The notes under the pieces: generated by a model | The model's input: only the letters and a program-made list of their open reading frames with translations | What the model was told of the DNA's origin: nothing | Databases searched by the model: none | DNA from: Microtetraspora niveoalba | GTDB lineage: Bacteria > Actinomycetota > Actinomycetes > Streptosporangiales > Streptosporangiaceae | DNA length: 64,000 nucleotides | Reading direction: 5' to 3' | Assembly: GCF_001570405.1 (NCBI RefSeq) | Contig: NZ_BBYM01000026.1 | Span: forward strand, 62,001-126,000 | Shown here: in pieces, positions 1 through 64,000 of the stretch | Position numbering within the stretch: position 1 is the stretch's first letter | How the letters are laid out: the number at the start of each line of letters is the position of its first letter | Made by a program: the position numbers and the translations under genes

Positions 1-1
1 G

Positions 2-46
2 TCGGTCATCGAGACCGTCACCGGGGTGGGGTATCGGATCCCGTGA
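2..46 (+). CDS. 3' end of an OmpR/PhoB-type response regulator (partial)
   Basis: Only the last 14 codons are in the window. They read SVIETVTGVGYRIP and stop, which is the typical C-terminal wing of an OmpR-family winged-helix DNA-binding domain (T-V-x-G-x-G-Y-R). The stop codon overlaps the next gene's GTG start (GTGA), so regulator and kinase form a translationally coupled two-component pair. Target genes cannot be inferred. Confidence 0.75.
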   Translation, partial: SVIETVTGVGYRIP

Positions 47-1197
47 AGAACAGCGTCCGGCTCCGGTTCGCCCTCGCGTGCTGCGGGGTCTTCGTCCTCG
101 CCGGGATCATCCTGGTCGCGGCGCTCGCCTTCGTCGTACGGCAGAGCCTGGAACCGCGTGACGGGCTCCGGCAGCCGCGGCAGATCATCGCGGCGGGGCG
201 CACCATCTGGCCCGGAACCGACGAGTACTACATCGCCGGGCAGCGGGTCGCGCAGGTCAGGCGCGTCTACCAGTCCGACGCGATCAGGAACGTGCTGACG
301 TGGGGCGGCGTCGCGGTGCTCGCGGGCGGCGGGCTCGCCACGGCGGCCGGCTGGCGGGCCGCCGGATGGGCGATGCGCCCCGTCAGGTCGGTCACGGCGA
401 GCGCGCTGCGCGTCGCCCAGAGCCCCGACCTCACCGAACGCGTCGCCCACAGGGGACCGGACGACGAGGTCAAGGAGCTCGCCGACGCCGTCGACCTCGT
501 CCTGGCCAGGCTGTCCCGCTCGTTCGACGGGCAGCGGCGGTTCATCGCCAACGCCTCCCACGAGCTGCGCACGCCGCTCACCATCAACCGCACGCTGGTG
601 GACGTGGCGGTCCGGCGGCCCGACGCGAGCGAGGACGTCAAGCGGCTCGGCGAGTCGCTGCTGGTGGTCAACACCCGGCACGAGCGGCTGATCAACGGCC
701 TGCTCGCCCTGGCCGAGGGCGAGCGGGCGGTGCTCGACCGGCGGCCCTTCGACCTGGCCGACGTCGCCGAGCACGTGCTCGACCTGGCCGCCGCCGAGGC
801 GAAGGAGCAGGGGGTGACCGTCCACCGGCTGCTCGACCCCGCGCCCACCGCGGGTGAGACGGTGCTGGTCGAACGGCTCGTGCAGAACCTGGTGGAGAAC
901 GCCGTCCGGCACAACCACGCGGGCGGCGAGGTGTGGGTGACCACGCGGCGGCGGGCCGACCGGGTGGAGCTGGTCGTGGCCAACACCGGACTGCCGGTGC
1001 CGCCGTACGAGATCGAGACGATCTTCGAGCCGTTCCGGCGGCTGCACGGCGACCGGCTGCGCTCGGACCGGGGCAGCGGCCTCGGGCTGTCCATCGTCCG
1101 GGTCGTCGCCGAGGCGCACGACGGCACCGTGACCGCCGAACCCCGCGAGGAGGGCGGGCTCACCATCGCCGTCGAGCTGCCGCAGGCGACCGCCTGA
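43..1197 (+). CDS. Membrane sensor histidine kinase of a two-component pair
   Basis: A 384-residue HisKA-type kinase that would autophosphorylate and pass phosphate to the OmpR-type regulator ending just upstream. Visible parts: an N-terminal transmembrane segment (about residues 8-31), a short extracytoplasmic loop, a second membrane segment (about 85-107), a HAMP-like linker with the DDEVKELADAVD signature, the H-box ANASHELRTPL with the phospho-accepting His near residue 173, an N-box (VQNLVENAVRHN), and G boxes ending GSGLGLSIV. The GTG start is fixed by the 4-base overlap with the regulator. No sensory domain of known ligand is present. Nothing ties the pair to the steroid genes that follow; a convergent hairpin separates them. 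Confidence 0.9.
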   Translation: MKNSVRLRFALACCGVFVLAGIILVAALAFVVRQSLEPRDGLRQPRQIIAAGRTIWPGTDEYYIAGQRVAQVRRVYQSDAIRNVLTWGGVAVLAGGGLATAAGWRAAGWAMRPVRSVTASALRVAQSPDLTERVAHRGPDDEVKELADAVDLVLARLSRSFDGQRRFIANASHELRTPLTINRTLVDVAVRRPDASEDVKRLGESLLVVNTRHERLINGLLALAEGERAVLDRRPFDLADVAEHVLDLAAAEAKEQGVTVHRLLDPAPTAGETVLVERLVQNLVENAVRHNHAGGEVWVTTRRRADRVELVVANTGLPVPPYEIETIFEPFRRLHGDRLRSDRGSGLGLSIVRVVAEAHDGTVTAEPREEGGLTIAVELPQATA

Positions 1198-1281
1198 CGC
1201 CCCCGCCCCGGCCGTCCGGACCGCGCCGCCGTCCGCCTCCCCGAGCGCGGCCGGCGCGACCACGACCGGACGGGTCAACGA

Positions 1282-1302
1282 CCGGGGCGACCGGCGCCCC
1301 GG
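1282..1302. terminator. GC-rich hairpin between convergent genes
   Basis: CCGGGGCG (1282-1289) and CGCCCCGG (1295-1302) are perfect inverted arms around a 5-base loop. The hairpin sits in the gap between the kinase end (1197) and the convergent ligase end (1311). There is no clear U-tract, as is usual in actinomycetes. Confidence 0.45.
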
Positions 1303-1310
1303 CGACCGGG

Positions 1311-2924
1311 TCAGGCCCGGGAGAGCTCCGCCTTCTGCACCTTGCCGGAGGCGTTCTTCGGCAGGCCCTCCACCACGACGACCTCGCGCGGCACCTTGAA
1401 GTTCGCGAGCAGGCCCCGGCAGTACTCGACGAGCGCCTCCGGGCTGAGCTCGGCCCCGGGACGCGGCACGACGTAGGCGCGGCCGACCTCGCCCATCCGC
1501 TGGTCGGGGACGCCGATCACCGCGGCCTCGGCGACCCCCTCGTACCGGGCGAGCACCTGCTCGATCTCGGCCGGGTACACGTTGAAGCCGCCGACCACGA
1601 ACATGTCCTTGGAGCGGCCGGTGATGGTCAGGTTGCCGCGTTCGTCCACGCGGCCCCGGTCCCCGGTCACCAGCCAGCCGTCCTTGATGGCGCCGGCGGT
1701 CGCCTGCGCGTCGTCGAGGTAGCCGAGCATCACGTTGTAGCCCCGGACGATGACGTCGCCGTCCTCGCCCGCCGGGACGTCGCGGCCCTCCGCGTCCACG
1801 ATCCGCAGCTCCACGCCGTCGATGACGCGGCCCGCCGTGTTCGCCACGGTCTCGTCGTCGTCGTCCAGCGAGCAGGAGGTGACCGTGCCGCACGACTCGG
1901 TCAGCCCGTACGCGGTGACGACCTCGGGGAACAGCTCGGCCCGCATCCGCTGCACCAGCGCGACCGGGACCACCGACGAGCCGGTGACCGCGAGGCGCAG
2001 CGAGGAGAGGTCGAACCGGGACCGCTCCGGGGCGTCCAGCAGCGACACGTAGATGGTCGGCGCCCCGGGCAGCACGCTGACCCGCTCGGTCTCGATCAGG
2101 CGCATCGTCTCGCCGGTCTCGAAGACCGGCTGAAGCACCATGGTGGCGGCCTGGAGCAGGCAGGCGAACACCCCCGCCTTGTAGCCGAACGAGTGGAAGA
2201 GCGGGTTCACGATCAGGTAGCGGTCGCCGTGCCGCACGCCGGTCCGGCCGCACCACGACCGGTAGGTGCGGACGTTCTGCTCGTGGGTGCACATCGCGCC
2301 CTTCGACCGGCCGGTCGTGCCCGAGGTGAACAGGATGTCCGCGACGTCGCCGGGCTCGACCGACCCCGCGACCTCGGTCGCCCGCTCGTCGGTGACGCCG
2401 GCCGCCCCGGCGAGGAAGGCGTCCCAGGAGGTCGCGCCGGGCCGGGGCTCGGCGTCGTACGTGACCACCGTGGCCAGACCGGGCAGCCCGGCGACGCCGC
2501 CGTCCGTGCCGCGGTTCGTGCCGCCGTTCGTGTCGCCGTCCGTGCCGACGACGCCCAGCATGTCCAGGTAGCCGTAGCCGAGGAAGCCGTCCTCGACGAA
2601 GAGCGCCCGGGCCCGGCTCCGCTCCAGCAGCCACCGCGCCTCGTCGCCCTTGTACCGGGTGTTGACCGGGACCACGACGGCCCCCGCGGAGAGCGCGCCC
2701 AGTGCGGTCACGATCCACCTCAGGCTGTTCGGCGCCCAGATCGCGATGCGGTCCCCGCGCTCGACACCGAGCGCGATGAACGCCTTCGCCACCTCGCGCG
2801 CCCGGTCCCGCAGCTCCGCGTACGTCACCCGCGCGCCGCCGTCCACGACGGCCTCGACGCCGGGGTGTTCACGCGCGGCCCGCTCCAGGACGGCCGGAAT
2901 CGTCACTACGTCGTTTTCGATCAT
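1311..2924 (-). CDS. fadD3: FadD3-like acyl-CoA synthetase (C/D-ring steroid propionate)
   Basis: A 537-residue ANL-superfamily ligase that closely resembles Mycobacterium tuberculosis FadD3 as I recall it. FadD3 makes the CoA thioester of HIP, the bicyclic product left after rings A/B are removed. Shared stretches include the start (TIPAVLERAAREHPG), the P-loop-like ILFTSGTTGRSKGA, the VVPVNTRYKG region, [58 protein letters not shown] and the C-terminal lysine motif KNASGKVQKAEL. An insertion around residues 127-142 is encoded by a 12-bp tandem repeat and is absent from FadD3. The ATG at 2924 matches the FadD3 N terminus. The gene is divergent from an SDR, and the shared upstream region carries a copy of the locus-wide palindrome. 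Confidence 0.85.
   Translation of the reverse strand: MIENDVVTIPAVLERAAREHPGVEAVVDGGARVTYAELRDRAREVAKAFIALGVERGDRIAIWAPNSLRWIVTALGALSAGAVVVPVNTRYKGDEARWLLERSRARALFVEDGFLGYGYLDMLGVVGTDGDTNGGTNRGTDGGVAGLPGLATVVTYDAEPRPGATSWDAFLAGAAGVTDERATEVAGSVEPGDVADILFTSGTTGRSKGAMCTHEQNVRTYRSWCGRTGVRHGDRYLIVNPLFHSFGYKAGVFACLLQAATMVLQPVFETGETMRLIETERVSVLPGAPTIYVSLLDAPERSRFDLSSLRLAVTGSSVVPVALVQRMRAELFPEVVTAYGLTESCGTVTSCSLDDDDETVANTAGRVIDGVELRIVDAEGRDVPAGEDGDVIVRGYNVMLGYLDDAQATAGAIKDGWLVTGDRGRVDERGNLTITGRSKDMFVVGGFNVYPAEIEQVLARYEGVAEAAVIGVPDQRMGEVGRAYVVPRPGAELSPEALVEYCRGLLANFKVPREVVVVEGLPKNASGKVQKAELSRA
2499..2546. repeat. 12-bp tandem repeat x4 inside fadD3
   Basis: Four 12-bp units (consensus GCCGTCCGTGCC) lie at 2499-2510, 2511-2522, 2523-2534 and 2535-2546. 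On the minus strand they encode GTDG/GTNR/DTNG-type tetrapeptides, a glycine-rich insertion in the ligase. The unit is a multiple of three, so copy-number changes would keep the frame. Confidence 0.8.
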
Positions 2925-3114
2925 GCTTCCTGCCTTCGGTGGGCGCCTGTCTGTTCCGGTGGTGCGACGCCGCGACGACCATGGTCGCGCCCCGCCCCCC
3001 CGTCCCGCCAGACCCGTCCCGCTGGGCGGTACGGAACGTTCCGCCACTTGCCTCCCGCCCGTAGCCTCCGATAGGTCGGATTGACCGGTCAACGACGTCG
3101 ATGAGAGGAACGCG
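2925..3114. promoter_or_regulatory. Divergent fadD3/SDR promoter region with three palindromic sites
   Basis: Three elements are visible. TCCCGCTGGGCGGTAC (3017-3032) is a diverged copy of the palindrome found upstream of the other steroid operons; it lies 93 bp from the fadD3 start and 83 bp from the SDR start. CGGAACGTTCCG (3032-3043) is a perfect 12-bp palindrome. TTGACCGGTCAA (3081-3092) is another perfect 12-bp palindrome close to the SDR start. None fits the KstR2 consensus as I recall it (AnCAAGnnCTTGnT). GAGAGGAAC at 3103-3111 is a plausible SDR ribosome-binding site. Confidence 0.5.
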
Positions 3115-3891
3115 ATGAACGCGACGGTGGACTTCAGCGGCCGTGCCGTACTGGTGACCGGAGGCACCAAGGGCATCGGATTCGTGATCGCGGAGAGATT
3201 CCTTGCCGCGGGCGCGGACGTGGCCGTGTGCGGGCGCGGCGAGCCCGAGGTCCTGCCCGCCGCGGACGGCAGGACCGCGCGGTTCTTCGCGGCCGACATC
3301 CGGGACGCCGGGGCCGCCGCGGAGTTGGTGGAGCGGGTCGTGGCCGAGTTCGGACGGCTCGACGTGCTGGTGAACAACGCCGGAGGGTCGCCGGACGCGG
3401 ACGCCGCCACGGTCTCGCCCCGCTTCGTCGAGCGGATCGTGGACCTGAACCTGCTCGCGCCGTTCTACGTGGCGCAGCCGGCCAACAAGGTGATGCGCGA
3501 GCAGGAGACCGGCGGGTCGATCATCAACATCGGCAGCGTGTCCGCGCACGACCCGCAGCCCGGCACCGCGGCCTACTCGGCCGCCAAGGCGGGCCTGCTC
3601 GTGCTGACCCGCGCGCTGGCGCTCGAATGGTCCCCCAAGGTGCGGGTGAACCACATCACGACCGGGCTCATCCGCACCGAGGCCGCCGCGCAGGTGTACG
3701 GCCCGGACGAGGGCGCCTCGGTCGCGAAGGTGATCCCCATGGGCAGGATGGCGGTGCCCGCCGACGTGGCGGGCGCCTGCCTCTACCTGGCCAGCGACCT
3801 GGCGGCCTACGTCACGGGCGCGGACATCGCGGTGCACGGGGGCGGCGAGATCCCGGCGCGCTACCTGGCGGCCCGGCCGGCCACCCCCTGA
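3115..3891 (+). CDS. SDR oxidoreductase, divergent from fadD3
   Basis: A 258-residue classical short-chain dehydrogenase. The nucleotide-binding TGGTKGIG motif is near residue 17, NNAGG follows the central strand, the catalytic Ser is in NIGSVSAHD, and YSAAK supplies Tyr and Lys. The C terminus GADIAVHGGGE is family-typical. Divergence from fadD3 and the shared operator-like sites suggest a role with the HIP-CoA (C/D-ring) branch, for example oxidising a ring or side-chain hydroxyl; this is inference. NAD(H) or NADP(H) preference cannot be read with confidence. The ATG at 3115 follows a GAGAGGAAC ribosome-binding site. Confidence 0.85.
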   Translation: MNATVDFSGRAVLVTGGTKGIGFVIAERFLAAGADVAVCGRGEPEVLPAADGRTARFFAADIRDAGAAAELVERVVAEFGRLDVLVNNAGGSPDADAATVSPRFVERIVDLNLLAPFYVAQPANKVMREQETGGSIINIGSVSAHDPQPGTAAYSAAKAGLLVLTRALALEWSPKVRVNHITTGLIRTEAAAQVYGPDEGASVAKVIPMGRMAVPADVAGACLYLASDLAAYVTGADIAVHGGGEIPARYLAARPATP

Positions 3892-3927
3892 CCGGCGCCC
3901 CGAACCGCGGCCCGGCCGGCCACGCCA

Positions 3928-3955
3928 CGGGCGGCCGCCCATGGCGGGCCGCCCG
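3928..3955. terminator. Bidirectional terminator-like hairpin
   Basis: CGGGCGGCC (3928-3936) pairs perfectly with GGCCGCCCG (3947-3955) across a 10-base loop. It lies between the convergent ends of the SDR (3891) and the MaoC hydratase (4040). Confidence 0.5.
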
Positions 3956-4039
3956 GGTGGACGGCCCTGCGGGTCGCCACGGCCAGGGAGTGTCCGACGA
4001 ATGCTCACCGCGCACGGCAGGGCGTCCGCCGGACCCGAC

Positions 4040-4879
4040 CTAACCGCGGAACCGGGCCCGGCCACCGGAGATCGCCGTACGTCCGTCCGCGGCGGTCTCG
4101 AAGAGCACCGCCGCCGGGTCGTCCCGGTCCGTCCAGGCCCGCGCGTCCAGCCGGTCACCCGGGAAGACGGGGGAGGCGAACCGCCCCTCCAGCTCGACCA
4201 GGTCGGCGGGATGCGCGCCCACGGCCGCCGCCAGCGGCAGGGTCACCGCCGCCAGGGTGCACAGGCCGTGCATGAACGGCTTCGGCATCCCGGCCGCCTT
4301 CGCCACCTCGGGGTCGATGTGCATGTGGTGCCGGTCGCCCAGCAGGCGGTACAGCGCCGCCTGGTTGGGCGAGGTGCGGACCTCCAGCTCGTGGTCGGCG
4401 GGCGTCTCGCGCGGCTTGGGCCGGGAGGCGCCGCGCTCCCCGCCGAACCCGCCGCGTCCGGGCGCGAACAGCGACCAGGTGGCCTGGAAGCACTCGCTCT
4501 CCACCTCGACGTCGAAGACGGCGGCGCTGCCCTTGTCCCACACGGCCGCGACCCGGGCCCGCATCGTCAGCTCGCCGGACGCGGGCAGCGGCGCCCGCAC
4601 GACCAGCCGCTGCGAGCCGTGCACGGCGGTCGTGACGTCGAACGCGCCGAGCGAGCCGAGCGCGTCCGGGGCCCACTGGGCCTGCGTCAGCGCGAACGTC
4701 GGCAGCACCCGCAGCCGTTCCTCGAAGACCAGGTCCAGGTCGGTGGCCGCCGCGCCGACGGCGAGCGCGTAGAGGATCACGTCCCGCTCGTCGTACACGA
4801 CCGTGCGCTCGCCCAGGTCGTGGCCCGCCCACGCGCCCGCGTCCCGCTCCTTCGGGTTTCCGCTCACATCCGCCGTCAT
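4040..4879 (-). CDS. Double-hotdog MaoC enoyl-CoA hydratase, Hsd4B-like paralogue 1
   Basis: A 279-residue double-hotdog protein with a FAS1-like N-terminal half (LRVLPTFALTQ) and a MaoC hydratase C-terminal half. The hydratase-2 signature is present as LLGDRHHMHIDPEVAKAAG, keeping the Asp/His pair but replacing the usual N-P-L with H-H-M. The family ((R)-specific or steroid 2-enoyl-CoA hydratases such as Rv3538/Hsd4B) hydrates an alpha,beta-unsaturated side-chain acyl-CoA. A second, more canonical copy is at 38978-39844. This is the last gene of the igr-like operon, 17 bp after ltp2. The odd active-site loop may reflect a different substrate. The ATG at 4879 aligns with the paralogue. Confidence 0.85.
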   Translation of the reverse strand: MTADVSGNPKERDAGAWAGHDLGERTVVYDERDVILYALAVGAAATDLDLVFEERLRVLPTFALTQAQWAPDALGSLGAFDVTTAVHGSQRLVVRAPLPASGELTMRARVAAVWDKGSAAVFDVEVESECFQATWSLFAPGRGGFGGERGASRPKPRETPADHELEVRTSPNQAALYRLLGDRHHMHIDPEVAKAAGMPKPFMHGLCTLAAVTLPLAAAVGAHPADLVELEGRFASPVFPGDRLDARAWTDRDDPAAVLFETAADGRTAISGGRARFRG

Positions 4880-4896
4880 GCCGGCCTCTCCCCCGA

Positions 4897-6081
4897 TCAC
4901 TCGTCCACTCCCAGAACCAGGCCACTGGTGGGCACGCCCGTGCCCGCCGTGACGATCACATTGCGCACGTCGTCCGGCTGGTTCACCGACGTGCCCCGGA
5001 CCAGCCGGACCGCCTCGGCGACGCCGTTCATGCCGTGCAGGTACGCCTCGCCGAGCTGGCCGCCGTGGGTGTTGCAGGGCAGCCGCCCGCCGAGCTCGAG
5101 ATTCCCGTCCGCGATGAAGTCCTTGGCCTCTCCCGTCGCGCAGAAGCCCAGCTCCTCGAGCTGCGGGAGCACCAGCGGCGTGAAGTGGTCGTACAGGATC
5201 GCCGCGTCGATGTCGTCCGGGCCGAGGCCGCTCTGCGCGTAGAGCTGGCGCCCCACCAGGCCCATCTCGGGGATCCCGGAGATCGAGGGACGGTAGTAGC
5301 TGGTCATCATGTGCTGGTCCTTGCCCGAGCCCTGTGCGGCCGCCCGGATGATCGCGGGGGCGTGCGGCAGGTCGCGGGCCCGCTCCGCGGACACCACGAC
5401 CAGCGCCTGCCCGCCGTCGGTCTCCTGGCAGCAGTCCAGCAGGTGCAGCGGCTCGGCGATCCAGCGCGACGCCTGGTGCTCCTCCAGCGTGATCGGCCGC
5501 TGGTAGAACCAGGCCGCCGGGTTGACGGCCGCGTGCTTGCGGTCCACCACCGCGACCCGGCCGAAGTCCTCGCTGGTCGCGCCGTACTCGTGCATGTAGC
5601 GGCGGGCGAACATCGCGACCCACTGCGCCGGGGTGCTCAGCCCGAACGGGGTCATCCACGCGTACGCGGCGCGGTCGGCGCTGGTGTCCATCGGCCGGTT
5701 CGCCTGGCCGAGGCCGTACCGCTCGCCGGACCGCTCGTTGAACGCGCGGTAGCAGACGACGACCTCGGCGACGCCGGTGGCGACGGCCATCGCCGCCTGC
5801 TGGAGCGTGCCGCAGGCGGCGCCGCCGCCGTACCCGATGCGGGAGAAGAACTTCAGCTCGCCGATGCCGGTGTTGCGGGCGACGTGGATCTCGCCGTTGG
5901 TCTCGGCGGTGAACGTGACCAGGCCGTCCACGTCGGACGGCTTCAGCCCGGCGTCGGCGACGGCGGCGAGCACCGCCTCGCAGGCGAGCTGGAGCTCGCT
6001 GCGCCCGGAGTCCTTGGAGAACTCGGTCGCGCCGATGCCCGCGATCGCCGCGGCGCCGGAGAGGGGGCTTGCGACGCTCAC
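4897..6081 (-). CDS. ltp2: Ltp2-type steroid side-chain retro-aldolase
   Basis: A 394-residue thiolase-fold lipid-transfer protein. Ltp2 with the DUF35 part of ChsH2 cleaves the 17-hydroxy C3-side-chain CoA ester to a 17-ketosteroid and propionyl-CoA. Y297 (ILYDHF) and Y347 (EAYLHG) sit exactly 50 residues apart, as do Tyr294 and Tyr344, the catalytic tyrosines I recall for Thermomonospora curvata Ltp2. Other family stretches are GYGGGAACGTLQQAA, QETDGGQALVV and LPCNTHGGQLGEAY. The GTG start overlaps the chsH1 stop (GTGA). ChsH2 with its DUF35 domain is encoded in the same operon, which strongly supports this identity over a generic thiolase. Confidence 0.92.
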   Translation of the reverse strand: MSVASPLSGAAAIAGIGATEFSKDSGRSELQLACEAVLAAVADAGLKPSDVDGLVTFTAETNGEIHVARNTGIGELKFFSRIGYGGGAACGTLQQAAMAVATGVAEVVVCYRAFNERSGERYGLGQANRPMDTSADRAAYAWMTPFGLSTPAQWVAMFARRYMHEYGATSEDFGRVAVVDRKHAAVNPAAWFYQRPITLEEHQASRWIAEPLHLLDCCQETDGGQALVVVSAERARDLPHAPAIIRAAAQGSGKDQHMMTSYYRPSISGIPEMGLVGRQLYAQSGLGPDDIDAAILYDHFTPLVLPQLEELGFCATGEAKDFIADGNLELGGRLPCNTHGGQLGEAYLHGMNGVAEAVRLVRGTSVNQPDDVRNVIVTAGTGVPTSGLVLGVDE

Positions 6082-6536
6082 GCGTTGTCTCCCTTCGGGA
6101 GCCGTACGACGACGGTGCCGGTCACGTGGGGGCCGAGCGCGTTGACGCCGCGCACGGAGACCTCGACCCGGCGCTCCGCGTCGTCCTTCGCGGTGACCTC
6201 GCCGGTCAGCACCATGGTGTCGCCGGGATAGTTGGGCGCGCCGAGCCGGATCCGGATCGCGGCGACGACCGCGGCCGGGCCCGCCCAGCGGGTGACGAAC
6301 CGTTCGACCAGGCCGTTGCTGGTCAGGATGTTCATGAAGACGTCCCTGGACCCGCGCTCGACCGCCAGCTCGGGATCGTGGTGCACGTCCTGGTAGTCGC
6401 GGCTCGCGATCGCGGTCGCGACGATCAGGGTCCTGGTCAGCGGGATCGACAGCTCGGGGAGCCGGTCGCCGACCGCGACCGCGTCGTAGGCGAGGCTCGG
6501 CCGCGTCGCGGCGGCCTTTCCGGCGGCCGCCGTCAT
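6078..6536 (-). CDS. chsH1: ChsH1-type MaoC subunit of the C3 side-chain enoyl-CoA hydratase
   Basis: A 152-residue single-hotdog protein (Rv3541c-like, about 20 residues longer at the N terminus). In the known system ChsH1 pairs with the MaoC half of ChsH2 to hydrate the 17-side-chain enoyl-CoA made by ChsE1/ChsE2. ChsH1 supplies the catalytic Asp/His; here SRDYQDVHHDPELA carries candidate residues. It is coupled on both sides: its ATG overlaps the chsE1 stop (ATGA at 6533-6536) and its stop overlaps the ltp2 start. Confidence 0.88.
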   Translation of the reverse strand: MTAAAGKAAATRPSLAYDAVAVGDRLPELSIPLTRTLIVATAIASRDYQDVHHDPELAVERGSRDVFMNILTSNGLVERFVTRWAGPAAVVAAIRIRLGAPNYPGDTMVLTGEVTAKDDAERRVEVSVRGVNALGPHVTGTVVVRLPKGDNA

Positions 6537-7651
6537 GACGCCACCGGCCCGGCCGCCAGCTCCGCGCCGAGGCGGGAGAGGTCGGCGCCGGCCCCGCCCA
6601 GGGTGCAGGCGATCTGCTTGCCCCACAGGAAGTACCGGTGCACCGGGTAGTCGACGTCCACGCCGATGCCGCCGTGGACGTGCTGGGTGCGGTGGACGAC
6701 GTTCAGCCCGGCCTCGTCCGCCCACCACTTGGCGACGAGCACGGCGGCCGCGGCGGGTCCGCCCTCCTCCAGCGAGGTGACGGCCTGCCACAGGGTGACG
6801 CCCATGGCCTCGATGTCGATGTAGCAGTCGGCGAGCTGGTGCTGCACCGCCTGGAACGTGGCGAGGGGCCGGCCGAACTGCCTGCGCTCGCTGAGGTAGC
6901 CGGCTGCGAGCCGCAGCGCGCCCTGGGCCACGCCGAGCTGGACGGCGGCCAGCGCGACCGATGCGCGTTCGACCGTCCAGTCGAGGACGCCGGAGCCGGG
7001 GGCTCCGACCGCCCGCGCGGGCGCGCCGTCCAGGGTCATGGTGCCGCTCAGGTCGTGGGTCGTGGTCTCGGCCCGCTCCCAGGTGACGCCGTCGGCGTCG
7101 GCGGCGACGAGGAACAGCCCGGTGCCGCTCTCGGCGCGGGCGGCGACCAGGACGTGCCGGGCGCCGAAGGGCGAGGGGACGACCGCCTTGACGCCGGTCA
7201 GCCGCCAGCCGCCGCCGGGCACGACGTCGGGCACCGCGCGGCAGCGCGGCTCGCCGGGACCCTGCGGGCCGAACTCCTCCAGCGCCAGGGTGAGCCGCGA
7301 CGACCCGTCCACCGCGCCGGGCAGCAGGCTCTCGCGCTGCTCGGCGGTGCCGTACGCGGCGACCGCGAGTGCGCCGACGGAGGCCGGCCACAGCGGGACG
7401 GGCGCGACGGCGCGGCCCTGCTCCTCCAGCAGGACGCACAGCGCGGCGAGCCCGAGCCCGGCTCCCCCGGCCTCCTCCGGGGCGGTGATGCCGAGCAGCC
7501 CCGCCTTGGCCAGCTCGGTCCACAGGCTCTCGTCCACGCGTTCCGGCGAGCTCTCCACCTCGCGCACCCGCTCGGTGGTGGCGCGGTCGGTGAAGATCTT
7601 CCGCGCCAGGTCGCGGATCGCTTCGAGCTCTTCGTCAAGGGTGAAGTCCAT
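6533..7651 (-). CDS. chsE1: ChsE1/FadE28-like acyl-CoA dehydrogenase subunit
   Basis: A 372-residue acyl-CoA dehydrogenase starting MDFTLDEELEAIRDLARKIF. In the mycobacterial heterotetramer, FadE28 is the half lacking the catalytic base while FadE29 provides it. Visible family features are the AGLLGITAPEEAGG helix, the RRQFGRPLATFQAVQHQLAD FAD-binding segment and HGGIGVDVDYPVHRY. No Glu is evident at the usual base position (VERASVALAAV), which fits the FadE28 role. Its ATG overlaps the chsH2 stop (TGATG). Order here is chsE2-chsH2-chsE1-chsH1-ltp2, whereas M. tuberculosis has fadE28 and fadE29 adjacent. Confidence 0.88.
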   Translation of the reverse strand: MDFTLDEELEAIRDLARKIFTDRATTERVREVESSPERVDESLWTELAKAGLLGITAPEEAGGAGLGLAALCVLLEEQGRAVAPVPLWPASVGALAVAAYGTAEQRESLLPGAVDGSSRLTLALEEFGPQGPGEPRCRAVPDVVPGGGWRLTGVKAVVPSPFGARHVLVAARAESGTGLFLVAADADGVTWERAETTTHDLSGTMTLDGAPARAVGAPGSGVLDWTVERASVALAAVQLGVAQGALRLAAGYLSERRQFGRPLATFQAVQHQLADCYIDIEAMGVTLWQAVTSLEEGGPAAAAVLVAKWWADEAGLNVVHRTQHVHGGIGVDVDYPVHRYFLWGKQIACTLGGAGADLSRLGAELAAGPVAS

Positions 7652-8640
7652 CAGTGACCTTCCTGGGCGACCGGCCGGAACACCGGAAGCGACAACTCGG
7701 GGTCCGCGTCCACCCAGTCGAGGACGACCGGCATGTCGATCTCGACCTCCTCGGGGGTGACGCCGACCAGGTTGGTGATCAGCCGGGTGCCCTCCGCCAG
7801 CTCGACGACCGCGACGATCATCGGGAACTCGAACGCCGGGTGGCGGGGGTGGTGGTTGACCACGAAGCTGTAGACGTGCCCGTCGCCGGACGCCCGCACG
7901 GTGTCCCACTCGAACGAGCCGCACTCGGGGCAGCAGGGGCCGGGCGGGTGGCGCAGCGTCCCGCAGGAGGCGCAGCGCTGGATCAGCAGCCGGTGCTCGC
8001 GGGCGGCCTCGAACCAGAACGAGTTGTCCCGGTTGATCGCGGGTCGCGGCCGCAGCGCCTTCGGCTCGGCCTTCTCGGCGGGCTCCTCGGCGGCCTTCTC
8101 GGCGAGCTGCTCGGCGGGCTTCTCCTTGGGCTTGAACCGCAGGGTGCGCCAGCGCTGCGTGGCCACGACCTCGCCGTTCTGGTCCTGGTACGTCTTCAGT
8201 GTGGTCACGAAGCGTCCCGCGCCCAGGCCGGTCGACTTCTCCGGCGAGATCGACTCGACGACCTCCCGCATGCCGACGTGGTCGCCGGGCACCAACTCGC
8301 GGTGGAACTCGAACTCCGAGTCCGTCGCCACCACGGAGGTGTAACCGCCCTCGGCGAGCAGGGCCCACAGCTCGTCGGCGGGGCCGCCGCCGTCCTTCGG
8401 CGCCATCGTGGCCGCGTACCCGCGCATGACCCACGCCTGCGCCATGGACGCGGGCGCGACGACGCCGTCCCGGCCGGTGGCGCGGGCGGCCTCCTCGTCC
8501 AGGTGGATCGGGTTGTCGTCCTCCATGGCCTCGACCCAGTGCCGGATCATCGGCACGTTGACCGGGTCCTGGCCGGGCTTCAGCGGGTTGATCTCGCGCC
8601 CGACGAAGGCCAGCAGCCGGTCCTCGTACGACGCGCTCAT
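7651..8640 (-). CDS. chsH2: ChsH2-type MaoC-DUF35 fusion protein
   Basis: A 329-residue two-domain protein. Residues about 1-150 form a MaoC-like hotdog (FVGREINPLKPGQDP at the start). Residues about 158-185 are an Ala/Glu/Lys-rich linker with four EKA/EKP-like turns. The rest is a DUF35 domain with a rubredoxin-like zinc ribbon (CASCGTLRHPPGPCCPECG) and an OB fold. The MaoC half works with ChsH1 as hydratase and the DUF35 half docks with Ltp2 for the retro-aldol step, so one protein links two reactions. The linker is longer than I recall for Rv3542c (311 aa). The ATG at 8640 overlaps the chsE2 stop (ATGA). Confidence 0.92.
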   Translation of the reverse strand: MSASYEDRLLAFVGREINPLKPGQDPVNVPMIRHWVEAMEDDNPIHLDEEAARATGRDGVVAPASMAQAWVMRGYAATMAPKDGGGPADELWALLAEGGYTSVVATDSEFEFHRELVPGDHVGMREVVESISPEKSTGLGAGRFVTTLKTYQDQNGEVVATQRWRTLRFKPKEKPAEQLAEKAAEEPAEKAEPKALRPRPAINRDNSFWFEAAREHRLLIQRCASCGTLRHPPGPCCPECGSFEWDTVRASGDGHVYSFVVNHHPRHPAFEFPMIVAVVELAEGTRLITNLVGVTPEEVEIDMPVVLDWVDADPELSLPVFRPVAQEGH

Positions 8641-9803
8641 GCGCCGCGCCCCAGCCGTGGGAGGCCGAGCCCCTGGGTGGCGACCATGTCCCGCAGGATC
8701 TCGTTCACGCCGCCGCCGAAGGTGTTCACGATGCCCTGGCGGGAGAGCTGCTCGATCTGCCCGGCGAGCGCCGCGCCGGGCGACTCGGGACGGATCCGCC
8801 CGGCCGCGCCGAGGATGCCGGTCAGCGTGCGCTGCACGTCGATGTGGGTCTCGGTACCGTACGCCTTGGCGGCCCCGGCGTCCGCGCCGGACAGGGCGTC
8901 ACGGGCGACCGCGCTGGTCATCTTCCAGTTGAGCAGCCGCATCGCCTCCAACTTGGCGTAGGTGCGGGCGAAGTCCCGCTGCACCCACGGCAGCTCGATG
9001 GCGCCGTTCTCCTTGGCCCAGGCGAGGACGTTCTCCCAGAGCTGGATCATGCGGCCGCCGAGCGCGGCCAGGCCGACCCGCTCGTGGTTGAGCTGGTGGG
9101 TGATCAGCCGCCAGCCGCCGTTCACCTCGCCGACGACCTCGGTGGCGGGCACCCGCACGCCGCTGTAGTACGTGGCGGTCACGATCATGCCCCCGACGGT
9201 CCGGATCGGGCTCCACGAGAACCCGGGCGCGTCCGTCGGGACGATCAGGATGGAGATGCCCTTGTGCTTGGGCGCGTCCGGGTCGGTGCGGCAGGCCAGC
9301 CACACGTAGTCGGCGGTGTTCGCGCCGCTGGTGAAGATCTTGCTGCCGTCGATGACGAACTCGTCGCCGTCCCGGACCGCGCGGGTCGTCAGGGACGCGA
9401 GGTCGGTGCCCGCGTCCGGCTCGGTGTAGCCGATCGCGAAGACGATGTCGCCGGACAGGATGCCGGGCAGGAAGCGCTTCTTCTGCTCCTCCGACCCCTG
9501 GCTCATCAGCGTCGGGCCGACCGTGTTGACGGTGACGAACGGGAACGGCAGCCCGGCCCGCTGGACCTCGTCGAAGAAGACGTACTGCTCCTCGATCGAG
9601 CGGCCCTGGCCGCCGTACTCGGTGGGCCATCCGATGCCGAGCCAGCCGTCGGTGCCGAAGCGGCTCACCACCTCGCGGAAGCGGTCGCCTCCGACGCCCT
9701 CCTCGCCGACGCGGCGGCGTTCGTCCTCGGGCATGAGGCTCGCGAAGTAGCTTCGCAGCTCCATGCGGAGCTGTCGTTGCGCGGCGGTCTCGCGCAGATC
9801 CAT
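8637..9803 (-). CDS. chsE2: ChsE2/FadE29-like acyl-CoA dehydrogenase (catalytic subunit)
   Basis: A 388-residue acyl-CoA dehydrogenase, nearly the same length as FadE29 (387 aa). Family blocks include FAIGYTEPDAGTDLASL (substrate/FAD binding), VNGGWRLITHQLNHERVGL and the C-terminal GGGVNEILRDMVA. The catalytic Glu appears to be E241 (NHERVGL), the same number I recall for the FadE29 base. With ChsE1 it would dehydrogenate the three-carbon (C22) steroid side-chain CoA. It lies 37 bp downstream of the fadD17-like ligase and overlaps chsH2 by 4 bases. Confidence 0.92.
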   Translation of the reverse strand: MDLRETAAQRQLRMELRSYFASLMPEDERRRVGEEGVGGDRFREVVSRFGTDGWLGIGWPTEYGGQGRSIEEQYVFFDEVQRAGLPFPFVTVNTVGPTLMSQGSEEQKKRFLPGILSGDIVFAIGYTEPDAGTDLASLTTRAVRDGDEFVIDGSKIFTSGANTADYVWLACRTDPDAPKHKGISILIVPTDAPGFSWSPIRTVGGMIVTATYYSGVRVPATEVVGEVNGGWRLITHQLNHERVGLAALGGRMIQLWENVLAWAKENGAIELPWVQRDFARTYAKLEAMRLLNWKMTSAVARDALSGADAGAAKAYGTETHIDVQRTLTGILGAAGRIRPESPGAALAGQIEQLSRQGIVNTFGGGVNEILRDMVATQGLGLPRLGRGA

Positions 9804-9840
9804 GTTCCGCTCTCCTACTCGGTCTCTGGTCCGTGCCGGG

Positions 9841-11505
9841 CTACGGCAGGAAGCGCTGACGGCCGTTGGCGTGGAACTCCTCGCGCAGCGCGGCCTTGTC
9901 CTCGCCGGTCATCGGGGTGTAGTGCGGCTCGCCGCGGCCGACCCAGCGGTACACGGCGTCGCCGGATTCCCCGGTGCGCCAGCCGTCGTGCTGCATCTCC
10001 TTCTTGCGGAGCTTGCCGGAGCCGGTGGTCGGGAGCGCGTGGGAGACCCGGACGTAGCGGGGCGCGCCCTTGGTCCCGAGGTCCGCCTGCCCGGCGAGGA
10101 ACGCGGGCAGGTCGAGGTCCTCGAAGGCCACGCCCTCGGGGATCTCGATCGCGGCCATCACCTGGTCGCCGGACCGCGCGTCGGGCACCGCGAAGACGGC
10201 GGCGGCGACCACGCTCGGATGGCGGCGCAGGACGCGCTCGGTCAGCAGCGCGGAGATGTTCTCCCCGTCCACCCGGATCCAGTCGCCGGAGCGCCCGGCG
10301 AAGTAGATGTAGCCCGCCTCGTCGATGTAGCCGAGGTCGCCGGTCCAGTACCAGCCGTGCCGCACCCGCTCGGCGTTCGCGGCGTCGTTCTTGTAGTAGC
10401 CCTCGAACTTGGCCGCGCCCTCGGTGTTGACGATCTCGCCGATCGCCTCCTCGGCGTTGCGGACCCGGCCGTGCTCGTCGAGCACCGCGCGCGGGCGCCG
10501 CTCCCTGGTGTCCGGGTCCACGACGACGACGCCGTCGTGAGCGGGCCGCCCGAGCGCGCTCGCCGGCCCGTCGGGCGCGAGCTGGATCATGCCCGAGCCC
10601 TCGCTCGACCCGTAGCTCTCGATCAGGCGGCAGCCGAAGCGGCGCAGGAACGCGGCCTGGTCCTCGGGCGACGCCTCGGTGCCGAAGGCGTGGTCGAGCG
10701 TGTTGTCCGCGTCGTCCGGCCGCTCCGGCGTGGCCAGGATGTACGCGATCGCCTTGCCCACGTACGTGAAGAAGGTGACGCCGTAGAACCGGACGTCGGG
10801 CAGGAACCCGGACGCGGAGAACTTGGGCACGAGGGCGACGGTCGCGCCCGCGGCCAGCGACGGCGCCCACAGCCCCATGAGGGCGTTGCCGTGGAACAGC
10901 GGCATGCAGCAGTAGGTGACGTCGTCCCTGGCCACGCCGTACTTGGCACAGTTGGCGTAGCCGAGCGCGGCCAGCCGGCCCTGGGAGCAGATCGCGGCCT
11001 TGGACGCGCCGGTGGTGCCGGACGTGAACAGCAGCAGCATCCGGGTCGCGGCGGTGATCCCGGGGTCGCGCTCCGGCTCGCAGGCGTGCGCGGCCACCCG
11101 CTCCGCGTACTCCTCGCGGTCCACGAGGAGGAAACGCTCGCGGTCCACGCCGATGTCGAGGCCGTCGAGCAGCTTCAGCCCGGCCTCGTCGGTGACGACG
11201 AGCTGCAGGTCGGTGTGCCTGACCTCCTGCTCCAGGTACGCCCCCCGACGGGTCGAGTTGATGCCGACGATCGAGGCGCCGCTGAGCGCGGCCGCGCCGA
11301 GCCAGAAGATGTACTCGGGCACGTTGTCGAGCAGGACCCCGACGTGGAAGGGGCCCTCGATCCGCAGCTCCCGGAGGAGGGAGGCGCGGGCGGCGCTCTC
11401 GCGCACCACCTCGTCCCAGGTCCAGGTGCGTACGCGGGTGCGCAGGCCCGGGCGGTCGTCTCCCACCCGGTCGAGCAGCAGGTCGGCGATCGTCTCTCGT
11501 CGCAC
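9841..11505 (-). CDS. fadD17: FadD17-like steroid acyl-CoA ligase
   Basis: A 554-residue ANL-superfamily ligase close to M. tuberculosis FadD17 as I recall it. Shared blocks are HVGVLLDNVPEY, GINSTRRGAYL, LLLFTSGTTGASKA, MPLFHGNALM, KFSASGFLPDVRFYGVTF, YVGKAIAYILATPERPDDADN, VNTEGAAKFEGYYKND and DWIRVDGENI. FadD17 activates C5/C3 side-chain steroid carboxylates; its place directly upstream of chsE2 fits a supply of C3 side-chain CoA ester. The start is GTG with AGGAGGAGAA upstream. A C-terminal extension of about 40 residues (WVGRGEPHYTPMTGEDKAAL) goes beyond the FadD17 end I remember. The preceding OYE gene ends 18 bp upstream. Confidence 0.85.
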   Translation of the reverse strand: MRRETIADLLLDRVGDDRPGLRTRVRTWTWDEVVRESAARASLLRELRIEGPFHVGVLLDNVPEYIFWLGAAALSGASIVGINSTRRGAYLEQEVRHTDLQLVVTDEAGLKLLDGLDIGVDRERFLLVDREEYAERVAAHACEPERDPGITAATRMLLLFTSGTTGASKAAICSQGRLAALGYANCAKYGVARDDVTYCCMPLFHGNALMGLWAPSLAAGATVALVPKFSASGFLPDVRFYGVTFFTYVGKAIAYILATPERPDDADNTLDHAFGTEASPEDQAAFLRRFGCRLIESYGSSEGSGMIQLAPDGPASALGRPAHDGVVVVDPDTRERRPRAVLDEHGRVRNAEEAIGEIVNTEGAAKFEGYYKNDAANAERVRHGWYWTGDLGYIDEAGYIYFAGRSGDWIRVDGENISALLTERVLRRHPSVVAAAVFAVPDARSGDQVMAAIEIPEGVAFEDLDLPAFLAGQADLGTKGAPRYVRVSHALPTTGSGKLRKKEMQHDGWRTGESGDAVYRWVGRGEPHYTPMTGEDKAALREEFHANGRQRFLP

Positions 11506-11523
11506 GGTTTTCCGTTCTCCTCC

Positions 11524-12753
11524 TCAGGCCGTCGTGTTCCGCACCGGCGGCTGCGCGATCAGGGGGCCGGTGAGGACGCAGTGCGTGCCGCCGTAGATCG
11601 CGGTCATGCACTTGTTGCAGTGGATGCACAGGGAGCGGACGCTCTCGTCGGCCGTGATCCGGTTGATCAGGTCCGGCTCGCGCAGCAGCGCCCGCGCCAT
11701 CGCGACGAACTGGAAGCCCTCGGACATGGCCTGGTCCATGACCGCCTTGCTCGTGATCCCGCCCAGCAGGATGAGCGGCATCTTGACGGCGGCGCGGATC
11801 TGCCGGGCGTCGTCGAGCAGGTAGGCGTCCCGGTAGGGGTAGGCGCGCAGGAAGTGCTTGCCGACCAGCTTGACGCCGAGCTTCACCGGCTGCTTCATGA
11901 CCGCCGCGAACTCCCGCAGCGGGGCGTCGCCCTTGAACAGGTACATGGGGTTGAGCAGCGAGCTGCCCGCGGTGAGTTCGAGGGCGTCGAGGGAGCCGTC
12001 CCGCTCCAGCCACTGGGCGACCTTGATCGCCTCGTCGAGCCAGAACCCGCCGGGCACGCCGTCGTCCATGTTGAGCTTGGCGGTGATGGCGATGCGGTCG
12101 CCGACGGCGTCGCGGACGGCGCGGCAGATGTCCCGCGAGAGGCGGGCCCGGTTCTCCAGGCTTCCGCCGTACTCGTCCTTGCGGTGGTTGACCCTGGGGC
12201 TGAGGAACGAGCTGGCGAGGTAGTTGTGCCCGAGGTGGATCTCGACGGCGTCGAAGCCGGCCTCGATCGCCATCGACGCGGCGTGGCCGTGGGCCTTGAC
12301 GATCCGGTGCAGGTCGTCCCGGGTCGCCGCTTTGGTGAAGCTCGTGGTGGTGGCGTGGAAGTGCCTGGTGGGGGCGAGCGCGGGCAGCCGGTTGGCCTTG
12401 GGGTTGGCGACCGGTCCGGCGTGGCCGATCTGGGCGGCGACCGCCGCGCCCTCGGCGTGCACGGCCTCGGTCAGCTTGCGCAGGCCGGGCAGCGCCTCCT
12501 GCGTCCACAGGATCTGGCGCGGGTCGGTCCGCCCCTCGGGCGCGACCGCGCAGTAGGCCACCGTGGTCATGCCCACACCGCCGGCCGCGTGGCGCACGTG
12601 GAAGTCGATGAGCTCGTCGGTGACGAGGCTCTTGCGGCTCAGCCCCTCGTAGGTGGCGGCCTTGATGATGCGGTTGCGCAGGGCCACCGGACCGAGCTTC
12701 GCCGGAGCGAGCACGTCCGGTACGTCATGGGCCCTGGGCGTCGTCTGAGTCAA
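11524..12753 (-). CDS. Old-yellow-enzyme/dienoyl-CoA-reductase-like flavin oxidoreductase
   Basis: A 409-residue FMN TIM-barrel enzyme. HLGHNYLASSFLSP holds the two active-site histidines, AQIGHAGP and VNHRKDEYGGSLENRARL are typical of the FadH/BaiCD/BaiH branch, and CIHCNKCM followed by GTHC gives four cysteines spaced like a [4Fe-4S] site. The C-terminal flavodoxin/NADH-like domains of full-length FadH (about 670 aa) are absent. It is the first gene of the operon through ltp2, so it probably reduces an enone or dienone during steroid breakdown, but substrate and electron donor are unknown. The promoter region upstream has a perfect copy of the locus palindrome. Confidence 0.85.
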   Translation of the reverse strand: MTQTTPRAHDVPDVLAPAKLGPVALRNRIIKAATYEGLSRKSLVTDELIDFHVRHAAGGVGMTTVAYCAVAPEGRTDPRQILWTQEALPGLRKLTEAVHAEGAAVAAQIGHAGPVANPKANRLPALAPTRHFHATTTSFTKAATRDDLHRIVKAHGHAASMAIEAGFDAVEIHLGHNYLASSFLSPRVNHRKDEYGGSLENRARLSRDICRAVRDAVGDRIAITAKLNMDDGVPGGFWLDEAIKVAQWLERDGSLDALELTAGSSLLNPMYLFKGDAPLREFAAVMKQPVKLGVKLVGKHFLRAYPYRDAYLLDDARQIRAAVKMPLILLGGITSKAVMDQAMSEGFQFVAMARALLREPDLINRITADESVRSLCIHCNKCMTAIYGGTHCVLTGPLIAQPPVRNTTA

Positions 12754-12875
12754 AGGGGGATCCTCCGTCCGGACTCCGTCTCAGGGAGCACGGCTGACGT
12801 TAGCCAGCGGAGGGTCCCCCGACTCCGGGCAATCCCGCTGAACGGGAAGGCCGCGCGGGGCGGCCGCGGCGGGGG
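12754..12875 (-). promoter_or_regulatory. Promoter region of the OYE-to-MaoC operon with palindromic operator
   Basis: TCCCGCTGAACGGGAA (12833-12848) contains a palindrome, TCCCG-N-T-N-A-N-CGGGA, whose near edge is 80 bp from the OYE start. It is one of the best copies of the motif repeated across this window. No gene is seen in the gap. Confidence 0.55.
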
Positions 12876-13232
12876 TCAGATCCGGCGGTCCGCGATCGCC
12901 TCCGCGATCTGGTCGGCCCGCGCCTGCCCCTCCAGGAGCTGGCGGAGCAGCCACAACCGCAGCACCCGCGCCACGGCCGCGGCGAGGTACAGCGCCGCGC
13001 CGGCCACGGTGAGCGCGGCGAACGCGGTCGCGAGCACCTGGAACGAGCCGACGTTGCGCAGGTCGTCCTGGGCCAGCGAGTTGACGTACGAGACGAACCC
13101 GCCGATCACGCCGGCGAGCATCAGGAGCACGCCGAGGACGCGCGACACCGCGTCGCCGCGCGACCCGTCGGTCTTCAGCTTCATGTCCGCCACGTCCGCC
13201 TTGAACTTCTCACGCCGTTCCTCGGTCAGCAT
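12876..13232 (-). CDS. Small two-helix membrane protein at the end of the ABC operon
   Basis: A 118-residue protein I do not recognise. It starts with a charged N-terminal segment (TEERREKFKADVADMKLK), followed by two hydrophobic stretches (about residues 31-50 and 64-88), then an arginine/leucine-rich amphipathic tail. It begins 4 bp after the livF-like stop with AGGAGG inside the end of livF, so it is almost certainly co-expressed with the importer. It could be an accessory or quality-control factor of the transporter, or unrelated. No catalytic motif is visible. Confidence 0.65.
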   Translation of the reverse strand: MLTEERREKFKADVADMKLKTDGSRGDAVSRVLGVLLMLAGVIGGFVSYVNSLAQDDLRNVGSFQVLATAFAALTVAGAALYLAAAVARVLRLWLLRQLLEGQARADQIAEAIADRRI

Positions 13233-13236
13233 TCGC

Positions 13237-13947
13237 TCAGCCTCCTAGATAGCTGCTTGACAGTTGGTCCTCGATCTCGCCGGGCCGCCCGACCGCGACG
13301 ACGCGCCCGTGCAGCATCAGGGCGGCGGTGTCGGCGATGGGCAGCACCGCCCGGGCGAACTGCTCCGCCACCAGGACGGACAGGCCCTCGGCGACGAGCT
13401 GCGCGACGGTGTCGTACATCTGGGTCACGATCATGGGCGCGAGCCCCATGGACAGCTCGTCGAGCAGCAGGACGGCCGGGTCGGTGCCGAGGGCGCGCGA
13501 CAGCGCGAGCATCTGCTGCTGGCCGCCGGACAACGACCCGGCGAGCTGGTGGCGCCGCTCGCCGAGGATGGGGAACCGGGTGTAGGCCGCCTCCTCCATC
13601 TCCGCGAGCGTCGCGCCGGTGCCGGTGGCGACCCACAGGTTCTCCCGCACGGTGAGATTGGGGAAGACGCCGCGGCCCTCGGGGATGGAGCACACGCCGA
13701 GCCGGGCGGCGTCCTGCGCGGTGACGCCGTTCACCCGGCGCCCGGCGAACCTGAGCTCGCCGCCGGTGAGCGGCAGCAGGCCCGCGCACACCTTCATGGT
13801 GGTGGACTTGCCGCCGCCGTTCGGGCCGAGCAGCGCCACCACCGAGCCGGGCCCGACCGCCAGGTCGACGCCGTGCAGCACCTCGATCGGGCCGTAGGCC
13901 GCGCGGGCGCCCACGAGCTCCAGCAGCGGCTCCGGTTCCGCGTTCAC
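13237..13947 (-). CDS. livF: HAAT ABC transporter ATPase (LivF-like)
   Basis: A 236-residue ABC ATPase of the branched-chain amino acid/amide (HAAT) class. Walker A is GPNGGGKST (Gly in place of the usual Ala), signature LSGGQQQM, Walker B VLLLDELSMG, and an H-loop region with the LivF-type VAEQFARAVLPIAD ending. The LivF hallmarks separate it from the LivG partner. Its GTG start overlaps the livG stop (GTGA). It would energise the fused permease encoded upstream. The cargo is not revealed by the ATPase. Confidence 0.9.
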   Translation of the reverse strand: MNAEPEPLLELVGARAAYGPIEVLHGVDLAVGPGSVVALLGPNGGGKSTTMKVCAGLLPLTGGELRFAGRRVNGVTAQDAARLGVCSIPEGRGVFPNLTVRENLWVATGTGATLAEMEEAAYTRFPILGERRHQLAGSLSGGQQQMLALSRALGTDPAVLLLDELSMGLAPMIVTQMYDTVAQLVAEGLSVLVAEQFARAVLPIADTAALMLHGRVVAVGRPGEIEDQLSSSYLGG

Positions 13948-14678
13948 GCCGTGACCTCCTCGGTGCCGATGTACGCCGCGATGACCTCGGGCGACTCCTG
14001 GATCTCCTTCGGCGTGCCGGACGCGATGACCGCTCCGTAGTCGAGCACGTGGACGGTGGAGCAGAGCCGCATCACGAGCGGCAGGTCGTGCTCGACCAGG
14101 CAGACGGCGAGGCCCTCGTCGGCGAGGCCGGACAGCAGCCGGGCGAACGCCTCGGTCTCCTGCTCGGTCTGGCCGGAGGCGGGTTCGTCGAGCAGCAGGA
14201 CGCGGGGCGAGGTCATCAGCGCCCGCGCGACCTCCACGACCCGTGCCCGGCCGGTCGGCACGTCCGACATCTCCAGGTGGGCGATGTCGGTCAGGCCGGT
14301 CCGCTCCATGACGCGGTCGGTCTCCTCGTCGACGTCGATCCGGCGGCGGGTGTTCGCCCGCAGGATGTCGCCGGCCACCCTGATGTTGTCGCGCACCGAC
14401 AGCGAGAGGAACAGTTCGAGCCGCTGGAAGGTGCGGGCCATGCCGAGGTGCGCCCGCCTGGCCGGGGCCAGCCGGGTGATGTCGGCCCCGTCGAGCAGGA
14501 CCGTCCCGGACGCGGGCCGCTGCAGCCCGGTGATCGTGTTGAACAGTGTGGTCTTGCCCGCGCCGTTCGGGCCGATCAGCCCGGTGACGGCGCCCTCCTC
14601 GACGCCGATGCTGACGTCGTCGACGGCGGTGTTGCCGCCGAACCGCACGGTGACGCCGCGGGTCTCAAGCAACGGCAT
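13944..14678 (-). CDS. livG: HAAT ABC transporter ATPase (LivG-like)
   Basis: A 244-residue ABC ATPase with Walker A GPNGAGKTT and Walker B VLLLDEPASGQ. The usual LSGGQ signature is replaced by DVPTGRARVVEVARAL, a real departure: the region reads P-T-G-R-A-R where most LivG proteins have S-Y-G-x-Q-R. HDLPLVMRLCSTVHVLDYG is the typical LivG H-loop region. The ATG at 14678 lies within the last 14 bases of the permease gene. Whether the altered signature lowers ATPase activity is unknown; pairing with LivF, which has a canonical LSGGQ, could compensate. Confidence 0.88.
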   Translation of the reverse strand: MPLLETRGVTVRFGGNTAVDDVSIGVEEGAVTGLIGPNGAGKTTLFNTITGLQRPASGTVLLDGADITRLAPARRAHLGMARTFQRLELFLSLSVRDNIRVAGDILRANTRRRIDVDEETDRVMERTGLTDIAHLEMSDVPTGRARVVEVARALMTSPRVLLLDEPASGQTEQETEAFARLLSGLADEGLAVCLVEHDLPLVMRLCSTVHVLDYGAVIASGTPKEIQESPEVIAAYIGTEEVTA

Positions 14679-16959
14679 GGACGTCTCCCTCCTCGGCCGC
14701 GAGCGGGAAGCCCGTCCGCCGCGGGGTCGCGGGGGCGGCGCCCGCCGGCAGGCCCAGCTCACGGTCGAGCCGCCGCCGCAGCTCCTCGGTGTACGGCTCC
14801 TCGACGCCGGCGAGTTCGAGCGGCGTGCTCCGGCGGCGGGCGGCCTCCTCCGCGCCCAGCACGGCGGCGGGCATGAGCATCCTGCCGAGGACGGGGAGCA
14901 TCATGCCCAGGCAGGCGGTGAGGATCGCGAACCACCAGTTGCCGATCACCCCGGTGAGGGCGAGGACGTACAGCACGGCCTCGGCGGCGGCGCCGCCGAC
15001 CAGCACGGGCTTCGCGTTCCGCAGCGCGCGGTAGCTCCCGACCAGGTCGTGGACGGTGCCGCTGGGGTTCTTGCCGACGCCCATGCCGATGAGGGCGGTG
15101 GCGACCATCGCGAGCTGGCCGATCGACGTGTACACGGTCCCCATCGCCGGATCGGCCATCGCCAGGTCGTTGAAGGTGCCGATGATGATGACGAAGCCGA
15201 CGCCCGCCATCAGGCCGCCGAACAGGGCGCCGCTGACGTATCCGATGCCGCCCACGACGGTCAGCATCACCAGGCCGAGGCTGGCCATGATGGTGAAGTT
15301 GTCCCCGGCCACGGAGCCGCTCGCGCCCGCCATCAGCACGCCGCCGAGCCCGGCGATCGCCGCCGAGAGCATGAAGACGCCGAACTTCAGCCTGACCAGG
15401 TTCTGGCCGAGCATCGCCGCCGCCGCCGGGCTGTCCTTCATCGCGGCCAGCCGCCTGCCGTACCCGCTGTTGCGCAGGGCGACCAGGCCGACCGCGATCA
15501 GCGCGAAGAGCACGGCGGCGGTCAGCAGGAACGTGAGGGGGTCGCGCAGGTCGAGCGGCCCCACCTTGAGCGGCGGGACGATCAGCGTGCCGTTCGGGAA
15601 CAGCGAGAACGTGACGCCGAAGAGGGTGTGCTCGGTGGTGTCGCGCAGCACCATGTTCGACAGGAAGACCCCGAAGGCCATGGTGGCGAGCGCCAGGTAG
15701 AGGCCGCGCAGCCGCAGCGCGGGCAGCGCGACGACGCCGCCCACGACGGCGGTCACCAGCACGGCGAGCAGGACGCCCCATAGGCTCAGGTGGGCGGCCA
15801 GCCCGGTGCCGGCCACGCCGAAGTGGAACGCGACGATCGTGGCGACCGCGCCGAACGAGAGCGGCGCGAGGTTCAGCTCGCCCGCGTACCCGGTGAGCAC
15901 GGTGAGCGAGAGCGCGATGATCGCGAACGTCATGCCGAGGGTGAACGTGGTGATCGACGAATCCTCCATGAGGAGCGAGAGCAGGAAGACGACCGCCACG
16001 AAGACGCCGCCCCAGGTCGCGGCCGAGCGCACGCTCGGGACGCGGTACCGCTCGCGGGTCCGCACGGCGGCCACGCGCAGCCGGTCCTGCGGCAGCACGA
16101 TCAGCACCACGAACAGGATGATCATCGGCAGGGAGACGCGGAAGTTGCCGGTCCACGTCCAGTCGGTCGGGAAGTACGCCATGACGTACGTGGCGGTCAT
16201 GCCGAGCACGATCGCGCCGGCGAAGGTGCGGGGGATGCTGCGCAGCCGGCCGAACATCGCGGCCGCGAACGCGTCGATGACCAGCAGCGTGAGCTGGTTG
16301 GCCTCCAACGCGCCGCCGCCGATCGGGGTGATCAGGACGCCGGCCAGGACGGCCAGGGTCGAGCCCATCGCCCAGGACAGCATGGCGACGCGGTCGGGGT
16401 TGTGCCCGGCGAGGCGGAGCAGGTCGGGGTCGTCCACGGTGGCGCGCATGACGACGCCGACGCGACTGCGGGTGAAGAGCAGCCGCAGGCCGACGGCGAT
16501 GGCGGCCGCGACGACGAGGCAGATGATCTCGTGTGCCCGGATGACCACGCCGAGCAGCTCGATCTTCGCGCTCGCCCCGAAGAACATCTCCATGATCCGG
16601 GCGTCTTCCGGATGCCAGATCCACTGGGAGAGGTAGACCATGCCGAGCAGGATCGCCACGGTCACGACGATCTTGGTGACGTCGGCGGTGTCCCGCAGCC
16701 CCTTCATGATCAGGGTGTGCAGGGCCGCGCCCATCGCGGGGCCGACCAGGCCCACCACGATGATCAATGACAGCCACATGGGCAGCCCCCACCCGTAGGT
16801 GAGCTGCCAGTAGAGGAACGTGCCCAGCATGGCCTGGGCGCCGTGGGCGAAGTTGAAGATTCCCGAAGTGTTGTACGTGAGGACCAGCCCGGAGGCCGCG
16901 ATCGCGTAGACCGACCCCAGAACGAGCCCGAGGATCGTGAAGGTCAGGAACGTGGTCAT
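14665..16959 (-). CDS. Fused HAAT permease (LivH-LivM)
   Basis: A 764-residue polytopic protein combining both HAAT permeases in one chain. The N-terminal part (about 1-295) is LivH-like, starting TILGLVLGSVYAIAASGLVLTY with FNFAHGAQAMLG. The second part (about 325-640) is LivM-like, with ITTFTLGMTFAIIALSLTVLTGYAGELNLAPLSFGAVA and GLYLALATMAFGVF. The last ~120 residues include two more hydrophobic segments and a basic/acidic cytoplasmic tail not expected in LivM. Fused HAAT permeases are known in actinomycetes. It lies between the binding protein and the two ATPases; a strong hairpin precedes it. Confidence 0.88.
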   Translation of the reverse strand: MTTFLTFTILGLVLGSVYAIAASGLVLTYNTSGIFNFAHGAQAMLGTFLYWQLTYGWGLPMWLSLIIVVGLVGPAMGAALHTLIMKGLRDTADVTKIVVTVAILLGMVYLSQWIWHPEDARIMEMFFGASAKIELLGVVIRAHEIICLVVAAAIAVGLRLLFTRSRVGVVMRATVDDPDLLRLAGHNPDRVAMLSWAMGSTLAVLAGVLITPIGGGALEANQLTLLVIDAFAAAMFGRLRSIPRTFAGAIVLGMTATYVMAYFPTDWTWTGNFRVSLPMIILFVVLIVLPQDRLRVAAVRTRERYRVPSVRSAATWGGVFVAVVFLLSLLMEDSSITTFTLGMTFAIIALSLTVLTGYAGELNLAPLSFGAVATIVAFHFGVAGTGLAAHLSLWGVLLAVLVTAVVGGVVALPALRLRGLYLALATMAFGVFLSNMVLRDTTEHTLFGVTFSLFPNGTLIVPPLKVGPLDLRDPLTFLLTAAVLFALIAVGLVALRNSGYGRRLAAMKDSPAAAAMLGQNLVRLKFGVFMLSAAIAGLGGVLMAGASGSVAGDNFTIMASLGLVMLTVVGGIGYVSGALFGGLMAGVGFVIIIGTFNDLAMADPAMGTVYTSIGQLAMVATALIGMGVGKNPSGTVHDLVGSYRALRNAKPVLVGGAAAEAVLYVLALTGVIGNWWFAILTACLGMMLPVLGRMLMPAAVLGAEEAARRRSTPLELAGVEEPYTEELRRRLDRELGLPAGAAPATPRRTGFPLAAEEGDVHAVA

Positions 16960-16990
16960 GGTTGCCCTAGGTGAGAGTGGCAGGAGCGGC

Positions 16991-17026
16991 CGGGAGGCGG
17001 GCCGGGGGGTGACGGCCCGCCTCCCG
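16991..17026 (-). terminator. Strong 13-bp hairpin between binding protein and permease genes
   Basis: CGGGAGGCGGGCC (16991-17003) pairs perfectly with GGCCCGCCTCCCG (17014-17026) over a 10-base loop. It lies in the 76-bp gap after the livK-like gene. It could be a partial terminator or 3' stabiliser that keeps binding-protein mRNA more abundant than permease mRNA. Confidence 0.5.
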
Positions 17027-17035
17027 GCGGGCGGA

Positions 17036-18454
17036 TCAGACCTGGGGCTTGATCACGTCGGGGGTGAGGAACGTGGTGGCGATCCGGTCCCCGTCGAGCT
17101 TGGTGCCCCAGGTGGCCGGGTCGGTCTTGAGCACGTTGCCCTTGTCGCACTCGAACTCGCCGACGGCCGCCGGGGCGACCTGCTTGTACGTCGAGCCGGT
17201 GAGCTTCACCAGCAGCGCGCACGAGGCCGGCATGTTGCCGCCCGGGTCGGTCGGCGCGTGCAGGCCGCCGCCGGTCCACTCGTGCACCTGCGAGAGCTTG
17301 TTCACCATGCACTGGCGGGTCAGCTCGGAGCCGCAGTCCCTGGCCGCCGTCGCCCACAGCAGGAACCCGGAGGTCGCCTGCATGCCGAGCAGCGCGATCT
17401 TGCCGCCTTCCGCGCCGACGAGGTCCATGTACTTCTTGACCGCCGGAACCTTGTCGGCGTTCTCGAACGGCTGGAAGATCAGTCCGGCGTGGATCTTGTC
17501 ACCCACGCCCGAGGTGTTCCACTTGGCGACGGCCTGGCTGTACCAGGTCGCCTCCATCACCAGCGTCGGGTGGGCGCCGACCCGGTCCAGCGCCTCGAGC
17601 AGGCTGAAGGCCGACGGGTCCGGCGTCTTCGAGGTCCACAGGGCCTTGACGCCGCACGCCTTGAACTTCTCGGCGAACGGCACGTAGCTCGGGTCGCCGT
17701 CGTTGTTGAGCTGGACTCCGCACTCCATCGGCTTGATGCCGAGGCTCTTCATGACGTTCTTGACCTTGTTGCTGCCGGTCATGACCGCCGGGGAGGTGGA
17801 CGTGATCAGGTCCACGTTCGAGGCGAACTCGGGGAAGGTCGTCGAGGCGAGCTTCATCGGCGCCCCGTTGTAGTAGTCCACCGGGTAGGGGACGGCCTCG
17901 AACTTCATCGGGCCCATCGCGGCGTTCGGCCCGACGGTGTAGCCCGCGACCACCGGCAGGTTGCAGGCGACCCGGTACTGCTCGGCGGACTCGTCCATCG
18001 CGAAGCCCTCGCCGACGAGCATGAAGTCCTGCTTGCACGCCTTCTGCATGACCGTGGCGGCCTGCATGTACGCGGCGTCGTACTGGTTGCCCTTGATCTG
18101 GCGCCCGTTGATGCCGCCCTGCGCGTTGCACCACTTGATCATGGCGCTGATCGCGTCGCCCATCTCCTTGGACAGGCCGGGGGCCTTGGTGAAGCCGCGA
18201 TCGTCGCCGTAGCCGATCGTGATCGTGGTGTCCGTGACGCCCTGGTCGGTGGCGCCCTTGGCATCCCCCTTGCCGCACGGCGACTCCAGCGTGCCGAACG
18301 TCTCCTTGACGCCGGAGTCTCCGGCCGCGGCCGTGCCACCACCGGTGGTGGCGTCCGGCACCGCGGCCGATCCCCCGCGTTCGCTGGCACACCCGGTGGC
18401 CAGCACCGTGAGGGCGACAGTGGTCGCCGCTACGCGGGCGATGGTGCCTTTCAT
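17036..18454 (-). CDS. HAAT ABC transporter substrate-binding lipoprotein
   Basis: A 472-residue periplasmic-binding-fold lipoprotein. The N terminus is a signal peptide ending VLATGC, with Cys near residue 22 as lipidation site (Ala at -3 is less usual). Mature-domain landmarks are TITIGYGDDRG, NAQGGINGRQI, a Cys-rich set of paired positions, and ATWYSQAVAKW. It is longer than LivK (about 370 aa). Extracellular binding of a steroid, bile acid or metabolite would fit the genomic setting, but the family also binds amino acids and amides. AAAGGAGA precedes the ATG. It follows an SDR gene by 83 bp on the same strand. Confidence 0.87.
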   Translation of the reverse strand: MKGTIARVAATTVALTVLATGCASERGGSAAVPDATTGGGTAAAGDSGVKETFGTLESPCGKGDAKGATDQGVTDTTITIGYGDDRGFTKAPGLSKEMGDAISAMIKWCNAQGGINGRQIKGNQYDAAYMQAATVMQKACKQDFMLVGEGFAMDESAEQYRVACNLPVVAGYTVGPNAAMGPMKFEAVPYPVDYYNGAPMKLASTTFPEFASNVDLITSTSPAVMTGSNKVKNVMKSLGIKPMECGVQLNNDGDPSYVPFAEKFKACGVKALWTSKTPDPSAFSLLEALDRVGAHPTLVMEATWYSQAVAKWNTSGVGDKIHAGLIFQPFENADKVPAVKKYMDLVGAEGGKIALLGMQATSGFLLWATAARDCGSELTRQCMVNKLSQVHEWTGGGLHAPTDPGGNMPASCALLVKLTGSTYKQVAPAAVGEFECDKGNVLKTDPATWGTKLDGDRIATTFLTPDVIKPQV

Positions 18455-18537
18455 CCGGAACTATCTCCTTTCGCCGACCGCCGTACGGCGGCCGGTATGC
18501 GGGGGGTGAGGGTGGGATTCGTCCCGATGGGAGACCA

Positions 18538-19296
18538 TCAGAAGTTGGCCTGTCCGCCGTCGAGCGGCACGGTGGCGCCGGTGAGATAGCGCAGGTCGGG
18601 GCCGACCAGCGCGACCACGGCCCGGCCGATGTCCTGCTCGCAGTCGCCGACGTAGCCGAGCGGGATGGTCCGGCAGAACTCCTCCGCCTCGGCGGGGTTC
18701 GCCTCCATCCAGCGCTTCAGCCCGGGCGAGAGCGCGTGCGGGGCGATCGAGTTGGCGCGGATGCCGTCCACACCCCACTCCGCCGCCGCCGTCCTGGTCA
18801 GCGAGCGGAGCGCCTGCTTGGCCGCCGCGTACGCGCCGTAGGTCGTGGGATCCCACCGGACCGTGGCCGAGCTGATCAGGTTCACGATGCTGCCGCCGCC
18901 CCGCTCCTTCATGTGGGGGTGGCAGGCGCGCATGAACGCGAACGCCGCGAAGGGTCCGCTGCGGAAGCCCTTCTGGAAGGCGGCGTCGTCCATGGAGAGC
19001 AGCGGTCCGTACGAACCCGAGTAGGCGTTGTTGACGAGGATGTCGACTCCGCCGAACCGCGCGACCACCTCGGCGACGACCGCGGGGACCGCCTCGGTGT
19101 CGATCACATCGCAGAGGAAGGGTTCGGCCCGCGCGCCGCGTTCACGGATCAGGTCGCAGGTCGTCTCCAGCTTCGGCATGGTCCGGCCGAGCACCGCGAT
19201 GGACGCGCCTTCCGAGGCGAGCGCGAGGGCGATTCCTTGTCCGACACCCTGGCCGGCCCCGGTCACGATGGCGATCTTCCCGTCGAGGGTTCCCAT
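18538..19296 (-). CDS. SDR oxidoreductase upstream of the ABC importer
   Basis: A 252-residue classical SDR. TGAGQGVG binds the cofactor, NNAYSG replaces the usual NNAG, the catalytic Ser is in LISSATVRW, YAAAK supplies Tyr/Lys, and GATVPLDGGQ closes the fold. Its own promoter region carries two copies of the locus palindrome, and it precedes the importer genes on the same strand, so it may be the first gene of an SDR-importer operon. A hydroxysteroid or 3-hydroxyacyl-CoA substrate is plausible, not shown. Confidence 0.85.
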   Translation of the reverse strand: MGTLDGKIAIVTGAGQGVGQGIALALASEGASIAVLGRTMPKLETTCDLIRERGARAEPFLCDVIDTEAVPAVVAEVVARFGGVDILVNNAYSGSYGPLLSMDDAAFQKGFRSGPFAAFAFMRACHPHMKERGGGSIVNLISSATVRWDPTTYGAYAAAKQALRSLTRTAAAEWGVDGIRANSIAPHALSPGLKRWMEANPAEAEEFCRTIPLGYVGDCEQDIGRAVVALVGPDLRYLTGATVPLDGGQANF

Positions 19297-19363
19297 TGAT
19301 CTCCCGTTTCACCGTGTGATGGCCGCAATAGTGAATGTGATCCCGCACACGCTGAGCAGGCAG

Positions 19364-19432
19364 TCCCGCTCACCGGGAACATCTCTTCGACCACGGCGCG
19401 CACACGCGGGAGGGCGTCCCGCTGGCCGGAAA
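19364..19432 (-). promoter_or_regulatory. Two tandem copies of the locus palindrome
   Basis: TCCCGCTCACCGGGAA (19364-19379) is a perfect TCCCG-N-T-N-A-N-CGGGA site whose near edge is 68 bp from the SDR start. TCCCGCTGGCCGGAAA (19417-19432) is a weaker copy 53 bp further upstream. The tandem arrangement is unique in the window. Confidence 0.55.
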
Positions 19433-19460
19433 GATCGCTCCGGCCCCCTCGTCCCGGCTG

Positions 19461-20063
19461 TCAGCCGCGGGCCGCCTCGGCGGTCACCGCCTCGGCGATG
19501 AAGGTCGCCGCGGCCGCCGATCGCGCCGGCAGATCGTAGGTGTGATCCAGTCGCCAGCACCGGAGGACCGACAGGTAGACGGCCCCGATCATCTCCGTCA
19601 GCAGTTCCGGATCGTGATCGGTCCGCACGTCGCCCTGGTCGAGCCCGGCGTCGACGAGCCGCCGGAGTTGCGCGTGGAACATCGCGTTCCGCGGCGCGCT
19701 CACCTCGGGCCGGGCGAGGTCCGGCTCCAGCTCGGCCGTCACGACCTCGAGGTAGCCGGGATGACGTTCGGTCGAGCGTACGACGGCCTCGAACACCCTG
19801 CGGATCCGTTCCCGTGTCGGGAGCGGAAGGGCGAGGTGCTGGTCGATGAACGCCGCCAGCAGGTCCATCTCGTCCGCCCACAGCGCGGCCAGCACGTCGT
19901 CCTTCGACCGGAAGTAGTTGAAGAACGTTGCGCGGGACACTCCGGCGGCTTGGGCGAGATCGTCCGCCGTGGTGCCGGCCACGCCGCGTTCGGCGTACAG
20001 GATCTTGGCGGCCTTCAGTATCCGCGCGTGCGTCTCGCGCTTGTTGCGCTCCCGAGCGCCCAT
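19461..20063 (-). CDS. TetR-family transcriptional regulator
   Basis: A 200-residue TetR regulator. The helix-turn-helix is at about residues 29-57 (GTTADDLAQAAGVSRATFFNYFRSK in the canonical place). The C-terminal domain ends DHTYDLPARSAAAATFIAEAV, common in actinomycete TetR proteins. It lies between the kinase/CrtC-like pair and the SDR-importer genes, all on one strand, so either group could be its target. The nearest unexplained operator-like site is TAGAC-N5-GTCTA at 22555-22569. The ATG at 20063 precedes GARERNKRETHARIL, a typical N-terminal arm. Confidence 0.85.
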   Translation of the reverse strand: MGARERNKRETHARILKAAKILYAERGVAGTTADDLAQAAGVSRATFFNYFRSKDDVLAALWADEMDLLAAFIDQHLALPLPTRERIRRVFEAVVRSTERHPGYLEVVTAELEPDLARPEVSAPRNAMFHAQLRRLVDAGLDQGDVRTDHDPELLTEMIGAVYLSVLRCWRLDHTYDLPARSAAAATFIAEAVTAEAARG

Positions 20064-20182
20064 CCCGGCATCCCCTTCCGCCCGCGGCACCGTGCCCCGC
20101 ACCCTAAAGGACGAGGGGGCACGGGCCCGCTGCTCAGGGGTGCCGTACGGCCCGGTCGATCGGGGATCGACCGGCGGGCCCG

Positions 20183-21283
20183 CTACGGCGCCATGTCCAG
20201 GTAGCCGACGAATCCGGAGGGGTCGTGCCGCCCGATCACCGCGTGCTCGAACATGCCCCAGCCCTCCCGGCCGTCGCAGGTCGCACGCGCGATGTGATCG
20301 ATCGTCGCGTACGGAAGCATCGCGACGATGTCCGGGGCGCCGAGGTCGTACTCCGACAGCAGGCTCCAGTTCCGGCCGCGCCACTGACCGTGGGTCCAGT
20401 CGGGGTCCCCGCTGTAGCCCGCGCCGAGGTTCAGCGAGATGTACCCCAGCAGGTCGAGGTCCACGGTCAGCGGCTCACCGGACGGCGTCGCCAGGTGCAG
20501 CCTCGCCGACTCCGGCATCCGGGTCCCGCTGCGATACGTGATCTCCGAGCGCGGCCACCCGAGCTGCTCGATCGTGCCGTCGGCGAACACCCGCGTGGCG
20601 TGGTTGAGCGTCCGGTAGCCGTCCGGGCTCTCCTGCATGATCACCATCAGCGCGAAGTCGTCGAAGCGCAACGGCACATACGTCCACCAGTGACCGCCGA
20701 TCGGTTCGTCGGCCATGCGGCCGGCCGGGTCCGGGTCGCCGCTCGGCCGGATTCCCCACGAGCGGTCCCGGGAGCCCGTCCAGACGTCGGGATCGACGGC
20801 GAACTCCGTCCCCGCGGCGTTCAGGACGCCCGACCAGCTCCCGACCTGCGCGAAGCGGGTCGCGTCGAGGATCGGCCGGGGGCCGGCCGTCAACATGTGA
20901 TGCTCCTCGAGCACGCTCGGGAAGGACCCCTCCCAGGTCAGGTCGAAAGACAGCTCCTCGTGCTCGCAGATCAGGCGCACCCGCTGCAGCGGCTCGATCA
21001 CCTCGACCCGGTAGCCGCCGACCTCGGCCTGCGTCGACCGCCGGTCGTGGGCGTCGGAGAACCGGACCGCCCACTGCCGGTCGCCACGGCGAACGGTCGC
21101 GAAGGCGTCGACCACGCCGAGGTTCGGGTAGACCCCGAGGCCGGTGATCAGGAAGACGTCCCCGGTGCGGTCGTGCGCGTTGAAATAGCACCGGTCGTAG
21201 AAGTTCCGATCGCTGGTGGCGACGCGCGCCATCGACAGCGGAGCCTGGTGGATGGGGAACTCGTCGAGCGGATGGGGCCTCAT
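20183..21283 (-). CDS. CrtC-like (hydroxyneurosporene synthase-fold) protein, unknown function
   Basis: A 366-residue soluble protein. Its pattern of Trp/Tyr-rich beta strands (GGHWWTYVPLRFDDFALMV, FEHAVIGRHDPSGFVGYLD) resembles the lipocalin-like CrtC/tocopherol-cyclase superfamily that acts on isoprenoid-like lipids. I recognise only that distant likeness. Its start overlaps the stop of the upstream APH-like kinase (TGATG), so the two are translationally coupled and likely act together. No signal peptide is evident. Binding or hydrating a steroid-like lipid is a possibility; catalytic residues cannot be named. Confidence 0.7.
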   Translation of the reverse strand: MRPHPLDEFPIHQAPLSMARVATSDRNFYDRCYFNAHDRTGDVFLITGLGVYPNLGVVDAFATVRRGDRQWAVRFSDAHDRRSTQAEVGGYRVEVIEPLQRVRLICEHEELSFDLTWEGSFPSVLEEHHMLTAGPRPILDATRFAQVGSWSGVLNAAGTEFAVDPDVWTGSRDRSWGIRPSGDPDPAGRMADEPIGGHWWTYVPLRFDDFALMVIMQESPDGYRTLNHATRVFADGTIEQLGWPRSEITYRSGTRMPESARLHLATPSGEPLTVDLDLLGYISLNLGAGYSGDPDWTHGQWRGRNWSLLSEYDLGAPDIVAMLPYATIDHIARATCDGREGWGMFEHAVIGRHDPSGFVGYLDMAP

Positions 21284-22443
21284 CACTGCTTCTCCCATTC
21301 GTAGGATCCGTCGATCAGCCGCGCGAGCATGCTGTGGTGCAGCACGTATTCGTCCGGGTTCTCGTGGGCCGACACCTCGCCGAACTGGATCCGGCGCCGT
21401 TCGATCCGGGACATCACGATCCCGTGCCGCAGCGCGGCGTACACGAGGTAGAAGTCGAGGTCGCGCAGCTCGACGCCCGCGCTGCGCTCGTACTGCGCCA
21501 CCACGTCCGCGCGGGTGAACATCTCGGGCAGGCCGGGCATCGAGAACAGCTCCGCGATGTCCTGGAACATGCGATGGAAGAAGATGAACCAGCCCAGATC
21601 CAGCTCGCGGGGAGCGAGCGCGGCCAGCTCCCAGTCGAGCACCGCGACCGGCGCGACGCCGTCGTACATGATGTTGCCGATGCGCGCGTCGCCCCAGCAC
21701 AGCACGTCGGGCGACGGATCGGCCGGCCAGTGCGCCTCGCACCAGTCGAACGCCCGCTCAAGGACGGGAATGCGCAGCCCGTCCTGACCGCGGGTCCACT
21801 CGTAGTATCGGCGCTCGTTCTCGAAATGCCGGCGCAGGCCGGACTCTCCGTCGGCGGGAGCGAGCGCGGGAAGCCGGCCCGCCGGATCCTCGATCTCGTG
21901 GATGCGGGCCAGGACGTCGACGGTGCGCGCCTGCAGGTCCCGCCGTTCCGCCGCGTCGAGCTCGTGCAACCAGCCGCCGAACACGTACGGGGGGTTGTCG
22001 ACGGGCACGGAACCGGTCAGGCGGTCCATCACGAGGAACGGCACGCCGAGCGGCTCACCGGAGTTCTCCACCCAGCGGACGCGCGGAACCGGCACGTCGC
22101 CGTGCCTGCTCACCGCCGTGATGACGTCGAACTGGCGTTGGAGGTCGTAGGCGGGGAACACGGGTACGGCCGTCGCCTCCGGGGCGAGCCTGGCGACGAG
22201 CTCGGCGGTCCGGCGGCTCGCACCGTCGGCGCTCCACTCCAGGTCGAACAGCACGGTGACGCTGGACATCCCCGATTGGCCGGGGCGGCTGAGGTTGCGC
22301 ACCTGAACGTCGTCGGTGCCGAGCTGATCGGCCAGCCACGCGGTCAGTGAGGCCTGAAGCTCCTCCAGACCCCGCCGGCTGGTCGTGATGTTCGTCCGCG
22401 CGCCTTCGGGCAGCGCGCTGTCGTGAGTACTTCTGTCGGTCAT
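21283..22443 (-). CDS. APH/choline-kinase-family phosphotransferase
   Basis: A 386-residue protein with the aminoglycoside-phosphotransferase fold. The catalytic loop is CWGDARIGNIMYDG (Asp and Asn as base and metal ligand) followed by AVLDWELAALAPRELDLGWF, and the N-terminal lobe has a VARLAP strand. The closest types I recall are the kinase domains of ACAD10/ACAD11, which phosphorylate 4-hydroxyacyl-CoAs, and related enzymes in lipid-degrading actinomycetes. A hydroxyl on a steroid or its side chain is therefore a possible substrate (inference). GAAGGAAGT precedes the ATG at 22443. Operon partner: the CrtC-like gene. Confidence 0.8.
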   Translation of the reverse strand: MTDRSTHDSALPEGARTNITTSRRGLEELQASLTAWLADQLGTDDVQVRNLSRPGQSGMSSVTVLFDLEWSADGASRRTAELVARLAPEATAVPVFPAYDLQRQFDVITAVSRHGDVPVPRVRWVENSGEPLGVPFLVMDRLTGSVPVDNPPYVFGGWLHELDAAERRDLQARTVDVLARIHEIEDPAGRLPALAPADGESGLRRHFENERRYYEWTRGQDGLRIPVLERAFDWCEAHWPADPSPDVLCWGDARIGNIMYDGVAPVAVLDWELAALAPRELDLGWFIFFHRMFQDIAELFSMPGLPEMFTRADVVAQYERSAGVELRDLDFYLVYAALRHGIVMSRIERRRIQFGEVSAHENPDEYVLHHSMLARLIDGSYEWEKQ

Positions 22444-22554
22444 GACGGCACTTCCTTCGGGGGGGTCGAGCGCCGAACTGTCCACCGATGCCCTGGGCGC
22501 GGATACCCGGATGACGGCCGATCTGCGGGTTCCCGGCGGCAGGTGGCCCAAATA

Positions 22555-22569
22555 TAGACTCGGGGTCTA
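22555..22569 (-). promoter_or_regulatory. TAGAC-N5-GTCTA operator-like inverted repeat
   Basis: TAGAC (22555-22559) and GTCTA (22565-22569) are perfect arms around TCGGG, set in an AT-rich patch (ATATAGAC...TCTAATTTTTGTATA) that stands out from the GC-rich surroundings. It lies 112 bp upstream of the kinase start and probably overlaps its promoter. A TetR-type repressor site is likely; the gene at 19461-20063 is the nearest candidate. Confidence 0.5.
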
Positions 22570-22610
22570 ATTTTTGTATACCCGTTGTGCTTTCCGGCGG
22601 AGGCGGTGCC

Positions 22611-22700
22611 GGCCGTCACGGGGTCGGCCGTCACACGGTCGGCCGTCGCGGGGTCGGCCGTCACACGGTCGGCCGTCGCGGGGTCGGCCGTCACGGTGCC
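22611..22700. repeat. 15-bp tandem repeat x6 downstream of the sulfatase
   Basis: Six 15-bp units alternate between GGCCGTCACACGGTC-like and GGCCGTCGCGGGGTC-like forms from 22611 to 22700, ending 6 bp before the sulfatase stop. The alternation gives a near-perfect 30-bp higher-order repeat. Confidence 0.85.
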
Positions 22701-22705
22701 GGCCA

Positions 22706-24919
22706 TCAGCCGCGCTCTCCGAGGGTGATGTCGACCCGTTCGAGCACGCCCCCGGTGAACGGGTAGGCCGCCGGATAGTCGCCCACGGGCGAGCCGGAGG
22801 TCCGGCCGACGTCGAACGTCTCGTCGATGGAGAACAGGGCCGGGGGCGTGACGCCGATCCGGTCCCTGCCCGCCGTGACGCCGTCCACGACGAGGGCGGC
22901 CTCTCCCCCGGCCGCGACGCCCCCGTCGTGGCGGAAGTCCACCTCGATCGTGTGGCGTCCGGGGCCGAGACCGTCCGCGGCGGTGAGCGTGAGCGAGGCC
23001 AGCGCGAAGGTGCGGTAGACGAAGGCCGGCCGGCCCGCGCCGTCCAGGTACAGCGCCCAGCCCGCCGCGCGGCCGCCCATCGTCGCGATCACCCCGTACG
23101 GCGCGGCGGGGCCGGCGTGGACCACCGCGCGCAGCGACCACGACCTGCCGAGCACGCGCGGGGCGTTCGACTCGGGGATGCCGACGGCGCCGGGACGATA
23201 GGTGAACCGCTTCCTGCCGCGCGCCAGGTTCGGCATCCGGGTGCGGGCGACCCGCGCGTCGCGCAGCGGGAGGATGCCCGCCCGCGCCGCCTCGCTCTCG
23301 AAGAGCGCCCGCATCCGGCGCAGCCTCCCGGGCTCTGCGGCGGCCAGGTCCTCGGCCTGGCTGAAGTCCCGTTCGAGGTCGTACAGCTCCCAGACGTCGT
23401 CCTCGAAGGGGCGGTCCGGCCCCGGGCGCCCGACCGACCACGGTGTGCCGCCGTGGTGCGCGCTCGCCATCCACCCGTCGCGGTAGATCGAGCGGTGCCC
23501 GTACACCTCGAAGTACTGGGTGGTGTGCCGCTCGGGCGCGTCCGGGTCGGCGAAGGTGTAGGCCAGGCTGACGCCGTCCATCGGCAGTTGCGTCACGCCG
23601 TCCACCTCGGCGGGCGCGGCGAGTCCGGCCGCCTCGAGGATCGTCGGCGCGATGTCGTTGACGTGGGAGAACTGGCCGCGCAGGCCGCCCCGGTCGGCGA
23701 TCCCGGCCGGCCAGGTGACCACCAGGGGGTTGCGCGTGCCGCCGAGGTGCGAGGCGACCTGCTTCACCCACTTGAACGGGGCGGTCAGCGCCCACGCCCA
23801 CCCGGCCGGATACTGCGGGTACGTGCTCGGGCCGCCGATCTCGTCGAGGCGGGCCAGCCGGGACTCGACGCTCTCCGGCAGGCCCTGCAGCGCGCCCATG
23901 TAGTCGAGGCTGCCGGGCACGCCTCCCTCGGCGCTGCTGCCGTTGTCCCCGACGACGTAGAGGAAGAGCGTGTCGTCGAACAGCCCGTCGTCCTTGAGCG
24001 CCCGCACCAGCCGTCCGATCTGGACGTCGGTGTGCTCCAGGAACCCGGCGTAGACCTCCATAAGGCGTTCGGCGACCGCCTTCTCGGCGTCGCCCAGGTC
24101 GTCCCAGGCCGGGATCTCCTCCGGCCGCGGCGTCAGCCGGGTGTTCTCCGGCACCACCCCGAGCCGCTTCTGGCGTTCGAGGGTCTCCTCCCGCAGGGCG
24201 TCCCAGCCCCGGCGGCACCTGCCCCGGTACTTCTCGCTCCACCGGGCGGGCACCTGGAGCGGCGCGTGCGTCGCGCCCGGGGCGAGATAGAGGAAGAACG
24301 GCCGGTCCGGGGTGAGCGCGGCGCGCAGCCGCACCCACTCGATGGCCCGGTCGACCAGGTCCTCGGTCAGGTGGTAGTCCGGCACGTCGGGCCGGGACAC
24401 CGGCGTCGTCCCCTCGTACAGCGTCGGGTCGTACTGGTCGGTCTCGCCGCCGAGGAAGCCGTAGAACCGGTCGAACCCCTGCCCGGTTGGCCAGCGGTCG
24501 AACGGCCCGGCCTGGGTGGACTCCCACGGCGGCGCGAGGTGCCACTTGCCGAAGGCGGCGGTGCCGTAGCCGGCCCGCCGCAGCGTCGTGGCGACGGTCG
24601 CGGTCTCCGGCCGGAGCACGCCGCGATATCCCGGGTGGGCGTTGGCCGAGTTCAGCACGGTGCCGACGCCGGTGACGTGCGGGTCCCGGCCGGTGAGCAG
24701 CGAGGCGCGGGTGGGCGAGCAGATCGCGGTGGTGTGGAACCGGTTGTAGCGCAACCCCTCGGCGGCGAGCGCGTCGAGCGCGGGCGTGTCGATCGGGCCG
24801 CCGAAGGTCCCGGCCGCGCCGAAGCCGACGTCGTCGAGCAGCACGACCACGACGTTGGGGCGCCGCGCCGGTCCCGCCCCGCCCGCGAGGACGTCGTTCT
24901 CACCGGAGGTCGTCGCCAT
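22706..24919 (-). CDS. Cytosolic arylsulfatase-family sulfatase
   Basis: A 737-residue type I sulfatase. C67 in ICSPTRASLLTG is the Cys converted to formylglycine (C-x-P-x-R). Asp29-Asp30 (LLDDVGFG) bind calcium, GKWHLAP is the second signature, and VVGDNGSSAEGG supplies the remaining metal ligands. The C-terminal ~170 residues form a beta-rich domain seen in AtsA/AtsD-like enzymes. No signal peptide is present, so it acts inside the cell, as mycobacterial AtsA-type enzymes do. In this setting desulfation of a steroid or bile-acid sulfate is plausible. GAGGAG precedes the ATG. A formylglycine-generating enzyme is not in the window. Confidence 0.92.
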   Translation of the reverse strand: MATTSGENDVLAGGAGPARRPNVVVVLLDDVGFGAAGTFGGPIDTPALDALAAEGLRYNRFHTTAICSPTRASLLTGRDPHVTGVGTVLNSANAHPGYRGVLRPETATVATTLRRAGYGTAAFGKWHLAPPWESTQAGPFDRWPTGQGFDRFYGFLGGETDQYDPTLYEGTTPVSRPDVPDYHLTEDLVDRAIEWVRLRAALTPDRPFFLYLAPGATHAPLQVPARWSEKYRGRCRRGWDALREETLERQKRLGVVPENTRLTPRPEEIPAWDDLGDAEKAVAERLMEVYAGFLEHTDVQIGRLVRALKDDGLFDDTLFLYVVGDNGSSAEGGVPGSLDYMGALQGLPESVESRLARLDEIGGPSTYPQYPAGWAWALTAPFKWVKQVASHLGGTRNPLVVTWPAGIADRGGLRGQFSHVNDIAPTILEAAGLAAPAEVDGVTQLPMDGVSLAYTFADPDAPERHTTQYFEVYGHRSIYRDGWMASAHHGGTPWSVGRPGPDRPFEDDVWELYDLERDFSQAEDLAAAEPGRLRRMRALFESEAARAGILPLRDARVARTRMPNLARGRKRFTYRPGAVGIPESNAPRVLGRSWSLRAVVHAGPAAPYGVIATMGGRAAGWALYLDGAGRPAFVYRTFALASLTLTAADGLGPGRHTIEVDFRHDGGVAAGGEAALVVDGVTAGRDRIGVTPPALFSIDETFDVGRTSGSPVGDYPAAYPFTGGVLERVDITLGERG

Positions 24920-24936
24920 TCGAACTCCTCATATCG

Positions 24937-24978
24937 GTAAGGCACCTGTCTTATGGCAACATAAGACAGGTGCCTTAC
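24937..24978. promoter_or_regulatory. 42-bp perfect inverted repeat (double operator) between sulfatase and TetR
   Basis: GTAAGGCACCTGTCTTATG (24937-24955) and its exact reverse complement (24960-24978) flank GCAA. Each 16-bp half, TAAGGCACCTGTCTTA, is itself a near palindrome (TAAG-n-CA-nn-TG-n-CTTA), so the element looks like two head-to-head TetR operators. It lies 18-59 bp upstream of the sulfatase ATG and 42-83 bp upstream of the TetR GTG. Confidence 0.8.
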
Positions 24979-25019
24979 TTCATCAACGGCCTCGTCGTGA
25001 TCGGGCCGGGGAGGTGCCC

Positions 25020-25703
25020 GTGACGGCGGACGCGGCGCCGTCCCCGGACACGCGGATCCGGCTGATCGAGGTGGCGGAGCGGCTCTTCGCCGAGCACGGC
25101 GTCGCCTCCGTCTCGTTGCGCACCGTCGGCGCGACCGCCGGGCAGCGCAACAACTCGGTCACGCAGTACCACTTCGGCTCCAAGGACGGACTGATCGCGG
25201 CCATCGCCCGCCACCGCTCGGCGCCCATCAGCGAGCGGCGCATGGAGATGGTCGCCGAGCTGCGCGCGGCCGACGGGCCGCCGAGCGTCGAGTCGCTCAT
25301 CCGGCTGCTCGTGGTCCCGCTCGCCGAGTCGATGGCCGGCTCCCGGAGGGAGACCTGGTACCTGCGGTTCCTGGCGAGCGCGCTCGACCATCCGCTGATG
25401 CGGGACCTCGACGAGCCGGGCGGCCCCGAGCATCCCGGCATCGCGTACATGCTGGAGGAGCTCCGGCTGCGGCTGCCCGGGACGCCGGCCGCGGTCTTCG
25501 AGCGCCGGACCAGGTGGATGGCCGCCATCGTGGTCCGCGTCCTGGCCGACCACGAGCGGCAGCTCGCCTCGTCCGAGGGCTCCGCCGTCCCGCTCGACGA
25601 GGTCGTCTCCGACCTCGTCGTGAGCATGGCCGCGCTGCTGCGGGCGCCCCGCCCGCCCCGCTCACCGGCCGGCGCCCCGCCGGACGCCATTCCGTCCCAG
25701 TGA
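25020..25703 (+). CDS. TetR-family regulator, probable repressor of the divergent sulfatase
   Basis: A 227-residue TetR regulator. The HTH lies at about residues 33-60, ending [14 protein letters not shown]. The N-S-V-T-Q-Y-H-F recognition region is of the type seen in several actinomycete TetR proteins. The GTG start at 25020 follows GGGGAGG at 25008-25014. Divergence from the sulfatase and the 42-bp inverted repeat between them predict autoregulation and control of the sulfatase. The ligand is unknown; the released alcohol or the sulfate ester would be natural candidates. Confidence 0.85.
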
Positions 25704-25748
25704 CCGGGAAGCCGCGTTCGACGGCGGCCGCGATGGCCAATATTGGCC
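25695..25748 (+). promoter_or_regulatory. Locus palindrome plus GGCCAATATTGGCC upstream of the CoA ligase
   Basis: TCCCAGTGACCGGGAA (25695-25710) is a copy of the shared motif ending 79 bp before the ligase ATG; it overlaps the last codons of the TetR gene. GGCCAATATTGGCC (25735-25748) is a perfect 14-bp palindrome 41 bp before the start and may overlap the promoter. Confidence 0.5.
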
Positions 25749-25788
25749 GCCAAGGAAGACGGAGTCCCGGCGGCACGAGAGGGAACTG

Positions 25789-27450
25789 ATGTCAACGTCC
25801 GCAGACCCGAGAGCGGCGGCCTTCGCGGCCATGACCCGGCTGACCGGCCCCGGCGGGGATTTCGAACTGGCCGAGGAGGACGTCCTCGGCGCCCGCATGA
25901 GGGTCTACAAGAACCGTGCCAGGTCGCTCGGAGAGGTGCTGGCCCGGTCGGTCCGGCACGGCGAGCGCGACTACATCGTCACCGCGGACGAGCGCCTCAG
26001 CTTCACCGAGCACGCCGCCCGGGTCGCGTCCCTCGCCACCGCCCTCCGGGACGAGTACGGCGTGCGCCCGGGCGACCGGGTCGCCATCAACGCGGCCAAC
26101 TCCCCCGCCTGGATCATCTCCTTCTGGGCCACGATCGCGCTCGGCGCCGTCGCCGTCGGCTACAACGCCTGGTGGTCGCGCCGCGAGGTCGAGTACGCGA
26201 TCGGCCACACCGAGCCGGTGATGGTCGTCGCCGACGCCAGGCGTGCCGCGCTGGTCGACGGCGGCGTGACCGTCCTGACCGTCGAGGAGGACATCCCCCG
26301 GCTCTCCCGCCTGCTCCCGGACGCCGTCCTGCCCGCCGTCGACGTCGCCGAGGACGACCCCGCCGTCATCCTCTACACCAGCGGCACGTCCGGACGGCCG
26401 AAGGGCGCCGTCCACTCGCACCGGAACCTGACGTCGGTCGTCGAGTACCACCGGATGAACGACGCCATGGCCGCCGCGTTCGGCGACCCGACGGACCCCG
26501 CCGACCGGCGCTACCTGCTCGCGCTGCCGCTGTTCCACATCGCGAGCCTGCACAACCTCGCCGTGCCCCGCCTGGCGACCGGCAGCGCCGTTGTCATGCA
26601 CCAGGGCGCGTTCGACGTGGACCGGGTGCTGCGGCTGATCGAGAAGGAGCGGGTCACCAACTGGGGCGCCGTGCCCACCATGGCGCACCGCCTGATCGAG
26701 CACGGCGACCTGTCGAAGTACGACCTCTCCTCGCTGACCGCCTTCGCGCTGGCGTCCGCGCCGTCGTCCACCGCGTTCAAGGAGCGGCTGCGCGCCGCCT
26801 TCCCGCCGGCCAAGGACGCCCTCGTCGACAGCTACGGCCTGACCGAGACCTCGACCGCCGTCGCCGCGGCGACGCCCGCCGACCTCGCCGAGGCGCCCGG
26901 CACCCTCGGCCGCCCCATCGTCGGCGTCCAGGTCGAGGTCCGCGACCCGCTGGGCGAGGCGCTGCCCGAGGGCGAGGAGGGCGAGATCTGCGTCCGCAGC
27001 CCGTTCAACATGCTCGGCTACTGGAACGACCCGGCGGCCACCGAGCAGGCCATCCGCGCGGACCGGTGGCTGCACACCGGCGACATCGGCGTGATGGAGC
27101 AGGGGCGGCTGCGCCTCACCACCCGGCGTTCCGACCTGATCCTGCGCGGCGGCGAGAACGTCTACCCCGCCGAGATCGAGAACGTCCTGGCCGAGCACCC
27201 CGGCGTGCTCGAATGCGTCGTGATCGGCGTCCCCCATCCCGATCTCGGCCAGGAGGTCATGGCCGTGGTCGTCACCGACGGCGAGCGGCCCGTCGGCGAG
27301 GAGGAGCTCCAGGCGCACGCCGCGGACGAGCTGGCGTACTTCAAGGTGCCCTCCCGCTGGCGCATCACGACCGAACGGCTGCCCCGCAACGCCACCGGCA
27401 AGGTGGTCCGCCGCGAGGTCGAGAGCTCCGTGAGCGACCGATCCTCCTGA
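25789..27450 (+). CDS. Acyl-CoA synthetase (ANL superfamily), steroid-locus paralogue
   Basis: A 553-residue ligase with all ANL signatures: [72 protein letters not shown], and the C-terminal lysine motif [12 protein letters not shown]. It has an extended N terminus ([28 protein letters not shown]) that I associate with a subset of actinomycete fatty-acid/steroid ligases but cannot assign to a named FadD. The upstream motif copy puts it with the steroid genes. Possible substrates are the C24 acid side chain of a bile acid or another steroid carboxylate. The ATG follows GAGAGGGAAC. Confidence 0.85.
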
Positions 27451-27470
27451 GCGATCCGGCCGGAAGGCCC

Positions 27471-27505
27471 GGCGGGGCCCCGCCCACCCGGACGGGGCCC
27501 CCGCC
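27471..27505 (+). terminator. Terminator-like hairpin after the CoA ligase
   Basis: GGCGGGGCCCCG (27471-27482) pairs with CGGGGCCCCCGCC (27493-27505), one base bulged. It lies 20 bp after the ligase stop, before the VapC remnant. Confidence 0.5.
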
Positions 27506-27522
27506 GTCCCGGAGGCGCCGGC

Positions 27523-27676
27523 TCAGACCGGCCACTCGAACGGATCGAGAAGCCGCGCTCCCGTGCGCTCGAAGTCCTTCGTGTTGCGCGTGACCACCGT
27601 CCACCCGCGCACGCGGGCCGTAGCGGCCGGCAAGCCGTCGACAACCGGCAGCGCCGCGGCCGTCGGTGGGATCATG
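27523..27676 (-). pseudogene. C-terminal remnant of a VapC-type PIN-domain toxin
   Basis: The minus strand encodes about 50 residues that match the end of VapC toxins: LPVVDGLPAATARVRGW followed by TVVTRNTKDFERTGARLL and DPFEW. This covers the third and fourth acidic/Asn positions of the PIN active site. The N-terminal half with the first catalytic Asp and the antitoxin gene are missing; homology stops where the divergent HEAT-like gene begins. It is a dead toxin fragment, showing loss or rearrangement at the edge of the accessory block. Confidence 0.75.
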
Positions 27677-29200
27677 ACCGGCGTGAGGTGGTTCAGGCGG
27701 CGGATCAGGCCGCTCCCAAGGGCGCGTACGCCGCTGGACGTCGTCCCCGGACTCGTGGCGAGGGCCGAGGCCGGTCACCCGCACGCCTTCCACGACCTGT
27801 GCGAGGGGCTGCTGGGCGCGGCGGCGGAGCCGACCTGCGCCGGACGGGCCCTCGACGCGCTCACCGCGAGCCGGCCCACGCTGTGGCTGGATCTCGACCT
27901 CGCGCTCCGCGCTCCCTGGTACGACTACATGCGTCCGGCGCGACGGCCGGGGACCTCCCGGGGGTGGGAGCCCGGCACAACGCTCGACGTCGCGCTGCGC
28001 GCCAGCTCCCACGACGGTTACGAGCGGGAGCAGGCCGTACGGCACGACGCCATGCGGACCGACTTCCGACTCCTTCCCGTACTCGTGATCCGGGCGGCCG
28101 ACTGGGTGGACGAGGTCAGGATCGCGGCGCTCGAGACGCTCCGGCTGGTGCTGGCCGACCCGGCGGCGGACCTGCTCGCCGCCCTCCCGATCGCGGTGCG
28201 GCTCGGCGACCGGCGGCGGGGCGGGCCGGCCCTGGCCGAGGTCCGCGCGGCATTGCTGCGCGCGGACGACGGGACGTCGGCGAGGGCGCGGGGCTGCGCC
28301 GACCCCCGCGCCCGGAGGTTCGCGTACCGGGTGTCCCTCGACTCGGGCCGCCTGCGCGAGACCGATCTGATGGCGGCCGCGCTCGGCGAGAGCGACGCCG
28401 TCTCCCGGGTGTGGTGCGCCGAGGCGGTCGGCCGCATGGACCGGCCGGACCTGCTCGAACGGCTGCTGACCGGCCGTTCCGCCCGGGTCAGGGCCGTCGC
28501 GCTCACCGGGCTGGTCCGCCTGGGCCGCCCCGAGCACGGGGCGCGCTTCCTGGACGACCGCTCCACGGTCGTGCGCCTGACGGCGCAGTGGGCGGTCAGG
28601 AGGGCGGGCGGCGACCCTGCGCAGACCTGTCGCGCGCTCCTGGCGGCGCGGCCGGGGGCGAGGGTCGCCGGCCTGATCGCCGGTCTGGGCGACTGCGGGG
28701 GCGGGGGTGACGCCGGCCTCGTGCGGCCGTACCTGGCCGACCCGCGTCCGGCGGTACGGGCCGAGGCGGTCCGGGCGCTGCTCCGTCTCGGCGCGCCGGT
28801 GGATCTCATCCCGATGCTCGGCGACCCCGCGCCGGCGGTGGTCTGGAGGGCGGTGACCGGGTTGCGCCGCTCCGGCGTGCCGGCGGACCGGCTCTGGCCG
28901 CTGCTCGGCCCCGGCCTCCCGCGGCACGTACGGCAGGCCGCCCACCGGCTGCTGACCGGGGTGGACACCTGGACCCGGCTCAAGGCCGATCTGACGCTGA
29001 TGGGCGACACCGACGAGTCGCTCCGCCGCCGCGCCCGCGCCGACCTCGTCATGTGGCGGGCCGACGGGGCCGCGACGATGTACACGAGCCCGCCGCGGCA
29101 GCTCGCGGACGAGTTGGCCGCGCTGATCGACGCGGCCGAGGCGTCCCTCGGCCAGAGAGAGGCCGCCGAACTGCGCTGGTTCCTTTCCGTGGGCGGGTGA
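27674..29200 (+). CDS. HEAT-repeat-like protein, unknown function
   Basis: A 508-residue protein built of repeated helical pairs of about 30 residues (for example VSRVWCAEAVGRMDRPDLLERLL, RAVALTGLVRLGRPEHGARFL, VRAEAVRALLRLGAPVDLIPML). The pattern matches HEAT/armadillo-type solenoids used for protein binding. No catalytic domain or signal peptide is seen. The start is taken at the ATG at 27674, with GGTGGG upstream; longer forms reach 27563 but would run into the VapC remnant. It stands alone, with no evident operon partner. Confidence 0.75.
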   Translation: MTGVRWFRRRIRPLPRARTPLDVVPGLVARAEAGHPHAFHDLCEGLLGAAAEPTCAGRALDALTASRPTLWLDLDLALRAPWYDYMRPARRPGTSRGWEPGTTLDVALRASSHDGYEREQAVRHDAMRTDFRLLPVLVIRAADWVDEVRIAALETLRLVLADPAADLLAALPIAVRLGDRRRGGPALAEVRAALLRADDGTSARARGCADPRARRFAYRVSLDSGRLRETDLMAAALGESDAVSRVWCAEAVGRMDRPDLLERLLTGRSARVRAVALTGLVRLGRPEHGARFLDDRSTVVRLTAQWAVRRAGGDPAQTCRALLAARPGARVAGLIAGLGDCGGGGDAGLVRPYLADPRPAVRAEAVRALLRLGAPVDLIPMLGDPAPAVVWRAVTGLRRSGVPADRLWPLLGPGLPRHVRQAAHRLLTGVDTWTRLKADLTLMGDTDESLRRRARADLVMWRADGAATMYTSPPRQLADELAALIDAAEASLGQREAAELRWFLSVGG

Positions 29201-29591
29201 GCGCGGGCCGTACGGCGGGAGAGCCGGGCGAACCTCCCCGACCCGGCCCTCCCTCCGACGGTGGGCGGCGAGGCATGCCCCCATTGCCATGTCCCGCCTC
29301 GGTGGGTCGGACTACGAACAATGTCCGTTATGTCCGGGTTCAGGCTGACATATCTACGTTGATACATCAACCAAATGTGGTGTTCCTCACCACCCGGCGA
29401 CCGGCCCCCGCCCGCGGATCCCCACGAGAGACGCCGGCAGCCCCGCAGACACGGCCCCTCCCGGGAGCTGACCGATCCACAACCCCCGCCACCTGCGCGG
29501 ACTCCCCTGAAGCGACCTGGAACGACAAGTCAGGAGCATGAGTAAGGTTCGCTCATCCGACGTCGGCCGCACGCAGAAGGGAGAGATCGCC
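29201..29591. other. Gene-free 391-bp stretch with an AT-rich palindrome
   Basis: No convincing gene is seen. An unusually AT-rich patch at about 29300-29390 contains GTTGATACATCAAC (29358-29371), a perfect 6+2+6 palindrome, probably the promoter/operator zone of the histidine kinase that follows. Confidence 0.4.
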
Positions 29592-30653
29592 GTGAGACTC
29601 AGAGGGGTGCAGGTGCCGCGCCCGAACTCCATCCGGAGCCGCTACGCGCTCAGCGTGGGGCTCCTGTCGCTCGCGGTCCTCACCACGATCGGCGCCGGTC
29701 TCGACTTCGTGGTCCGGAACAGGATCGAGCAGCGCGTCCAGGGCGAGGCGCAGCAGCTCGCTCTGGCCTGGATCGCCGGAGCGATCCTGCTCGCCACCGT
29801 CGCCGCCGCCTGGATCACCTGGATCCTGGTGGGCCGGATGTTGCGCCCCCTGGCCGCGATCCGGCAGCGGCTCGACATGACGGTCGGCGACCTGATCCTG
29901 CGGCGGCTGCCCCAGCGCGGCGACGACGAGATCGCCCGGCTCGCCCGCTCCTCCAACAAGCTGTTCGACCGGCTGGAGGAGGTCATGACCCAGCAGCGCC
30001 GCTTCGCCTCCATGGTCTCCCACGAGCTCAGGTCTCCGGTCACCGCTCTGCGCGCGCAGCTTGAGGAGGCGCTCGCCTACCCCGACGAGGTGGACCCGCG
30101 CGCGACCCTGCGTACCGCGCTGCGCACCGCGGAGCGGTTCCAGGGGATCATCGACGAGCTGCTCGCGTACACCCGGGTCAGGAACAGCGACGCGGCGCTC
30201 CCCGAGCCGCTCGCCCTCACCGCGCTCGTGCGGGAGGAGGTCGCCGGCCGGCCCCGCGACGTGCCGGTACGGTTCCGGGCCACCGGTGACCTGACGGTGT
30301 TCGGCACCCGGCTGGCGATCGCGGGAGCCGTGACCAACCTTCTCGCCAACGCGCAGCGGCACGCGCGCTCAGGCGTCGACGTGACGGTGGAACGCGTCGG
30401 CGACCAGGCCGTCGTCACGGTGCAGGACGACGGCGACGGGATCGCCCCCGGCGACCGCGAGCGGGTCTTCGAACCCTTCCTCCGCCTGGCCGACGGACGG
30501 CGCCGCGACCCCGGCGGCAGCGGCCTCGGCCTCGCCTTCTCCCGCGAGGCCGCGACGGCCAACCGCGGCTCCCTCGTGATCGAGGACTCCCCACGAGGGG
30601 CGAGGTTCGTGCTCCGCCTGCCGCTCATGGACGACGGCCGCGGCATGGCGTAG
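29592..30653 (+). CDS. Orphan membrane sensor histidine kinase
   Basis: A 353-residue HisKA kinase. Two membrane helices (about 17-40 and 58-80) are followed by a HAMP linker (RMLRPLAAIRQRLD), an H-box SMVSHELRSPV with His near 144, an N-box (NLLANAQRHA) and GGSGLGLAFSREA. The GTG at 29592 is preferred because GGGAG lies 8 bases upstream; an ATG at 29538 would add 18 residues but its AGGAG is only 1 base from the codon. The periplasmic loop is very short, so it may sense the membrane or a partner protein. No intact cognate regulator gene is adjacent. Confidence 0.85.
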   Translation: MRLRGVQVPRPNSIRSRYALSVGLLSLAVLTTIGAGLDFVVRNRIEQRVQGEAQQLALAWIAGAILLATVAAAWITWILVGRMLRPLAAIRQRLDMTVGDLILRRLPQRGDDEIARLARSSNKLFDRLEEVMTQQRRFASMVSHELRSPVTALRAQLEEALAYPDEVDPRATLRTALRTAERFQGIIDELLAYTRVRNSDAALPEPLALTALVREEVAGRPRDVPVRFRATGDLTVFGTRLAIAGAVTNLLANAQRHARSGVDVTVERVGDQAVVTVQDDGDGIAPGDRERVFEPFLRLADGRRRDPGGSGLGLAFSREAATANRGSLVIEDSPRGARFVLRLPLMDDGRGMA

Positions 30654-30697
30654 CCCGCGATGCGCGCGGCGACCGTCGAAGGGGCGTCACGCAGCGG

Positions 30698-30832
30698 GTG
30701 ATCTCTGGCCTGCCGGGGATCGGCAAGACCGCTCTTGCGACCCACGTTGCCCATCAGGTGCGCCATCTCTACCCTGACCGCGGCGGCGACGCACTGCGGC
30801 CGCTGCCGCATCGAAGGTCGAGCCGGCCGTAG
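30698..30832 (+). pseudogene. P-loop remnant of an AfsR/SARP-like STAND ATPase
   Basis: A short open stretch reads VISGLPGIGKTALATHVAHQ, then VRHLYPDRGG and soon a stop. This is the Walker A region of NB-ARC/STAND regulators such as AfsR. Nothing before or after it supports an intact gene, so it is a decayed fragment. It sits in a 365-bp gap between the kinase and the methyltransferase. Confidence 0.6.
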
Positions 30833-31018
30833 CCGACAGTCCGGTCAGCGCGCTGTCCCACGCCTGGTGCGCTGACTGTGGGGGGCGAATATATGTACCC
30901 CTTCCGGCGCGTCACGGTGCAGAACCGTGCTGTAGGACGTGCGGGGTTCGCCGGCTGTGTGAGATATCCCTCTCCCGTCGTCGTGGCGCTGGTGATCTGG
31001 GGAGGTGACCATGTAGTG

Positions 31019-31912
31019 ATGACCTCCTCGCCCCGCCCGCCGCACGTCGGTGGCCGACCGGATCCGACAGGCGGGACTACCGCACTCGGTGGAGAGCCCG
31101 CTCCCGCCCGCGGGTACCTGCTGGACAACGCGCGCGCCGAGGCGGGCGAGCGATTCGTTTGGCTGGCCGAGCTGTTCGACGGTGTGACGCGGGGGCACTT
31201 CGATCGACTGGGGGTCGGGGTTGGCTCGCGCTGCTGGGAGGTGGGAGCCGGTGGCCGCAGTATCCCGGAGGCGCTCGCGGCGGCCGTCGGTCCGACCGGG
31301 CACGTGCTGGCCACGGACATCGACCCGTCGTGGCTGAAGGCAGGCGGCGGGTACGAGGTGCGCCGGCACGACGTCGCCGCTGATCCGCCCCCGGAGCCGG
31401 GGACGTTCGATCTGGTGCACGCCCGGCTCGTGCTGGTCCATGTACCCGACCGGGCTCGGGCGTTGGCCACGATGGCGGCGGCGCTGCGGCCCGGCGGCTG
31501 GCTGCTGGTCGAGGACGCCGATACCGCTCTGCAGCCACTGGCATGCCTGGACGACAGCGGCCCGGCGCAGCGGCGGGCCAACCGGCTGCGCGACGCGGTC
31601 CGGGAGCTGCTGACGCGCCGCGGCGCGGACCTGCGCTACGGCCGGACACTGCCGCGGGCATTGCGTGAGGCCGGCTTGGTAGATGTCGCCGCGGCGGGCT
31701 CTTTCCCGGTCGGCGGGCTGGCCTGCGACCGGCTGGAGGCGGCGACCATCCGGCACGTGCGCGGCGAGTTGCTCGCGGCCGGCCTGGCCGACGACGCCGA
31801 GATCGACGCGCACTTGGCCGCCATCCACGCGGGCGAACTCGACCTGACACTCGCGCCGCTGATCTCGGCCTGGGGACGCCGTCCAGCCGAGCACCCGCCG
31901 GCACTCGGTTAG
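31019..31912 (+). CDS. SAM-dependent methyltransferase
   Basis: A 297-residue class I methyltransferase. Motif I is WEVGAGGRSIPEALAAAVG, then HVLATDIDPSWL (acidic residue binding the SAM ribose), FDLVHARLVLVHVPDRA (motif IV region) and LRPGGWLLVEDAD (motif VI). The start is the ATG at 31019; an in-frame GTG at 31016 is better spaced from GGGGAGGT and may be the true start. The substrate is unknown; the type is common among small-molecule methyltransferases of actinomycetes. It does not share the steroid operator motif. Confidence 0.8.
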   Translation: MTSSPRPPHVGGRPDPTGGTTALGGEPAPARGYLLDNARAEAGERFVWLAELFDGVTRGHFDRLGVGVGSRCWEVGAGGRSIPEALAAAVGPTGHVLATDIDPSWLKAGGGYEVRRHDVAADPPPEPGTFDLVHARLVLVHVPDRARALATMAAALRPGGWLLVEDADTALQPLACLDDSGPAQRRANRLRDAVRELLTRRGADLRYGRTLPRALREAGLVDVAAAGSFPVGGLACDRLEAATIRHVRGELLAAGLADDAEIDAHLAAIHAGELDLTLAPLISAWGRRPAEHPPALG

Positions 31913-32110
31913 GTGCGGATCCAGGCGTTGTCCGACCTGCCCACAGCGCTGTTCGTCGAGGAGAATTTCGGGCCGCAGGAGTAGCCCCTTTCGGGGGCGG
32001 TCGTCACGGCTGCCGCCCGGGGTCATCGCCGGCTGCGTCGCCCTTACCCTCAGAGCCGGACTCCTCGTCATCCTGGCCCGCCGCTTCGACATGACCCCAA
32101 GGACCGCCCC

Positions 32111-32899
32111 GTGCCAGTAGTCATCGCCCCCGACGGTGTCGCCCTGTCGTACCAGGTCGCCGGCCGCGGCCACCCGCTCGTCCTGCTGGCCGGGCAGGCC
32201 AACGACCACCATTGGTGGGACGGCGTCCGGCCGGACTTCGCCCGTGAGCACCTCACCGTCACCCTCGACTGGCGCGGCACCGGCGCCAGCGACAAGCCGG
32301 ACGAGCCGTACAGCACGCGCGGCTTCGCGGTGGACGTCGTCGCCGTGCTCGACGACCTGGGCATCGAGCGGGCCCACGTCTACGGCACCTCCATGGGCGG
32401 ACGGGTCGCCCAATGGATCGCGGCCGACCATCCGGAGCGGGTCGTCGCGCTCGTCCTCGGCTGTACCTCCCCAGGAGGGCGGTACGGAGTCGAGCGTGAC
32501 GACGTCGTCAGGAAGTCGCTGGGCCAGCTCGACCGGCGGGCGGCCGAACGGGCTCTGCTGGAGCTGATGTACACGCCGCGCTGGCTGGCCGATCATCCCG
32601 GACCGCACCGCACCACGGGCGATCCCGGCATGCCTCCCCACGCTCGGCGGCGCCATCTGCGCGCCAGCGCCGACCACGACGCCTGGGACGCTCTGCCCGG
32701 CATCACCGCGCCGACGCTGGTCATCCACGGGACGGACGACCTGCTCACCCCCGCGGCCAACGCGCCGCTGCTCGCCGGCCGCATCCCGAAGGCGACGACG
32801 GCCCTCATCGAGGGGGCCAGGCACGCCTATTTCGAGGAGTTCCGCGAGGTGGCCGGCGAGATCGTCCTGGACTTCCTGGCCGGCAACGCGGGGCGGTAG
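32111..32899 (+). CDS. Alpha/beta hydrolase
   Basis: A 262-residue alpha/beta hydrolase. The oxyanion region is LLAGQANDHHWWDGV, the nucleophile elbow YGTSMGGRVAQ, the acid HGTDDLLTP, and the His in EGARHAYFEEF. It resembles small-molecule esterases, haloperoxidase-like enzymes and HsaD/BphD-like hydrolases in general plan but lacks features that would name it HsaD. The GTG at 32111 is used. It stands apart from the steroid operons. Confidence 0.8.
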   Translation: MPVVIAPDGVALSYQVAGRGHPLVLLAGQANDHHWWDGVRPDFAREHLTVTLDWRGTGASDKPDEPYSTRGFAVDVVAVLDDLGIERAHVYGTSMGGRVAQWIAADHPERVVALVLGCTSPGGRYGVERDDVVRKSLGQLDRRAAERALLELMYTPRWLADHPGPHRTTGDPGMPPHARRRHLRASADHDAWDALPGITAPTLVIHGTDDLLTPAANAPLLAGRIPKATTALIEGARHAYFEEFREVAGEIVLDFLAGNAGR

Positions 32900-32999
32900 A
32901 TCCGACCCTGCGGCGGGAAGGTCCCGGCTGCCGGGCCTGGCCACGCACCAGGCGCGACCGCGACGGACAAGCCGCCCGCAGCCGGCTCGTGCGATGAGA

Positions 33000-33022
33000 G
33001 GAGCCCCTCGGGAAGGGGCTCC
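33000..33022. terminator. Hairpin terminator between convergent genes
   Basis: GGAGCCCCT (33000-33008) and AGGGGCTCC (33014-33022) form a perfect stem with a 5-base loop, between the hydrolase end (32899) and the MarR-GNAT end (33042). Confidence 0.55.
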
Positions 33023-33041
33023 CCGGCCGGACGGCGACCGC

Positions 33042-33944
33042 TCAGAGGTCCCTGGCCCAGACCTGCTCCACCACCGGGCGGCCCGACTCCTCGCCCGGGT
33101 GCTCCTCCACGAGTTCGAACCCGGCCTGCTGGTAGATCCGGCGCGCGCCCGCCAGGACGGCTCTCGTCCACAGGACGATCCGCCGGTACCCGGCCTGCCG
33201 GGCGAACCCCAGGCACTCCTCGACGAGCCGCGCGCCGATTCCCATGCCGCGCGCGGACGGCTCGACCAGGAGCAGCCTGAGCTGGGCGGTCGTGTCGTCC
33301 TTGTGCATGCAGAACACGCTCCCCGCCGGATGGCCGTCGACCTCCGCGATCCATCCGGCCTCCCGCGCGGGGTCGTGTCCGGCCGCGTAGTCGGCGACGA
33401 TCCGCGCGACCAGGGCCTCGAAGGGGGCGCCCCAGCCGTACTCCGCGCTGTAGAGCGCCCCGTGCCGGTAGACCACCCAGCCGAGATCGCCCGCGCGCGG
33501 CGGCCTGATGACGTACGGCTCGCGGCGGGCCGGCGGGTCGAGGACGCCCCGGATCGCCGCCATGCCGCCCAGCAGCCGCCGCCGGTCCTCCTCGGCCAGC
33601 CCGCCGATCAGCGCCTCCACGTCGGCGGCCGAGCGCTCGTCGAGCATGCGGTACGTCTCCCGGCCCTTGTCCGTGAGCCGTACCACCTGGCGGCGGCCGT
33701 CGGTCTCCGACCGTTCGCGGGCGATGAGGCCCTCCGCCTCGAACTTGGCGAGCATCCGGCTCAGATAGCCCGGATCGAGGCCCAGCCTCTTGCTGATCGT
33801 CCCCGCCTCCGAGGTCGTGTTGAGCTCGAAGAGCACTCTCGCCTCGCTCAGCGAGTAGGGCGTGTCCAGCAGTCCGGCGCCGAGCACACCGATGACGCCC
33901 GTGTAGAAGCGGTTGAAAGCGCGGACATCTGCCACCGTATTCAT
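33042..33944 (-). CDS. MarR-GNAT fusion regulator/acetyltransferase
   Basis: A 300-residue fusion. Residues about 1-140 are a MarR winged helix (TISKRLGLDPGYLSRMLAKFEAEGL as recognition region, then SETDGRRQVVRLTDKG). Residues about 145-300 are a GNAT acetyltransferase with LRLLLVEPSARGMGIGARLVEECLGFAR as the acetyl-CoA loop and ARRIYQQAGFELVEEHP near the end. Such fusions are known, though the acetylated substrate usually is not. GAGGTGG precedes the ATG at 33944. CAAC-N6-GTTG at 33954-33967 overlaps the translation start region and is a plausible autoregulatory site. Confidence 0.88.
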   Translation of the reverse strand: MNTVADVRAFNRFYTGVIGVLGAGLLDTPYSLSEARVLFELNTTSEAGTISKRLGLDPGYLSRMLAKFEAEGLIARERSETDGRRQVVRLTDKGRETYRMLDERSAADVEALIGGLAEEDRRRLLGGMAAIRGVLDPPARREPYVIRPPRAGDLGWVVYRHGALYSAEYGWGAPFEALVARIVADYAAGHDPAREAGWIAEVDGHPAGSVFCMHKDDTTAQLRLLLVEPSARGMGIGARLVEECLGFARQAGYRRIVLWTRAVLAGARRIYQQAGFELVEEHPGEESGRPVVEQVWARDL

Positions 33945-33953
33945 TGCCCACCT

Positions 33954-33967
33954 CAACCAATTCGTTG
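33954..33967 (-). promoter_or_regulatory. Candidate MarR operator CAAC-N6-GTTG
   Basis: A short inverted repeat 10 bp upstream of the MarR-GNAT start, overlapping the ribosome-binding region. The placement fits autorepression, but the arms are only four bases. Confidence 0.3.
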
Positions 33968-34220
33968 ACTGCGGCAAACATATCTCGGCCGCGCCTGGAT
34001 GCCCAGACTCGGCGCGCCTCGACGCGCGACGCATGCGGGCCGACACGACGCCTTCAGCCCGCCCAGTCCGGATCCCGACGGCGCCGGCCCCACCTGCCGC
34101 CGACACACTGGGCTGGGGCGAGCCCGCGGTCGCCCGGGCGCAGGCCGCCGCGCGGGTCGCCGAAGCCAGTGGGGACTGCCCACGGGCGGCCCCGCACCAG
34201 CCAGATACGTCGACTAGTCG

Positions 34221-35474
34221 GTGTCGTGGGTGACGAGCAGGCTGAGGACGGTTCCGCGCGAACCGCTGCACGGCGAGGCCGGAGCCCTGCCCGGTTCCTG
34301 GCCGACCGTCGATTTTCCGCTGACCCATCAGGGCCTGCCGGTGGGGCTGCTGACGGTGGCGCCGCGTGACCGCGACGGGCCGATGCAGAGCGGCGACGAA
34401 CGGGCGCTCACCGCGGTGGCGCGACAGGCGGCCGTGCTGGCCCATGCCGCCCTCCTCACCCACGAGCTGCGTGAGTCGCGGCGGGCCCTGGTGACCGCGC
34501 GGGAGGAGGAGCGGCGGCGGCTGCGCAATGATCTCCATGACGGCCTTGGGCCCGCTCTCGGGGCGGTCATGCTCAAGCTGGCGGCGGCGGGCAACCGGCT
34601 GGCCGACGATCCCGAGGGGACCGGCCGGCTGATCGAGGAGGCCCGGCAGCAGATTCGGGCGGCCGTGGCGGACATACGCCGGCTGGTCTATGGACTGCGG
34701 CCGCCGGCGTTGGACGAGCTGGGGGTGATCGCCGCCGTCCAGTCCTTCGGACAGGGGCTCGAGCGTGACGGCTTGCGGATCTCGGTGGCGGCCGTTCCGG
34801 AGCCCTCCGCCTTCACCACCATCCGGGTGGCGGTGGCCGATGACCACACGCTGTTCCGCGACAGGTTGCGCGCCCTGTTCGATTCGGTGCCCGACATGAC
34901 CCTGGTCGGCGCCGCAGCCGACGGAGACGAGGCCATCGAACTCGCGGTCACCGCCCACCCGGCGGTCCTGCTCATGGACATCCGCATGCCGGGCATGAAC
35001 GGACTGGCCGCCACCCGGCGGATCCGTACCCTCGCCCCCGACGTCGCCGTCGTCATGCTGACGATGGTCGATGACGACGAGTTGGTGGCCGCCGCACTCC
35101 GAGAGGGCGCCTGCGGCTACGTGCTGAAGGACGCCGACCAGCAGGAGATGCTGCGGGTCGTCCGCGCCGCCGCCCGCGGCGAGTTGCTCTTCGGCGCCAG
35201 TGTCGCGCGGCAGGCCCGGCAGTTGCTGGAGACCGGGATCCGTTCGCACCAGCCGCCCTTCCCGCACCCGTCCGAACGGGAGCGGGCCGTGCTGGACCTG
35301 CTCGCCGCCGGCTACGACACGGCCCGGATCGCGGCGACGCTCCACCTGAGCACCAAGACCGTGCGCAACTACCTGACCCTGATCCCGCGCCGGCTCAAGG
35401 TGGCGGACCGGGCCGCCGCCGTCGAACTGGCGCGCCACGCCGGCCTGGGCCGGAACCGGCCGGCCCAGGCGTGA
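34221..35474 (+). CDS. Chimeric NarX/DesK-type kinase fragment fused to a NarL-type response regulator
   Basis: A 417-residue in-frame chimera. Residues about 25-85 are the tail of a GAF domain; about 90-190 are a HisKA_3 dimerisation domain with the phospho-His in RLRNDLHDGLGPALG and the LRPPALDELG landmark. The HATPase domain that must follow is absent: the sequence goes straight from LRISVAAVPEP to FTTIRVAVADDHTLF, the normal start of a NarL-type receiver (phospho-Asp in VLLMDIRMPGMNG, Lys in GYVLKDA) and a LuxR HTH (LHLSTKTVRNYL). It looks like a deletion between adjacent kinase and regulator genes. The receiver and HTH look intact; the kinase cannot phosphorylate itself. The GTG start is uncertain. 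Confidence 0.75.
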   Translation: MSWVTSRLRTVPREPLHGEAGALPGSWPTVDFPLTHQGLPVGLLTVAPRDRDGPMQSGDERALTAVARQAAVLAHAALLTHELRESRRALVTAREEERRRLRNDLHDGLGPALGAVMLKLAAAGNRLADDPEGTGRLIEEARQQIRAAVADIRRLVYGLRPPALDELGVIAAVQSFGQGLERDGLRISVAAVPEPSAFTTIRVAVADDHTLFRDRLRALFDSVPDMTLVGAAADGDEAIELAVTAHPAVLLMDIRMPGMNGLAATRRIRTLAPDVAVVMLTMVDDDELVAAALREGACGYVLKDADQQEMLRVVRAAARGELLFGASVARQARQLLETGIRSHQPPFPHPSERERAVLDLLAAGYDTARIAATLHLSTKTVRNYLTLIPRRLKVADRAAAVELARHAGLGRNRPAQA

Positions 35475-35520
35475 AAGGCCTGCCGGTTCTCCTGGACACG
35501 CGCCACAGCGACGCGAGCGG

Positions 35521-36198
35521 CTGCTCGTCGAGGACGCCGGAGAGGATCTCGTCATCAGCCCGGACGGCCACCGACTGGCCTACCGCAGTAAGGAACGGGA
35601 CGCGATCGTCATCGCCGACCTCCCGTCCGGGCGGATCACCACCGTGACGAGGCGCATGGCCGCCGTCGCCTTCTCCCCCGACGGTCGCCGGCTCGCGCTC
35701 CACATGTACGACGACGACCTCGACGGTCTCCTCTACATCTGGGACGGCAGGCTCCGGCTCGTCCGCGCGGACCTACTCTTCCGGCCCGGCTGGTCGACCA
35801 TGCGAGAGGAGCTCGTAGTCACCACGAGCGACGGCGTCATGGCGATCGACCTCAACGGAAAGAAGCGGTTCTCGTTTGAGCCGATATACGGCGAGCCCGA
35901 CGCGCGGATCTCCCCCGACGGCCGGACCGCGCTGCAGATCCACGCGAGGACGAACGGCTTCGTCCTGTACGGCAGGCGTACCGGACGAGGGGTCATGTCC
36001 CTGCCGGCGACAGCGGTTTACGACCGTTTCATCGACTGGGTGGGCACCGACGAGTTCGTGATCCGTGCGGTGGGCTACGGGCCGAGCGACTACTACCGCG
36101 TCGACGTCGACACGGGAGCGGCCATCCCGGTCGCCGCCGACATCCCGATGAACGCACGTCTCGTGCGCTTCCCCGCGCCCGGCCCTGACGGCGGGTGA
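35521..36198 (+). pseudogene. 5'-truncated beta-propeller (TolB/WD40-like) gene
   Basis: About 225 open codons encode propeller blades with repeated SPDG turns: LVISPDGHRLAY, VAFSPDGRRLALHM and ARISPDGRTALQI. The blade pattern begins near 35521 with no ATG or GTG in frame before 35644, so the 5' end of the gene is missing; a product from GTG 35644 would have 184 residues and start inside a blade. It follows the chimeric kinase/regulator gene, consistent with deletion damage around 34.2-36.2 kb. It may be silent. Confidence 0.55.
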
Positions 36199-36396
36199 CC
36201 CCTGCGCGCCACGGCCCCGGCTCCCCGGAAGCCTTGATGGCAGCCGCGCGGCCGCACGGGCAGCGCCCTCACCACCGGCCTGAACGCGGCTTTTCCGGGA
36301 TCAGAGACTTTTACTCCTGTCAGCCGTGATCAAGAATCCCGATTCGCGGAATATCGTTGCCTTTGCGAGGGTCTTCGATTTTGAAGGGAGAGCACA

Positions 36397-36813
36397 ATGG
36401 GCGCGGATCTTCCCAGGGAGCGCACCGAGGCCGCCTGCCGGGCGCGAGAGATCCTCGATCGCATCGGGGACAAGTGGTCGCTGCACGTGATCTCCCAGAT
36501 CGGCGCGGAGACCAGACGATTCAGCGAGATCAGGCGCGGGATCGACGGCATCAGCCACCGTATGCTCGCCGTCACGCTGCGGGAACTGGAGCGCGACGGC
36601 ATCGTGTCGCGGACCGCGTACGCGGTCATGCCGCCCAGGGTGGACTACGCGCTCACCCCGATGGGCCACACCCTCCTCGACGTCGTCGGCGGTCTCGTCA
36701 CCTGGGCCGAGCACAACATCGACGAGATCGACGCCGCCCGCGCCGCGTACGACACTCGGGCCGAGGACATCAGCCACCTTGCCCCCCGCTCAGCAGTTCA
36801 CGGAAGTCGATGA
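36397..36813 (+). CDS. HxlR-family transcriptional regulator
   Basis: A 138-residue HxlR winged-helix regulator. DRIGDKWSLHVISQIG, RRFSEIRRGIDGISHRMLAVTLRELERDGIV and the wing YALTPMGHTLLDVV are the family's core. GAAGGGAGAGCACA precedes the ATG. Its 3' end overlaps the end of the convergent cupin gene by 44 bp. HxlR proteins often respond to aldehydes, quinones or redox state; the facing cupin gene is a likely target. Confidence 0.9.
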   Translation: MGADLPRERTEAACRAREILDRIGDKWSLHVISQIGAETRRFSEIRRGIDGISHRMLAVTLRELERDGIVSRTAYAVMPPRVDYALTPMGHTLLDVVGGLVTWAEHNIDEIDAARAAYDTRAEDISHLAPRSAVHGSR

Positions 36814-37237
36814 GGGACGGCGCGGGCAGCGGGTCGTCCTCCGTACCCGGCGCGGGACTGCGCTGCAGAAGTTGCGTGCCGACGACGTGACCGGCGAACA
36901 CGGCGTGCAACCTGACCCTGCCGCCCGACGTGTTGCGGAATCCGTGCGCGACGCCGGGCGGTACCAGAATGACGGCACCAGGACCGACCGGTCGCCATTC
37001 CCCGTCGTAGAACGCCTCCGCCTCGCCCTCGTCGACGACGAGCACCTCTTCGTTGGTGTGCGTGTGGACCGGGATGATCTCCCCTGCGGCGAGGTGCTCG
37101 AAGTTCAGCACCAGGTCCTTGACGTACCGTCCGTCCGGCCGAACCGGATCGATGACCAGGGAATAGCGTGACTCCGGTTTGTAGTTGTGCGGGTCCGGCG
37201 GGAAAGGAACATAATCCAGGTCGCTGATAATCGTCAT
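36770..37237 (-). CDS. Cupin-domain protein
   Basis: A 155-residue single-cupin protein. Motif 1 is IPVHTHTNEEVLVVDEGEAEAFYDG (two His and a Glu for metal) and motif 2 is PGAVILVPPGVAHGFRN (third His). The N-terminal segment FPPDPHNYKPESRYSLVIDP is distinctive but unknown to me. It could be a small dioxygenase, isomerase or sensor. Convergent 44-bp overlap with the HxlR gene allows antisense coupling. The palindrome TTACCTGGTAA at 37288-37298 lies 51 bp upstream. Confidence 0.8.
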   Translation of the reverse strand: MTIISDLDYVPFPPDPHNYKPESRYSLVIDPVRPDGRYVKDLVLNFEHLAAGEIIPVHTHTNEEVLVVDEGEAEAFYDGEWRPVGPGAVILVPPGVAHGFRNTSGGRVRLHAVFAGHVVGTQLLQRSPAPGTEDDPLPAPSLIDFRELLSGGQGG

Positions 37238-37822
37238 GGGATCAGAATGCGTTCCGGCATCCAAAACCGATAGATCGCACTTTTTCCTTACCTGGTAACG
37301 CCGGAGTAACCATGACGCCTCCGTCGGGAGGCGGCGCGGTGTCCCGCGGCCCGCACCGGCTGGACACGATGACGGCCTCCAGGGCCCGTGCCCGTGGTCG
37401 CCGACGGCATGACGGCCTCCAGGCACCCGGGCCTCCTCGTACGCCGAAGCCGGCACGCCTCCGAGCCGACCCCGGCCGGGCACGGCGGTGCGCAGCCGCT
37501 GCGGACGCTCATCGGTGCCGGCTGCGGCCAGGAAGCGGCTGGCCTGATCGCGGGACAGGCCGACAGTGGCCGAGGTGTCCGGTCGGGCCGGGGCCGGTCG
37601 GCTGCGGCGACCGGGTCGCGGTCGCAGGCCTCATTGCTGATCAGGTAGCGGTATCAGGAGGAGACCACAAGATCTGCTGCACCAGCGGTACGCGACGCCG
37701 TCCCTGCCGCATCAGCCTGTTCTGGCGCATCTGCTGGAGCGGATCGACGACTACGCCCGCGCCCGGGAGGAGCACGTGCTCGTCATCGCTGACGAGGTGG
37801 GCCGGCCGGATACCCTCGAAGG
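37238..37822. other. 585-bp stretch without an intact gene
   Basis: TTACCTGGTAA (37288-37298) is a perfect 11-bp palindrome, probably an operator for the cupin gene. From about 37665 to 37800 the plus strand encodes PVLAHLLERIDDYARARE and HVLVIADEVGRPD with no start codon, followed by frame loss; this looks like a fragment of a larger protein (a DUF3800-type remnant is possible, low confidence). The rest shows repetitive R/G-rich frames on both strands and no supported gene. Confidence 0.35.
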
Positions 37823-38299
37823 GTGCCGAAAGCGAACGTATGGCTTGACGAACACCAGCACGAGGTGTGGCGCACGTACCTGCGGATGCGCACCCGGCTG
37901 GCGATGGCGCTGAGCCAGTCGCTGCAGCAGGACTCCGGCATGTCGGAGTCGGACTACGCGGTCCTGGTCGCGCTCTCCGAGACCCCCGGCGGTGTCATGC
38001 GCGCCCTGAACCTGCGGTGCGAGCTGCAATGGGAGAAGAGCCGGCTCGCCCACCACGTGCGCCGCATGGAACAGCGCGGCCTCGTCCTGCGCGAGGAATG
38101 CGCCGAGGATTCCCGCGCGCCGATGGTACGGATCACCGAGGCCGGGCTGGACTCCATCCGCGCCGCGGCGCCCGCCCACGTGGCACGTGTACGCGAACTG
38201 TTCGTCGAGGCCCTCACCCCCGGGCAACTCGACGCGCTGCACGAGGCGAGCCGCGCCATCCTGAAGCGGCTCGACGAGCGCTGCCCTTCGGAGACATAG
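37823..38299 (+). CDS. MarR-family transcriptional regulator
   Basis: A 158-residue MarR regulator. MSESDYAVLVALSETPGGVMRALNLRCELQWEKSRLAHHVRRMEQRGLV is the winged-helix region (given in parts: residues about 40-90), then the wing EECAEDSRAPMVRITEAG. The start codon is GTG at 37823. It converges on the thioesterase at the end of the fadD19 operon and is separated from it by a hairpin. Target unknown. Confidence 0.85.
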   Translation: MPKANVWLDEHQHEVWRTYLRMRTRLAMALSQSLQQDSGMSESDYAVLVALSETPGGVMRALNLRCELQWEKSRLAHHVRRMEQRGLVLREECAEDSRAPMVRITEAGLDSIRAAAPAHVARVRELFVEALTPGQLDALHEASRAILKRLDERCPSET

Positions 38300-38315
38300 C
38301 CGGGGCCGGGCGTGC

Positions 38316-38349
38316 GGAAAGGCCGGGTCACGGCGACCCGGGCCTTCCC
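38316..38349. terminator. Hairpin terminator between MarR gene and thioesterase
   Basis: GGAAAGGCCGGGTC (38316-38329) pairs with GACCCGGGCCTTCC (38335-38348) with one bulged base and a 5-base loop, between convergent gene ends. Confidence 0.5.
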
Positions 38350-38360
38350 GCGGCGCCCGG

Positions 38361-38981
38361 TCAGCGGGGGCGCGGCAGGTGCTTGGCGATGAACAGTCCC
38401 TCCGCGCTGACGCACACCTCGCCGCCGGCCGAGATCGCGCCGATGGTGCGGATCTTCCTGCCGTCCACCGCGACCTGGCGTCCCGTCACCGTCAGCGGCT
38501 CGAAGAGCGGCGTCGGGCGGTGGTAGCGCAGGGTCAGCTCGGCGGTCATGCCGGACGGCCCGCCCCAGTGGTTCGCCACGCCGAGCGTGTGGTCGAGCAG
38601 CAGCGCGGACACTCCTCCGTGCACGAACCCGGGCGGCCCCTGGTACGGCAGGCCCAGGACGACGACCCCCTCGATCGAGCCGTCGTCCTTGCCGGTGAGC
38701 GGGAGCGGGGGCGCGATGGCGTTCTCCGGCCCGGTGACCGGGTCGTGCCGGGTCACGCCCTCGCCCCGCCACATGTCCACCATCCGCTCCTCCCTCGCGG
38801 GAGCGTGCTCGTCGAGGTAGTCGGCGACGGCGTTCAGCCGCTCCGCGACCTCGGACATCTCGGCGTCGGTCCCGTCGCCCGCGTGCAGCAGCGACGCGAT
38901 CACCCGGCGGGCGGCGGCGACGGCGGCGTCCACGCCCTTGTTGTTCGGCTTGGCGGTCAGCTCCGGCTGGTCCTCGTTCAC
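38361..38981 (-). CDS. PaaI/THEM4-like hotdog acyl-CoA thioesterase
   Basis: A 206-residue single-hotdog protein. PPGFVHGGVSALLLDHTLGVANHW carries the HGG nucleophile-helix signature of PaaI-type thioesterases, and TAELTLRYHRPTPLFEPLTVTG is the matching strand pair. An N-terminal helical segment of about 70 residues precedes it, as in THEM4-like proteins. It would release CoA from stalled or toxic steroid acyl-CoA esters. The GTG start overlaps the stop of the hydratase gene (GTGA at 38978-38981). It is the last gene of the fadD19 operon. Confidence 0.85.
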   Translation of the reverse strand: MNEDQPELTAKPNNKGVDAAVAAARRVIASLLHAGDGTDAEMSEVAERLNAVADYLDEHAPAREERMVDMWRGEGVTRHDPVTGPENAIAPPLPLTGKDDGSIEGVVVLGLPYQGPPGFVHGGVSALLLDHTLGVANHWGGPSGMTAELTLRYHRPTPLFEPLTVTGRQVAVDGRKIRTIGAISAGGEVCVSAEGLFIAKHLPRPR

Positions 38982-39844
38982 GCGGCCACCTCGGCGGTCG
39001 CGTGGGTGAGCACGGGCGCGCCGTCGCGTTCGGGGCAGGTCGAGGTCAGCACGAGCCGGTCGCCCTCCCGCCACACGGCGGTGCTGATCGTCTCACCTGG
39101 GAACAACGATCCGGCGAACCGCACCGACAGGCCCCGCAGCCGGGACACGTCGCCGCCGAGCACGCCGTCCACGACGGCCTTGGCCACGATGCCGTACGAC
39201 GCGAGCCCGTGCAGGATCGGCCGGTCGAAACCGGCCATCCGGGCGAACTCGGGGTCGGCGTGCAGCGGGTTGAGGTCGCCGTTGAGCCGGTACAGCAGGG
39301 CCTGGCGGGCGACGGTCGGCGAGTCGAGCACGTGGTCGGGCGCCCGCTCCGGCGCGGCCCACGGCGTCTCGGGTCCGGGGTCGCCGCCGAAGCCGCCCTC
39401 GCCGCGCGCCCAGATCTGCATGGCGGTGGTCCACAGGGGCGCGCCCTCGGGGTCGGCCGCCGACTGCTCCATGACGATGACGGCGGCCTTGCCCTTGTCC
39501 CAGACGTGGGCCACCCGCGAGGAGACGGTGGCGGTGCCGGAGGCGGGCAGCGGCCGGTGAACCGTGAGGCCCTGCCCGGCGTGCAGGATCCGGCGCAGGT
39601 CGATGTCCACGCCGGGCAGGTGCATCGCGGCGGGTCCGCGGTCCCCGGCCGAGACGCCCTGTCCGGCGACCATGGCGAAGGTCGGCAGCACGCGCAGGCC
39701 GCGCTCGTACGTGTAGGACAGCTCGGGGTCCGCGCCCGCGCCCGCCCCCAGGCTGAGGTGGTAGAGCAGCACGTCGCGTGCGGTCCACGCGATCTCGCGG
39801 ACCGCGGGCGGCGCGCCGAGCGCCGTCTCGACGTCGATCGGCAT
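38978..39844 (-). CDS. hsd4B: Double-hotdog MaoC enoyl-CoA hydratase, Hsd4B-like paralogue 2
   Basis: A 288-residue hydratase matching Hsd4B (Rv3538, 286 aa) in length and plan. The canonical hydratase-2 signature is intact as YRLNGDLNPLHADPEFARMAGFDRP, then ILHGLASYG. The N-terminal half has LRVLPTFAMVAGQGV, and HVWDKGKAAVIVMEQ is also found in paralogue 1. It would hydrate the long side-chain enoyl-CoA formed by FadE34, giving the hydroxyacyl-CoA oxidised by Hsd4A. It lies 5 bp after the SCPx thiolase gene. Confidence 0.88.
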   Translation of the reverse strand: MPIDVETALGAPPAVREIAWTARDVLLYHLSLGAGAGADPELSYTYERGLRVLPTFAMVAGQGVSAGDRGPAAMHLPGVDIDLRRILHAGQGLTVHRPLPASGTATVSSRVAHVWDKGKAAVIVMEQSAADPEGAPLWTTAMQIWARGEGGFGGDPGPETPWAAPERAPDHVLDSPTVARQALLYRLNGDLNPLHADPEFARMAGFDRPILHGLASYGIVAKAVVDGVLGGDVSRLRGLSVRFAGSLFPGETISTAVWREGDRLVLTSTCPERDGAPVLTHATAEVAA

Positions 39845-39849
39845 TGGTT

Positions 39850-41073
39850 TCAGCCCTCCTTGCTCGTTCGCGGGGCGTCCGGCGCCCCGGCGCCGTACAG
39901 GGTGACGACGCAGGCGCCGCCGAGCCCCAGGTTGTGCTGCAGGCCGATCCGCGCGCCGTCCACCTGGCGGGCGCCCGCCTCGCCGCGCAGTTGCCAGGTC
40001 AGCTCGGCGCACTGGGCCAGGCCGGTCGCGCCCAGCGGGTGTCCCTTGGAGATCAGGCCGCCGGACGGGTTGACCACCCACCGGCCGCCGTACGTGGTGG
40101 CGCCGGACTCGGCGAGCTTGCCGCCGTCGCCCTCCGGGCACATGCCGAGCGCCTCGTACGTGAGGATCTCGTTGATCGAGAAGCAGTCGTGCAGCTCGAT
40201 GACGTCCACGTCGCCGATGCCGAGCCCGCCCTGGGCGAAGACCCGGGCCGCGGCGGCGCGGGTCATCGGAGCGCCGACGACGTCGATGTGGGACCGCGCG
40301 GCGAACGCCTCCTCGGTGTCGGTGGTCATCGCCTGGGCGAGGATCTCGACCGCCCGGCCCTCCAGCCCGTGCTCGCGGACGTACCGCTCGCTGACGACGA
40401 CCGCGGCGGCGGCGCCGTCGGAGGTGGGCGAGCACTGCGACCGGGTGAGCGGATCGTGGATCGGCTTGTCGCCCAGCACCTGCTCCAGCGTGTACGCGCT
40501 CTGGAACTGGGCGTTGGGGTTGTTCACCGAGTGCCGGTGGTTCTTGACGGCGACGGAGGCGATCTGCGCGGCAGTGGTGCCGTGCCGTTCCATGTGCTCG
40601 CGGGCGGCGTTGCCGAAGAACTGCGCGGTCATCGGCGCGGCGGCCCAGCCCCGGGTGGAGACCAGCACCTCCAGGTGCCGGTCCACGGTGGTCACCTTGG
40701 GCATGGCGCCGGAGGGGTTCAGCGCGTCCTTCGTCATCTTCTCGAAGCCGACGGCGAGCGCGACGTCGGCGACGCCGGCCTGCACCCACTCCCTGGCCAG
40801 CATCAGGGCGGTGGAGCCGGTGGCGCAGTTGTTGTTGACGTTGACGATCGGGATGCCGGTCAGGCCCACGTCGTAGAGGGCGCGCTGGCCGGCGGTCGAG
40901 GTGCCGAACACGTAGCCGGCGGCGGCGCGCTCGACGGCGTCGTACCCGATCCCGGCGTCCGCCAGTGCCGCGCCGACGGCCTCCCCGACCATGTCGGGGT
41001 ACTCCCAGTCGCGGGTCTCGATCTTCTCGAACTTCGTCATCCCGACGCCGATGACGAACGTCCTCTCGCTCAT
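39850..41073 (-). CDS. SCPx-type thiolase/lipid-transfer protein
   Basis: A 407-residue thiolase of the SCP-x/Ltp group. [18 protein letters not shown] carries the nucleophilic Cys, [20 protein letters not shown] is the NEAF-like region in SCPx form, [19 protein letters not shown] has the catalytic His, and [14 protein letters not shown] the second Cys. These make it a likely active beta-keto thiolase, unlike Ltp2. It may cleave bulky alpha-methyl-branched 3-ketoacyl-CoA side chains, alongside or instead of FadA5. Which M. tuberculosis Ltp (1, 3 or 4) is the true counterpart cannot be decided by eye. Confidence 0.85.
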
Positions 41074-41094
41074 GTCGGGGTCTCCCTTGACGGA

Positions 41095-43347
41095 TCAGCC
41101 CTTGGCGGGCGTGGAGGCGGGCACGGGGTCGGGGTCGCGGGGCAGGCCGAGGAGCCGCTCGGCGATGATGTTGAGCTGCACGTCGGTGGTGCCGCCCGCG
41201 ATCGACATGCAGCGGGAGTTCAGGAACATCCAGGTGGCGTTCCTGCGCGCGCCGCGCCGTTCGGTGCCCTCGCCGTCCTCGCCCGACAGGGACGCGGCGC
41301 CCGTCCAGTCCATGGCGGTCTCCCACACCTCCTGGATGTGCTCGACGCCGATCAGCTTGGCGACGCTGGACTCGGCCCCCGGCTGCTGCCCGGAGAGCGA
41401 GCGGATGGTCGTGCGCAGGGCGAACAGGCCGCCGGACTGGGCGTCGCAGAGGATGCCGCCGAGGCGGGTCAGCCGCTCGTCGTCCATCTCCTGCGGGTGC
41501 TCGGCCGCGAGCCCGATCAACGCCTCGCCGCCGCTGCCGAGCGAGGAGTCGTGCGAGAGCGAGACCCGCTCGTTGGCCAGCGTGGTGCGGGCCAGCCTCC
41601 ATCCGTCGCCGGGCCCGGCGACCAGCATGTCGTCGGGGACGAAGACGTCGTCGAGGAACACCTCGTTGAACAGCGCCTCGCCGGTCAGCTCGCGCAGCGG
41701 CCGGATGTCGATGCCGGGGCTGGACATGTCCAGCAGGAAGTACGACAGCCCCTTGTGCTTGGGGGCCGACGGGTCGGTGCGGGCCAGCAGGATGCCCCAC
41801 TGGGCCTCGCGCGCCATGGACGTCCAGACCTTCTGGCCGCTGATCCTCCAGCCGCCGTCCACCTTCTCGGCGCGGGTGCTCAGCCCGGCCAGGTCGGAGC
41901 CGGCGCCGGGCTCGCTGAAGAGCTGGCACCACACGATGTCGCCGCGCAGCGTCGCCGGGAGGAACCGCTCGTGCTGCTCGGGGCTGCCGTGCGCGATGAG
42001 GGTGGGCACCACCCAGTTGCCGATGACCATGTCGGCGGCGCGGAGCCCGGCGGCGCGCATCTCCTCGGCGATCACGAGCTGGGAGACCGCGTCGGCGCCC
42101 TTGCCCCACGGCGCGGGCAGGTGGGGCGCGGTGTAGCCGTGCTCGGCCAGGTAGGCGAGCCGCTCCGCGCCCGCGAGCGCGACGGCGGGCTCCAGCTCGG
42201 CCCGGATCCCGGCGCGTACGGTCTCCGCCTCCGGGGGCAGTTCGATGCCGAGCGTACGGCGGACGCCGTCGAGGGTGAGCCGGGCGACCCGGCGCCGCCA
42301 CCGGGAGGTGGGGCCGAGCAGGATGCGCAGGGTCTGGGCCCGGCGCAGGTAGAGGCCTGCGTCGTGCTCCCAGGTGAAGCCGATGCCGCCGAGGGTCTGG
42401 ATGCAGTCCTTGGCGGTGGAGAAGGCCGCCTCGACGGCGGTCGCGCCGGCCACCGCGGCGGCGAGCACCGCCTCACCCGGCTCGGCGCCTCCCGCCGCGA
42501 CCAGGTCGGCGGCGCGCGCGGCGTCCCAGGCGCACACCCGGGCCTGCTCGGCCCTGGTCAGCATCCGCGCGCTGCGGTGCTTGACGCCCTGGAACTGGCC
42601 GATCGGGCGGCCGAACTGCTGCCGCACCCTGGCGTACTCGGCGGCGGTCGCGGTCGCCCGGTCGGCGAGGCCGGACGCCTCGGCCGCGAAGAGCGTCGCG
42701 GCCAGGTCGGGGACGCCGTACGCGTCGAGGCCGGTGAGGACGTCCTCGGGGGCGACCGCGACGCCGTCCACCCGCACCCGTGACAGCCGCCGGGTCAGGT
42801 CGTGGCTGGTCAGGTCGGTCGTCTCGACGGCGGCGCGGGGCAGCACCACCCAGGCGAGGCCGCCTTCGGGAAGCGCGGCGGGGAGCACGAAGAGGCCGGC
42901 GACGTGGCCGCCGAGCACCGGATCGGACACGCCGGAGAGGACCAGGCCTCCGCCGTCGCCGGTGGCGAGCGCGAGGGTCCCGGCACCCAGGCCGACCGCG
43001 CCGACCGCCGTGCCGTCCGCGAGCCCGGCCAGGTGGGCGGTGTGCCCGGCGCGGTGCAGTACGGCGCTCGCGAGGACGGTGGGCAGGAACGGGCCGGGGG
43101 CGACGGACCGGCCGAGCTCCTCGGCGACGACGGCGAGTTCGAGCAGGCCGTAGCCCGCGCCGCCCGCCTCCTCCGGCAGGTGCAGGCCGAGGAGGCCCTG
43201 CTCGGCGAGGAGCGGCCAGAACTCCGGCAGCTCCTCCTTCTCGGCGTCCACGGCCCCGCGCACGACCTCCGGCGTGACGTGGCGGGAGGCGAAGGTGCGC
43301 ACGGAGTCCCGCAGGTCGCGGTGCTCCTCGGTGAGTCCGATGGTCAT
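41095..43347 (-). CDS. fadE34: FadE34/ChsE3-like two-domain acyl-CoA dehydrogenase
   Basis: A 750-residue fusion of two acyl-CoA dehydrogenase domains. Residues about 1-360 are the degenerate half (RVRQQFGRPIGQFQGVKHRSARM, LGGIGFTWEHDAGLYLRR). Residues about 380-750 are the catalytic half (FSEPGAGSDLAGLSTRAEKVDGGWRISGQKVWTSMA in parts, LANERVSLSH with the probable Glu base, SIAGGTTDVQLNIIAERLLGLPRD). FadE34/ChsE3 dehydrogenates C5 (C24) side-chain steroid-CoA; the Rhodococcus cholate enzyme CasC is of the same type. The ATG at 43347 lies 8 bp after the fadA5 stop. Confidence 0.9.
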   Translation of the reverse strand: MTIGLTEEHRDLRDSVRTFASRHVTPEVVRGAVDAEKEELPEFWPLLAEQGLLGLHLPEEAGGAGYGLLELAVVAEELGRSVAPGPFLPTVLASAVLHRAGHTAHLAGLADGTAVGAVGLGAGTLALATGDGGGLVLSGVSDPVLGGHVAGLFVLPAALPEGGLAWVVLPRAAVETTDLTSHDLTRRLSRVRVDGVAVAPEDVLTGLDAYGVPDLAATLFAAEASGLADRATATAAEYARVRQQFGRPIGQFQGVKHRSARMLTRAEQARVCAWDAARAADLVAAGGAEPGEAVLAAAVAGATAVEAAFSTAKDCIQTLGGIGFTWEHDAGLYLRRAQTLRILLGPTSRWRRRVARLTLDGVRRTLGIELPPEAETVRAGIRAELEPAVALAGAERLAYLAEHGYTAPHLPAPWGKGADAVSQLVIAEEMRAAGLRAADMVIGNWVVPTLIAHGSPEQHERFLPATLRGDIVWCQLFSEPGAGSDLAGLSTRAEKVDGGWRISGQKVWTSMAREAQWGILLARTDPSAPKHKGLSYFLLDMSSPGIDIRPLRELTGEALFNEVFLDDVFVPDDMLVAGPGDGWRLARTTLANERVSLSHDSSLGSGGEALIGLAAEHPQEMDDERLTRLGGILCDAQSGGLFALRTTIRSLSGQQPGAESSVAKLIGVEHIQEVWETAMDWTGAASLSGEDGEGTERRGARRNATWMFLNSRCMSIAGGTTDVQLNIIAERLLGLPRDPDPVPASTPAKG

Positions 43348-43355
43348 GGTGGTTC

Positions 43356-44531
<1,176 letters not shown>

Positions 44532-46229
44532 TCAGTTGGTTTCGAGGCTGGCCTCGCGCGTGGATCCGCGCGTGGATTCGCGCGTGGATTCGCGCGTGGA
44601 TTCGCGCGTGGTTTCGCACGGGGCGTCGCCGGCGAGCACACGCTTGGCCCACCGGTAGTCCGCCTTGCCGCTGGGTGAGCGCATGACCTGGTCGACGACG
44701 ACGAGGGCGGCCGGCACCTTGTACCCGGCGATCCGGGTGCGGCAGTGGGCCCGCAGCTCCTCCCTCAGCTCCGCGGCGTCGGAGACGTCCACGCCCGCGC
44801 GCATCTCCACGACGGCCCCGACCCGTTCACCGAACCGGGGGTCGGGCACTCCGGCGACGAGCACGTCCATCACGCCCGGGTGGGACTTGAGCGCCTGCTC
44901 GACCTCCTCGGGGAAGACCTTCTCGCCGCCGGAGTTGATGCAGCCGGAGCCGCGGCCGAGCAGGACGGTGCCGCCGTCCGCCTCGATCCTGGCCATGTCG
45001 CCGAGCACCGCCCAGCGGACGCCGTCGACGACGGGGAACGTCTTCGCGGTCTTCTCCGGGTCGTTGTAGTAGCCGAGCGGGACGTGCCCGGTCCTGGCGA
45101 TGAGCCCGATCTCCGGCGAGCCGGGGGCGATCGGCCGGAAGCTGTGGTCGATGACGGTGACGCGGGGGTTGGGGGCGAGCCGCATGAGGCCGTCCGCCCC
45201 CACCTGGAGCTTCCCGTCCACGCCGGACTCCGACGCGCCGAAGCCGTCGTTGATGTACAGATCCGGGATCAGCGCCGTGGCCTCCTCGCGGACCGGCCGC
45301 GACAGGAGCGCGCCTCCCGAGCCGAGCACCTTCATGGAGCTCAGGTCGTACTCGGCTCCGTGCTCGCGGATGGCGTCGACCAGCGGGCGGGCGATCGCGT
45401 CGCCGACCACGGTGACGATGACGACGCGCTCCCTCTCGATCAGCCGCAGCGCCTCGACCGGGTCGTAGCGGGGCATCAGGATCACCGGCGACCCGGCGAG
45501 GAGGCCGCTGAACAGGGTGTAGGAGGCAGCCCCGTGCATCAGCGGCGCGGTGATCAGGTAGTTGAGCGCGTCGCCGCCCACCGCGGCGGCGGCCAGCTCC
45601 TCCGCGGTCCGGTACGGCGGGCCGTAGTGGTTGCCACCGTTGAGCGCGGCGAAGTAGAAGTCCTCGTGCCGCCACACGACGCCCTTGGGCATCCCGGTGG
45701 TGCCGCCGGTGTAGATGACGTAGTGGTCGCCCGGCGTGCGCTCGTCCGCCATGGGGGCGGTGCGCGGCCGACCGGCGAGGGCCGCCTCGTAGCCGACGAC
45801 GCCGACCCCGTCCGGCCACGACGTCGCGGCCGGGTCCCCGACGACGACCGCGTGCCGCAACTCGGGGCACCGGTCCGCGATCCCGGCGGCGGCGGGGGCG
45901 AACCCCTCCTCGACGACGAGCGCCACCAGGTCCGCGTCGTTGTACAGGTAGTGCAGCTCGTGGTCGGTGTAGCGGTAGTTGATGTTGATCGGCACCGCCC
46001 GGATCTTCAGGCAGGCGAGGAGGGCCTCGACGAACTCCGCGCCGTTGAGCATGTGCAGCCCAACGTGCTGGTGCGGTTCGACACCGGCCGACATGAGGTG
46101 ATGTGCCAGCGCGTTGGCACGTTCGTCGAGTTCGGAGTGGCTCAGTCGACGGTCACCGCAGACGAGGGCCGTGCGATCCGGGATCGCGGCGGCCACCGAC
46201 TCGTAGAGAGTCGCCAGGTTCAACGTCAT
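44532..46229 (-). CDS. fadD19: FadD19-like steroid side-chain CoA ligase
   Basis: A 565-residue ANL ligase close to FadD19 (Rv3515c, 548 aa), which activates C24-branched or C26 steroid side-chain acids. Blocks: VICG-like ALVCGDRRLSHSELDERANALAHHL, NYRYTDHELHYLYND, YTGGTTGMPKGVVWRHEDFYF, PLMHGAASYTLFSGLL, GDAIARPLVDAI, SGCINSGGEKVFPEEVEQAL, GVPDPRFGERV and SPSGKADYRWAKRVL. After this conserved end comes an unusual tail of STRE-type tetrapeptide repeats. It heads the operon and is divergent from hsd4A across a region rich in operator-like sites. Confidence 0.92.
   Translation of the reverse strand: MTLNLATLYESVAAAIPDRTALVCGDRRLSHSELDERANALAHHLMSAGVEPHQHVGLHMLNGAEFVEALLACLKIRAVPININYRYTDHELHYLYNDADLVALVVEEGFAPAAAGIADRCPELRHAVVVGDPAATSWPDGVGVVGYEAALAGRPRTAPMADERTPGDHYVIYTGGTTGMPKGVVWRHEDFYFAALNGGNHYGPPYRTAEELAAAAVGGDALNYLITAPLMHGAASYTLFSGLLAGSPVILMPRYDPVEALRLIERERVVIVTVVGDAIARPLVDAIREHGAEYDLSSMKVLGSGGALLSRPVREEATALIPDLYINDGFGASESGVDGKLQVGADGLMRLAPNPRVTVIDHSFRPIAPGSPEIGLIARTGHVPLGYYNDPEKTAKTFPVVDGVRWAVLGDMARIEADGGTVLLGRGSGCINSGGEKVFPEEVEQALKSHPGVMDVLVAGVPDPRFGERVGAVVEMRAGVDVSDAAELREELRAHCRTRIAGYKVPAALVVVDQVMRSPSGKADYRWAKRVLAGDAPCETTRESTRESTRESTRGSTREASLETN
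44557..44616. repeat. 12-bp tandem repeat x5 encoding the FadD19 tail
   Basis: Five 12-bp units (CGCGTGGATTCG; first and last with one change) at 44557-44616. Read on the minus strand they give repeated ESTR/GSTR tetrapeptides at the extreme C terminus, outside the conserved ligase fold. Confidence 0.85.
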
Positions 46230-46402
46230 GGCGAGAGACTAGAATCAATTCTTATTTCCCACAACGGCCCGGTCCCGGTGAGTGGCAACGGCACATCGGA
46301 TACCCGGAGATCTCCTCCACTCAGCGGGACAAGCCCCTTGGTCAAAATTAGAATACGTACTAATTTTGCCCCCTCGAACCGTGATCTGACAGGAGCAGGG
46401 AC
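46230..46402. promoter_or_regulatory. Divergent fadD19/hsd4A control region
   Basis: Two classes of site are present. AT-rich inverted repeats: AGAAT-CA-ATTCT (46241-46252), 12 bp from the fadD19 start, and AAAATTAG (46344-46351) / CTAATTTT (46360-46367); the core TAGAATACGTACTA (46349-46362) matches 6 of 8 fixed bases of the KstR consensus TnnAACnnGTTnnA. Then GTCCCGGTGAGTGG (46272-46285) and CCACTCAGCGGGAC (46317-46330), an inverted pair differing at one base, each beginning like the locus palindrome. TAGAAT could also serve as a -10 box for hsd4A. Confidence 0.6.
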
Positions 46403-47341
46403 ATGAGCCCGAACATCAGCCTGGAGGGCAGGACCGCCGTCGTCACCGGCGCGGGCGCCGGACTCGGACGCAGCGAGGCCCTGGCGCTCGCCGCGCGCGG
46501 CGCGAACGTCGTCGTCAACGACATGGGTCCGGCCGCCGAGGAGGTCGTGGCCGAGATCAGGGCGCTCGGCCGGGAGGCCGTCGCGGTGACCGGCGACGTG
46601 AGCGAGTGGTCCATGGGCGACCGCCTGGTCCGGACCGCGGTGGACACGTTCGGCGGCCTCGACATCCTGGTCAACAACGCCGGCGTGCTCCGCGACAAGA
46701 TGTTGTTCAACCTCGCCGAGTCCGACTGGGACGACGTCGTCCGCGTCCACCTCAAGGGGCACGCGGCGGTGTCCCGCGCGGCGGCGGTGTACTGGCGCGA
46801 GGCGAGCAAGGCCGCGGGCGGGCCGGTCTACGGCCGCGTGATCAACACCTCGTCCGAGGCGTTCCTCTTCGGCTCGGCGGGCCAGCCCAACTACTCGGCG
46901 GCCAAGGCGGGCATCGTCGCGCTGACCCTCTCGACCGCCCAGGGCCTGTCCCGGTACGGCGTGCGCGCCAACGCGATCTGCCCGCGCGCCCGCACCGGCA
47001 TGACGGCGGACGTGTTCGCCGAGGGCGGGAACGCCCCCGGCGGCCTGGACGTGCTGGCGCCGGAGCGGGTGGGCACCTTCGTGAGCTACCTCGCCTCCCC
47101 CGCCGCCGACGAGATCAGCGGCCAGGTGTTCGTGGTGTACGGCGACATGGTCGCGCTGATGGCCGCCCCGACGGTCGAGCGGAAGTTCACCGCCGAGGGC
47201 GGCGTCTTCTCGGTCGAGGAGCTCGACGCGCAGCTCACGCCGTACTTCGACGGGCGCGGCCCGTACCGGACCTACGCCGCCTACAGCGTGGCCCAGCTCG
47301 ACATGACGGGGGTGCAGAACGCCGCCGCGTCGAAGAAGTGA
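46403..47341 (+). CDS. hsd4A: Hsd4A-like 17-beta-HSD/3-hydroxyacyl-CoA dehydrogenase
   Basis: A 312-residue SDR with the extended MFE-type layout of Hsd4A (Rv3502c, 317 aa). TGAGAGLGRSEALALAARGA binds NAD, DMGPAAEEV follows, NNAGVLRDKM, then Ser in NTSSEAFLFGS and YSAAK, and ICPRARTGMTADVF. The C-terminal FSVEELDAQLTPYF region is an Hsd4A hallmark. It oxidises the 3-hydroxyacyl side chain produced by the hydratase and may also act on ring hydroxyls. It is divergent from fadD19. The ATG follows ACAGGAGCAGGGAC. Confidence 0.9.
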   Translation: MSPNISLEGRTAVVTGAGAGLGRSEALALAARGANVVVNDMGPAAEEVVAEIRALGREAVAVTGDVSEWSMGDRLVRTAVDTFGGLDILVNNAGVLRDKMLFNLAESDWDDVVRVHLKGHAAVSRAAAVYWREASKAAGGPVYGRVINTSSEAFLFGSAGQPNYSAAKAGIVALTLSTAQGLSRYGVRANAICPRARTGMTADVFAEGGNAPGGLDVLAPERVGTFVSYLASPAADEISGQVFVVYGDMVALMAAPTVERKFTAEGGVFSVEELDAQLTPYFDGRGPYRTYAAYSVAQLDMTGVQNAAASKK

Positions 47342-47356
47342 CGCCCGGCGCACGAC

Positions 47357-47391
47357 GAGGGGCCGCCTCCCGCGACGGGAGGCGGCCCCTC
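47357..47391. terminator. Perfect 16-bp hairpin, bidirectional terminator
   Basis: The 16-base arm at 47357-47372 is the exact reverse complement of 47376-47391, loop CGA. It lies between convergent hsd4A (end 47341) and the 3-alpha-HSD gene (end 47423). Confidence 0.65.
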
Positions 47392-47422
47392 ACCCGTTCC
47401 GGGACGCGCCGCTCGTGAAGGG

Positions 47423-48199
47423 TCAGTAGACGTCCGGGCCGCGGAGGGTGGCTTCGGCGCCGCCGTCGACATAGACGACCTGGCCGGTCATGTGGGTGTT
47501 GGCCGGGCCGATCAGCCAGCGCAGCGTCTCGGCGATCACCTCGGCCGTGGCGTGCCCGTTCAGGGGCATGGGCACCGCCGCCTCCATGGCCTTGCGCATC
47601 GCCTCGTCCGCGAACAGCGGCGCGGACATCGGCGTGAGCACGACGCCGGGGGCTATGGCGTTGAGCGGGATGCCCGCGCCCGCCCACTCCGGCGTGACCG
47701 ACACGCGGCGCAGCCACTTCGCCAGGGCCGACTTCGACGACGGGTAGAGCCGCCGCCCCTCGCCGCGCTCGATCGCCTGCTCGGACAGGGCGACCGCGGT
47801 GTCCTCGTCGCCGTCAAGGCAGGCCGCCACCACTCCCGGGTCCACCGGCTGGGTGCCGGAGATCGAGCCGACCACGGCGGCGCGCGGCGCGGGGCCGGCG
47901 GCGAGCGCGGGCCGCAACCCCTCCAGCAGGGCGACGACGCCGAAGTGGTTGACCCGCACGGTCAGCGGGGTGACGCCGGAGACGCCCGCGCAGGCGACGA
48001 CCCCGTCCAGCGCGCCGCCCGCCAGCCGGAGCACCGACTCCACGGCCCGCGCCCGCCCCTCCCGCGTGCTCAGGTCCGCGCACACGTCGGCGTCCGCGAG
48101 GTCGACGCCGATCACCTCGTCACCCTGCTCGCGCAGCAGCCCGGCGAGCGCCTTGCCGATGCCCGACGCCGTGCCGCTGACCGCGATCTTCCGCGTCAT
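47423..48199 (-). CDS. hsdA: 3-alpha-hydroxysteroid dehydrogenase/carbonyl reductase (HsdA-like)
   Basis: A 258-residue SDR that resembles the Comamonas testosteroni 3-alpha-HSD/carbonyl reductase (257 aa) as I recall it, rather than generic SDRs: SGTASGIGKALAGLL, VIGVDLADADVCADLSTREGRARAV, VACAGVSG, VNHFGVVALLEGLRPAL, the Tyr/Lys pair in LYPSSKSALAKWLRR, LNAIAPGVVLTPM and YVDGGAEATLRG. The C. testosteroni enzyme interconverts 3-alpha-hydroxy and 3-keto steroids, the entry step for bile acids and androsterone. A role here in converting 3-alpha-hydroxysteroids to KstD/KshA substrates follows by inference. Confidence 0.82.
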   Translation of the reverse strand: MTRKIAVSGTASGIGKALAGLLREQGDEVIGVDLADADVCADLSTREGRARAVESVLRLAGGALDGVVACAGVSGVTPLTVRVNHFGVVALLEGLRPALAAGPAPRAAVVGSISGTQPVDPGVVAACLDGDEDTAVALSEQAIERGEGRRLYPSSKSALAKWLRRVSVTPEWAGAGIPLNAIAPGVVLTPMSAPLFADEAMRKAMEAAVPMPLNGHATAEVIAETLRWLIGPANTHMTGQVVYVDGGAEATLRGPDVY

Positions 48200-48220
48200 T
48201 CGTCCGCTCTCCCTCGGTGT

Positions 48221-48285
48221 CGTGTTGCCCGGTCGTGTTGCCCGGTCGTGATGCCCGGTCGTGATGCCCGGTCGTGATGCCCGGG
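48221..48285. repeat. 13-bp tandem repeat x5
   Basis: Five units CGTGTTGCCCGGT / CGTGATGCCCGGT fill the gap between the 3-alpha-HSD start and the next SDR stop (48287). The 13-bp unit is not a multiple of three, in keeping with its non-coding place. Confidence 0.88.
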
Positions 48286-48286
48286 T

Positions 48287-49033
48287 TCAGGTGCCCGATC
48301 CGCCGTCCACCCGGATCTCGGCCCCGGTCAGGTAGCCGCCGTCGGGTGAGGCGGCGAACGCGACGGCCGCCGCGATCTGCTCGGGCGCCGCGGTGCCGAG
48401 CAGGGACCGGATCCGCCCGAAATAGCGGGCGTCCAGTCCCTCGGGGATCACGTTCCCGCTGGTCAGCGGGGTCGCCACGGTGCCGGGCGAGATCGGGACG
48501 ACCCGGATGCCGCGCCCCACCACCTCGGCCGCCAGGCTGAGCGAGAACGCCAGCACCGCGCCCTTCGACGCGGCGTACGCCGTCATGTACGGGTTGCCCT
48601 GGGTGGCGGCGGACGACGCGATGTTCACGATGACGCCGGTGCGGTCGGGCAGGTGCCGCAGCGCCTCGCGGCAGAACAGCGCGGTGCCGACCAGGTTCAC
48701 GGAGAACAGCAGGTTCAGGTCCTCGACCGACAACGAGCCGATCGGCGTCGTCCGGTGGATGCCCGCGACGTTCACCAGGACGTCGATGCCGCCCAGCTCC
48801 GCGGCCGCGGCGCGCACGGCCGCGACGACCGCGGGCTCGTCGGTGACGTCGGCGACGTGCGGGACGAAACGCCCCGGCCCGGTCGCCGCCTCCCCGGTCT
48901 CGGCCAGGCCGTCCTTCGCGCGGTCCACGGCGAAGACCGCCGCGCCCTCCGAGACGAGCCTGATCGCGGTGGCCCGTCCGATGCCGGACCCGGCACCGGT
49001 GATCAGGACTCTCACGCCGTCGTAGCGGTTCAC
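48287..49033 (-). CDS. SDR oxidoreductase, HSD-like (paralogue of 62399-63166)
   Basis: A 248-residue classical SDR. TGAGSGIGRATAIRL, DVLVNVAGIH (NVAG in place of NNAG), NIASSAATQGNPYMTAYAASKGA with Ser/Tyr/Lys, and PISPGTVATPL are shared almost block for block with the SDR at 62399-63166, including NVAG. The pair probably arose by duplication within this locus and may oxidise different ring hydroxyls (for example C7 or C12) or side-chain hydroxyls. GTG at 49033 has GGAGGG/AGGGGA upstream. A perfect copy of the locus palindrome is 97 bp upstream. Confidence 0.83.
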   Translation of the reverse strand: MNRYDGVRVLITGAGSGIGRATAIRLVSEGAAVFAVDRAKDGLAETGEAATGPGRFVPHVADVTDEPAVVAAVRAAAAELGGIDVLVNVAGIHRTTPIGSLSVEDLNLLFSVNLVGTALFCREALRHLPDRTGVIVNIASSAATQGNPYMTAYAASKGAVLAFSLSLAAEVVGRGIRVVPISPGTVATPLTSGNVIPEGLDARYFGRIRSLLGTAAPEQIAAAVAFAASPDGGYLTGAEIRVDGGSGT

Positions 49034-49129
49034 GTCCCCTGCCCTCCCGGCCGTCGGGGCGCCCGGTCCCACTCCGGCGCTCTCGGCCGCCCCGGACGCT
49101 ACGCGTACGGCGGGCCGGCCGAGAGCGGG

Positions 49130-49145
49130 GTCCCGGTCAGCGGGA
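49130..49145 (-). promoter_or_regulatory. Perfect locus palindrome upstream of the SDR
   Basis: Read on the minus strand, TCCCGCTGACCGGGAC is a perfect TCCCG-N-T-N-A-N-CGGGA palindrome, 97 bp upstream of the SDR start at 49033. Confidence 0.55.
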
Positions 49146-49168
49146 GGGACGGGGGTTCGCCGGGCCGT

Positions 49169-49213
49169 GCCGGCCGATGCGGTGCCGGCCGATGCGGTGC
49201 CGGCCGATGCGGT
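49169..49213. repeat. 15-bp tandem repeat x3 downstream of the KstR-like gene
   Basis: Three exact copies of GCCGGCCGATGCGGT with partial flanking units, ending 9 bp from the KstR-like stop codon at 49223. Confidence 0.85.
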
Positions 49214-49222
49214 GCCGGCCGG

Positions 49223-49840
49223 TCAGGCCTCGGCGGCGTTGGACCGGGGGGCGAGCAGCAGCCGCGAGGCGAGCCGGATGTCGCTCTCCATGTCCGGGAT
49301 CGAGGCCCGCCCGTTGAGGCTCGACTGCAGCACGCCGTACCAGCACTGCATGAGCAGCCGGATCAGGGTGACGTCCTGGGCGGTGGGGTTGTCGATGCCG
49401 AGCGCCCGCAGCACGATGTCGCGGAACGTGCTGTCGATCCGGCCCGCGTCGGCGACCGCCGCGGCGTTGGCGGCGTTGGCGGAGTTGAGCATCGCGGTCG
49501 CCAGCGCGGGCCTGCGCAGCAGTTGCCTGCTCGCGCTCACCAGCAGCTCGCCGACCGCGTCCTCGGGGCTGACCCCGGGCTTCGGGCGGGTGACGGTCTC
49601 GTTGAACCGGTCGACCTGCTCGGCCATCACCGCCGTGAACAGGTGGGTCTTGGACGGGAAGTAGCGGTACAGCGTGCCGATCGCGACGCCGGCGGCCTTC
49701 GCCACCTCGTGCATCTGGACCCGTTCCAGGCCCTTGTCGGCGGCCAGGTGCGCGGCCGCGCGGAGGATGCGCAGATGCCGGGCGCGCTGCTCGGGCGAGC
49801 TCGGCTCGGCCGGCGGCCTGGCTTCGGCGATTCTCGGCAC
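49223..49840 (-). CDS. KstR-like TetR-family regulator
   Basis: A 205-residue TetR regulator whose N-terminal domain resembles KstR: RHLRILRAAAHLAADKGLERVQMHEVAKAAGVAIGTLYRYFPSK (read in parts, residues about 20-62) against KstR's RKRILDATMAIASKGGYEAVQM..VGTLYRYFPSK. The C-terminal part LIRLLMQCWYGVLQSSLNGRAS also follows KstR's VSDVWLSNLLAWLTRRAS in pattern. KstR represses cholesterol genes and is released by steroid-CoA esters. The GTG at 49840 has GAGGGGAAG upstream; an ATG at 49870 would add 10 residues without a good ribosome-binding site. An imperfect palindrome, TGTCTTGTCGAAACA on the minus strand, lies about 13 bp upstream of the GTG. Confidence 0.78.
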   Translation of the reverse strand: MPRIAEARPPAEPSSPEQRARHLRILRAAAHLAADKGLERVQMHEVAKAAGVAIGTLYRYFPSKTHLFTAVMAEQVDRFNETVTRPKPGVSPEDAVGELLVSASRQLLRRPALATAMLNSANAANAAAVADAGRIDSTFRDIVLRALGIDNPTAQDVTLIRLLMQCWYGVLQSSLNGRASIPDMESDIRLASRLLLAPRSNAAEA

Positions 49841-49906
49841 GGTCTTCCCCTCAGTGTTTCGACAAGACATTACACACGGGTCCGCGCGGGTGCGTGAACT
49901 GGTCCG

Positions 49907-49922
49907 TACCGGTGAGTGGGAT
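49907..49922 (+). promoter_or_regulatory. Diverged copy of the locus motif upstream of kstD
   Basis: TACCGGTGAGTGGGAT lies 77 bp upstream of the kstD ATG and shares CCGGTGAGTGG with the element at 46275-46285. It is half of the palindrome rather than a perfect copy. Confidence 0.4.
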
Positions 49923-49998
49923 GCCCCGGCGCCGGTACGCCGCGCTGCGCTTCCCTTGGGGGCGGACAGCGCGAGGCGTTCACGGAAGGACGGGTGGC

Positions 49999-51531
49999 AT
50001 GGCCGGTACCGGGCTGTGGGACGACGAGTACGACGTGGTGGTGGCGGGCTCCGGCGCCGGGGCGATGACGGGGGCGCTCACGGCCGCCTCGCACGGCCTG
50101 CGCACCGCCGTCCTGGAGAAGACGTCCGTGCTCGGCGGCACCTCCGCGTACTCCGGCGCGGCCGTCTGGCTGCCGGGCACCGGGGTCCAGGAGCGGGCCG
50201 GCGTCGGGGACTCCGCCGAGTCGGCCCGCACCTACCTGCGCGCCCTGCTCGGCGAGGACGCCGACGGCCGGCAGGAGGCGTTCCTGGCGACCGCGCCCGA
50301 AGTCGCCGACTTCCTCGAGCGCGACCCGGCGATCGAGTTCGAGTGGCGTCCCTTCCCCGACTACTTCGCCGCCCCGGGGCGCATGGACATGGGGCGCTCG
50401 TTCGTCCCGCTCGACCTGCCCGCCGAGCGGCTCGGCGACCTCGCCTCCCTGGTGCGCCCGCCGGTGGACCGCGACCGCGCCGGGCGCGGCCACGCCGCCG
50501 CGCCGCTCTCCCAGGGCCGCGCCCTCATCGGGCGGCTGCTGCTCGCACTGACGAACACGGGGAACGCCACCGTGCGCACCGGCACCCGCCTGCGCGCGCT
50601 CGTCGTCGAGGACGGCCGGGTGGCCGGCGTCGAGGCCGAGACCGCGGACGGCCCGGTGCGGATCCGGGCGCGGCGCGGCGTGCTGCTCGCGGCGGGCGGC
50701 TTCGAAGGGAACGGCGCGATGCGCGCGGAGCACGGCGTCCCCGGGTCCGCCGCGTGGTCGATGGCCCCCGCCGGCGCAAACACGGGCGACCCGATCCTGG
50801 CCGCCGTCGCCGCCGGCGCGGCCGTCGACCTGATGGACCAAGCGTGGTGGTGCCCCGGCGTCGAGGACGAGAAGGGCGGCGGCTGCTTCACGCTCGGCTT
50901 CCGCGGCGGGCTCGTGGTCGACTCCACGGGCCGCCGCTTCGCCAACGAGTCGCTCCCGTACGACCGGATGGGGCGGGAGATGGCCGCCGCGCCGGAGCGG
51001 GTGCCGGCGTACGTCGTCTTCGACTCGCGGCACGGCGGCGCGCTTCCGGCCATCTCGATCCCGTCCCTCCCGAGCTCGGCCTGGGTCCGGGCCGACACGC
51101 TCGGCGAGCTGGCGGAGAAGCTGGGCCTGCCCGCCGACGCGCTGACCGCCGCGGTCGAGCGGTTCAACGGCTTCGCCCGGGATGGCGTGGACGCCGACTT
51201 CCACCGGGGCGAGGACCCCTACGACCTGTTCTTCGCCGACCGGTCCGGGAACGCGGGCCCGAACCCGTGCCTGGTGCCGGTGGACCGCCCGCCGTACCAC
51301 GCGGCGCGGCTGGTGCTCAGCGACCTGGGCACCAAGGGCGGCCTGCGCACCGACACGGAGGGCCGCGTGCTGGACGGCGGGAGCCGTCCGATCGCGGGCC
51401 TGTACGCCGCGGGCAACTCCAGCGCCTCCTTCGCCGGGCGCGTCTATCCCGGCCCGGGAGTGCCGATCGGATCGGCGATGGTCTTCGCCTACCGGGCCGT
51501 GAAGGACATCGTCAAGATCGGCGATTCGTGA
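49999..51531 (+). CDS. kstD: 3-ketosteroid Delta1-dehydrogenase (KstD)
   Basis: A 510-residue FAD enzyme. The dinucleotide-binding fold is at the N terminus (YDVVVAGSGAGAMTGALTAA), TSVLGGTSAYSGAAVW follows, and the C-terminal YPGPGVPIGSAMVFAYRA places the conserved Tyr (about 483) and Gly four residues on, matching Tyr487/Gly491 of Rhodococcus KstD1 as recalled. KstD introduces the C1-C2 double bond; with KshA it opens ring B. GGAAGGACGGGTGG lies before the ATG at 49999. It is divergent from the KstR-like regulator. 51532-51562 has AAGGAG for the next gene, so the lipase may be co-transcribed. Confidence 0.88.
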   Translation: MAGTGLWDDEYDVVVAGSGAGAMTGALTAASHGLRTAVLEKTSVLGGTSAYSGAAVWLPGTGVQERAGVGDSAESARTYLRALLGEDADGRQEAFLATAPEVADFLERDPAIEFEWRPFPDYFAAPGRMDMGRSFVPLDLPAERLGDLASLVRPPVDRDRAGRGHAAAPLSQGRALIGRLLLALTNTGNATVRTGTRLRALVVEDGRVAGVEAETADGPVRIRARRGVLLAAGGFEGNGAMRAEHGVPGSAAWSMAPAGANTGDPILAAVAAGAAVDLMDQAWWCPGVEDEKGGGCFTLGFRGGLVVDSTGRRFANESLPYDRMGREMAAAPERVPAYVVFDSRHGGALPAISIPSLPSSAWVRADTLGELAEKLGLPADALTAAVERFNGFARDGVDADFHRGEDPYDLFFADRSGNAGPNPCLVPVDRPPYHAARLVLSDLGTKGGLRTDTEGRVLDGGSRPIAGLYAAGNSSASFAGRVYPGPGVPIGSAMVFAYRAVKDIVKIGDS

Positions 51532-51562
51532 TCAACTAAATGATCGACCAAGGAGCCTCCCC

Positions 51563-52801
51563 ATGACACCCCCCACCCCTTCACGCTCCCGGCGCGCGGC
51601 GGCGCTGGCCCTGGCCGCCCTCACCGCCGTGACGATCGGCGCCGGCGCGGGCACCGCCGCCCGCGCCGACGCCACCTCGACCGGGGCTCGGGCGGGCGCG
51701 AGCGGGGTCGCCCCCGGTCCGCGCGGCAAGATCGTGAGCATCCGCCCGCTGACGAACTCCGCCGCCCTGCCCAGCGCGGCCCGCAACTGGTACGTCACCT
51801 ACGTGTCGGAGGGCGCCGCGGGCACGGCGATCACGGTCTCCGGCACGGTGGCGGTGCCCAGGACGCCGCCGCCGCCCGGCGGCTGGCCGGTGATCAGCTG
51901 GGCGCACGGGACGACCGGCACCGCGGACGTGTGCGCCCCTTCGGCCGACACCCCCGCGGGTCCCGTCCACGACTACATGTCCGTCACCTCGGCCACGCTG
52001 GACGCCTGGGTCGCCCGCGGCTTCGCCGTCGTGCAGACCGACTACGAGGGCCTCGGCACCCCCGGCGAGCACCCGTACATGAACGGGCGCAGCGCCGCGA
52101 ACACGGTGCTGGACATGGTGCGCGCCGCGCGGAAGGCGGACCGCCGGATCGGCCGCGACTGGTTCGCGGCCGGCCACAGCCAGGGCGGGCACGCCGCTCT
52201 GTTCAGCGCCGCCCTGTCCGCCGCCGCCAAGAGCGCGCGCAAGGACGTGAACCTGAGCGGCGCGGTGGCGATCGCCCCCGGCGGCTGGGCGCAGAGCACG
52301 ATCGCGCCGTACATCCAGACCGGCCAGCCGCAGGCGGCGGCCGCGGTGGCCTTCCTGCCGACGATGCTCATCGGCGCCGCCGCCGCGGACGCGTCGGTCG
52401 AGCCGGACGCCCTGCTGACGCCGCAGGCGGCGCCGCTGCTCACGGCGGCCCGCGCCGGCTGCCTGGCGCAGATCCGCGAGGTCGCCGCGACGATCCCGGT
52501 CGACAAGGTGTTCGCGCCCGGCGCGGACCTCGGGCCGCTCACCCGCTACCTGAAGTCGCAGGAGCCGGTCGGCCTCACGCTCGGCGTGCCCACCCTCGTC
52601 GCCCAGGGCACCGCCGACGTCCTGGTGTCCCGGCCGACGACCGACCTGATGGTCGCCGACATGTGCGCCAGGGCGCGGAAGGTGACCTACAAGATCTACG
52701 AGGGCGCCGACCACCGCGCGGCCATCGCCCGCTCGTTCGACGACGCGCTGAGCTTCGTGAACTCCATCCGCGCCGGGAAGACGCCGCAGAGCACCTGCTG
52801 A
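51563..52801 (+). CDS. Secreted lipase/esterase (secretory lipase family)
   Basis: A 412-residue exported alpha/beta hydrolase. The N terminus is a clear Sec signal: RRAAALALAALTAVTIGAGAGTAARA, cleavage probably near residue 36. The nucleophile is in AAGHSQGGHAALF, the acid in VAQGTADVLV and the His in EGADHRAAI. Two Cys-containing segments (ADVCAPS, DMCARAR and the C-terminal STC) could form disulfides outside the cell. It is 31 bp downstream of kstD with AAGGAG upstream. Hydrolysis of steroid esters or accompanying lipids before uptake is a reasonable inference. Confidence 0.87.
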   Translation: MTPPTPSRSRRAAALALAALTAVTIGAGAGTAARADATSTGARAGASGVAPGPRGKIVSIRPLTNSAALPSAARNWYVTYVSEGAAGTAITVSGTVAVPRTPPPPGGWPVISWAHGTTGTADVCAPSADTPAGPVHDYMSVTSATLDAWVARGFAVVQTDYEGLGTPGEHPYMNGRSAANTVLDMVRAARKADRRIGRDWFAAGHSQGGHAALFSAALSAAAKSARKDVNLSGAVAIAPGGWAQSTIAPYIQTGQPQAAAAVAFLPTMLIGAAAADASVEPDALLTPQAAPLLTAARAGCLAQIREVAATIPVDKVFAPGADLGPLTRYLKSQEPVGLTLGVPTLVAQGTADVLVSRPTTDLMVADMCARARKVTYKIYEGADHRAAIARSFDDALSFVNSIRAGKTPQSTC

Positions 52802-52821
52802 CGATCAGGTGAACCACCGCG

Positions 52822-52851
52822 GGCGGGCCGCCGCGACCCGGGCGGCCCGCC
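52822..52851. terminator. Bidirectional hairpin terminator
   Basis: GGCGGGCCGCC (52822-52832) and GGCGGCCCGCC (52841-52851) are exact reverse complements with an 8-base loop, between the convergent lipase and hsaA ends. Confidence 0.6.
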
Positions 52852-52856
52852 GCCGA

Positions 52857-54023
52857 TCAGATCATGTTGTCCTCGACGGCGAGGCCGAACTCGGCCTTGC
52901 CGTACATGGCCAGGGCGCGCTCGACGTCGTTGGCCACGTGGACGCTGCCGGCGTGCGCGTCCCGCCAGGCCCGCTCGATGGGGTTGCCGCGCTGGAGCGA
53001 GTTCCCCCCGGCGGTCTTGAACAGGATGTCGATCGCCTCCAGCACCCGCTCGGTGGCGCGCACCTGGTCCCGCCGGGCCCGCAGCCGCAGCTCCATCGGG
53101 ATCTCCGTGCCGTTCACCGCGTGCTCGTACACCTCGCGCACGTTGCGGTCCATCTGCAGGATCGCGGCGTCGATCTCGGACGCGGCCCGGGCCACCGCCA
53201 CCTGGGCGAACTGGTCCTCGGCGAACCGGCCGCCGCCCAGGCTGAGCCGTACCCGGTCGCGCATCGCGGCGATGTACGACGCGTAGCAGCCCGCGACGGC
53301 GCCGACCACCGCGCCCGTGATCGCCGAGGTGAAGACGGTCGCGAAGGGCATCCGGTACAGCGGGCCGGCGTTCACCTTCTGCCCGGGGCCGCGGAGCTGC
53401 GCCTGCTCGTAGTTGCGCATCGTCCGGTACTCGGGCACGAACGCGCGCTCGACGATGATGTCGTTGCTGGCGGTGCCGCGCAGCCCGATGACGTCCCAGA
53501 CGTCCTCGATCCGGTAGTCCTCGCGCGGGACCAGCACGGTCATGAAGTCGACCGGCCTCCCCTCCGCGCCCACGATCAGCCCGCCGATCAGCGCCCACGA
53601 CGCGTGCTCGCACCCCGAGGAGAACTTCCACCGCCCGGACAGCTCGTAGCCGCCCTCCACCGGGGTCAGCCGCCCCACCGGCGCGTACGACGAGGCGACC
53701 AGCGTGTCGGGGTCCTCGCCCCACACGTCGTCCTGGGCGGCCTCGGCGAACAGGCCGAGCTGCCACGGGTGGACGCCGAGCACGGCGGTCACCCATCCGG
53801 TCGAGCCGCACACCCCGGAGATCTCACGGACGACCTCGTAGAACCGCACCGGGTCGCTCTCGGCTCCGCCGTACCGGCGGGGCTGCAACATACGGAAGAC
53901 GCCGACCTCGACGAGCTCCCGGACGGTCTCCGCCGGGACGCGGCGGTTCTCGTCGGTGGCCGCGGCCCGCCCCGCGATGTACGGCAGCAGCGCGCGAACA
54001 GACTCCAGGACCTCGTTGCTCAT
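52857..54023 (-). CDS. hsaA: HsaA-like 3-HSA hydroxylase (oxygenase component)
   Basis: A 388-residue flavin monooxygenase of the acyl-CoA-dehydrogenase fold, resembling HsaA (Rv3570c, 394 aa) along its length: RRVPAETVRELVEVGVFRMLQPRRYGG, GVCGSTGWVTAVLGVHPWQLGLF, VWGEDPDTLVASSYAP, SSGCEHASW, PREDYRIEDVWDVIGLRGTASNDI, ELRLRARRDQVRAT, and WRDAHAGSVHVANDVERA (as separate blocks). HsaA hydroxylates the phenol ring of 3-HSA using FMNH2 from a reductase (HsaB), which is not in the window. It is divergent from kshA, joining consecutive pathway steps under one control region. Confidence 0.92.
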   Translation of the reverse strand: MSNEVLESVRALLPYIAGRAAATDENRRVPAETVRELVEVGVFRMLQPRRYGGAESDPVRFYEVVREISGVCGSTGWVTAVLGVHPWQLGLFAEAAQDDVWGEDPDTLVASSYAPVGRLTPVEGGYELSGRWKFSSGCEHASWALIGGLIVGAEGRPVDFMTVLVPREDYRIEDVWDVIGLRGTASNDIIVERAFVPEYRTMRNYEQAQLRGPGQKVNAGPLYRMPFATVFTSAITGAVVGAVAGCYASYIAAMRDRVRLSLGGGRFAEDQFAQVAVARAASEIDAAILQMDRNVREVYEHAVNGTEIPMELRLRARRDQVRATERVLEAIDILFKTAGGNSLQRGNPIERAWRDAHAGSVHVANDVERALAMYGKAEFGLAVEDNMI

Positions 54024-54115
54024 GGGGTGCGTCTCCGTGTCACGTTCGATGGGGTGTTCGTGATGAGGGTGCATCCATGATGGTCCTTCGGGGTACGGGG
54101 GCACGACCCGGGGCA

Positions 54116-54131
54116 TCCCGCCCACTGGGAC
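54116..54131. promoter_or_regulatory. Locus palindrome between hsaA and kshA
   Basis: TCCCGCCCACTGGGAC lies 93 bp from the hsaA start and 77 bp from the kshA start, nearly the same spacing as the copy between fadD3 and its SDR (93 and 83 bp). It matches the motif on both arms with changes near the centre. Confidence 0.5.
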
Positions 54132-54207
54132 TCCCCCGTCCGCCGCCGCTTTCGGCGACCTACCTTTCCCATCGAGAGAACCTGCGTCCCGAAGGGTGGG
54201 GTCAACA

Positions 54208-55365
54208 GTGACCGCAGTGGATTCCCGGCACGACGACGTGCGTGCGATCGAGGCCGAGGCCGCGCCGACACGCTTCGCCCGAGGATGGCACTGCCTCGGG
54301 CTGTCCAGCCGGTTCAAGGACGGGAAGCCGCACACGGTCCAGGCGTTCGGGCAGAAGCTCGTGGTCTTCCAGAGCGGCGACGGCAAGCTGAACGTCCTCG
54401 ACGCGTACTGCCGGCACATGGGCGGCGACCTGTCCCAGGGCACCGTCAAGGGCAACGAGATCGCCTGCCCGTTCCATGACTGGCGCTGGGGCGGCGACGG
54501 CCGGTGCAAGAGCATCCCGTACTCCCGCAGGGTGCCGCTGCGCGCCCGCACCGCCGCCTGGACCACGATGGACCAGGACGGCCTGCTGTTCGTCTGGAAC
54601 GACCCGGAGGGCAACCCGCCGCCCGCGGACGTGACGATCCCCGTCATCGAGGGCGCGACCCGCGACGACTGGACCGACTGGGTGTGGTCCGAGACGATCG
54701 TCAACACGAACTGCCGCGAGGTCGTGGACAACGTCGTGGACATGGCGCACTTCTTCTACGTCCACTACTCGTTCCCGACGTACTTCAAGAACGTCTTCGA
54801 GGGCAACACGGCGACCCAGATCATGAAGGGCATGGGCCGCCCGGACGCCCGCCCGCCGGCGAAGAACGGCGAGCCCGCAATGATCGGCAACACCTCCGTG
54901 GCGACCTACCACGGGCCGTCGTTCATGATCGACGACCTGACGTACCACTACGAGGGCGGCATGGACATCAACTCCGTCCTGATCAACGCGCACTACCCGA
55001 TCGACGAGAACTCGTTCGTGCTGCACTCGGGCATCATCGTGCAGCGCACCGAGTCGCTCCCCGGCGACGCCGCCGACGTGATGGCGCGGAAGATGGGCGA
55101 CTTCATCCTCAAGGGCTTCGACCAGGACATCCAGATCTGGAAGAACAAGACCAGGATCGACAACCCGCTGCTGTGCGAGGAGGACGGCCCGGTCTACCAG
55201 CTCCGCCGCTGGTACGAGCAGTTCTACGTGGACGTCGCCGACGTCACGCCGGAGATGGTCGAGCGCTTCGAGTACGAGCTGGACACCACGCGCCCGGTCG
55301 AGGCGTGGCGCAAGGAGGTCGAGGAGAACCTCGCCCGCAAGGCCGCCGAGGGCCAGCCGGCATGA
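54208..55365 (+). CDS. kshA: 3-ketosteroid 9-alpha-monooxygenase oxygenase (KshA)
   Basis: A 385-residue Rieske oxygenase. The Rieske cluster ligands are C68-x-H70 (YCRHMGGDL) and C87-x2-H90 (ACPFHDWRW). The non-heme iron site is NVVDMAHFFYVHYSFP with H181 and H186, the same numbers I recall for M. tuberculosis KshA; the carboxylate ligand is probably Asp305 in KGFDQDIQIW. KshA hydroxylates C9 and, with KstD, opens ring B. The reductase KshB is not in the window. GTG at 54208 is chosen because GGGTGGGG lies 6 bases upstream; GTG 54196 would add four residues. The stop overlaps the next start (ATGA). Confidence 0.95.
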   Translation: MTAVDSRHDDVRAIEAEAAPTRFARGWHCLGLSSRFKDGKPHTVQAFGQKLVVFQSGDGKLNVLDAYCRHMGGDLSQGTVKGNEIACPFHDWRWGGDGRCKSIPYSRRVPLRARTAAWTTMDQDGLLFVWNDPEGNPPPADVTIPVIEGATRDDWTDWVWSETIVNTNCREVVDNVVDMAHFFYVHYSFPTYFKNVFEGNTATQIMKGMGRPDARPPAKNGEPAMIGNTSVATYHGPSFMIDDLTYHYEGGMDINSVLINAHYPIDENSFVLHSGIIVQRTESLPGDAADVMARKMGDFILKGFDQDIQIWKNKTRIDNPLLCEEDGPVYQLRRWYEQFYVDVADVTPEMVERFEYELDTTRPVEAWRKEVEENLARKAAEGQPA

Positions 55366-55658
55366 CGATCCGCCAGGACAACCGGCTGCTGGACGGCGCT
55401 CCGATGGTGCCCGTGCCGTGCCGCCAATGCGGCACCCGGGTCCAGGTGCGCAAGTCGAGCTGGCACCAGACCAGCATCCAGTGGGACACCGAGGCCATGG
55501 ACGCGTGCCTGGAGCGGCGCGCGTCCTCCCCCGGCGCCGGTCCGAACGGCGGCCACTTCACCGCCTGCGAGGCGCTGCGCGAGAGCATCCGGCAGGCCGT
55601 GCTCGACGGCGACGTCCCCGTTCCGGACGACCGGTACGGGGCGGCGCCCGCTCAGTGA
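55362..55658 (+). CDS. Small four-cysteine protein coupled to kshA, unknown function
   Basis: A 98-residue protein whose ATG overlaps the kshA stop. It contains C20-x2-C23 (VPCRQCGTRVQVR), C49 and C69 (GGHFTACEALRESIRQAV), with histidines H35 and H65. The pattern suggests a zinc ribbon or small metal-binding module; the spacing is not that of a plant-type or Rieske ferredoxin. Strict coupling to kshA suggests it serves KshA, for example in assembly, stability or substrate presentation. I do not recognise the family. Trp and acidic residues are frequent for its size, and it has no membrane segment. Confidence 0.75.
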   Translation: MTIRQDNRLLDGAPMVPVPCRQCGTRVQVRKSSWHQTSIQWDTEAMDACLERRASSPGAGPNGGHFTACEALRESIRQAVLDGDVPVPDDRYGAAPAQ

Positions 55659-55685
55659 GGCCGCGCCCCGGCGGCCCGGACCCGC

Positions 55686-55775
55686 GCGACGCATATCAGC
55701 GCGGCGCATATCCGCGTGGCACATATCCGTGCGACGCATATCCAGGCGGCACACGTCCACGCGGCGCACATCCAC
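55686..55775. repeat. 15-bp tandem repeat x6 upstream of the SDR
   Basis: Six 15-bp units (consensus GCGGCGCATATCCRC) from 55686 to 55775 fill most of the gap between the small kshA-linked gene and the SDR start at 55789. The CATATCC core repeats at 15-bp steps for the first four units and drifts to CACATCC/CACGTCC later. Any promoter or operator for the SDR must lie in or near this array. Confidence 0.88.
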
Positions 55776-55788
55776 GAAAAGAAAGACC

Positions 55789-56580
55789 ATGACCGACAAG
55801 AACCTGTACGGCCCCTGGGCCGTGATCGCCGGCGGCTCCGAAGGCGTGGGCGCCTCGTTCGCCTACCAGCTCGCGGACGCCGGGATCAACCTCGTGCTCA
55901 TCGCCCGCAAGCCGGGCCCGCTGGAGGAGACGGCGGCCCGCGCCCGGGAGAAGGGCGTCGAGGTCCGTACCATCGAGCTCGACCTCCTCGCCCCGGACGC
56001 GCTGAAGGTGATCCGCTCGGTCACCGACGAGCTGGAGGTCGGCCTGCTGATCTTCAACGCGGGCGCCAACACGTACGGGCACGAGTTCGTGACCGGCGAC
56101 CTGGACCGGGTCCAGGGCGTGATCGACCTCAACATCACCGCGCAGCTCGCGTTGTCGCACCACTTCGGCGCGCTGATGAAGGAGCGCGGCCGCGGCGGCA
56201 TCATGCTGGTCGGGTCGCTGGCGGGCTACATGGGCCAGCCCCACATCAGCGTCTACTCGGCGGTCAAGGCGTTCAGCCGGGTCTTCGCCGAGGGCCTGTG
56301 GCTGGAGCTCGGGGAGCACGGCGTCCACGTGCTCGAACTGGTCCTCGGCGTCACCCGCACGCCCGCCATGGAGCGGGCCGGCCTGCGGATGGACCTGCCG
56401 GGGCTCAACGTGGCCGAGCCCGACGACGTGGCCAGGGAGGGCCTGGCGCACCTCGCCGACGGCCCGGTCCGGGTCGCGGGCGGCAACCAGACCGCCGCCG
56501 AGAAGCGCAGCGCTTTCCCGCGCGCCACCCTCGTGAGGGGCGCGTACGAGGCGACCAGGCGCCTCCTCCCCAAGGAGTGA
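55789..56580 (+). CDS. SDR oxidoreductase downstream of kshA
   Basis: A 263-residue classical SDR. AGGSEGVGASFAYQLADAG binds the cofactor, FNAGANTYGHEF, Ser in VGSLAGYMGQ, YSAVK with Tyr/Lys, and LELVLGVTRTPAM follow. The type resembles 17-beta-HSD12/DltE-like reductases. The weak GAAAGA before the ATG and the repeat array upstream make expression control unclear; it may be read with kshA. A hydroxysteroid substrate is plausible only from context. Confidence 0.82.
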   Translation: MTDKNLYGPWAVIAGGSEGVGASFAYQLADAGINLVLIARKPGPLEETAARAREKGVEVRTIELDLLAPDALKVIRSVTDELEVGLLIFNAGANTYGHEFVTGDLDRVQGVIDLNITAQLALSHHFGALMKERGRGGIMLVGSLAGYMGQPHISVYSAVKAFSRVFAEGLWLELGEHGVHVLELVLGVTRTPAMERAGLRMDLPGLNVAEPDDVAREGLAHLADGPVRVAGGNQTAAEKRSAFPRATLVRGAYEATRRLLPKE

Positions 56581-56616
56581 CCCCCTCGCCCGGCGTCCGC
56601 CGCCGGTGAGGCGGCG

Positions 56617-56653
56617 GGAAGGCGGCCGGTCCCCCTCCGGACCGGCCGCTTCC
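56617..56653 (+). terminator. Hairpin terminator after the SDR
   Basis: GGAAGGCGGCCGGTCC (56617-56632) pairs with GGACCGGCCGCTTCC (56639-56653), one base bulged, 37 bp after the SDR stop. It marks the end of the kshA-side transcription unit. Confidence 0.55.
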
Positions 56654-56801
56654 GCACGTCATCGGCCTGTTCGAGCGGCACGGCGGATAGCCTCGGGGCG
56701 TACGGCGTCCCCGTGCGGCGGCGCGGCGCGCCCGCACCGCCGCCCGCCGCCGGCCGCGGCGAGCGATCCGCCGCGGCGCGCCCGCCAGGAGGAGGTCTCC
56801 C

Positions 56802-57530
56802 GTGCTGCTCAGCCGCCTGCGCGTCCCCGGCCGGGTGCCCGGCGAGTGGCCGTTCACGCTTCCCGCCGTACGGCACCTGGCCGGGCGCGGCGTGCGGCTG
56901 ACCGCCCCCGTGGTGTTCCTCGTCGGCGAGAACGGCTCGGGGAAGTCCACGATCGTCGAGGCGGTCGCCGATGTGTGCGGCATCAACTCCCAGGGCGGCA
57001 AGGCGGGCACGAAATACGCCAGCAGGGGGCCCGCCACGCCCCTCGGCCGGGTCATCGACGCCGAGCTGACCGCCGCCGGGCTGCGGCTGCTGCACGGCCC
57101 CCGGCTACGGCGCCGCGCGTTCTTCTTCCGCGCCGAGACCCTGTTCAACCTCGGGCAGAACGTGTCCGGCCGGTACGGCTTCTGGGAGGACGACCTCACC
57201 GAGCAGTCGCACGGCGAGGGCTTCTTCACCGTGCTCGACCGGATGGTGTCCGGGCCGGGGCTGTACCTGATGGACGAGCCGGAGGCCGCGCTGTCGTTCA
57301 CCTCGTGCCTGCGGCTGATCGGCCTGATGGACCGGGTGGCCCGGGACGGCGGCCAGATCATCTGCGCCACCCACTCCCCGGTCCTGGCCGGCCTCCCCGG
57401 GGCGCAGATCCTGGAGCTCGACGACGAGGGCATCCGCACCGCCGAGTGGGAGAGCCTGCAACTCGTGGACCACTGGCGCCGCTACCTGGCCAAACCGGAC
57501 TTCTACCTCCGTCACGTCCTCGCCGACTGA
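56802..57530 (+). CDS. AAA-type ATPase (RecF/SMC-like, AAA_21 group)
   Basis: A 242-residue P-loop ATPase. Walker A is VGENGSGKSTIVEA, Walker B LYLMDEPEAALSF with a catalytic Glu, and the switch His is in ICATHSPVLAGL. An N-terminal strand pair and the ELDDEGIRTAEWESLQLV tail match stand-alone AAA_21-type proteins whose roles are mostly unknown. GTG at 56802 follows AGGAGG. Its 3' end overlaps the convergent glycosyltransferase by 19 bp. No nuclease partner is adjacent, so a defence role is not supported. Confidence 0.85.
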   Translation: MLLSRLRVPGRVPGEWPFTLPAVRHLAGRGVRLTAPVVFLVGENGSGKSTIVEAVADVCGINSQGGKAGTKYASRGPATPLGRVIDAELTAAGLRLLHGPRLRRRAFFFRAETLFNLGQNVSGRYGFWEDDLTEQSHGEGFFTVLDRMVSGPGLYLMDEPEAALSFTSCLRLIGLMDRVARDGGQIICATHSPVLAGLPGAQILELDDEGIRTAEWESLQLVDHWRRYLAKPDFYLRHVLAD

Positions 57531-58942
57531 GCCCGGTCCCCGCCGCCCTCCCCGCCGCCGGCCCCGGAGCGCCGTACGGCGAGGGCGGCGGCGAGGCAGG
57601 CCACGGGCACGACGGGCAGGACGTAGCGGTGGTCGAAGTCGAGCACGGCGACCGGCCCGACCAGCAGTCCCATCGCGACCGCCCACGGCAGGGCCGCCCG
57701 CCCCGGCCGCAGGACCGCGCCGAGCGCGCCCGTCAGCAGGATCGCCGCGAGCACGGGTCCGCGCAGGTACGCGAGGCGCTGATACGCGATGAGCACGTCG
57801 GCCCACGGCCCGGCCGAGCGCATCGCGGCGACGTCGGAGGCGTACGTCCCGCGGACCTCGGCCACGAGCGGCTGGTCGGGCAGCGGCCAGATCCCCCGGG
57901 CGAACCCGAACGCCGGGACCGTCCGCGCCGGATGCGCCACGGGGGTCCAGTGGAACGCGATCGAGGTGTCCGCCAGGACGTCGCGGAGGTAGTCGAGCGG
58001 CTGGGCGGCGATGGCGCGCAGCGCGAAGTCGCGGGCCCGCTCGTTGTGCGCGAACCGGCCGCCGGGCAGCAGGTTGATCGACGCCTCGGCGTCCCACACG
58101 TACTCCGAGGCGGCGTCCTGGACGGCGCCGTTCGGGCAGAGCGGGGCCAGCTCCGGCGGCGGCGCGATGACGGCGCAGTCGGCGAAGGTCATGGTGCGCG
58201 CCCACAGTGCCACCCCGTCGGCGCCGCTCAGCGCGACCTTCCCGTGGACGGCGCCGTACCAGGCGGCGTACCCGGCGAGCGGGAGCGTCCCGGCGAGCGC
58301 CAGCGCGGCGAGCGCGCGCCAGGACACGCGGCGCAGCGCGAGCACGAGCAGGACGAGCAGGAGCAGCGGCAGCGCGATCGTGCGGGTGAGCGCGGCGCCC
58401 GCGAGCAGCAGGCCGGCCGCCAGCCCGGCGCGGGTGGACGGCCGCTCCCGCCAGGTGAGCACGGCGACGGCGGACACGACGAGCAGGGTGAACAGCGTGT
58501 CGGACAACACCGCGTGCTCAAGCCGGAGGAACGACGCGTCGAACAGGACGGGCGCCGCGGCGAGCACCGCTCCCCACGAGGGCAGCCCGCGTCGGCGCGC
58601 CACCGCGTAGACGGTCAGCCCGGTGGCCAGGCCCATCGCGTGCTGGACGGCGACCACGACGGTCACGCTGTGGAACGGCAGCAGGGCGCGCAGCAGCAGC
58701 GGGTAGCCGATCGGGTGGAACGTGGCGGACGGCAGCAGGTGGACGGCGTTGTCCAGATAGGTGAAGGAGTCGTACCAGTACAGCCGCGCCGGCGGATAGC
58801 CGAGCATGGTGACGACCCTGAGCGCGGCGGCGAACGCGAGCACGACGGCGACGGCCCGGTGGCGCGCGAGCAGCCCGCCGGCCCGGGTCCGCAGGCGCTC
58901 GGCGGCACGGGTGGGGACGGGCACGTGGAGTCCGGTGGGCAT
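57512..58942 (-). CDS. Polytopic GT39/ArnT-like glycosyltransferase
   Basis: A 476-residue membrane protein with about nine to ten hydrophobic segments. YWYDSFTYLDNAVHLLPS and the preceding RVVTMLG hold the first-loop Asp region typical of GT-C enzymes using lipid-linked donors, and FHPIGYPLLLRALL follows. The ATG at 58942 is used; a GTG at 59020 would add 26 residues with no better ribosome-binding site. Substrates are unknown; cell-envelope glycosylation is likely. No link to the steroid genes is seen. Confidence 0.75.
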   Translation of the reverse strand: MPTGLHVPVPTRAAERLRTRAGGLLARHRAVAVVLAFAAALRVVTMLGYPPARLYWYDSFTYLDNAVHLLPSATFHPIGYPLLLRALLPFHSVTVVVAVQHAMGLATGLTVYAVARRRGLPSWGAVLAAAPVLFDASFLRLEHAVLSDTLFTLLVVSAVAVLTWRERPSTRAGLAAGLLLAGAALTRTIALPLLLLVLLVLALRRVSWRALAALALAGTLPLAGYAAWYGAVHGKVALSGADGVALWARTMTFADCAVIAPPPELAPLCPNGAVQDAASEYVWDAEASINLLPGGRFAHNERARDFALRAIAAQPLDYLRDVLADTSIAFHWTPVAHPARTVPAFGFARGIWPLPDQPLVAEVRGTYASDVAAMRSAGPWADVLIAYQRLAYLRGPVLAAILLTGALGAVLRPGRAALPWAVAMGLLVGPVAVLDFDHRYVLPVVPVACLAAALAVRRSGAGGGEGGGDRAQSART

Positions 58943-59197
58943 GGCGAATCCGATCGTCGAGGGGAATCCGCGCAGGCCGGAGGCCCGCGCGGCGGAGCGG
59001 GCGGTGATGCGGGTGATCACGTGGCCGGCGGCGCGGAGAGCGCGTCCGGGCGTCCGGCGGGAAGCGGAGCGGGCGGACCGGGCGGGGCAGCCCGGGGCCG
59101 GGGCCTGGGCCTGGCGGCGTCCGCGAGGAACGGGAACCGTCGGCGCACGGCGGACCGGTCAGGGCCGCCCGGGACCGTCAGCGAAGCGGGAGAGCGG

Positions 59198-60031
59198 TCA
59201 GGGACCGTCCGGGCAGAACGCCTCGATCGGCCGGGGCGAGGGGTTGGGCACGGGGTTGGCGACCATGAGCGCCTCGCCCGGAGCGGTCATCGTCCCCGCG
59301 TAGACGTACCAGTCGCCGGGCACCGACTTCGCCTGGTACGCGGTGAACCTGCCCTTCAGGGCGCGCTCCCGGAGCATGACCTCGACCTCGCGGACGGTCT
59401 TGTTGATGAAGTCCACGCAGTGGAACGGCTCCCCCGGCGAGTCGATCGCGGTCATCACCCCGTAGCGCTCCCCCGCGCGGGCCGGCCGCCCCAGGTAGGC
59501 GATCACCTGCTTCCGGTAGTTCACCGGAATGCGCAGCCCGATCGCGCAGAGGTCGAAGAAGCGGCGGCACTCGCCCGGCCCCTGGATGCGGCTGACACCG
59601 CTCCCGTCCGACGTCCCGTCGAGGACGAGCAGTTGCCCCACGGTGCCCGCCGACGTCGGGATGACCCGCAGCTCGATGTTCAGCCCTCGGGCGCGCAGTT
59701 CCCGCTGGTACATCTCGGGCTCGGCGAACAGGTCCTTGACCGTGACCACGAACTGGTCGCCCTCGCGCTCGATGTCCAGCGCGGCGGACGCGGGCGCGGA
59801 GCCGAGCCCCACCGTGACGGCCAGCAGGGCGGCGAGCGCACCGGCCGCCGCCGCCACGCGGGGCCGCACCCGGCGGCTCCACGTCAGGGACGAACGCCAC
59901 CCGCGCGGCCGGACGGCGGCGGCAGGGGCCGAGGTGATCTCGTCGAGCAACTCGCGGGCCAGCGGCGTCATCCCCGGCCCCGGGTCGGGGGCGATGCGCC
60001 CGACGAGGCGGTCGATCCGGGCGTCGGTCAT
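59198..60031 (-). CDS. Membrane-anchored partner protein of the ECF sigma factor
   Basis: A 277-residue protein with a cytoplasmic N-terminal part (residues 1-57), one membrane helix (about 58-82, AAAAGALAALLAVTVGLGSAP) and an extracytoplasmic C-terminal domain with four Cys (GECRRFFDLC, FHCVD, FCPDG). Its ATG overlaps the sigma stop (ATGA), the usual arrangement for anti-sigma or sigma-linked membrane proteins of actinomycetes. No ZAS motif is seen, so it may not be a classical anti-sigma factor. Confidence 0.75.
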   Translation of the reverse strand: MTDARIDRLVGRIAPDPGPGMTPLARELLDEITSAPAAAVRPRGWRSSLTWSRRVRPRVAAAAGALAALLAVTVGLGSAPASAALDIEREGDQFVVTVKDLFAEPEMYQRELRARGLNIELRVIPTSAGTVGQLLVLDGTSDGSGVSRIQGPGECRRFFDLCAIGLRIPVNYRKQVIAYLGRPARAGERYGVMTAIDSPGEPFHCVDFINKTVREVEVMLRERALKGRFTAYQAKSVPGDWYVYAGTMTAPGEALMVANPVPNPSPRPIEAFCPDGP

Positions 60032-60585
60032 GCCTTCCTCCCCGCCAGCGCGAGAGCGCGCACGCCGTACCTCGCCACGTCGACGCCCGCGCGGGACAGT
60101 TCGCGCGCCAGACGCTTGCGCGCCCGGTGCAGGCGCGAGCGGGCCGCGCCCGGCGAGCAGCCGAGGACGGTGGCGGCCTCCTCAGAGGTCAGGCCCTCCC
60201 AGCTCACCAGCGCGAGCACCTCCCGGTCGTCCGCGTGCAGCCGCCGGTAGGCCGCCCGGACCGCGTCGAGATCGTTGTCAGGCGGGTCCGCGCTCCCGGC
60301 CCAGTCCGCGAGTTGCGCGCTTAGCCGCTCGACCAGGGCGCTCCTGCGCGTCGCCGTCCTGCGGCCGTTGGCGAGCGTGCGCCGGGCGACGCCGTACAGC
60401 CAGAGCCGGGCGGCGTGGCCGTCCGGGACGTCCGGCAGGCGGCGCCAGGCGGTGGTGAACGTCTCGGCGAGCGCGTCGGCGGCGTCCTCGTGCGAGTCGA
60501 CGCGCCGCCGGATGTAGGCGAGCAGGTCGGCGTAGTACGCCAGGTAGATCTCCTCGAAGCGCTGTCTCGTCTCCGGGTGGCCCAC
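60028..60585 (-). CDS. ECF-type RNA polymerase sigma factor
   Basis: A 185-residue ECF sigma factor. Region 2 is FEEIYLAYYADLLAYIRRRV through AETFTTAWRRL, and region 4 is LLALVSWEGLTSEEAATVLGCSPGAARSRLHRARKRL (in parts; residues about 122-160). GTG at 60585 follows GAGAGGGAG. It is co-translated with the membrane protein. The target promoters are unknown. Confidence 0.88.
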   Translation of the reverse strand: MGHPETRQRFEEIYLAYYADLLAYIRRRVDSHEDAADALAETFTTAWRRLPDVPDGHAARLWLYGVARRTLANGRRTATRRSALVERLSAQLADWAGSADPPDNDLDAVRAAYRRLHADDREVLALVSWEGLTSEEAATVLGCSPGAARSRLHRARKRLARELSRAGVDVARYGVRALALAGRKA

Positions 60586-60977
60586 TGTGCTCCCTCTCGC
60601 CGGGTCCTCCTCCACCCGGTACGTGTCCGGATGACGGCGAGTGTTCCACCCCAATCCTGAGAAAGAGCGTTCTTCCGCGTCTTGCCTGGCATTTCGCGTC
60701 CCGGCGCGTCTTGCCCGGCTCGTCCCGCCCGGCTTCGTCGCCGGGGAGGCGGGAGGCGGCCGGCCGGAGCGGGACCGGCCCGCCTTCCCACCCTCAGAAC
60801 CGGATCGGACGGCGGGGCGCACGCCCGGCGCTACGCCGTCCTGACCTCGGCGGTGCCCGCGATGCTCGCGCGGCGCGCGCCGGCCGCCGTCCTGGCACGG
60901 GGACGAGGGCCGCTCCCCGGACCGGTCACGGAACGGGGAACAACGGGCCGGTCACGGAACGGCGAACAACGGGCCGG
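60586..60977. other. 392-bp gap: sigma promoter zone and 26-bp repeats
   Basis: No gene is supported. The sigma-factor side (60586-60700) is comparatively AT-rich, with AATCCTGAGAAAGAGCGTTCTTCC, and probably holds its promoter. The far side holds the 26-bp tandem repeats that run into the end of the SDR gene. Confidence 0.4.
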
Positions 60978-61001
60978 TCACGGAACGGGGAACACCGGGC
61001 C
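60924..61001. repeat. 26-bp tandem repeat x3 crossing the SDR stop codon
   Basis: Three 26-bp units (60924-60949, 60950-60975, 60976-61001), each starting GGTCACGGAACGG and ending CGGGCC, differ at one to two positions. The third unit supplies the last codons and the stop of the SDR gene, so the array seems to have grown from the gene's 3' end. Confidence 0.85.
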
Positions 61002-61859
61002 GCCGCCGAACGCGGCCCGGTGGGAACCCGGGACCCGGCCGTCCCGCTCGGTCACGCCGTACTCGACGGCCGTCTCCGCCGAGATGAGGGTGTGCCCGCT
61101 GCGGGCGCGCACCTCCGGGTCGGCGGCGAGCGCGGCGATCACCCGGCCCTCGAACTCGGGCGTCTCCGCGAGCGCGATGGGGAACCCGGCGATGGTGTCG
61201 ACCCCCTTCGCCAGCACGCTCTCGGTCTGGACCAGGCCGAGCCAGAGCGAGAGGACCGTGACGTCGTGGCCGCGCAGCTCCACCGCCATGTCGGCGGTCA
61301 TCTTGTCGAGCGCCGCCTTGGACATGCCGTACAGCACGGAGTGCAGGTGGCGGCGGGTGCCGAAGGACGAGATGTTCACGATCAGCCCGCTGTTCCGCTC
61401 GACCATCCGGGCCGTCGCGGCGACGCTCGCCACGAAGTGGGCGCGCAACCCCACGCCGATGAGGCTGTCCCAGTCGTCGAGCGGCCTGCGCCAGTACGGC
61501 TCGGCGGCCCTGTCGTAGTTCGGTCCGGCCCACACGTTGTTGACGAGGAGGTCGATCCGGCCCCGCTCGGCGTCCACCCGGTCGAAGACCGCCGCGATCT
61601 GCTCGTCGTCCCGGTGGTCGCACTCCACCGCGACACCCGTGCCGCCCCGGGCCGTCACCTCCTCGGCCGCCCGCAGGAGGCGGGTGTTCTCGCCGAGCGG
61701 GCCGCGCCCGGTGAGGTACACCGTCCAGCCCTCCTCGCCCAGGGCGAGGGCGACGCCCTTGCCGACGCCGCGGCTCGCGCCGGTGACGACGGCGACCTTG
61801 CCCGCGCCCCGGCCCGCCGCGTCCGCACGCATGTCGTCGTCGCTCATGCCGTCGCTCAT
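60978..61859 (-). CDS. SDR oxidoreductase (DHRS1-like)
   Basis: A 293-residue SDR. TGASRGVGKGVALALGEEG binds the cofactor, LLVNNVWAGPNYDRAAEPYWRRPLDDWD is the DHRS1-type variant (NNVW for NNAG), Ser is in NISSFGTRRHLHS and YGMSK gives Tyr/Lys. It is longer than most SDRs because of a C-terminal segment. The ATG at 61859 has AGGGG upstream. It is the last gene of the flavoprotein-SDR-SnoaL-SDR group. DHRS1-like enzymes reduce steroid ketones in animals, an interesting but indirect hint. Confidence 0.83.
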   Translation of the reverse strand: MSDGMSDDDMRADAAGRGAGKVAVVTGASRGVGKGVALALGEEGWTVYLTGRGPLGENTRLLRAAEEVTARGGTGVAVECDHRDDEQIAAVFDRVDAERGRIDLLVNNVWAGPNYDRAAEPYWRRPLDDWDSLIGVGLRAHFVASVAATARMVERNSGLIVNISSFGTRRHLHSVLYGMSKAALDKMTADMAVELRGHDVTVLSLWLGLVQTESVLAKGVDTIAGFPIALAETPEFEGRVIAALAADPEVRARSGHTLISAETAVEYGVTERDGRVPGSHRAAFGGGPVFPVP

Positions 61860-61860
61860 G

Positions 61861-62358
61861 TCAGAACCCCTGCGTGACGACGGCGCCCTCGGGGAGCGGC
61901 CGGACGACGGACCACAGCTCGCGCACGTGGCACTTGGACTTCTTCCACCGCCCGTCCTCGATGACGTACGCGTCGTCGTACTCGACCGCGCCGAGCCTCT
62001 CGGTGTTGTCGATCAGGTTGATCTGGCGGAAGCGCAGCGTCCACCGCCCGACGGCCTCCGTCTCGGAGAGCAGCGTGATGTCGGGGTGGATGCCGTGGTG
62101 CATGTCGAGGATCACGTACCGGCCGTCCACCTTGCGGAGCGCGACCTTCTCGAAGATCTCGACCAGCCCCGCCGCGTCGTCGTAGTCCCCCATCCGCCCG
62201 AACCGGATGGACGCGCCCCGCCGGATGAAGGAGTCGCGGAACCCCTCGACGTCCTTGGCGTCACAGGCCCTCCAGTACCGGTACTTGAGCGCCTTGATCG
62301 CCGCGATCCGCTCCTGGTCCGCGACGCGCTCCTCCAGGCTCCGCCCGCTTTCCGTCAT
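61861..62358 (-). CDS. SnoaL-fold (scytalone dehydratase/BaiE-like) protein
   Basis: A 165-residue SnoaL_4/NTF2-fold protein. LEERVADQERIAAIKALKYRYWRACDAKD resembles the opening of the gut bacterial bile-acid 7-alpha-dehydratase BaiE, and Y28 and D33 match the spacing of BaiE Tyr30/Asp35. MHHGIHPDITLLSETEAVGRWTL and YDDAYVIEDGRWKKSK also correspond block by block. The His and second Asp of BaiE are not clearly conserved in place, so the same reaction cannot be assumed. The fold is also used by ketosteroid isomerases and many unknown proteins. ATG at 62358 has GGAAAGG upstream. Confidence 0.75.
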   Translation of the reverse strand: MTESGRSLEERVADQERIAAIKALKYRYWRACDAKDVEGFRDSFIRRGASIRFGRMGDYDDAAGLVEIFEKVALRKVDGRYVILDMHHGIHPDITLLSETEAVGRWTLRFRQINLIDNTERLGAVEYDDAYVIEDGRWKKSKCHVRELWSVVRPLPEGAVVTQGF

Positions 62359-62398
62359 GGTCACCGCCTTTCCGTCAGGCTTCCCGTCAGGCTTCCCG

Positions 62399-63166
62399 TC
62401 AGCTGTGGGAGCCTCCGTCCACGCGGACCTCGACTCCGTTGAGATAGGCGCCGTCGTCCGAGGCGACGAAGACGATCGTGCCGGCGATGTCCTCGGGACG
62501 GCCGGGCGCGCCCCACAGGGGGTAGGTCCGGGCGTACCAGGAGGTGTCGATCCCCGCGTACGTGCTCTTGTCCGCCGTCAGCGGGGTGGCGACGCCGCCG
62601 GGCGAGACCGGCACGACGCGGATGCGGCGGGGCGCCAGCTCCGCCGCCAGGCTGATGGAGAACGACAGCAGCGCGCCTTTGGACGCCGCGTAGCCCGTCA
62701 TCCACGGGTGCGCCTTCGTCGCCGCCGTGGAGGTCACGTTGACGATGACGCCCGTGCCGTCCGGGATGTGCGGCAGCACCTCCCGGCAGAGCACGACGGG
62801 CGCGAACAGGTTCACCGCGAAGATGTCGCGGTAGTCGTCCAGCCGCAGCGACTCCATCGGGGTGACCCTGAGCACGCCCGCCACGTTCAGCAGGGCGTCC
62901 ACCCGCCCGAGCTCGGCGACGGCCGCCGCGGCGACCCCCGCCGCGGCCTCCTCCCCGGACAGGTCCGCCCGGTGGGCGATCCACCGGCCGCCCCCGCCGG
63001 CGACGGGTTCCGCGGCGATCCGGCCGGTCTCCGCGAGCCCGGTCTCGTCCCGGTCCACGCCGAAGACCGTGGCGCCCTCCGCGATCAGCCGTACGGCGGT
63101 GGCCCGGCCGATGCCGGATCCCGCGCCGGTCAGCAGCACGCGCCGGCCCTCGAAACGACCCGTCAC
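62399..63166 (-). CDS. SDR oxidoreductase, HSD-like (paralogue of 48287-49033)
   Basis: A 255-residue classical SDR. TGAGSGIGRATAVRLIAEGA, ALLNVAGVLR, NVTSTAATKAHPWMTGYAASKGA, and PVSPGGVATPL parallel the SDR at 48287-49033, including NVAG. The GTG start overlaps the stop of the upstream flavoprotein gene (GTGA at 63163-63166). Tight coupling to a KstD/FrdA-type flavoprotein suggests successive oxidation steps on one steroid ring. 62366-62402 downstream holds two to three GCTTCCCGTCAG units. Confidence 0.84.
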   Translation of the reverse strand: MTGRFEGRRVLLTGAGSGIGRATAVRLIAEGATVFGVDRDETGLAETGRIAAEPVAGGGGRWIAHRADLSGEEAAAGVAAAAVAELGRVDALLNVAGVLRVTPMESLRLDDYRDIFAVNLFAPVVLCREVLPHIPDGTGVIVNVTSTAATKAHPWMTGYAASKGALLSFSISLAAELAPRRIRVVPVSPGGVATPLTADKSTYAGIDTSWYARTYPLWGAPGRPEDIAGTIVFVASDDGAYLNGVEVRVDGGSHS

Positions 63167-64000
63167 GCCTCTCCCACCGTCTCTCCCACCGCCTCTGACG
63201 CCGTCCCTGGCACCGTCTCTGGCACCGCCTCCTGCGCCGTCTCTCCCGCCGCCGCGCGCCCGGCCCGGCGGCCGAAGAACGTGCCGTCGCCGAGGGAGGT
63301 GCCGCTGATGTAGCCCTCGCCGTGGATGCCGGAGCTGGCCCGGCCCGCCGCGTACAACCCCGGGATCGGGCGGCCCGACTGGTCGAGGACCGCGCCGTCC
63401 ACCGTGGTGTGCAGGCCGCCGAGGGTGAAACCCGCGGCGCCGCTGCCCTTGCCCGCGCTGTCGCGCTCGCCGCCGGCGAACCCGAGCCGCGGGTCGACCG
63501 CGGCGAAGGGCGGCTTCAGCGGCCGGAGCCACTTCGCGTCCTTGTGGAAGTAGGGGTCCTCTCCCCGTTCCGCGTGCCGGTTGTAGACCCCGACCGTGGT
63601 CTCCAGCGCCCCGGCGGGCATCCCGAGCGTCTCCTCCAACTCGGCGAGGGTCTCCGCGACGATCTCGGGGCGCACCCCCCACAGGTCGCGCGCGGGGATG
63701 TCCTCGTACCCCTCCTCGTCGATGATCGCCCAGTACGGTCCCGGCTGGCGCAGGACGGCCGCGACGCTGAACAGCCCCGGGTACACGTCCTCGTTGATGA
63801 ACCGCTGCCCGAGCCCGTTGACGAGCATCCCCCGGGTGACCATGGCGGGCAGCGCGGTGAGCGCGATCTCCACCTCGGCCATGCGGCGGGTGGCCGCGCC
63901 GATCGCGGCCGCCATCCGGATGCCGCTCCCGTCGTCGAGGCCGTCGCTGACCTTCCCGTGCCCGAGAAGCGCCGGCGCGTGCTGCCGGAGCATCTCCTCG
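63163..64000 (-). CDS. KstD/FrdA-family FAD-dependent dehydrogenase (C-terminal part)
   Basis: The gene runs off the window; about 279 C-terminal residues are present. LVNGLGQRFINEDVYPGLFS, GGLHTTVDGAVLDQSGRPIPGLYAAGRASSGIHGEGYISGTSLGDGTFFGRRAG (read in parts, residues about 190-250 of the fragment) are typical of the FAD_binding_2 family that includes 3-ketosteroid dehydrogenases and fumarate reductases. It lacks the YPGPG ending of the KstD at 49999, so another reaction (for example Delta4/5-beta dehydrogenation) is possible. The last ~28 residues are tetrapeptide repeats encoded by a 12-bp array. Confidence 0.8.
   Translation of the reverse strand, partial: EEMLRQHAPALLGHGKVSDGLDDGSGIRMAAAIGAATRRMAEVEIALTALPAMVTRGMLVNGLGQRFINEDVYPGLFSVAAVLRQPGPYWAIIDEEGYEDIPARDLWGVRPEIVAETLAELEETLGMPAGALETTVGVYNRHAERGEDPYFHKDAKWLRPLKPPFAAVDPRLGFAGGERDSAGKGSGAAGFTLGGLHTTVDGAVLDQSGRPIPGLYAAGRASSGIHGEGYISGTSLGDGTFFGRRAGRAAAGETAQEAVPETVPGTASEAVGETVGEA
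63169..63252. repeat. 12-bp tandem repeat x7 encoding the flavoprotein tail
   Basis: Seven diverged 12-bp units (CTCTCCCACCGT-like) from 63169 to 63252. On the minus strand they encode AAGE/TAQE/AVPE/TVPG/TASE/AVGE/TVGE tetrapeptides at the very C terminus. Confidence 0.8.

Follow-up and report, generated by a model that had tools for sequence, protein, structure and literature searches.

Ten palindromes among the steroid genes of the window

The window analyzed here (the whole 64-kb stretch of DNA) holds genes resembling casI, casG, fadD19, hsd4A, kstD and kshA, together with SDR, ABC-importer and TetR genes; the casI and casG models scored above their cut-offs in a profile search. A first-pass annotation had described ten copies of a 15-bp palindrome at this locus. 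All ten were recovered at their coordinates by pattern matching, and the three copies called perfect (12833, 19364, and 49131) are indeed exact TCCCGNTNANCGGGA. The site at 25695 exactly matches the wider pattern TCCCRNTSANYGGGA, and all ten lie within 0 to 2 mismatches of degenerate TCCCRNTSANYGGGA. Because genes were called with a home-made program, start codons and the label "intergenic" are approximate, and the distance from the near edge of each site to its gene varies with the start codon picked. The sites and the TetR genes are as follows.

3017..3031, + strand: Lcin1-type site, 2 mismatches, toward SDR gene 3115-3891; −10 TAGCCT at 3062-3067, spacing 30; near-edge distances 93 and 84 bp
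12833..12847, − strand: exact site toward the OYE-like/casI (steroid-22-oyl-CoA synthetase) operon; −10 TAACGT at 12802-12797, spacing 30; near edge 80 or 146 bp
19364..19378, − strand: exact site toward SDR/ABC-importer genes; near edge 68 bp; no TAnnnT at 29-31 (TTCACT at 28, TATTGC at 33)
19417..19431, − strand: second, weaker site, 2 mismatches, toward the same SDR, 53 bp from 19364; near edge 121 bp; no −10 at 29-31
19461..20063, − strand: TetR; 27-35% matches in 3 of 40 related genomes
25020..25703, + strand: TetR; close orthologues (71-75%) in G002 and G003 alone, others ≤41%
25695..25709, + strand: exact TCCCRNTSANYGGGA toward casG (steroid-24-oyl-CoA synthetase); TATTGG (which departs from TAnnnT) at 25741, spacing 31; near edge 80 or 122 bp
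46273..46287, − strand: site, 1 mismatch, toward fadD19-like CoA ligase 44532-46229 (alternative start 46094 by the home-made caller); −10 TAGTCT at 46241-46236, spacing 31; near edge 44, 116 or 179 bp
46315..46329 (46315/6), + strand: site, 2 mismatches, toward hsd4A-like SDR 46403-47341; −10 TAATTT at 46361-46366, spacing 31; near edge 73 or 87 bp
49131..49145, − strand: exact site toward SDR 48287-49072 (start 49033 by the home-made caller); −10 TAGCGT at 49101-49096, spacing 29; near edge 59 or 98 bp
49223..49840, − strand: KstR-like TetR, the KstR3 candidate, conserved in relatives; 122.8 bits to NF033703 (cut-off 280)
49907..49921, no strand assigned: site, 1 mismatch, with a GGTA end, between the KstR-like tetR (49223-49840, −) and kstD (49999-51531, +); near-edge distances 67 and 78 bp; TAATGT 34 bp away on the tetR side
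54116..54130, + strand: site, 1 mismatch, toward kshA-type gene 54196/54208-55365; −10 TACCTT at 54161-54166, spacing 30; near edge 66 or 78 bp

Sites 46273 and 46315/6 form two divergent promoter sites, facing fadD19 one way and hsd4A the other. Further 1-mismatch matches, absent from the earlier list, occur at 6431 and 38690, both within predicted genes. The region from 27.5 to 38.3 kb, said to hold no copies, is free of them at ≤1 mismatch to TCCCGNTNANCGGGA but not at 2 mismatches, where strings appear at 28497, 31704, and 36337.

In mycobacteria and rhodococci, KstR and KstR2 are TetR repressors of steroid genes and recognize other motifs, TnnAACnnGTTnnA and AnCAAGnnCTTGnT, respectively. 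Within the window, TnnAACnnGTTnnA has one exact match, in coding sequence at 24735, and none intergenic at ≤1 mismatch; AnCAAGnnCTTGnT has no exact match and none intergenic at 1 mismatch. For the motifs in these forms, this bears out the early claim that the palindrome belongs to neither protein.

Enrichment, conservation, and promoter geometry

Exact matches to TCCCRNTSANYGGGA were concentrated in the window, which holds 4 of the genome's 17 copies (Poisson P = 3.7 × 10−6); the pattern read backwards occurs once in the same 8.47 Mb. On the same contig (C26), the 62 kb preceding the window contained 0 intergenic sites at ≤1 mismatch. Eight of the 17 exact sites lie at the window cluster or at hsaA, hsaD-like, hsaE-like, or second kshA-type genes, 4 are ambiguous, 3 fall within genes, and 2 have no evident steroid link. 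The hsaE-like hydratase (257 bits, under the HpaH cut-off of 351.5) is preceded at 91 bp by an exact site. In the same-genus genomes G001 to G003 and in G018, sites precede the genes that correspond by size and order.

Conservation was also surveyed around relatives of IclR-2, a regulator gene outside the window (see below). In 79 such loci, chosen by presence of the IclR, we found 265 intergenic sites in 75, versus 0 to 13 for each of 19 permuted palindromes. The pooled consensus of 264 sites was TCCCG(C/G)T(G/C)A(G/C)CGGGA. The 4 loci without an intergenic site were L130, L132, L133, and L154, the last of which has IclR-2 and lacks KstR3. In a set of 22 IclR loci, 14 had a site at ≤1 mismatch in their flanks and 8 did not. 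The palindrome is therefore a genuine motif, located upstream of the promoters of steroid genes and kept over many actinobacterial genera. The proposal that one shared motif marks these promoters is supported, and it largely survived the two outcomes named against it, a lack of functional bias (17-site survey) and a lack of conservation at orthologous operons (G001 to G003 and G018).

The sites also hold a preferred distance to a putative −10 element. Among 288 non-identical site/direction records, 111 have a TAnnnT that begins 29 to 31 bp past the palindrome (about 2.4 expected). A recount over the 79 named IclR-2 loci gave 299 promoter-placed site/direction pairs, of which 113, from 15 of 17 genus groups, had TAnnnT at this distance and 186 lacked it; the 19 permuted palindromes gave 0. 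When 116 records with a −10 at 28 to 32 bp were aligned by that element, no −35 signal was detected. In the window, TAnnnT stands at 29 to 31 toward a gene for 6 of 10 sites (all but 19364, 19417, 25695, and 49907). This spacing puts the palindrome near −50, and a site there with no −35 signal is more readily explained by an activator than by a repressor. Of the two options that the first-pass annotation drew from placement, an activator or a distinct repressor, the −10 spacing favors the first.

Candidate regulators

Three IclR genes of the genome (G000), encoded outside the window, adjoin steroid genes. IclR-2 (G000:C23:11740-12564) neighbors a flavin-reductase gene of hsaB size and an hsaD-like gene, both with sites; IclR-1 (C2:182899) adjoins hsaA; and IclR-3 (C8:213481) adjoins a flavin reductase and a kshA-type gene. 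IclR_C scored above cut-off at all three, and IclR-1 has the PF01614 and PF09339 domains (profile search). All carry the recognition helix LPRS[ST]xHRIL, with the nearest sites 115, 320, and 163 bp away for IclR-1, -2, and -3, respectively. The 12 other aligned IclR genes of G000 have neither this helix nor a site at ≤1 mismatch in their loci (Fisher P = 0.0022); the C50 gene was left unaligned, and its 2.6-kb locus has no site. One site-less IclR, at C31 (L280), reads ARSTAHRLL, with identical R-S-T-x-H-R contact residues, and if it is grouped with the helix carriers, sites are present in 3 of 4 versus 0 of 11 (P about 0.009). The same helix occurs in four IclRs of G019 and in one each of G031, G232, and G306.

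We consider it probable, from sequence evidence, that an IclR-family activator uses these sites as its operators. IclR-2, the best candidate, is the likely activator of the window cluster, and the paralogues IclR-1 and IclR-3, with the same helix, probably share the operator. In the mechanism that we infer, an IclR dimer would bind TCCCRNTSANYGGGA, centered near −50 and just upstream of a promoter with a TAnnnT −10 and no recognizable −35, and would recruit RNA polymerase once a bile-acid or steroid breakdown intermediate is present. IclR-2 would activate the window cluster in this way, and KstR3 (49223-49840) would probably be switched on as one target. Which paralogue serves which promoter is likewise a prediction; several paralogues per genome may act on one operator, each answering a different steroid intermediate.

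The first-pass annotation had pointed to the TetR proteins at 19461 and 49223, and for these the case is weak. For TetR 19461, 40 related genomes yielded no close relative, and a third protein, TetR 25020, has its close orthologues in G002 and G003 alone, making both unlikely as the general regulator. KstR3 is conserved, yet exact sites persist in two genomes in which it was not found. Its NF033703 score falls short of the KstR equivalog cut-off, as noted above; a second KstR-like protein (C3:101454) scored 133.3 bits. KstR3 (≥46% identity) and IclR-2 go together in 46 of 49 genomes. Most genomes are thus uninformative as to which of them acts, and KstR3 stays a rival. Pimelobacter simplex, which we take to be the same species as Nocardioides simplex, has relatives of both IclR-2 (L187, 63%) and KstR3 (49%). 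Exact-site counts do not separate them either: in family f1, 6 carriers have 7 to 17 per genome and 35 non-carriers have 0 to 4, but the six carriers hold both proteins. In other families the counts overlap (IclR-2 carriers G140 and G278, 1 and 2; non-carriers G335 and G418, 8 and 7).

In a rival view, which we judge unlikely, KstR3 itself would occupy the palindrome and keep the genes off until freed by a bile-acid CoA thioester; both this mechanism and this ligand are proposed by analogy with KstR. Its gene lies in the cluster, and its named orthologues include KR76_18060, the LCA-induced regulator of N. simplex cluster E. A site at ≤1 mismatch precedes the KstR3-like tetR in 39 of 46 loci (≥43% identity; weaker TetR loci, same-genome repeats, and 15 Streptomyces-type KstR loci excluded), and no other conserved palindrome was found in these upstream regions, the pattern that TetR autoregulation would give. 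Against this stand the position near −50, the odd 15-bp geometry compared with the even 14-bp KstR motif, and the sites kept at hsaA-type genes where KstR3 was not found. KstR3 was missing from G163, G177, and G432 among 8 first-look candidates scored per genome at E 1 × 10−35, and from Kineosporia among 64 scored at E 1 × 10−10. In G163, HsaA (673 bits against a cut-off of 450) is preceded at 75 bp by an exact site whose −10 stands at 30; in Kineosporia, one lies between HsaA- and HsaD-like genes. G314 and G395, with TetR matches at 44-45%, have no IclR in the 19-kb locus and no sites; their TetRs stand in a different gene context and are probably other paralogues, and these genomes were dropped as KstR3-only cases.

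Somewhat less doubtful, though still improbable, is that both proteins act, IclR activating and KstR3 braking on the same or overlapping DNA at a subset of promoters such as its own; this overlaps the IclR explanation, and the two are not exclusive. The asymmetric GGTA end of the tetR/kstD site recurs across many genera, but it may merely tune affinity, and no second operator was seen upstream of tetR. The CGACGnnnnCGTCG palindrome, although enriched there, was rejected in this role, since at about 215 bp upstream it falls past the usual tetR/kstD gap. Finally, we give almost no credence to a chance or structural palindrome with no regulator. The genome is G+C-rich and some exact sites are intragenic or lack a steroid link, but the permuted palindromes, the constant −10 spacing, and the recurrence of sites at corresponding places in relatives all speak against it.

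Relation to known motifs and regulators

A broader reading, toward which we lean only slightly, is that the LPRS[ST]xHRIL IclR clade is the master switch for catabolism of bile acids and steroid rings in Streptosporangiaceae, Streptomyces, Saccharopolyspora, Amycolatopsis, Geodermatophilaceae, and Nocardioides, activating genes from a constant position near −50, with KstR3 among its targets. If true, its logic would be opposite to the repression by KstR known from mycobacteria and rhodococci. The IclR proposal suggests that many actinobacteria run steroid and bile-acid breakdown through IclR activation rather than KstR repression. This would matter for the engineering of steroid-producing strains and for sequence-based prediction of steroid regulons.

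The palindrome matches the consensus of Lcin1, TCCCGGT[C/G]ACCGGGA, predicted in N. simplex VKM Ac-2033D upstream of bile-acid cluster E and hsaEGF (PMC7593942), and bile-acid and hsaE-type genes lie downstream in both organisms. The earlier idea of an undescribed regulator must therefore be amended: the motif is in print, and the regulator favored here is an IclR protein outside the window rather than one within it. In the passages on Lcin1, the regulator was left unassigned, a KstR3-type TetR orthologue was suggested, and no promoter geometry is given; the word IclR does not appear in that main text (PMC7593942). Here, the motif is traced over many genera and linked to an IclR and a promoter geometry, and an orphan motif thereby gains a specific candidate regulator and mechanism.

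Among IclR proteins, the group 1 operator consensus is GKTYCRYW3-4RYGRAMC, with an odd (W3) form (PMC8222616). In our own mapping of the register, the window palindrome partly resembles this form, in odd length and register, and it has C(10), the base weakly preferred by His at position 32 (PMC8222616). It differs six bases out from the center, where C/G stands in place of T/A, and at the center itself, which has S for W, and the G/C one base outside the palindrome, a predicted Arg28 contact (PMC8222616), is not conserved here. With TtgV/PobR-type regulators, the candidates share a P-R-S-T-x-(Q/H)-R helix (P46 R47 S48 T49 x Q51 R52 in TtgV; PMC8222616) and catabolic target genes; the present sites are distinguished by their tight position near −50 and by lying at genes for steroids, not for aromatics or sugars.

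The palindrome in the bile-acid cluster and across the genome

All ten palindromic stretches named by the first-pass annotation were found in the window sequence. The cluster that holds them is a bile-acid cluster, with casI (steroid-22-oyl-CoA synthetase; 1016 bits) and casG (steroid-24-oyl-CoA synthetase; 946 bits) exceeding their curated cut-offs of 900 and 750, respectively. By Pfam, the cluster also encodes thiolases, SDRs, a KshA-type oxygenase, and a FAD_binding_2 protein taken to be kstD; the labels kstD, hsd4A, fadD19, and fadD3 are first-pass names or come from Pfam/NCBIfam matches. A sulfatase gene (PF00884; window 22706-24919) also lies within the cluster, possibly with a role in the use of sulfated bile acids or steroids.

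Across the 8.47-Mb genome (G000; 98 contigs), TCCCRNTSANYGGGA occurs at 17 exact places, versus 1 for the reversed pattern, and 4 of the 17 fall in the window (Poisson P = 3.7 × 10−6). On the window's own contig, C26 (window at 62001-126000), the preceding 62 kb held no intergenic site at ≤1 mismatch, and the 4.6 kb past the window held one. Eight of the 17 exact sites are at the window cluster or at hsaA, second kshA-type, hsaD-like, or hsaE-like genes.

Palindrome sites outside the window (contig:position in G000; −10, TAnnnT; spacing, bp from palindrome end to start of the box)
C26:127771 (L009:1771), 1 mismatch: flanked by genes for an extradiol dioxygenase (BphC/HsaC-like) and an SDR
C2:182770, exact: separates hsaA (NF045629; 655 bits against a cut-off of 450) from an IclR gene
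C8:215111, exact: precedes a second kshA-type gene
C23:10957, exact: precedes an hsaD-like gene (277 bits against a cut-off of 400)
C23:7275, exact: precedes an hsaE-like hydratase gene
C2:184719, exact: ∼1 kb from the IclR-1 gene; −10 at spacing 30
C17:247624, exact: ∼220 bp before a FAD_binding_2 gene; no −10
C19:76664 and C19:77795, exact: upstream of genes for a solute-binding protein and a CoA ligase; no −10 at either
C55:4664 and C55:32736, exact: no evident link
C15, C28, and C53, exact: inside predicted genes

Promoter geometry and conservation

We compiled 288 non-identical site/direction records with the site 40 to 140 bp before a gene. TAnnnT started at spacings 29, 30, and 31 in 30, 54, and 27 cases, against ∼2.4 expected for the three combined; every other spacing from 0 to 79 gave ≤5 cases. 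For 188 one-direction sites, the opposite side carried TAnnnT at 29 to 31 in 11 cases, perhaps from unannotated divergent promoters. If position −12 is assigned to the first T of the −10, the palindrome falls at roughly −57 to −43; no −35 signal was seen in 116 records aligned on the −10. Within the window, the box lies at 29 to 31 toward a gene at sites 3017, 12833, 46273, 46315, 49131, and 54116. Sites 19364, 19417, 25695, and 49907 have no TAnnnT at this spacing; 25695 carries TATTGG at 31, and 49907 carries TAATGT at 34 toward tetR.

The association of the palindrome with steroid promoters proposed in the first pass extends to relatives: sites recur before genes matching in size and order (FadD, SDR, OYE, and Ltp2 sizes; correspondence judged by size and order) in three same-genus genomes (G001 to G003) and in G018, and the tandem pair before an SDR gene is also present in G003 and G018. 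A scan of named genomes with IclR-2, an IclR protein encoded outside the window, returned at least 79 loci (best 80 of 82 matches), ranging, among the matches listed, from Microtetraspora to Streptomyces, Amycolatopsis, Saccharopolyspora, Geodermatophilus, Nocardioides, and Nocardia. Within this best-match set, 75 of the 79 loci held 265 intergenic sites at ≤1 mismatch, and 113 of 299 promoter-placed site/direction pairs had TAnnnT at 29 to 31. Permuted palindromes (n = 19) gave 0 to 13 intergenic sites and 0 to 2 promoter-placed pairs each in the same loci, none with a −10. The box was seen in 15 of 17 genus groups (Nocardia and Kineosporia lacked it), a count that outweighs the P value because orthologous promoters are not independent. 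Separately, near-symmetric TCCCGATSATCGGGA copies recur in four family f19 genomes (G115, G165, G238, and G299) with no IclR-2 match, and these may represent another regulon with a related operator.

Candidate regulators: IclR proteins and KstR3

IclR genes adjoin sites outside the window; none of the 16 IclR_C genes in G000 (counted from 19 matches) is on C26. Three of them, IclR-1 (C2, beside hsaA), IclR-2 (C23:11740-12564), and IclR-3 (C8:213481), share the recognition helix LPRS[ST]xHRIL, and their nearest sites are 115, 320, and 163 bp away, respectively. The 12 further aligned IclR genes lack the exact helix and had no site at ≤1 mismatch in loci of 2.8 to 15 kb (3 helix genes versus 12 others; Fisher P = 0.0022). 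One of these, on C31 (L280; ARSTAHRLL), keeps the R-S-T-x-H-R residues; moving it into the helix group gives a split of 3/4 versus 0/11. The strict helix is also present in four IclR proteins of G019 and in one each of G031, G232, and G306. In a second set of 22 IclR loci, 14 had a site at ≤1 mismatch within flanks of ≤1.5 kb, and 8 did not. Overall, an IclR protein is probably the activator at the palindrome sites. The system would be of an ordinary kind, the regulon of a catabolic IclR activator, and the data support this new assignment.

Three sites that have A at position 6 surround IclR-1 (L001:10771-12734). Two are exact and the third has 2 mismatches; all have a −10 at 30, and they face hsaA, a tyrosine-phosphatase-like gene, and a region containing a SnoaL-like gene. 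The family member G019 (loci L105, L106, L107, L108, and L114) has the four helix-sharing IclR paralogues together with 19 listed site-like sequences at ≤2 mismatches and may show paralogue specialization. An 801-codon open frame at C6:74434-76317 (L277) with three IclR_C matches perhaps encodes a fused double IclR protein.

The sites could instead be bound by KstR3, the KstR-like TetR protein encoded at window 49223-49840 (minus strand), which scores 122.8 bits against the KstR model (cut-off, 280) and is conserved at 93 to 96% in G001 to G003, 83% in G018, and 69% in G019. KstR3 is present at ≥46% identity in 46 of 49 IclR-2 genomes searched, and of 46 loci examined, 39 carry a site at ≤1 mismatch in the KstR3 promoter, typically with a GGTA end; given this co-occurrence, association alone cannot separate KstR3 from IclR. 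Counting against IclR, one locus (L154) has IclR-2 but neither KstR3 nor any intergenic site, and three others (L130, L132, and L133) have no site at ≤1 mismatch near IclR-2; perfect sites do occur elsewhere in G018, to which L133 apparently belongs. The activator-like promoter geometry favors IclR over KstR3, as does, by our mapping, the operator register. In addition, hsaA of G163, a genome with no TetR match at E = 1e-35, is preceded at 75 bp by an exact site whose −10 is at 30. In Kineosporia, which gave no TetR match at E = 1e-10, hsaA- and hsaD-like genes are separated by an exact site with no −10 at 28 to 32. G177 likewise gave no TetR match at E = 1e-35; its three 1-mismatch sites have a −10 at 31 and deviating centers, and adjoin Baeyer-Villiger-type monooxygenase and ABC importer genes that cannot be clearly assigned to steroid metabolism. 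In G432, a single 1-mismatch site is present, and it lacks a −10. The TetR absences in G163, G177, and G432 are provisional because only eight first-look candidates were scored per genome. The asymmetric GGTA end of the tetR/kstD copy (49907-49921) is itself usually kept over many genera, including G031.

Relation to Lcin1 and to IclR group 1 operators

The palindrome is already known as Lcin1, which PMC7593942 describes as derived from phylogenetic footprinting in N. simplex and located upstream of cluster E and hsaEGF. Its authors name KR76_18060 and KR76_18605, the only regulators that were induced, as possible Lcin1 factors for that reason and ask for further research. Among the papers searched, the name Lcin1 also occurs in two others, apparently on unrelated subjects. 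In PMC6498646, a steroid-cluster legend for R. ruber Chol-4 names iclR. Our literature searches on IclR met no paper joining IclR to the Lcin1 motif; thus, the motif itself is known, and those searches turned up neither the IclR assignment nor the −10 geometry.

PMC8222616 gives the IclR group 1 operator as GKTYCRYW3-4RYGRAMC and the TtgV contacts as Ser48, Thr49, Gln51, and Arg52, with Pro46-Arg47 just ahead. The helix here resembles that of TtgV, reading P-R-S-T-x-H-R (P-R-S-S-x-H-R in IclR-1). In the same source, His32 weakly prefers C(10), and by our mapping the operator here has C at that place. Arg28 is described as preferring G/C one base further out, a place at which, in contrast, the present operator has no conserved base.
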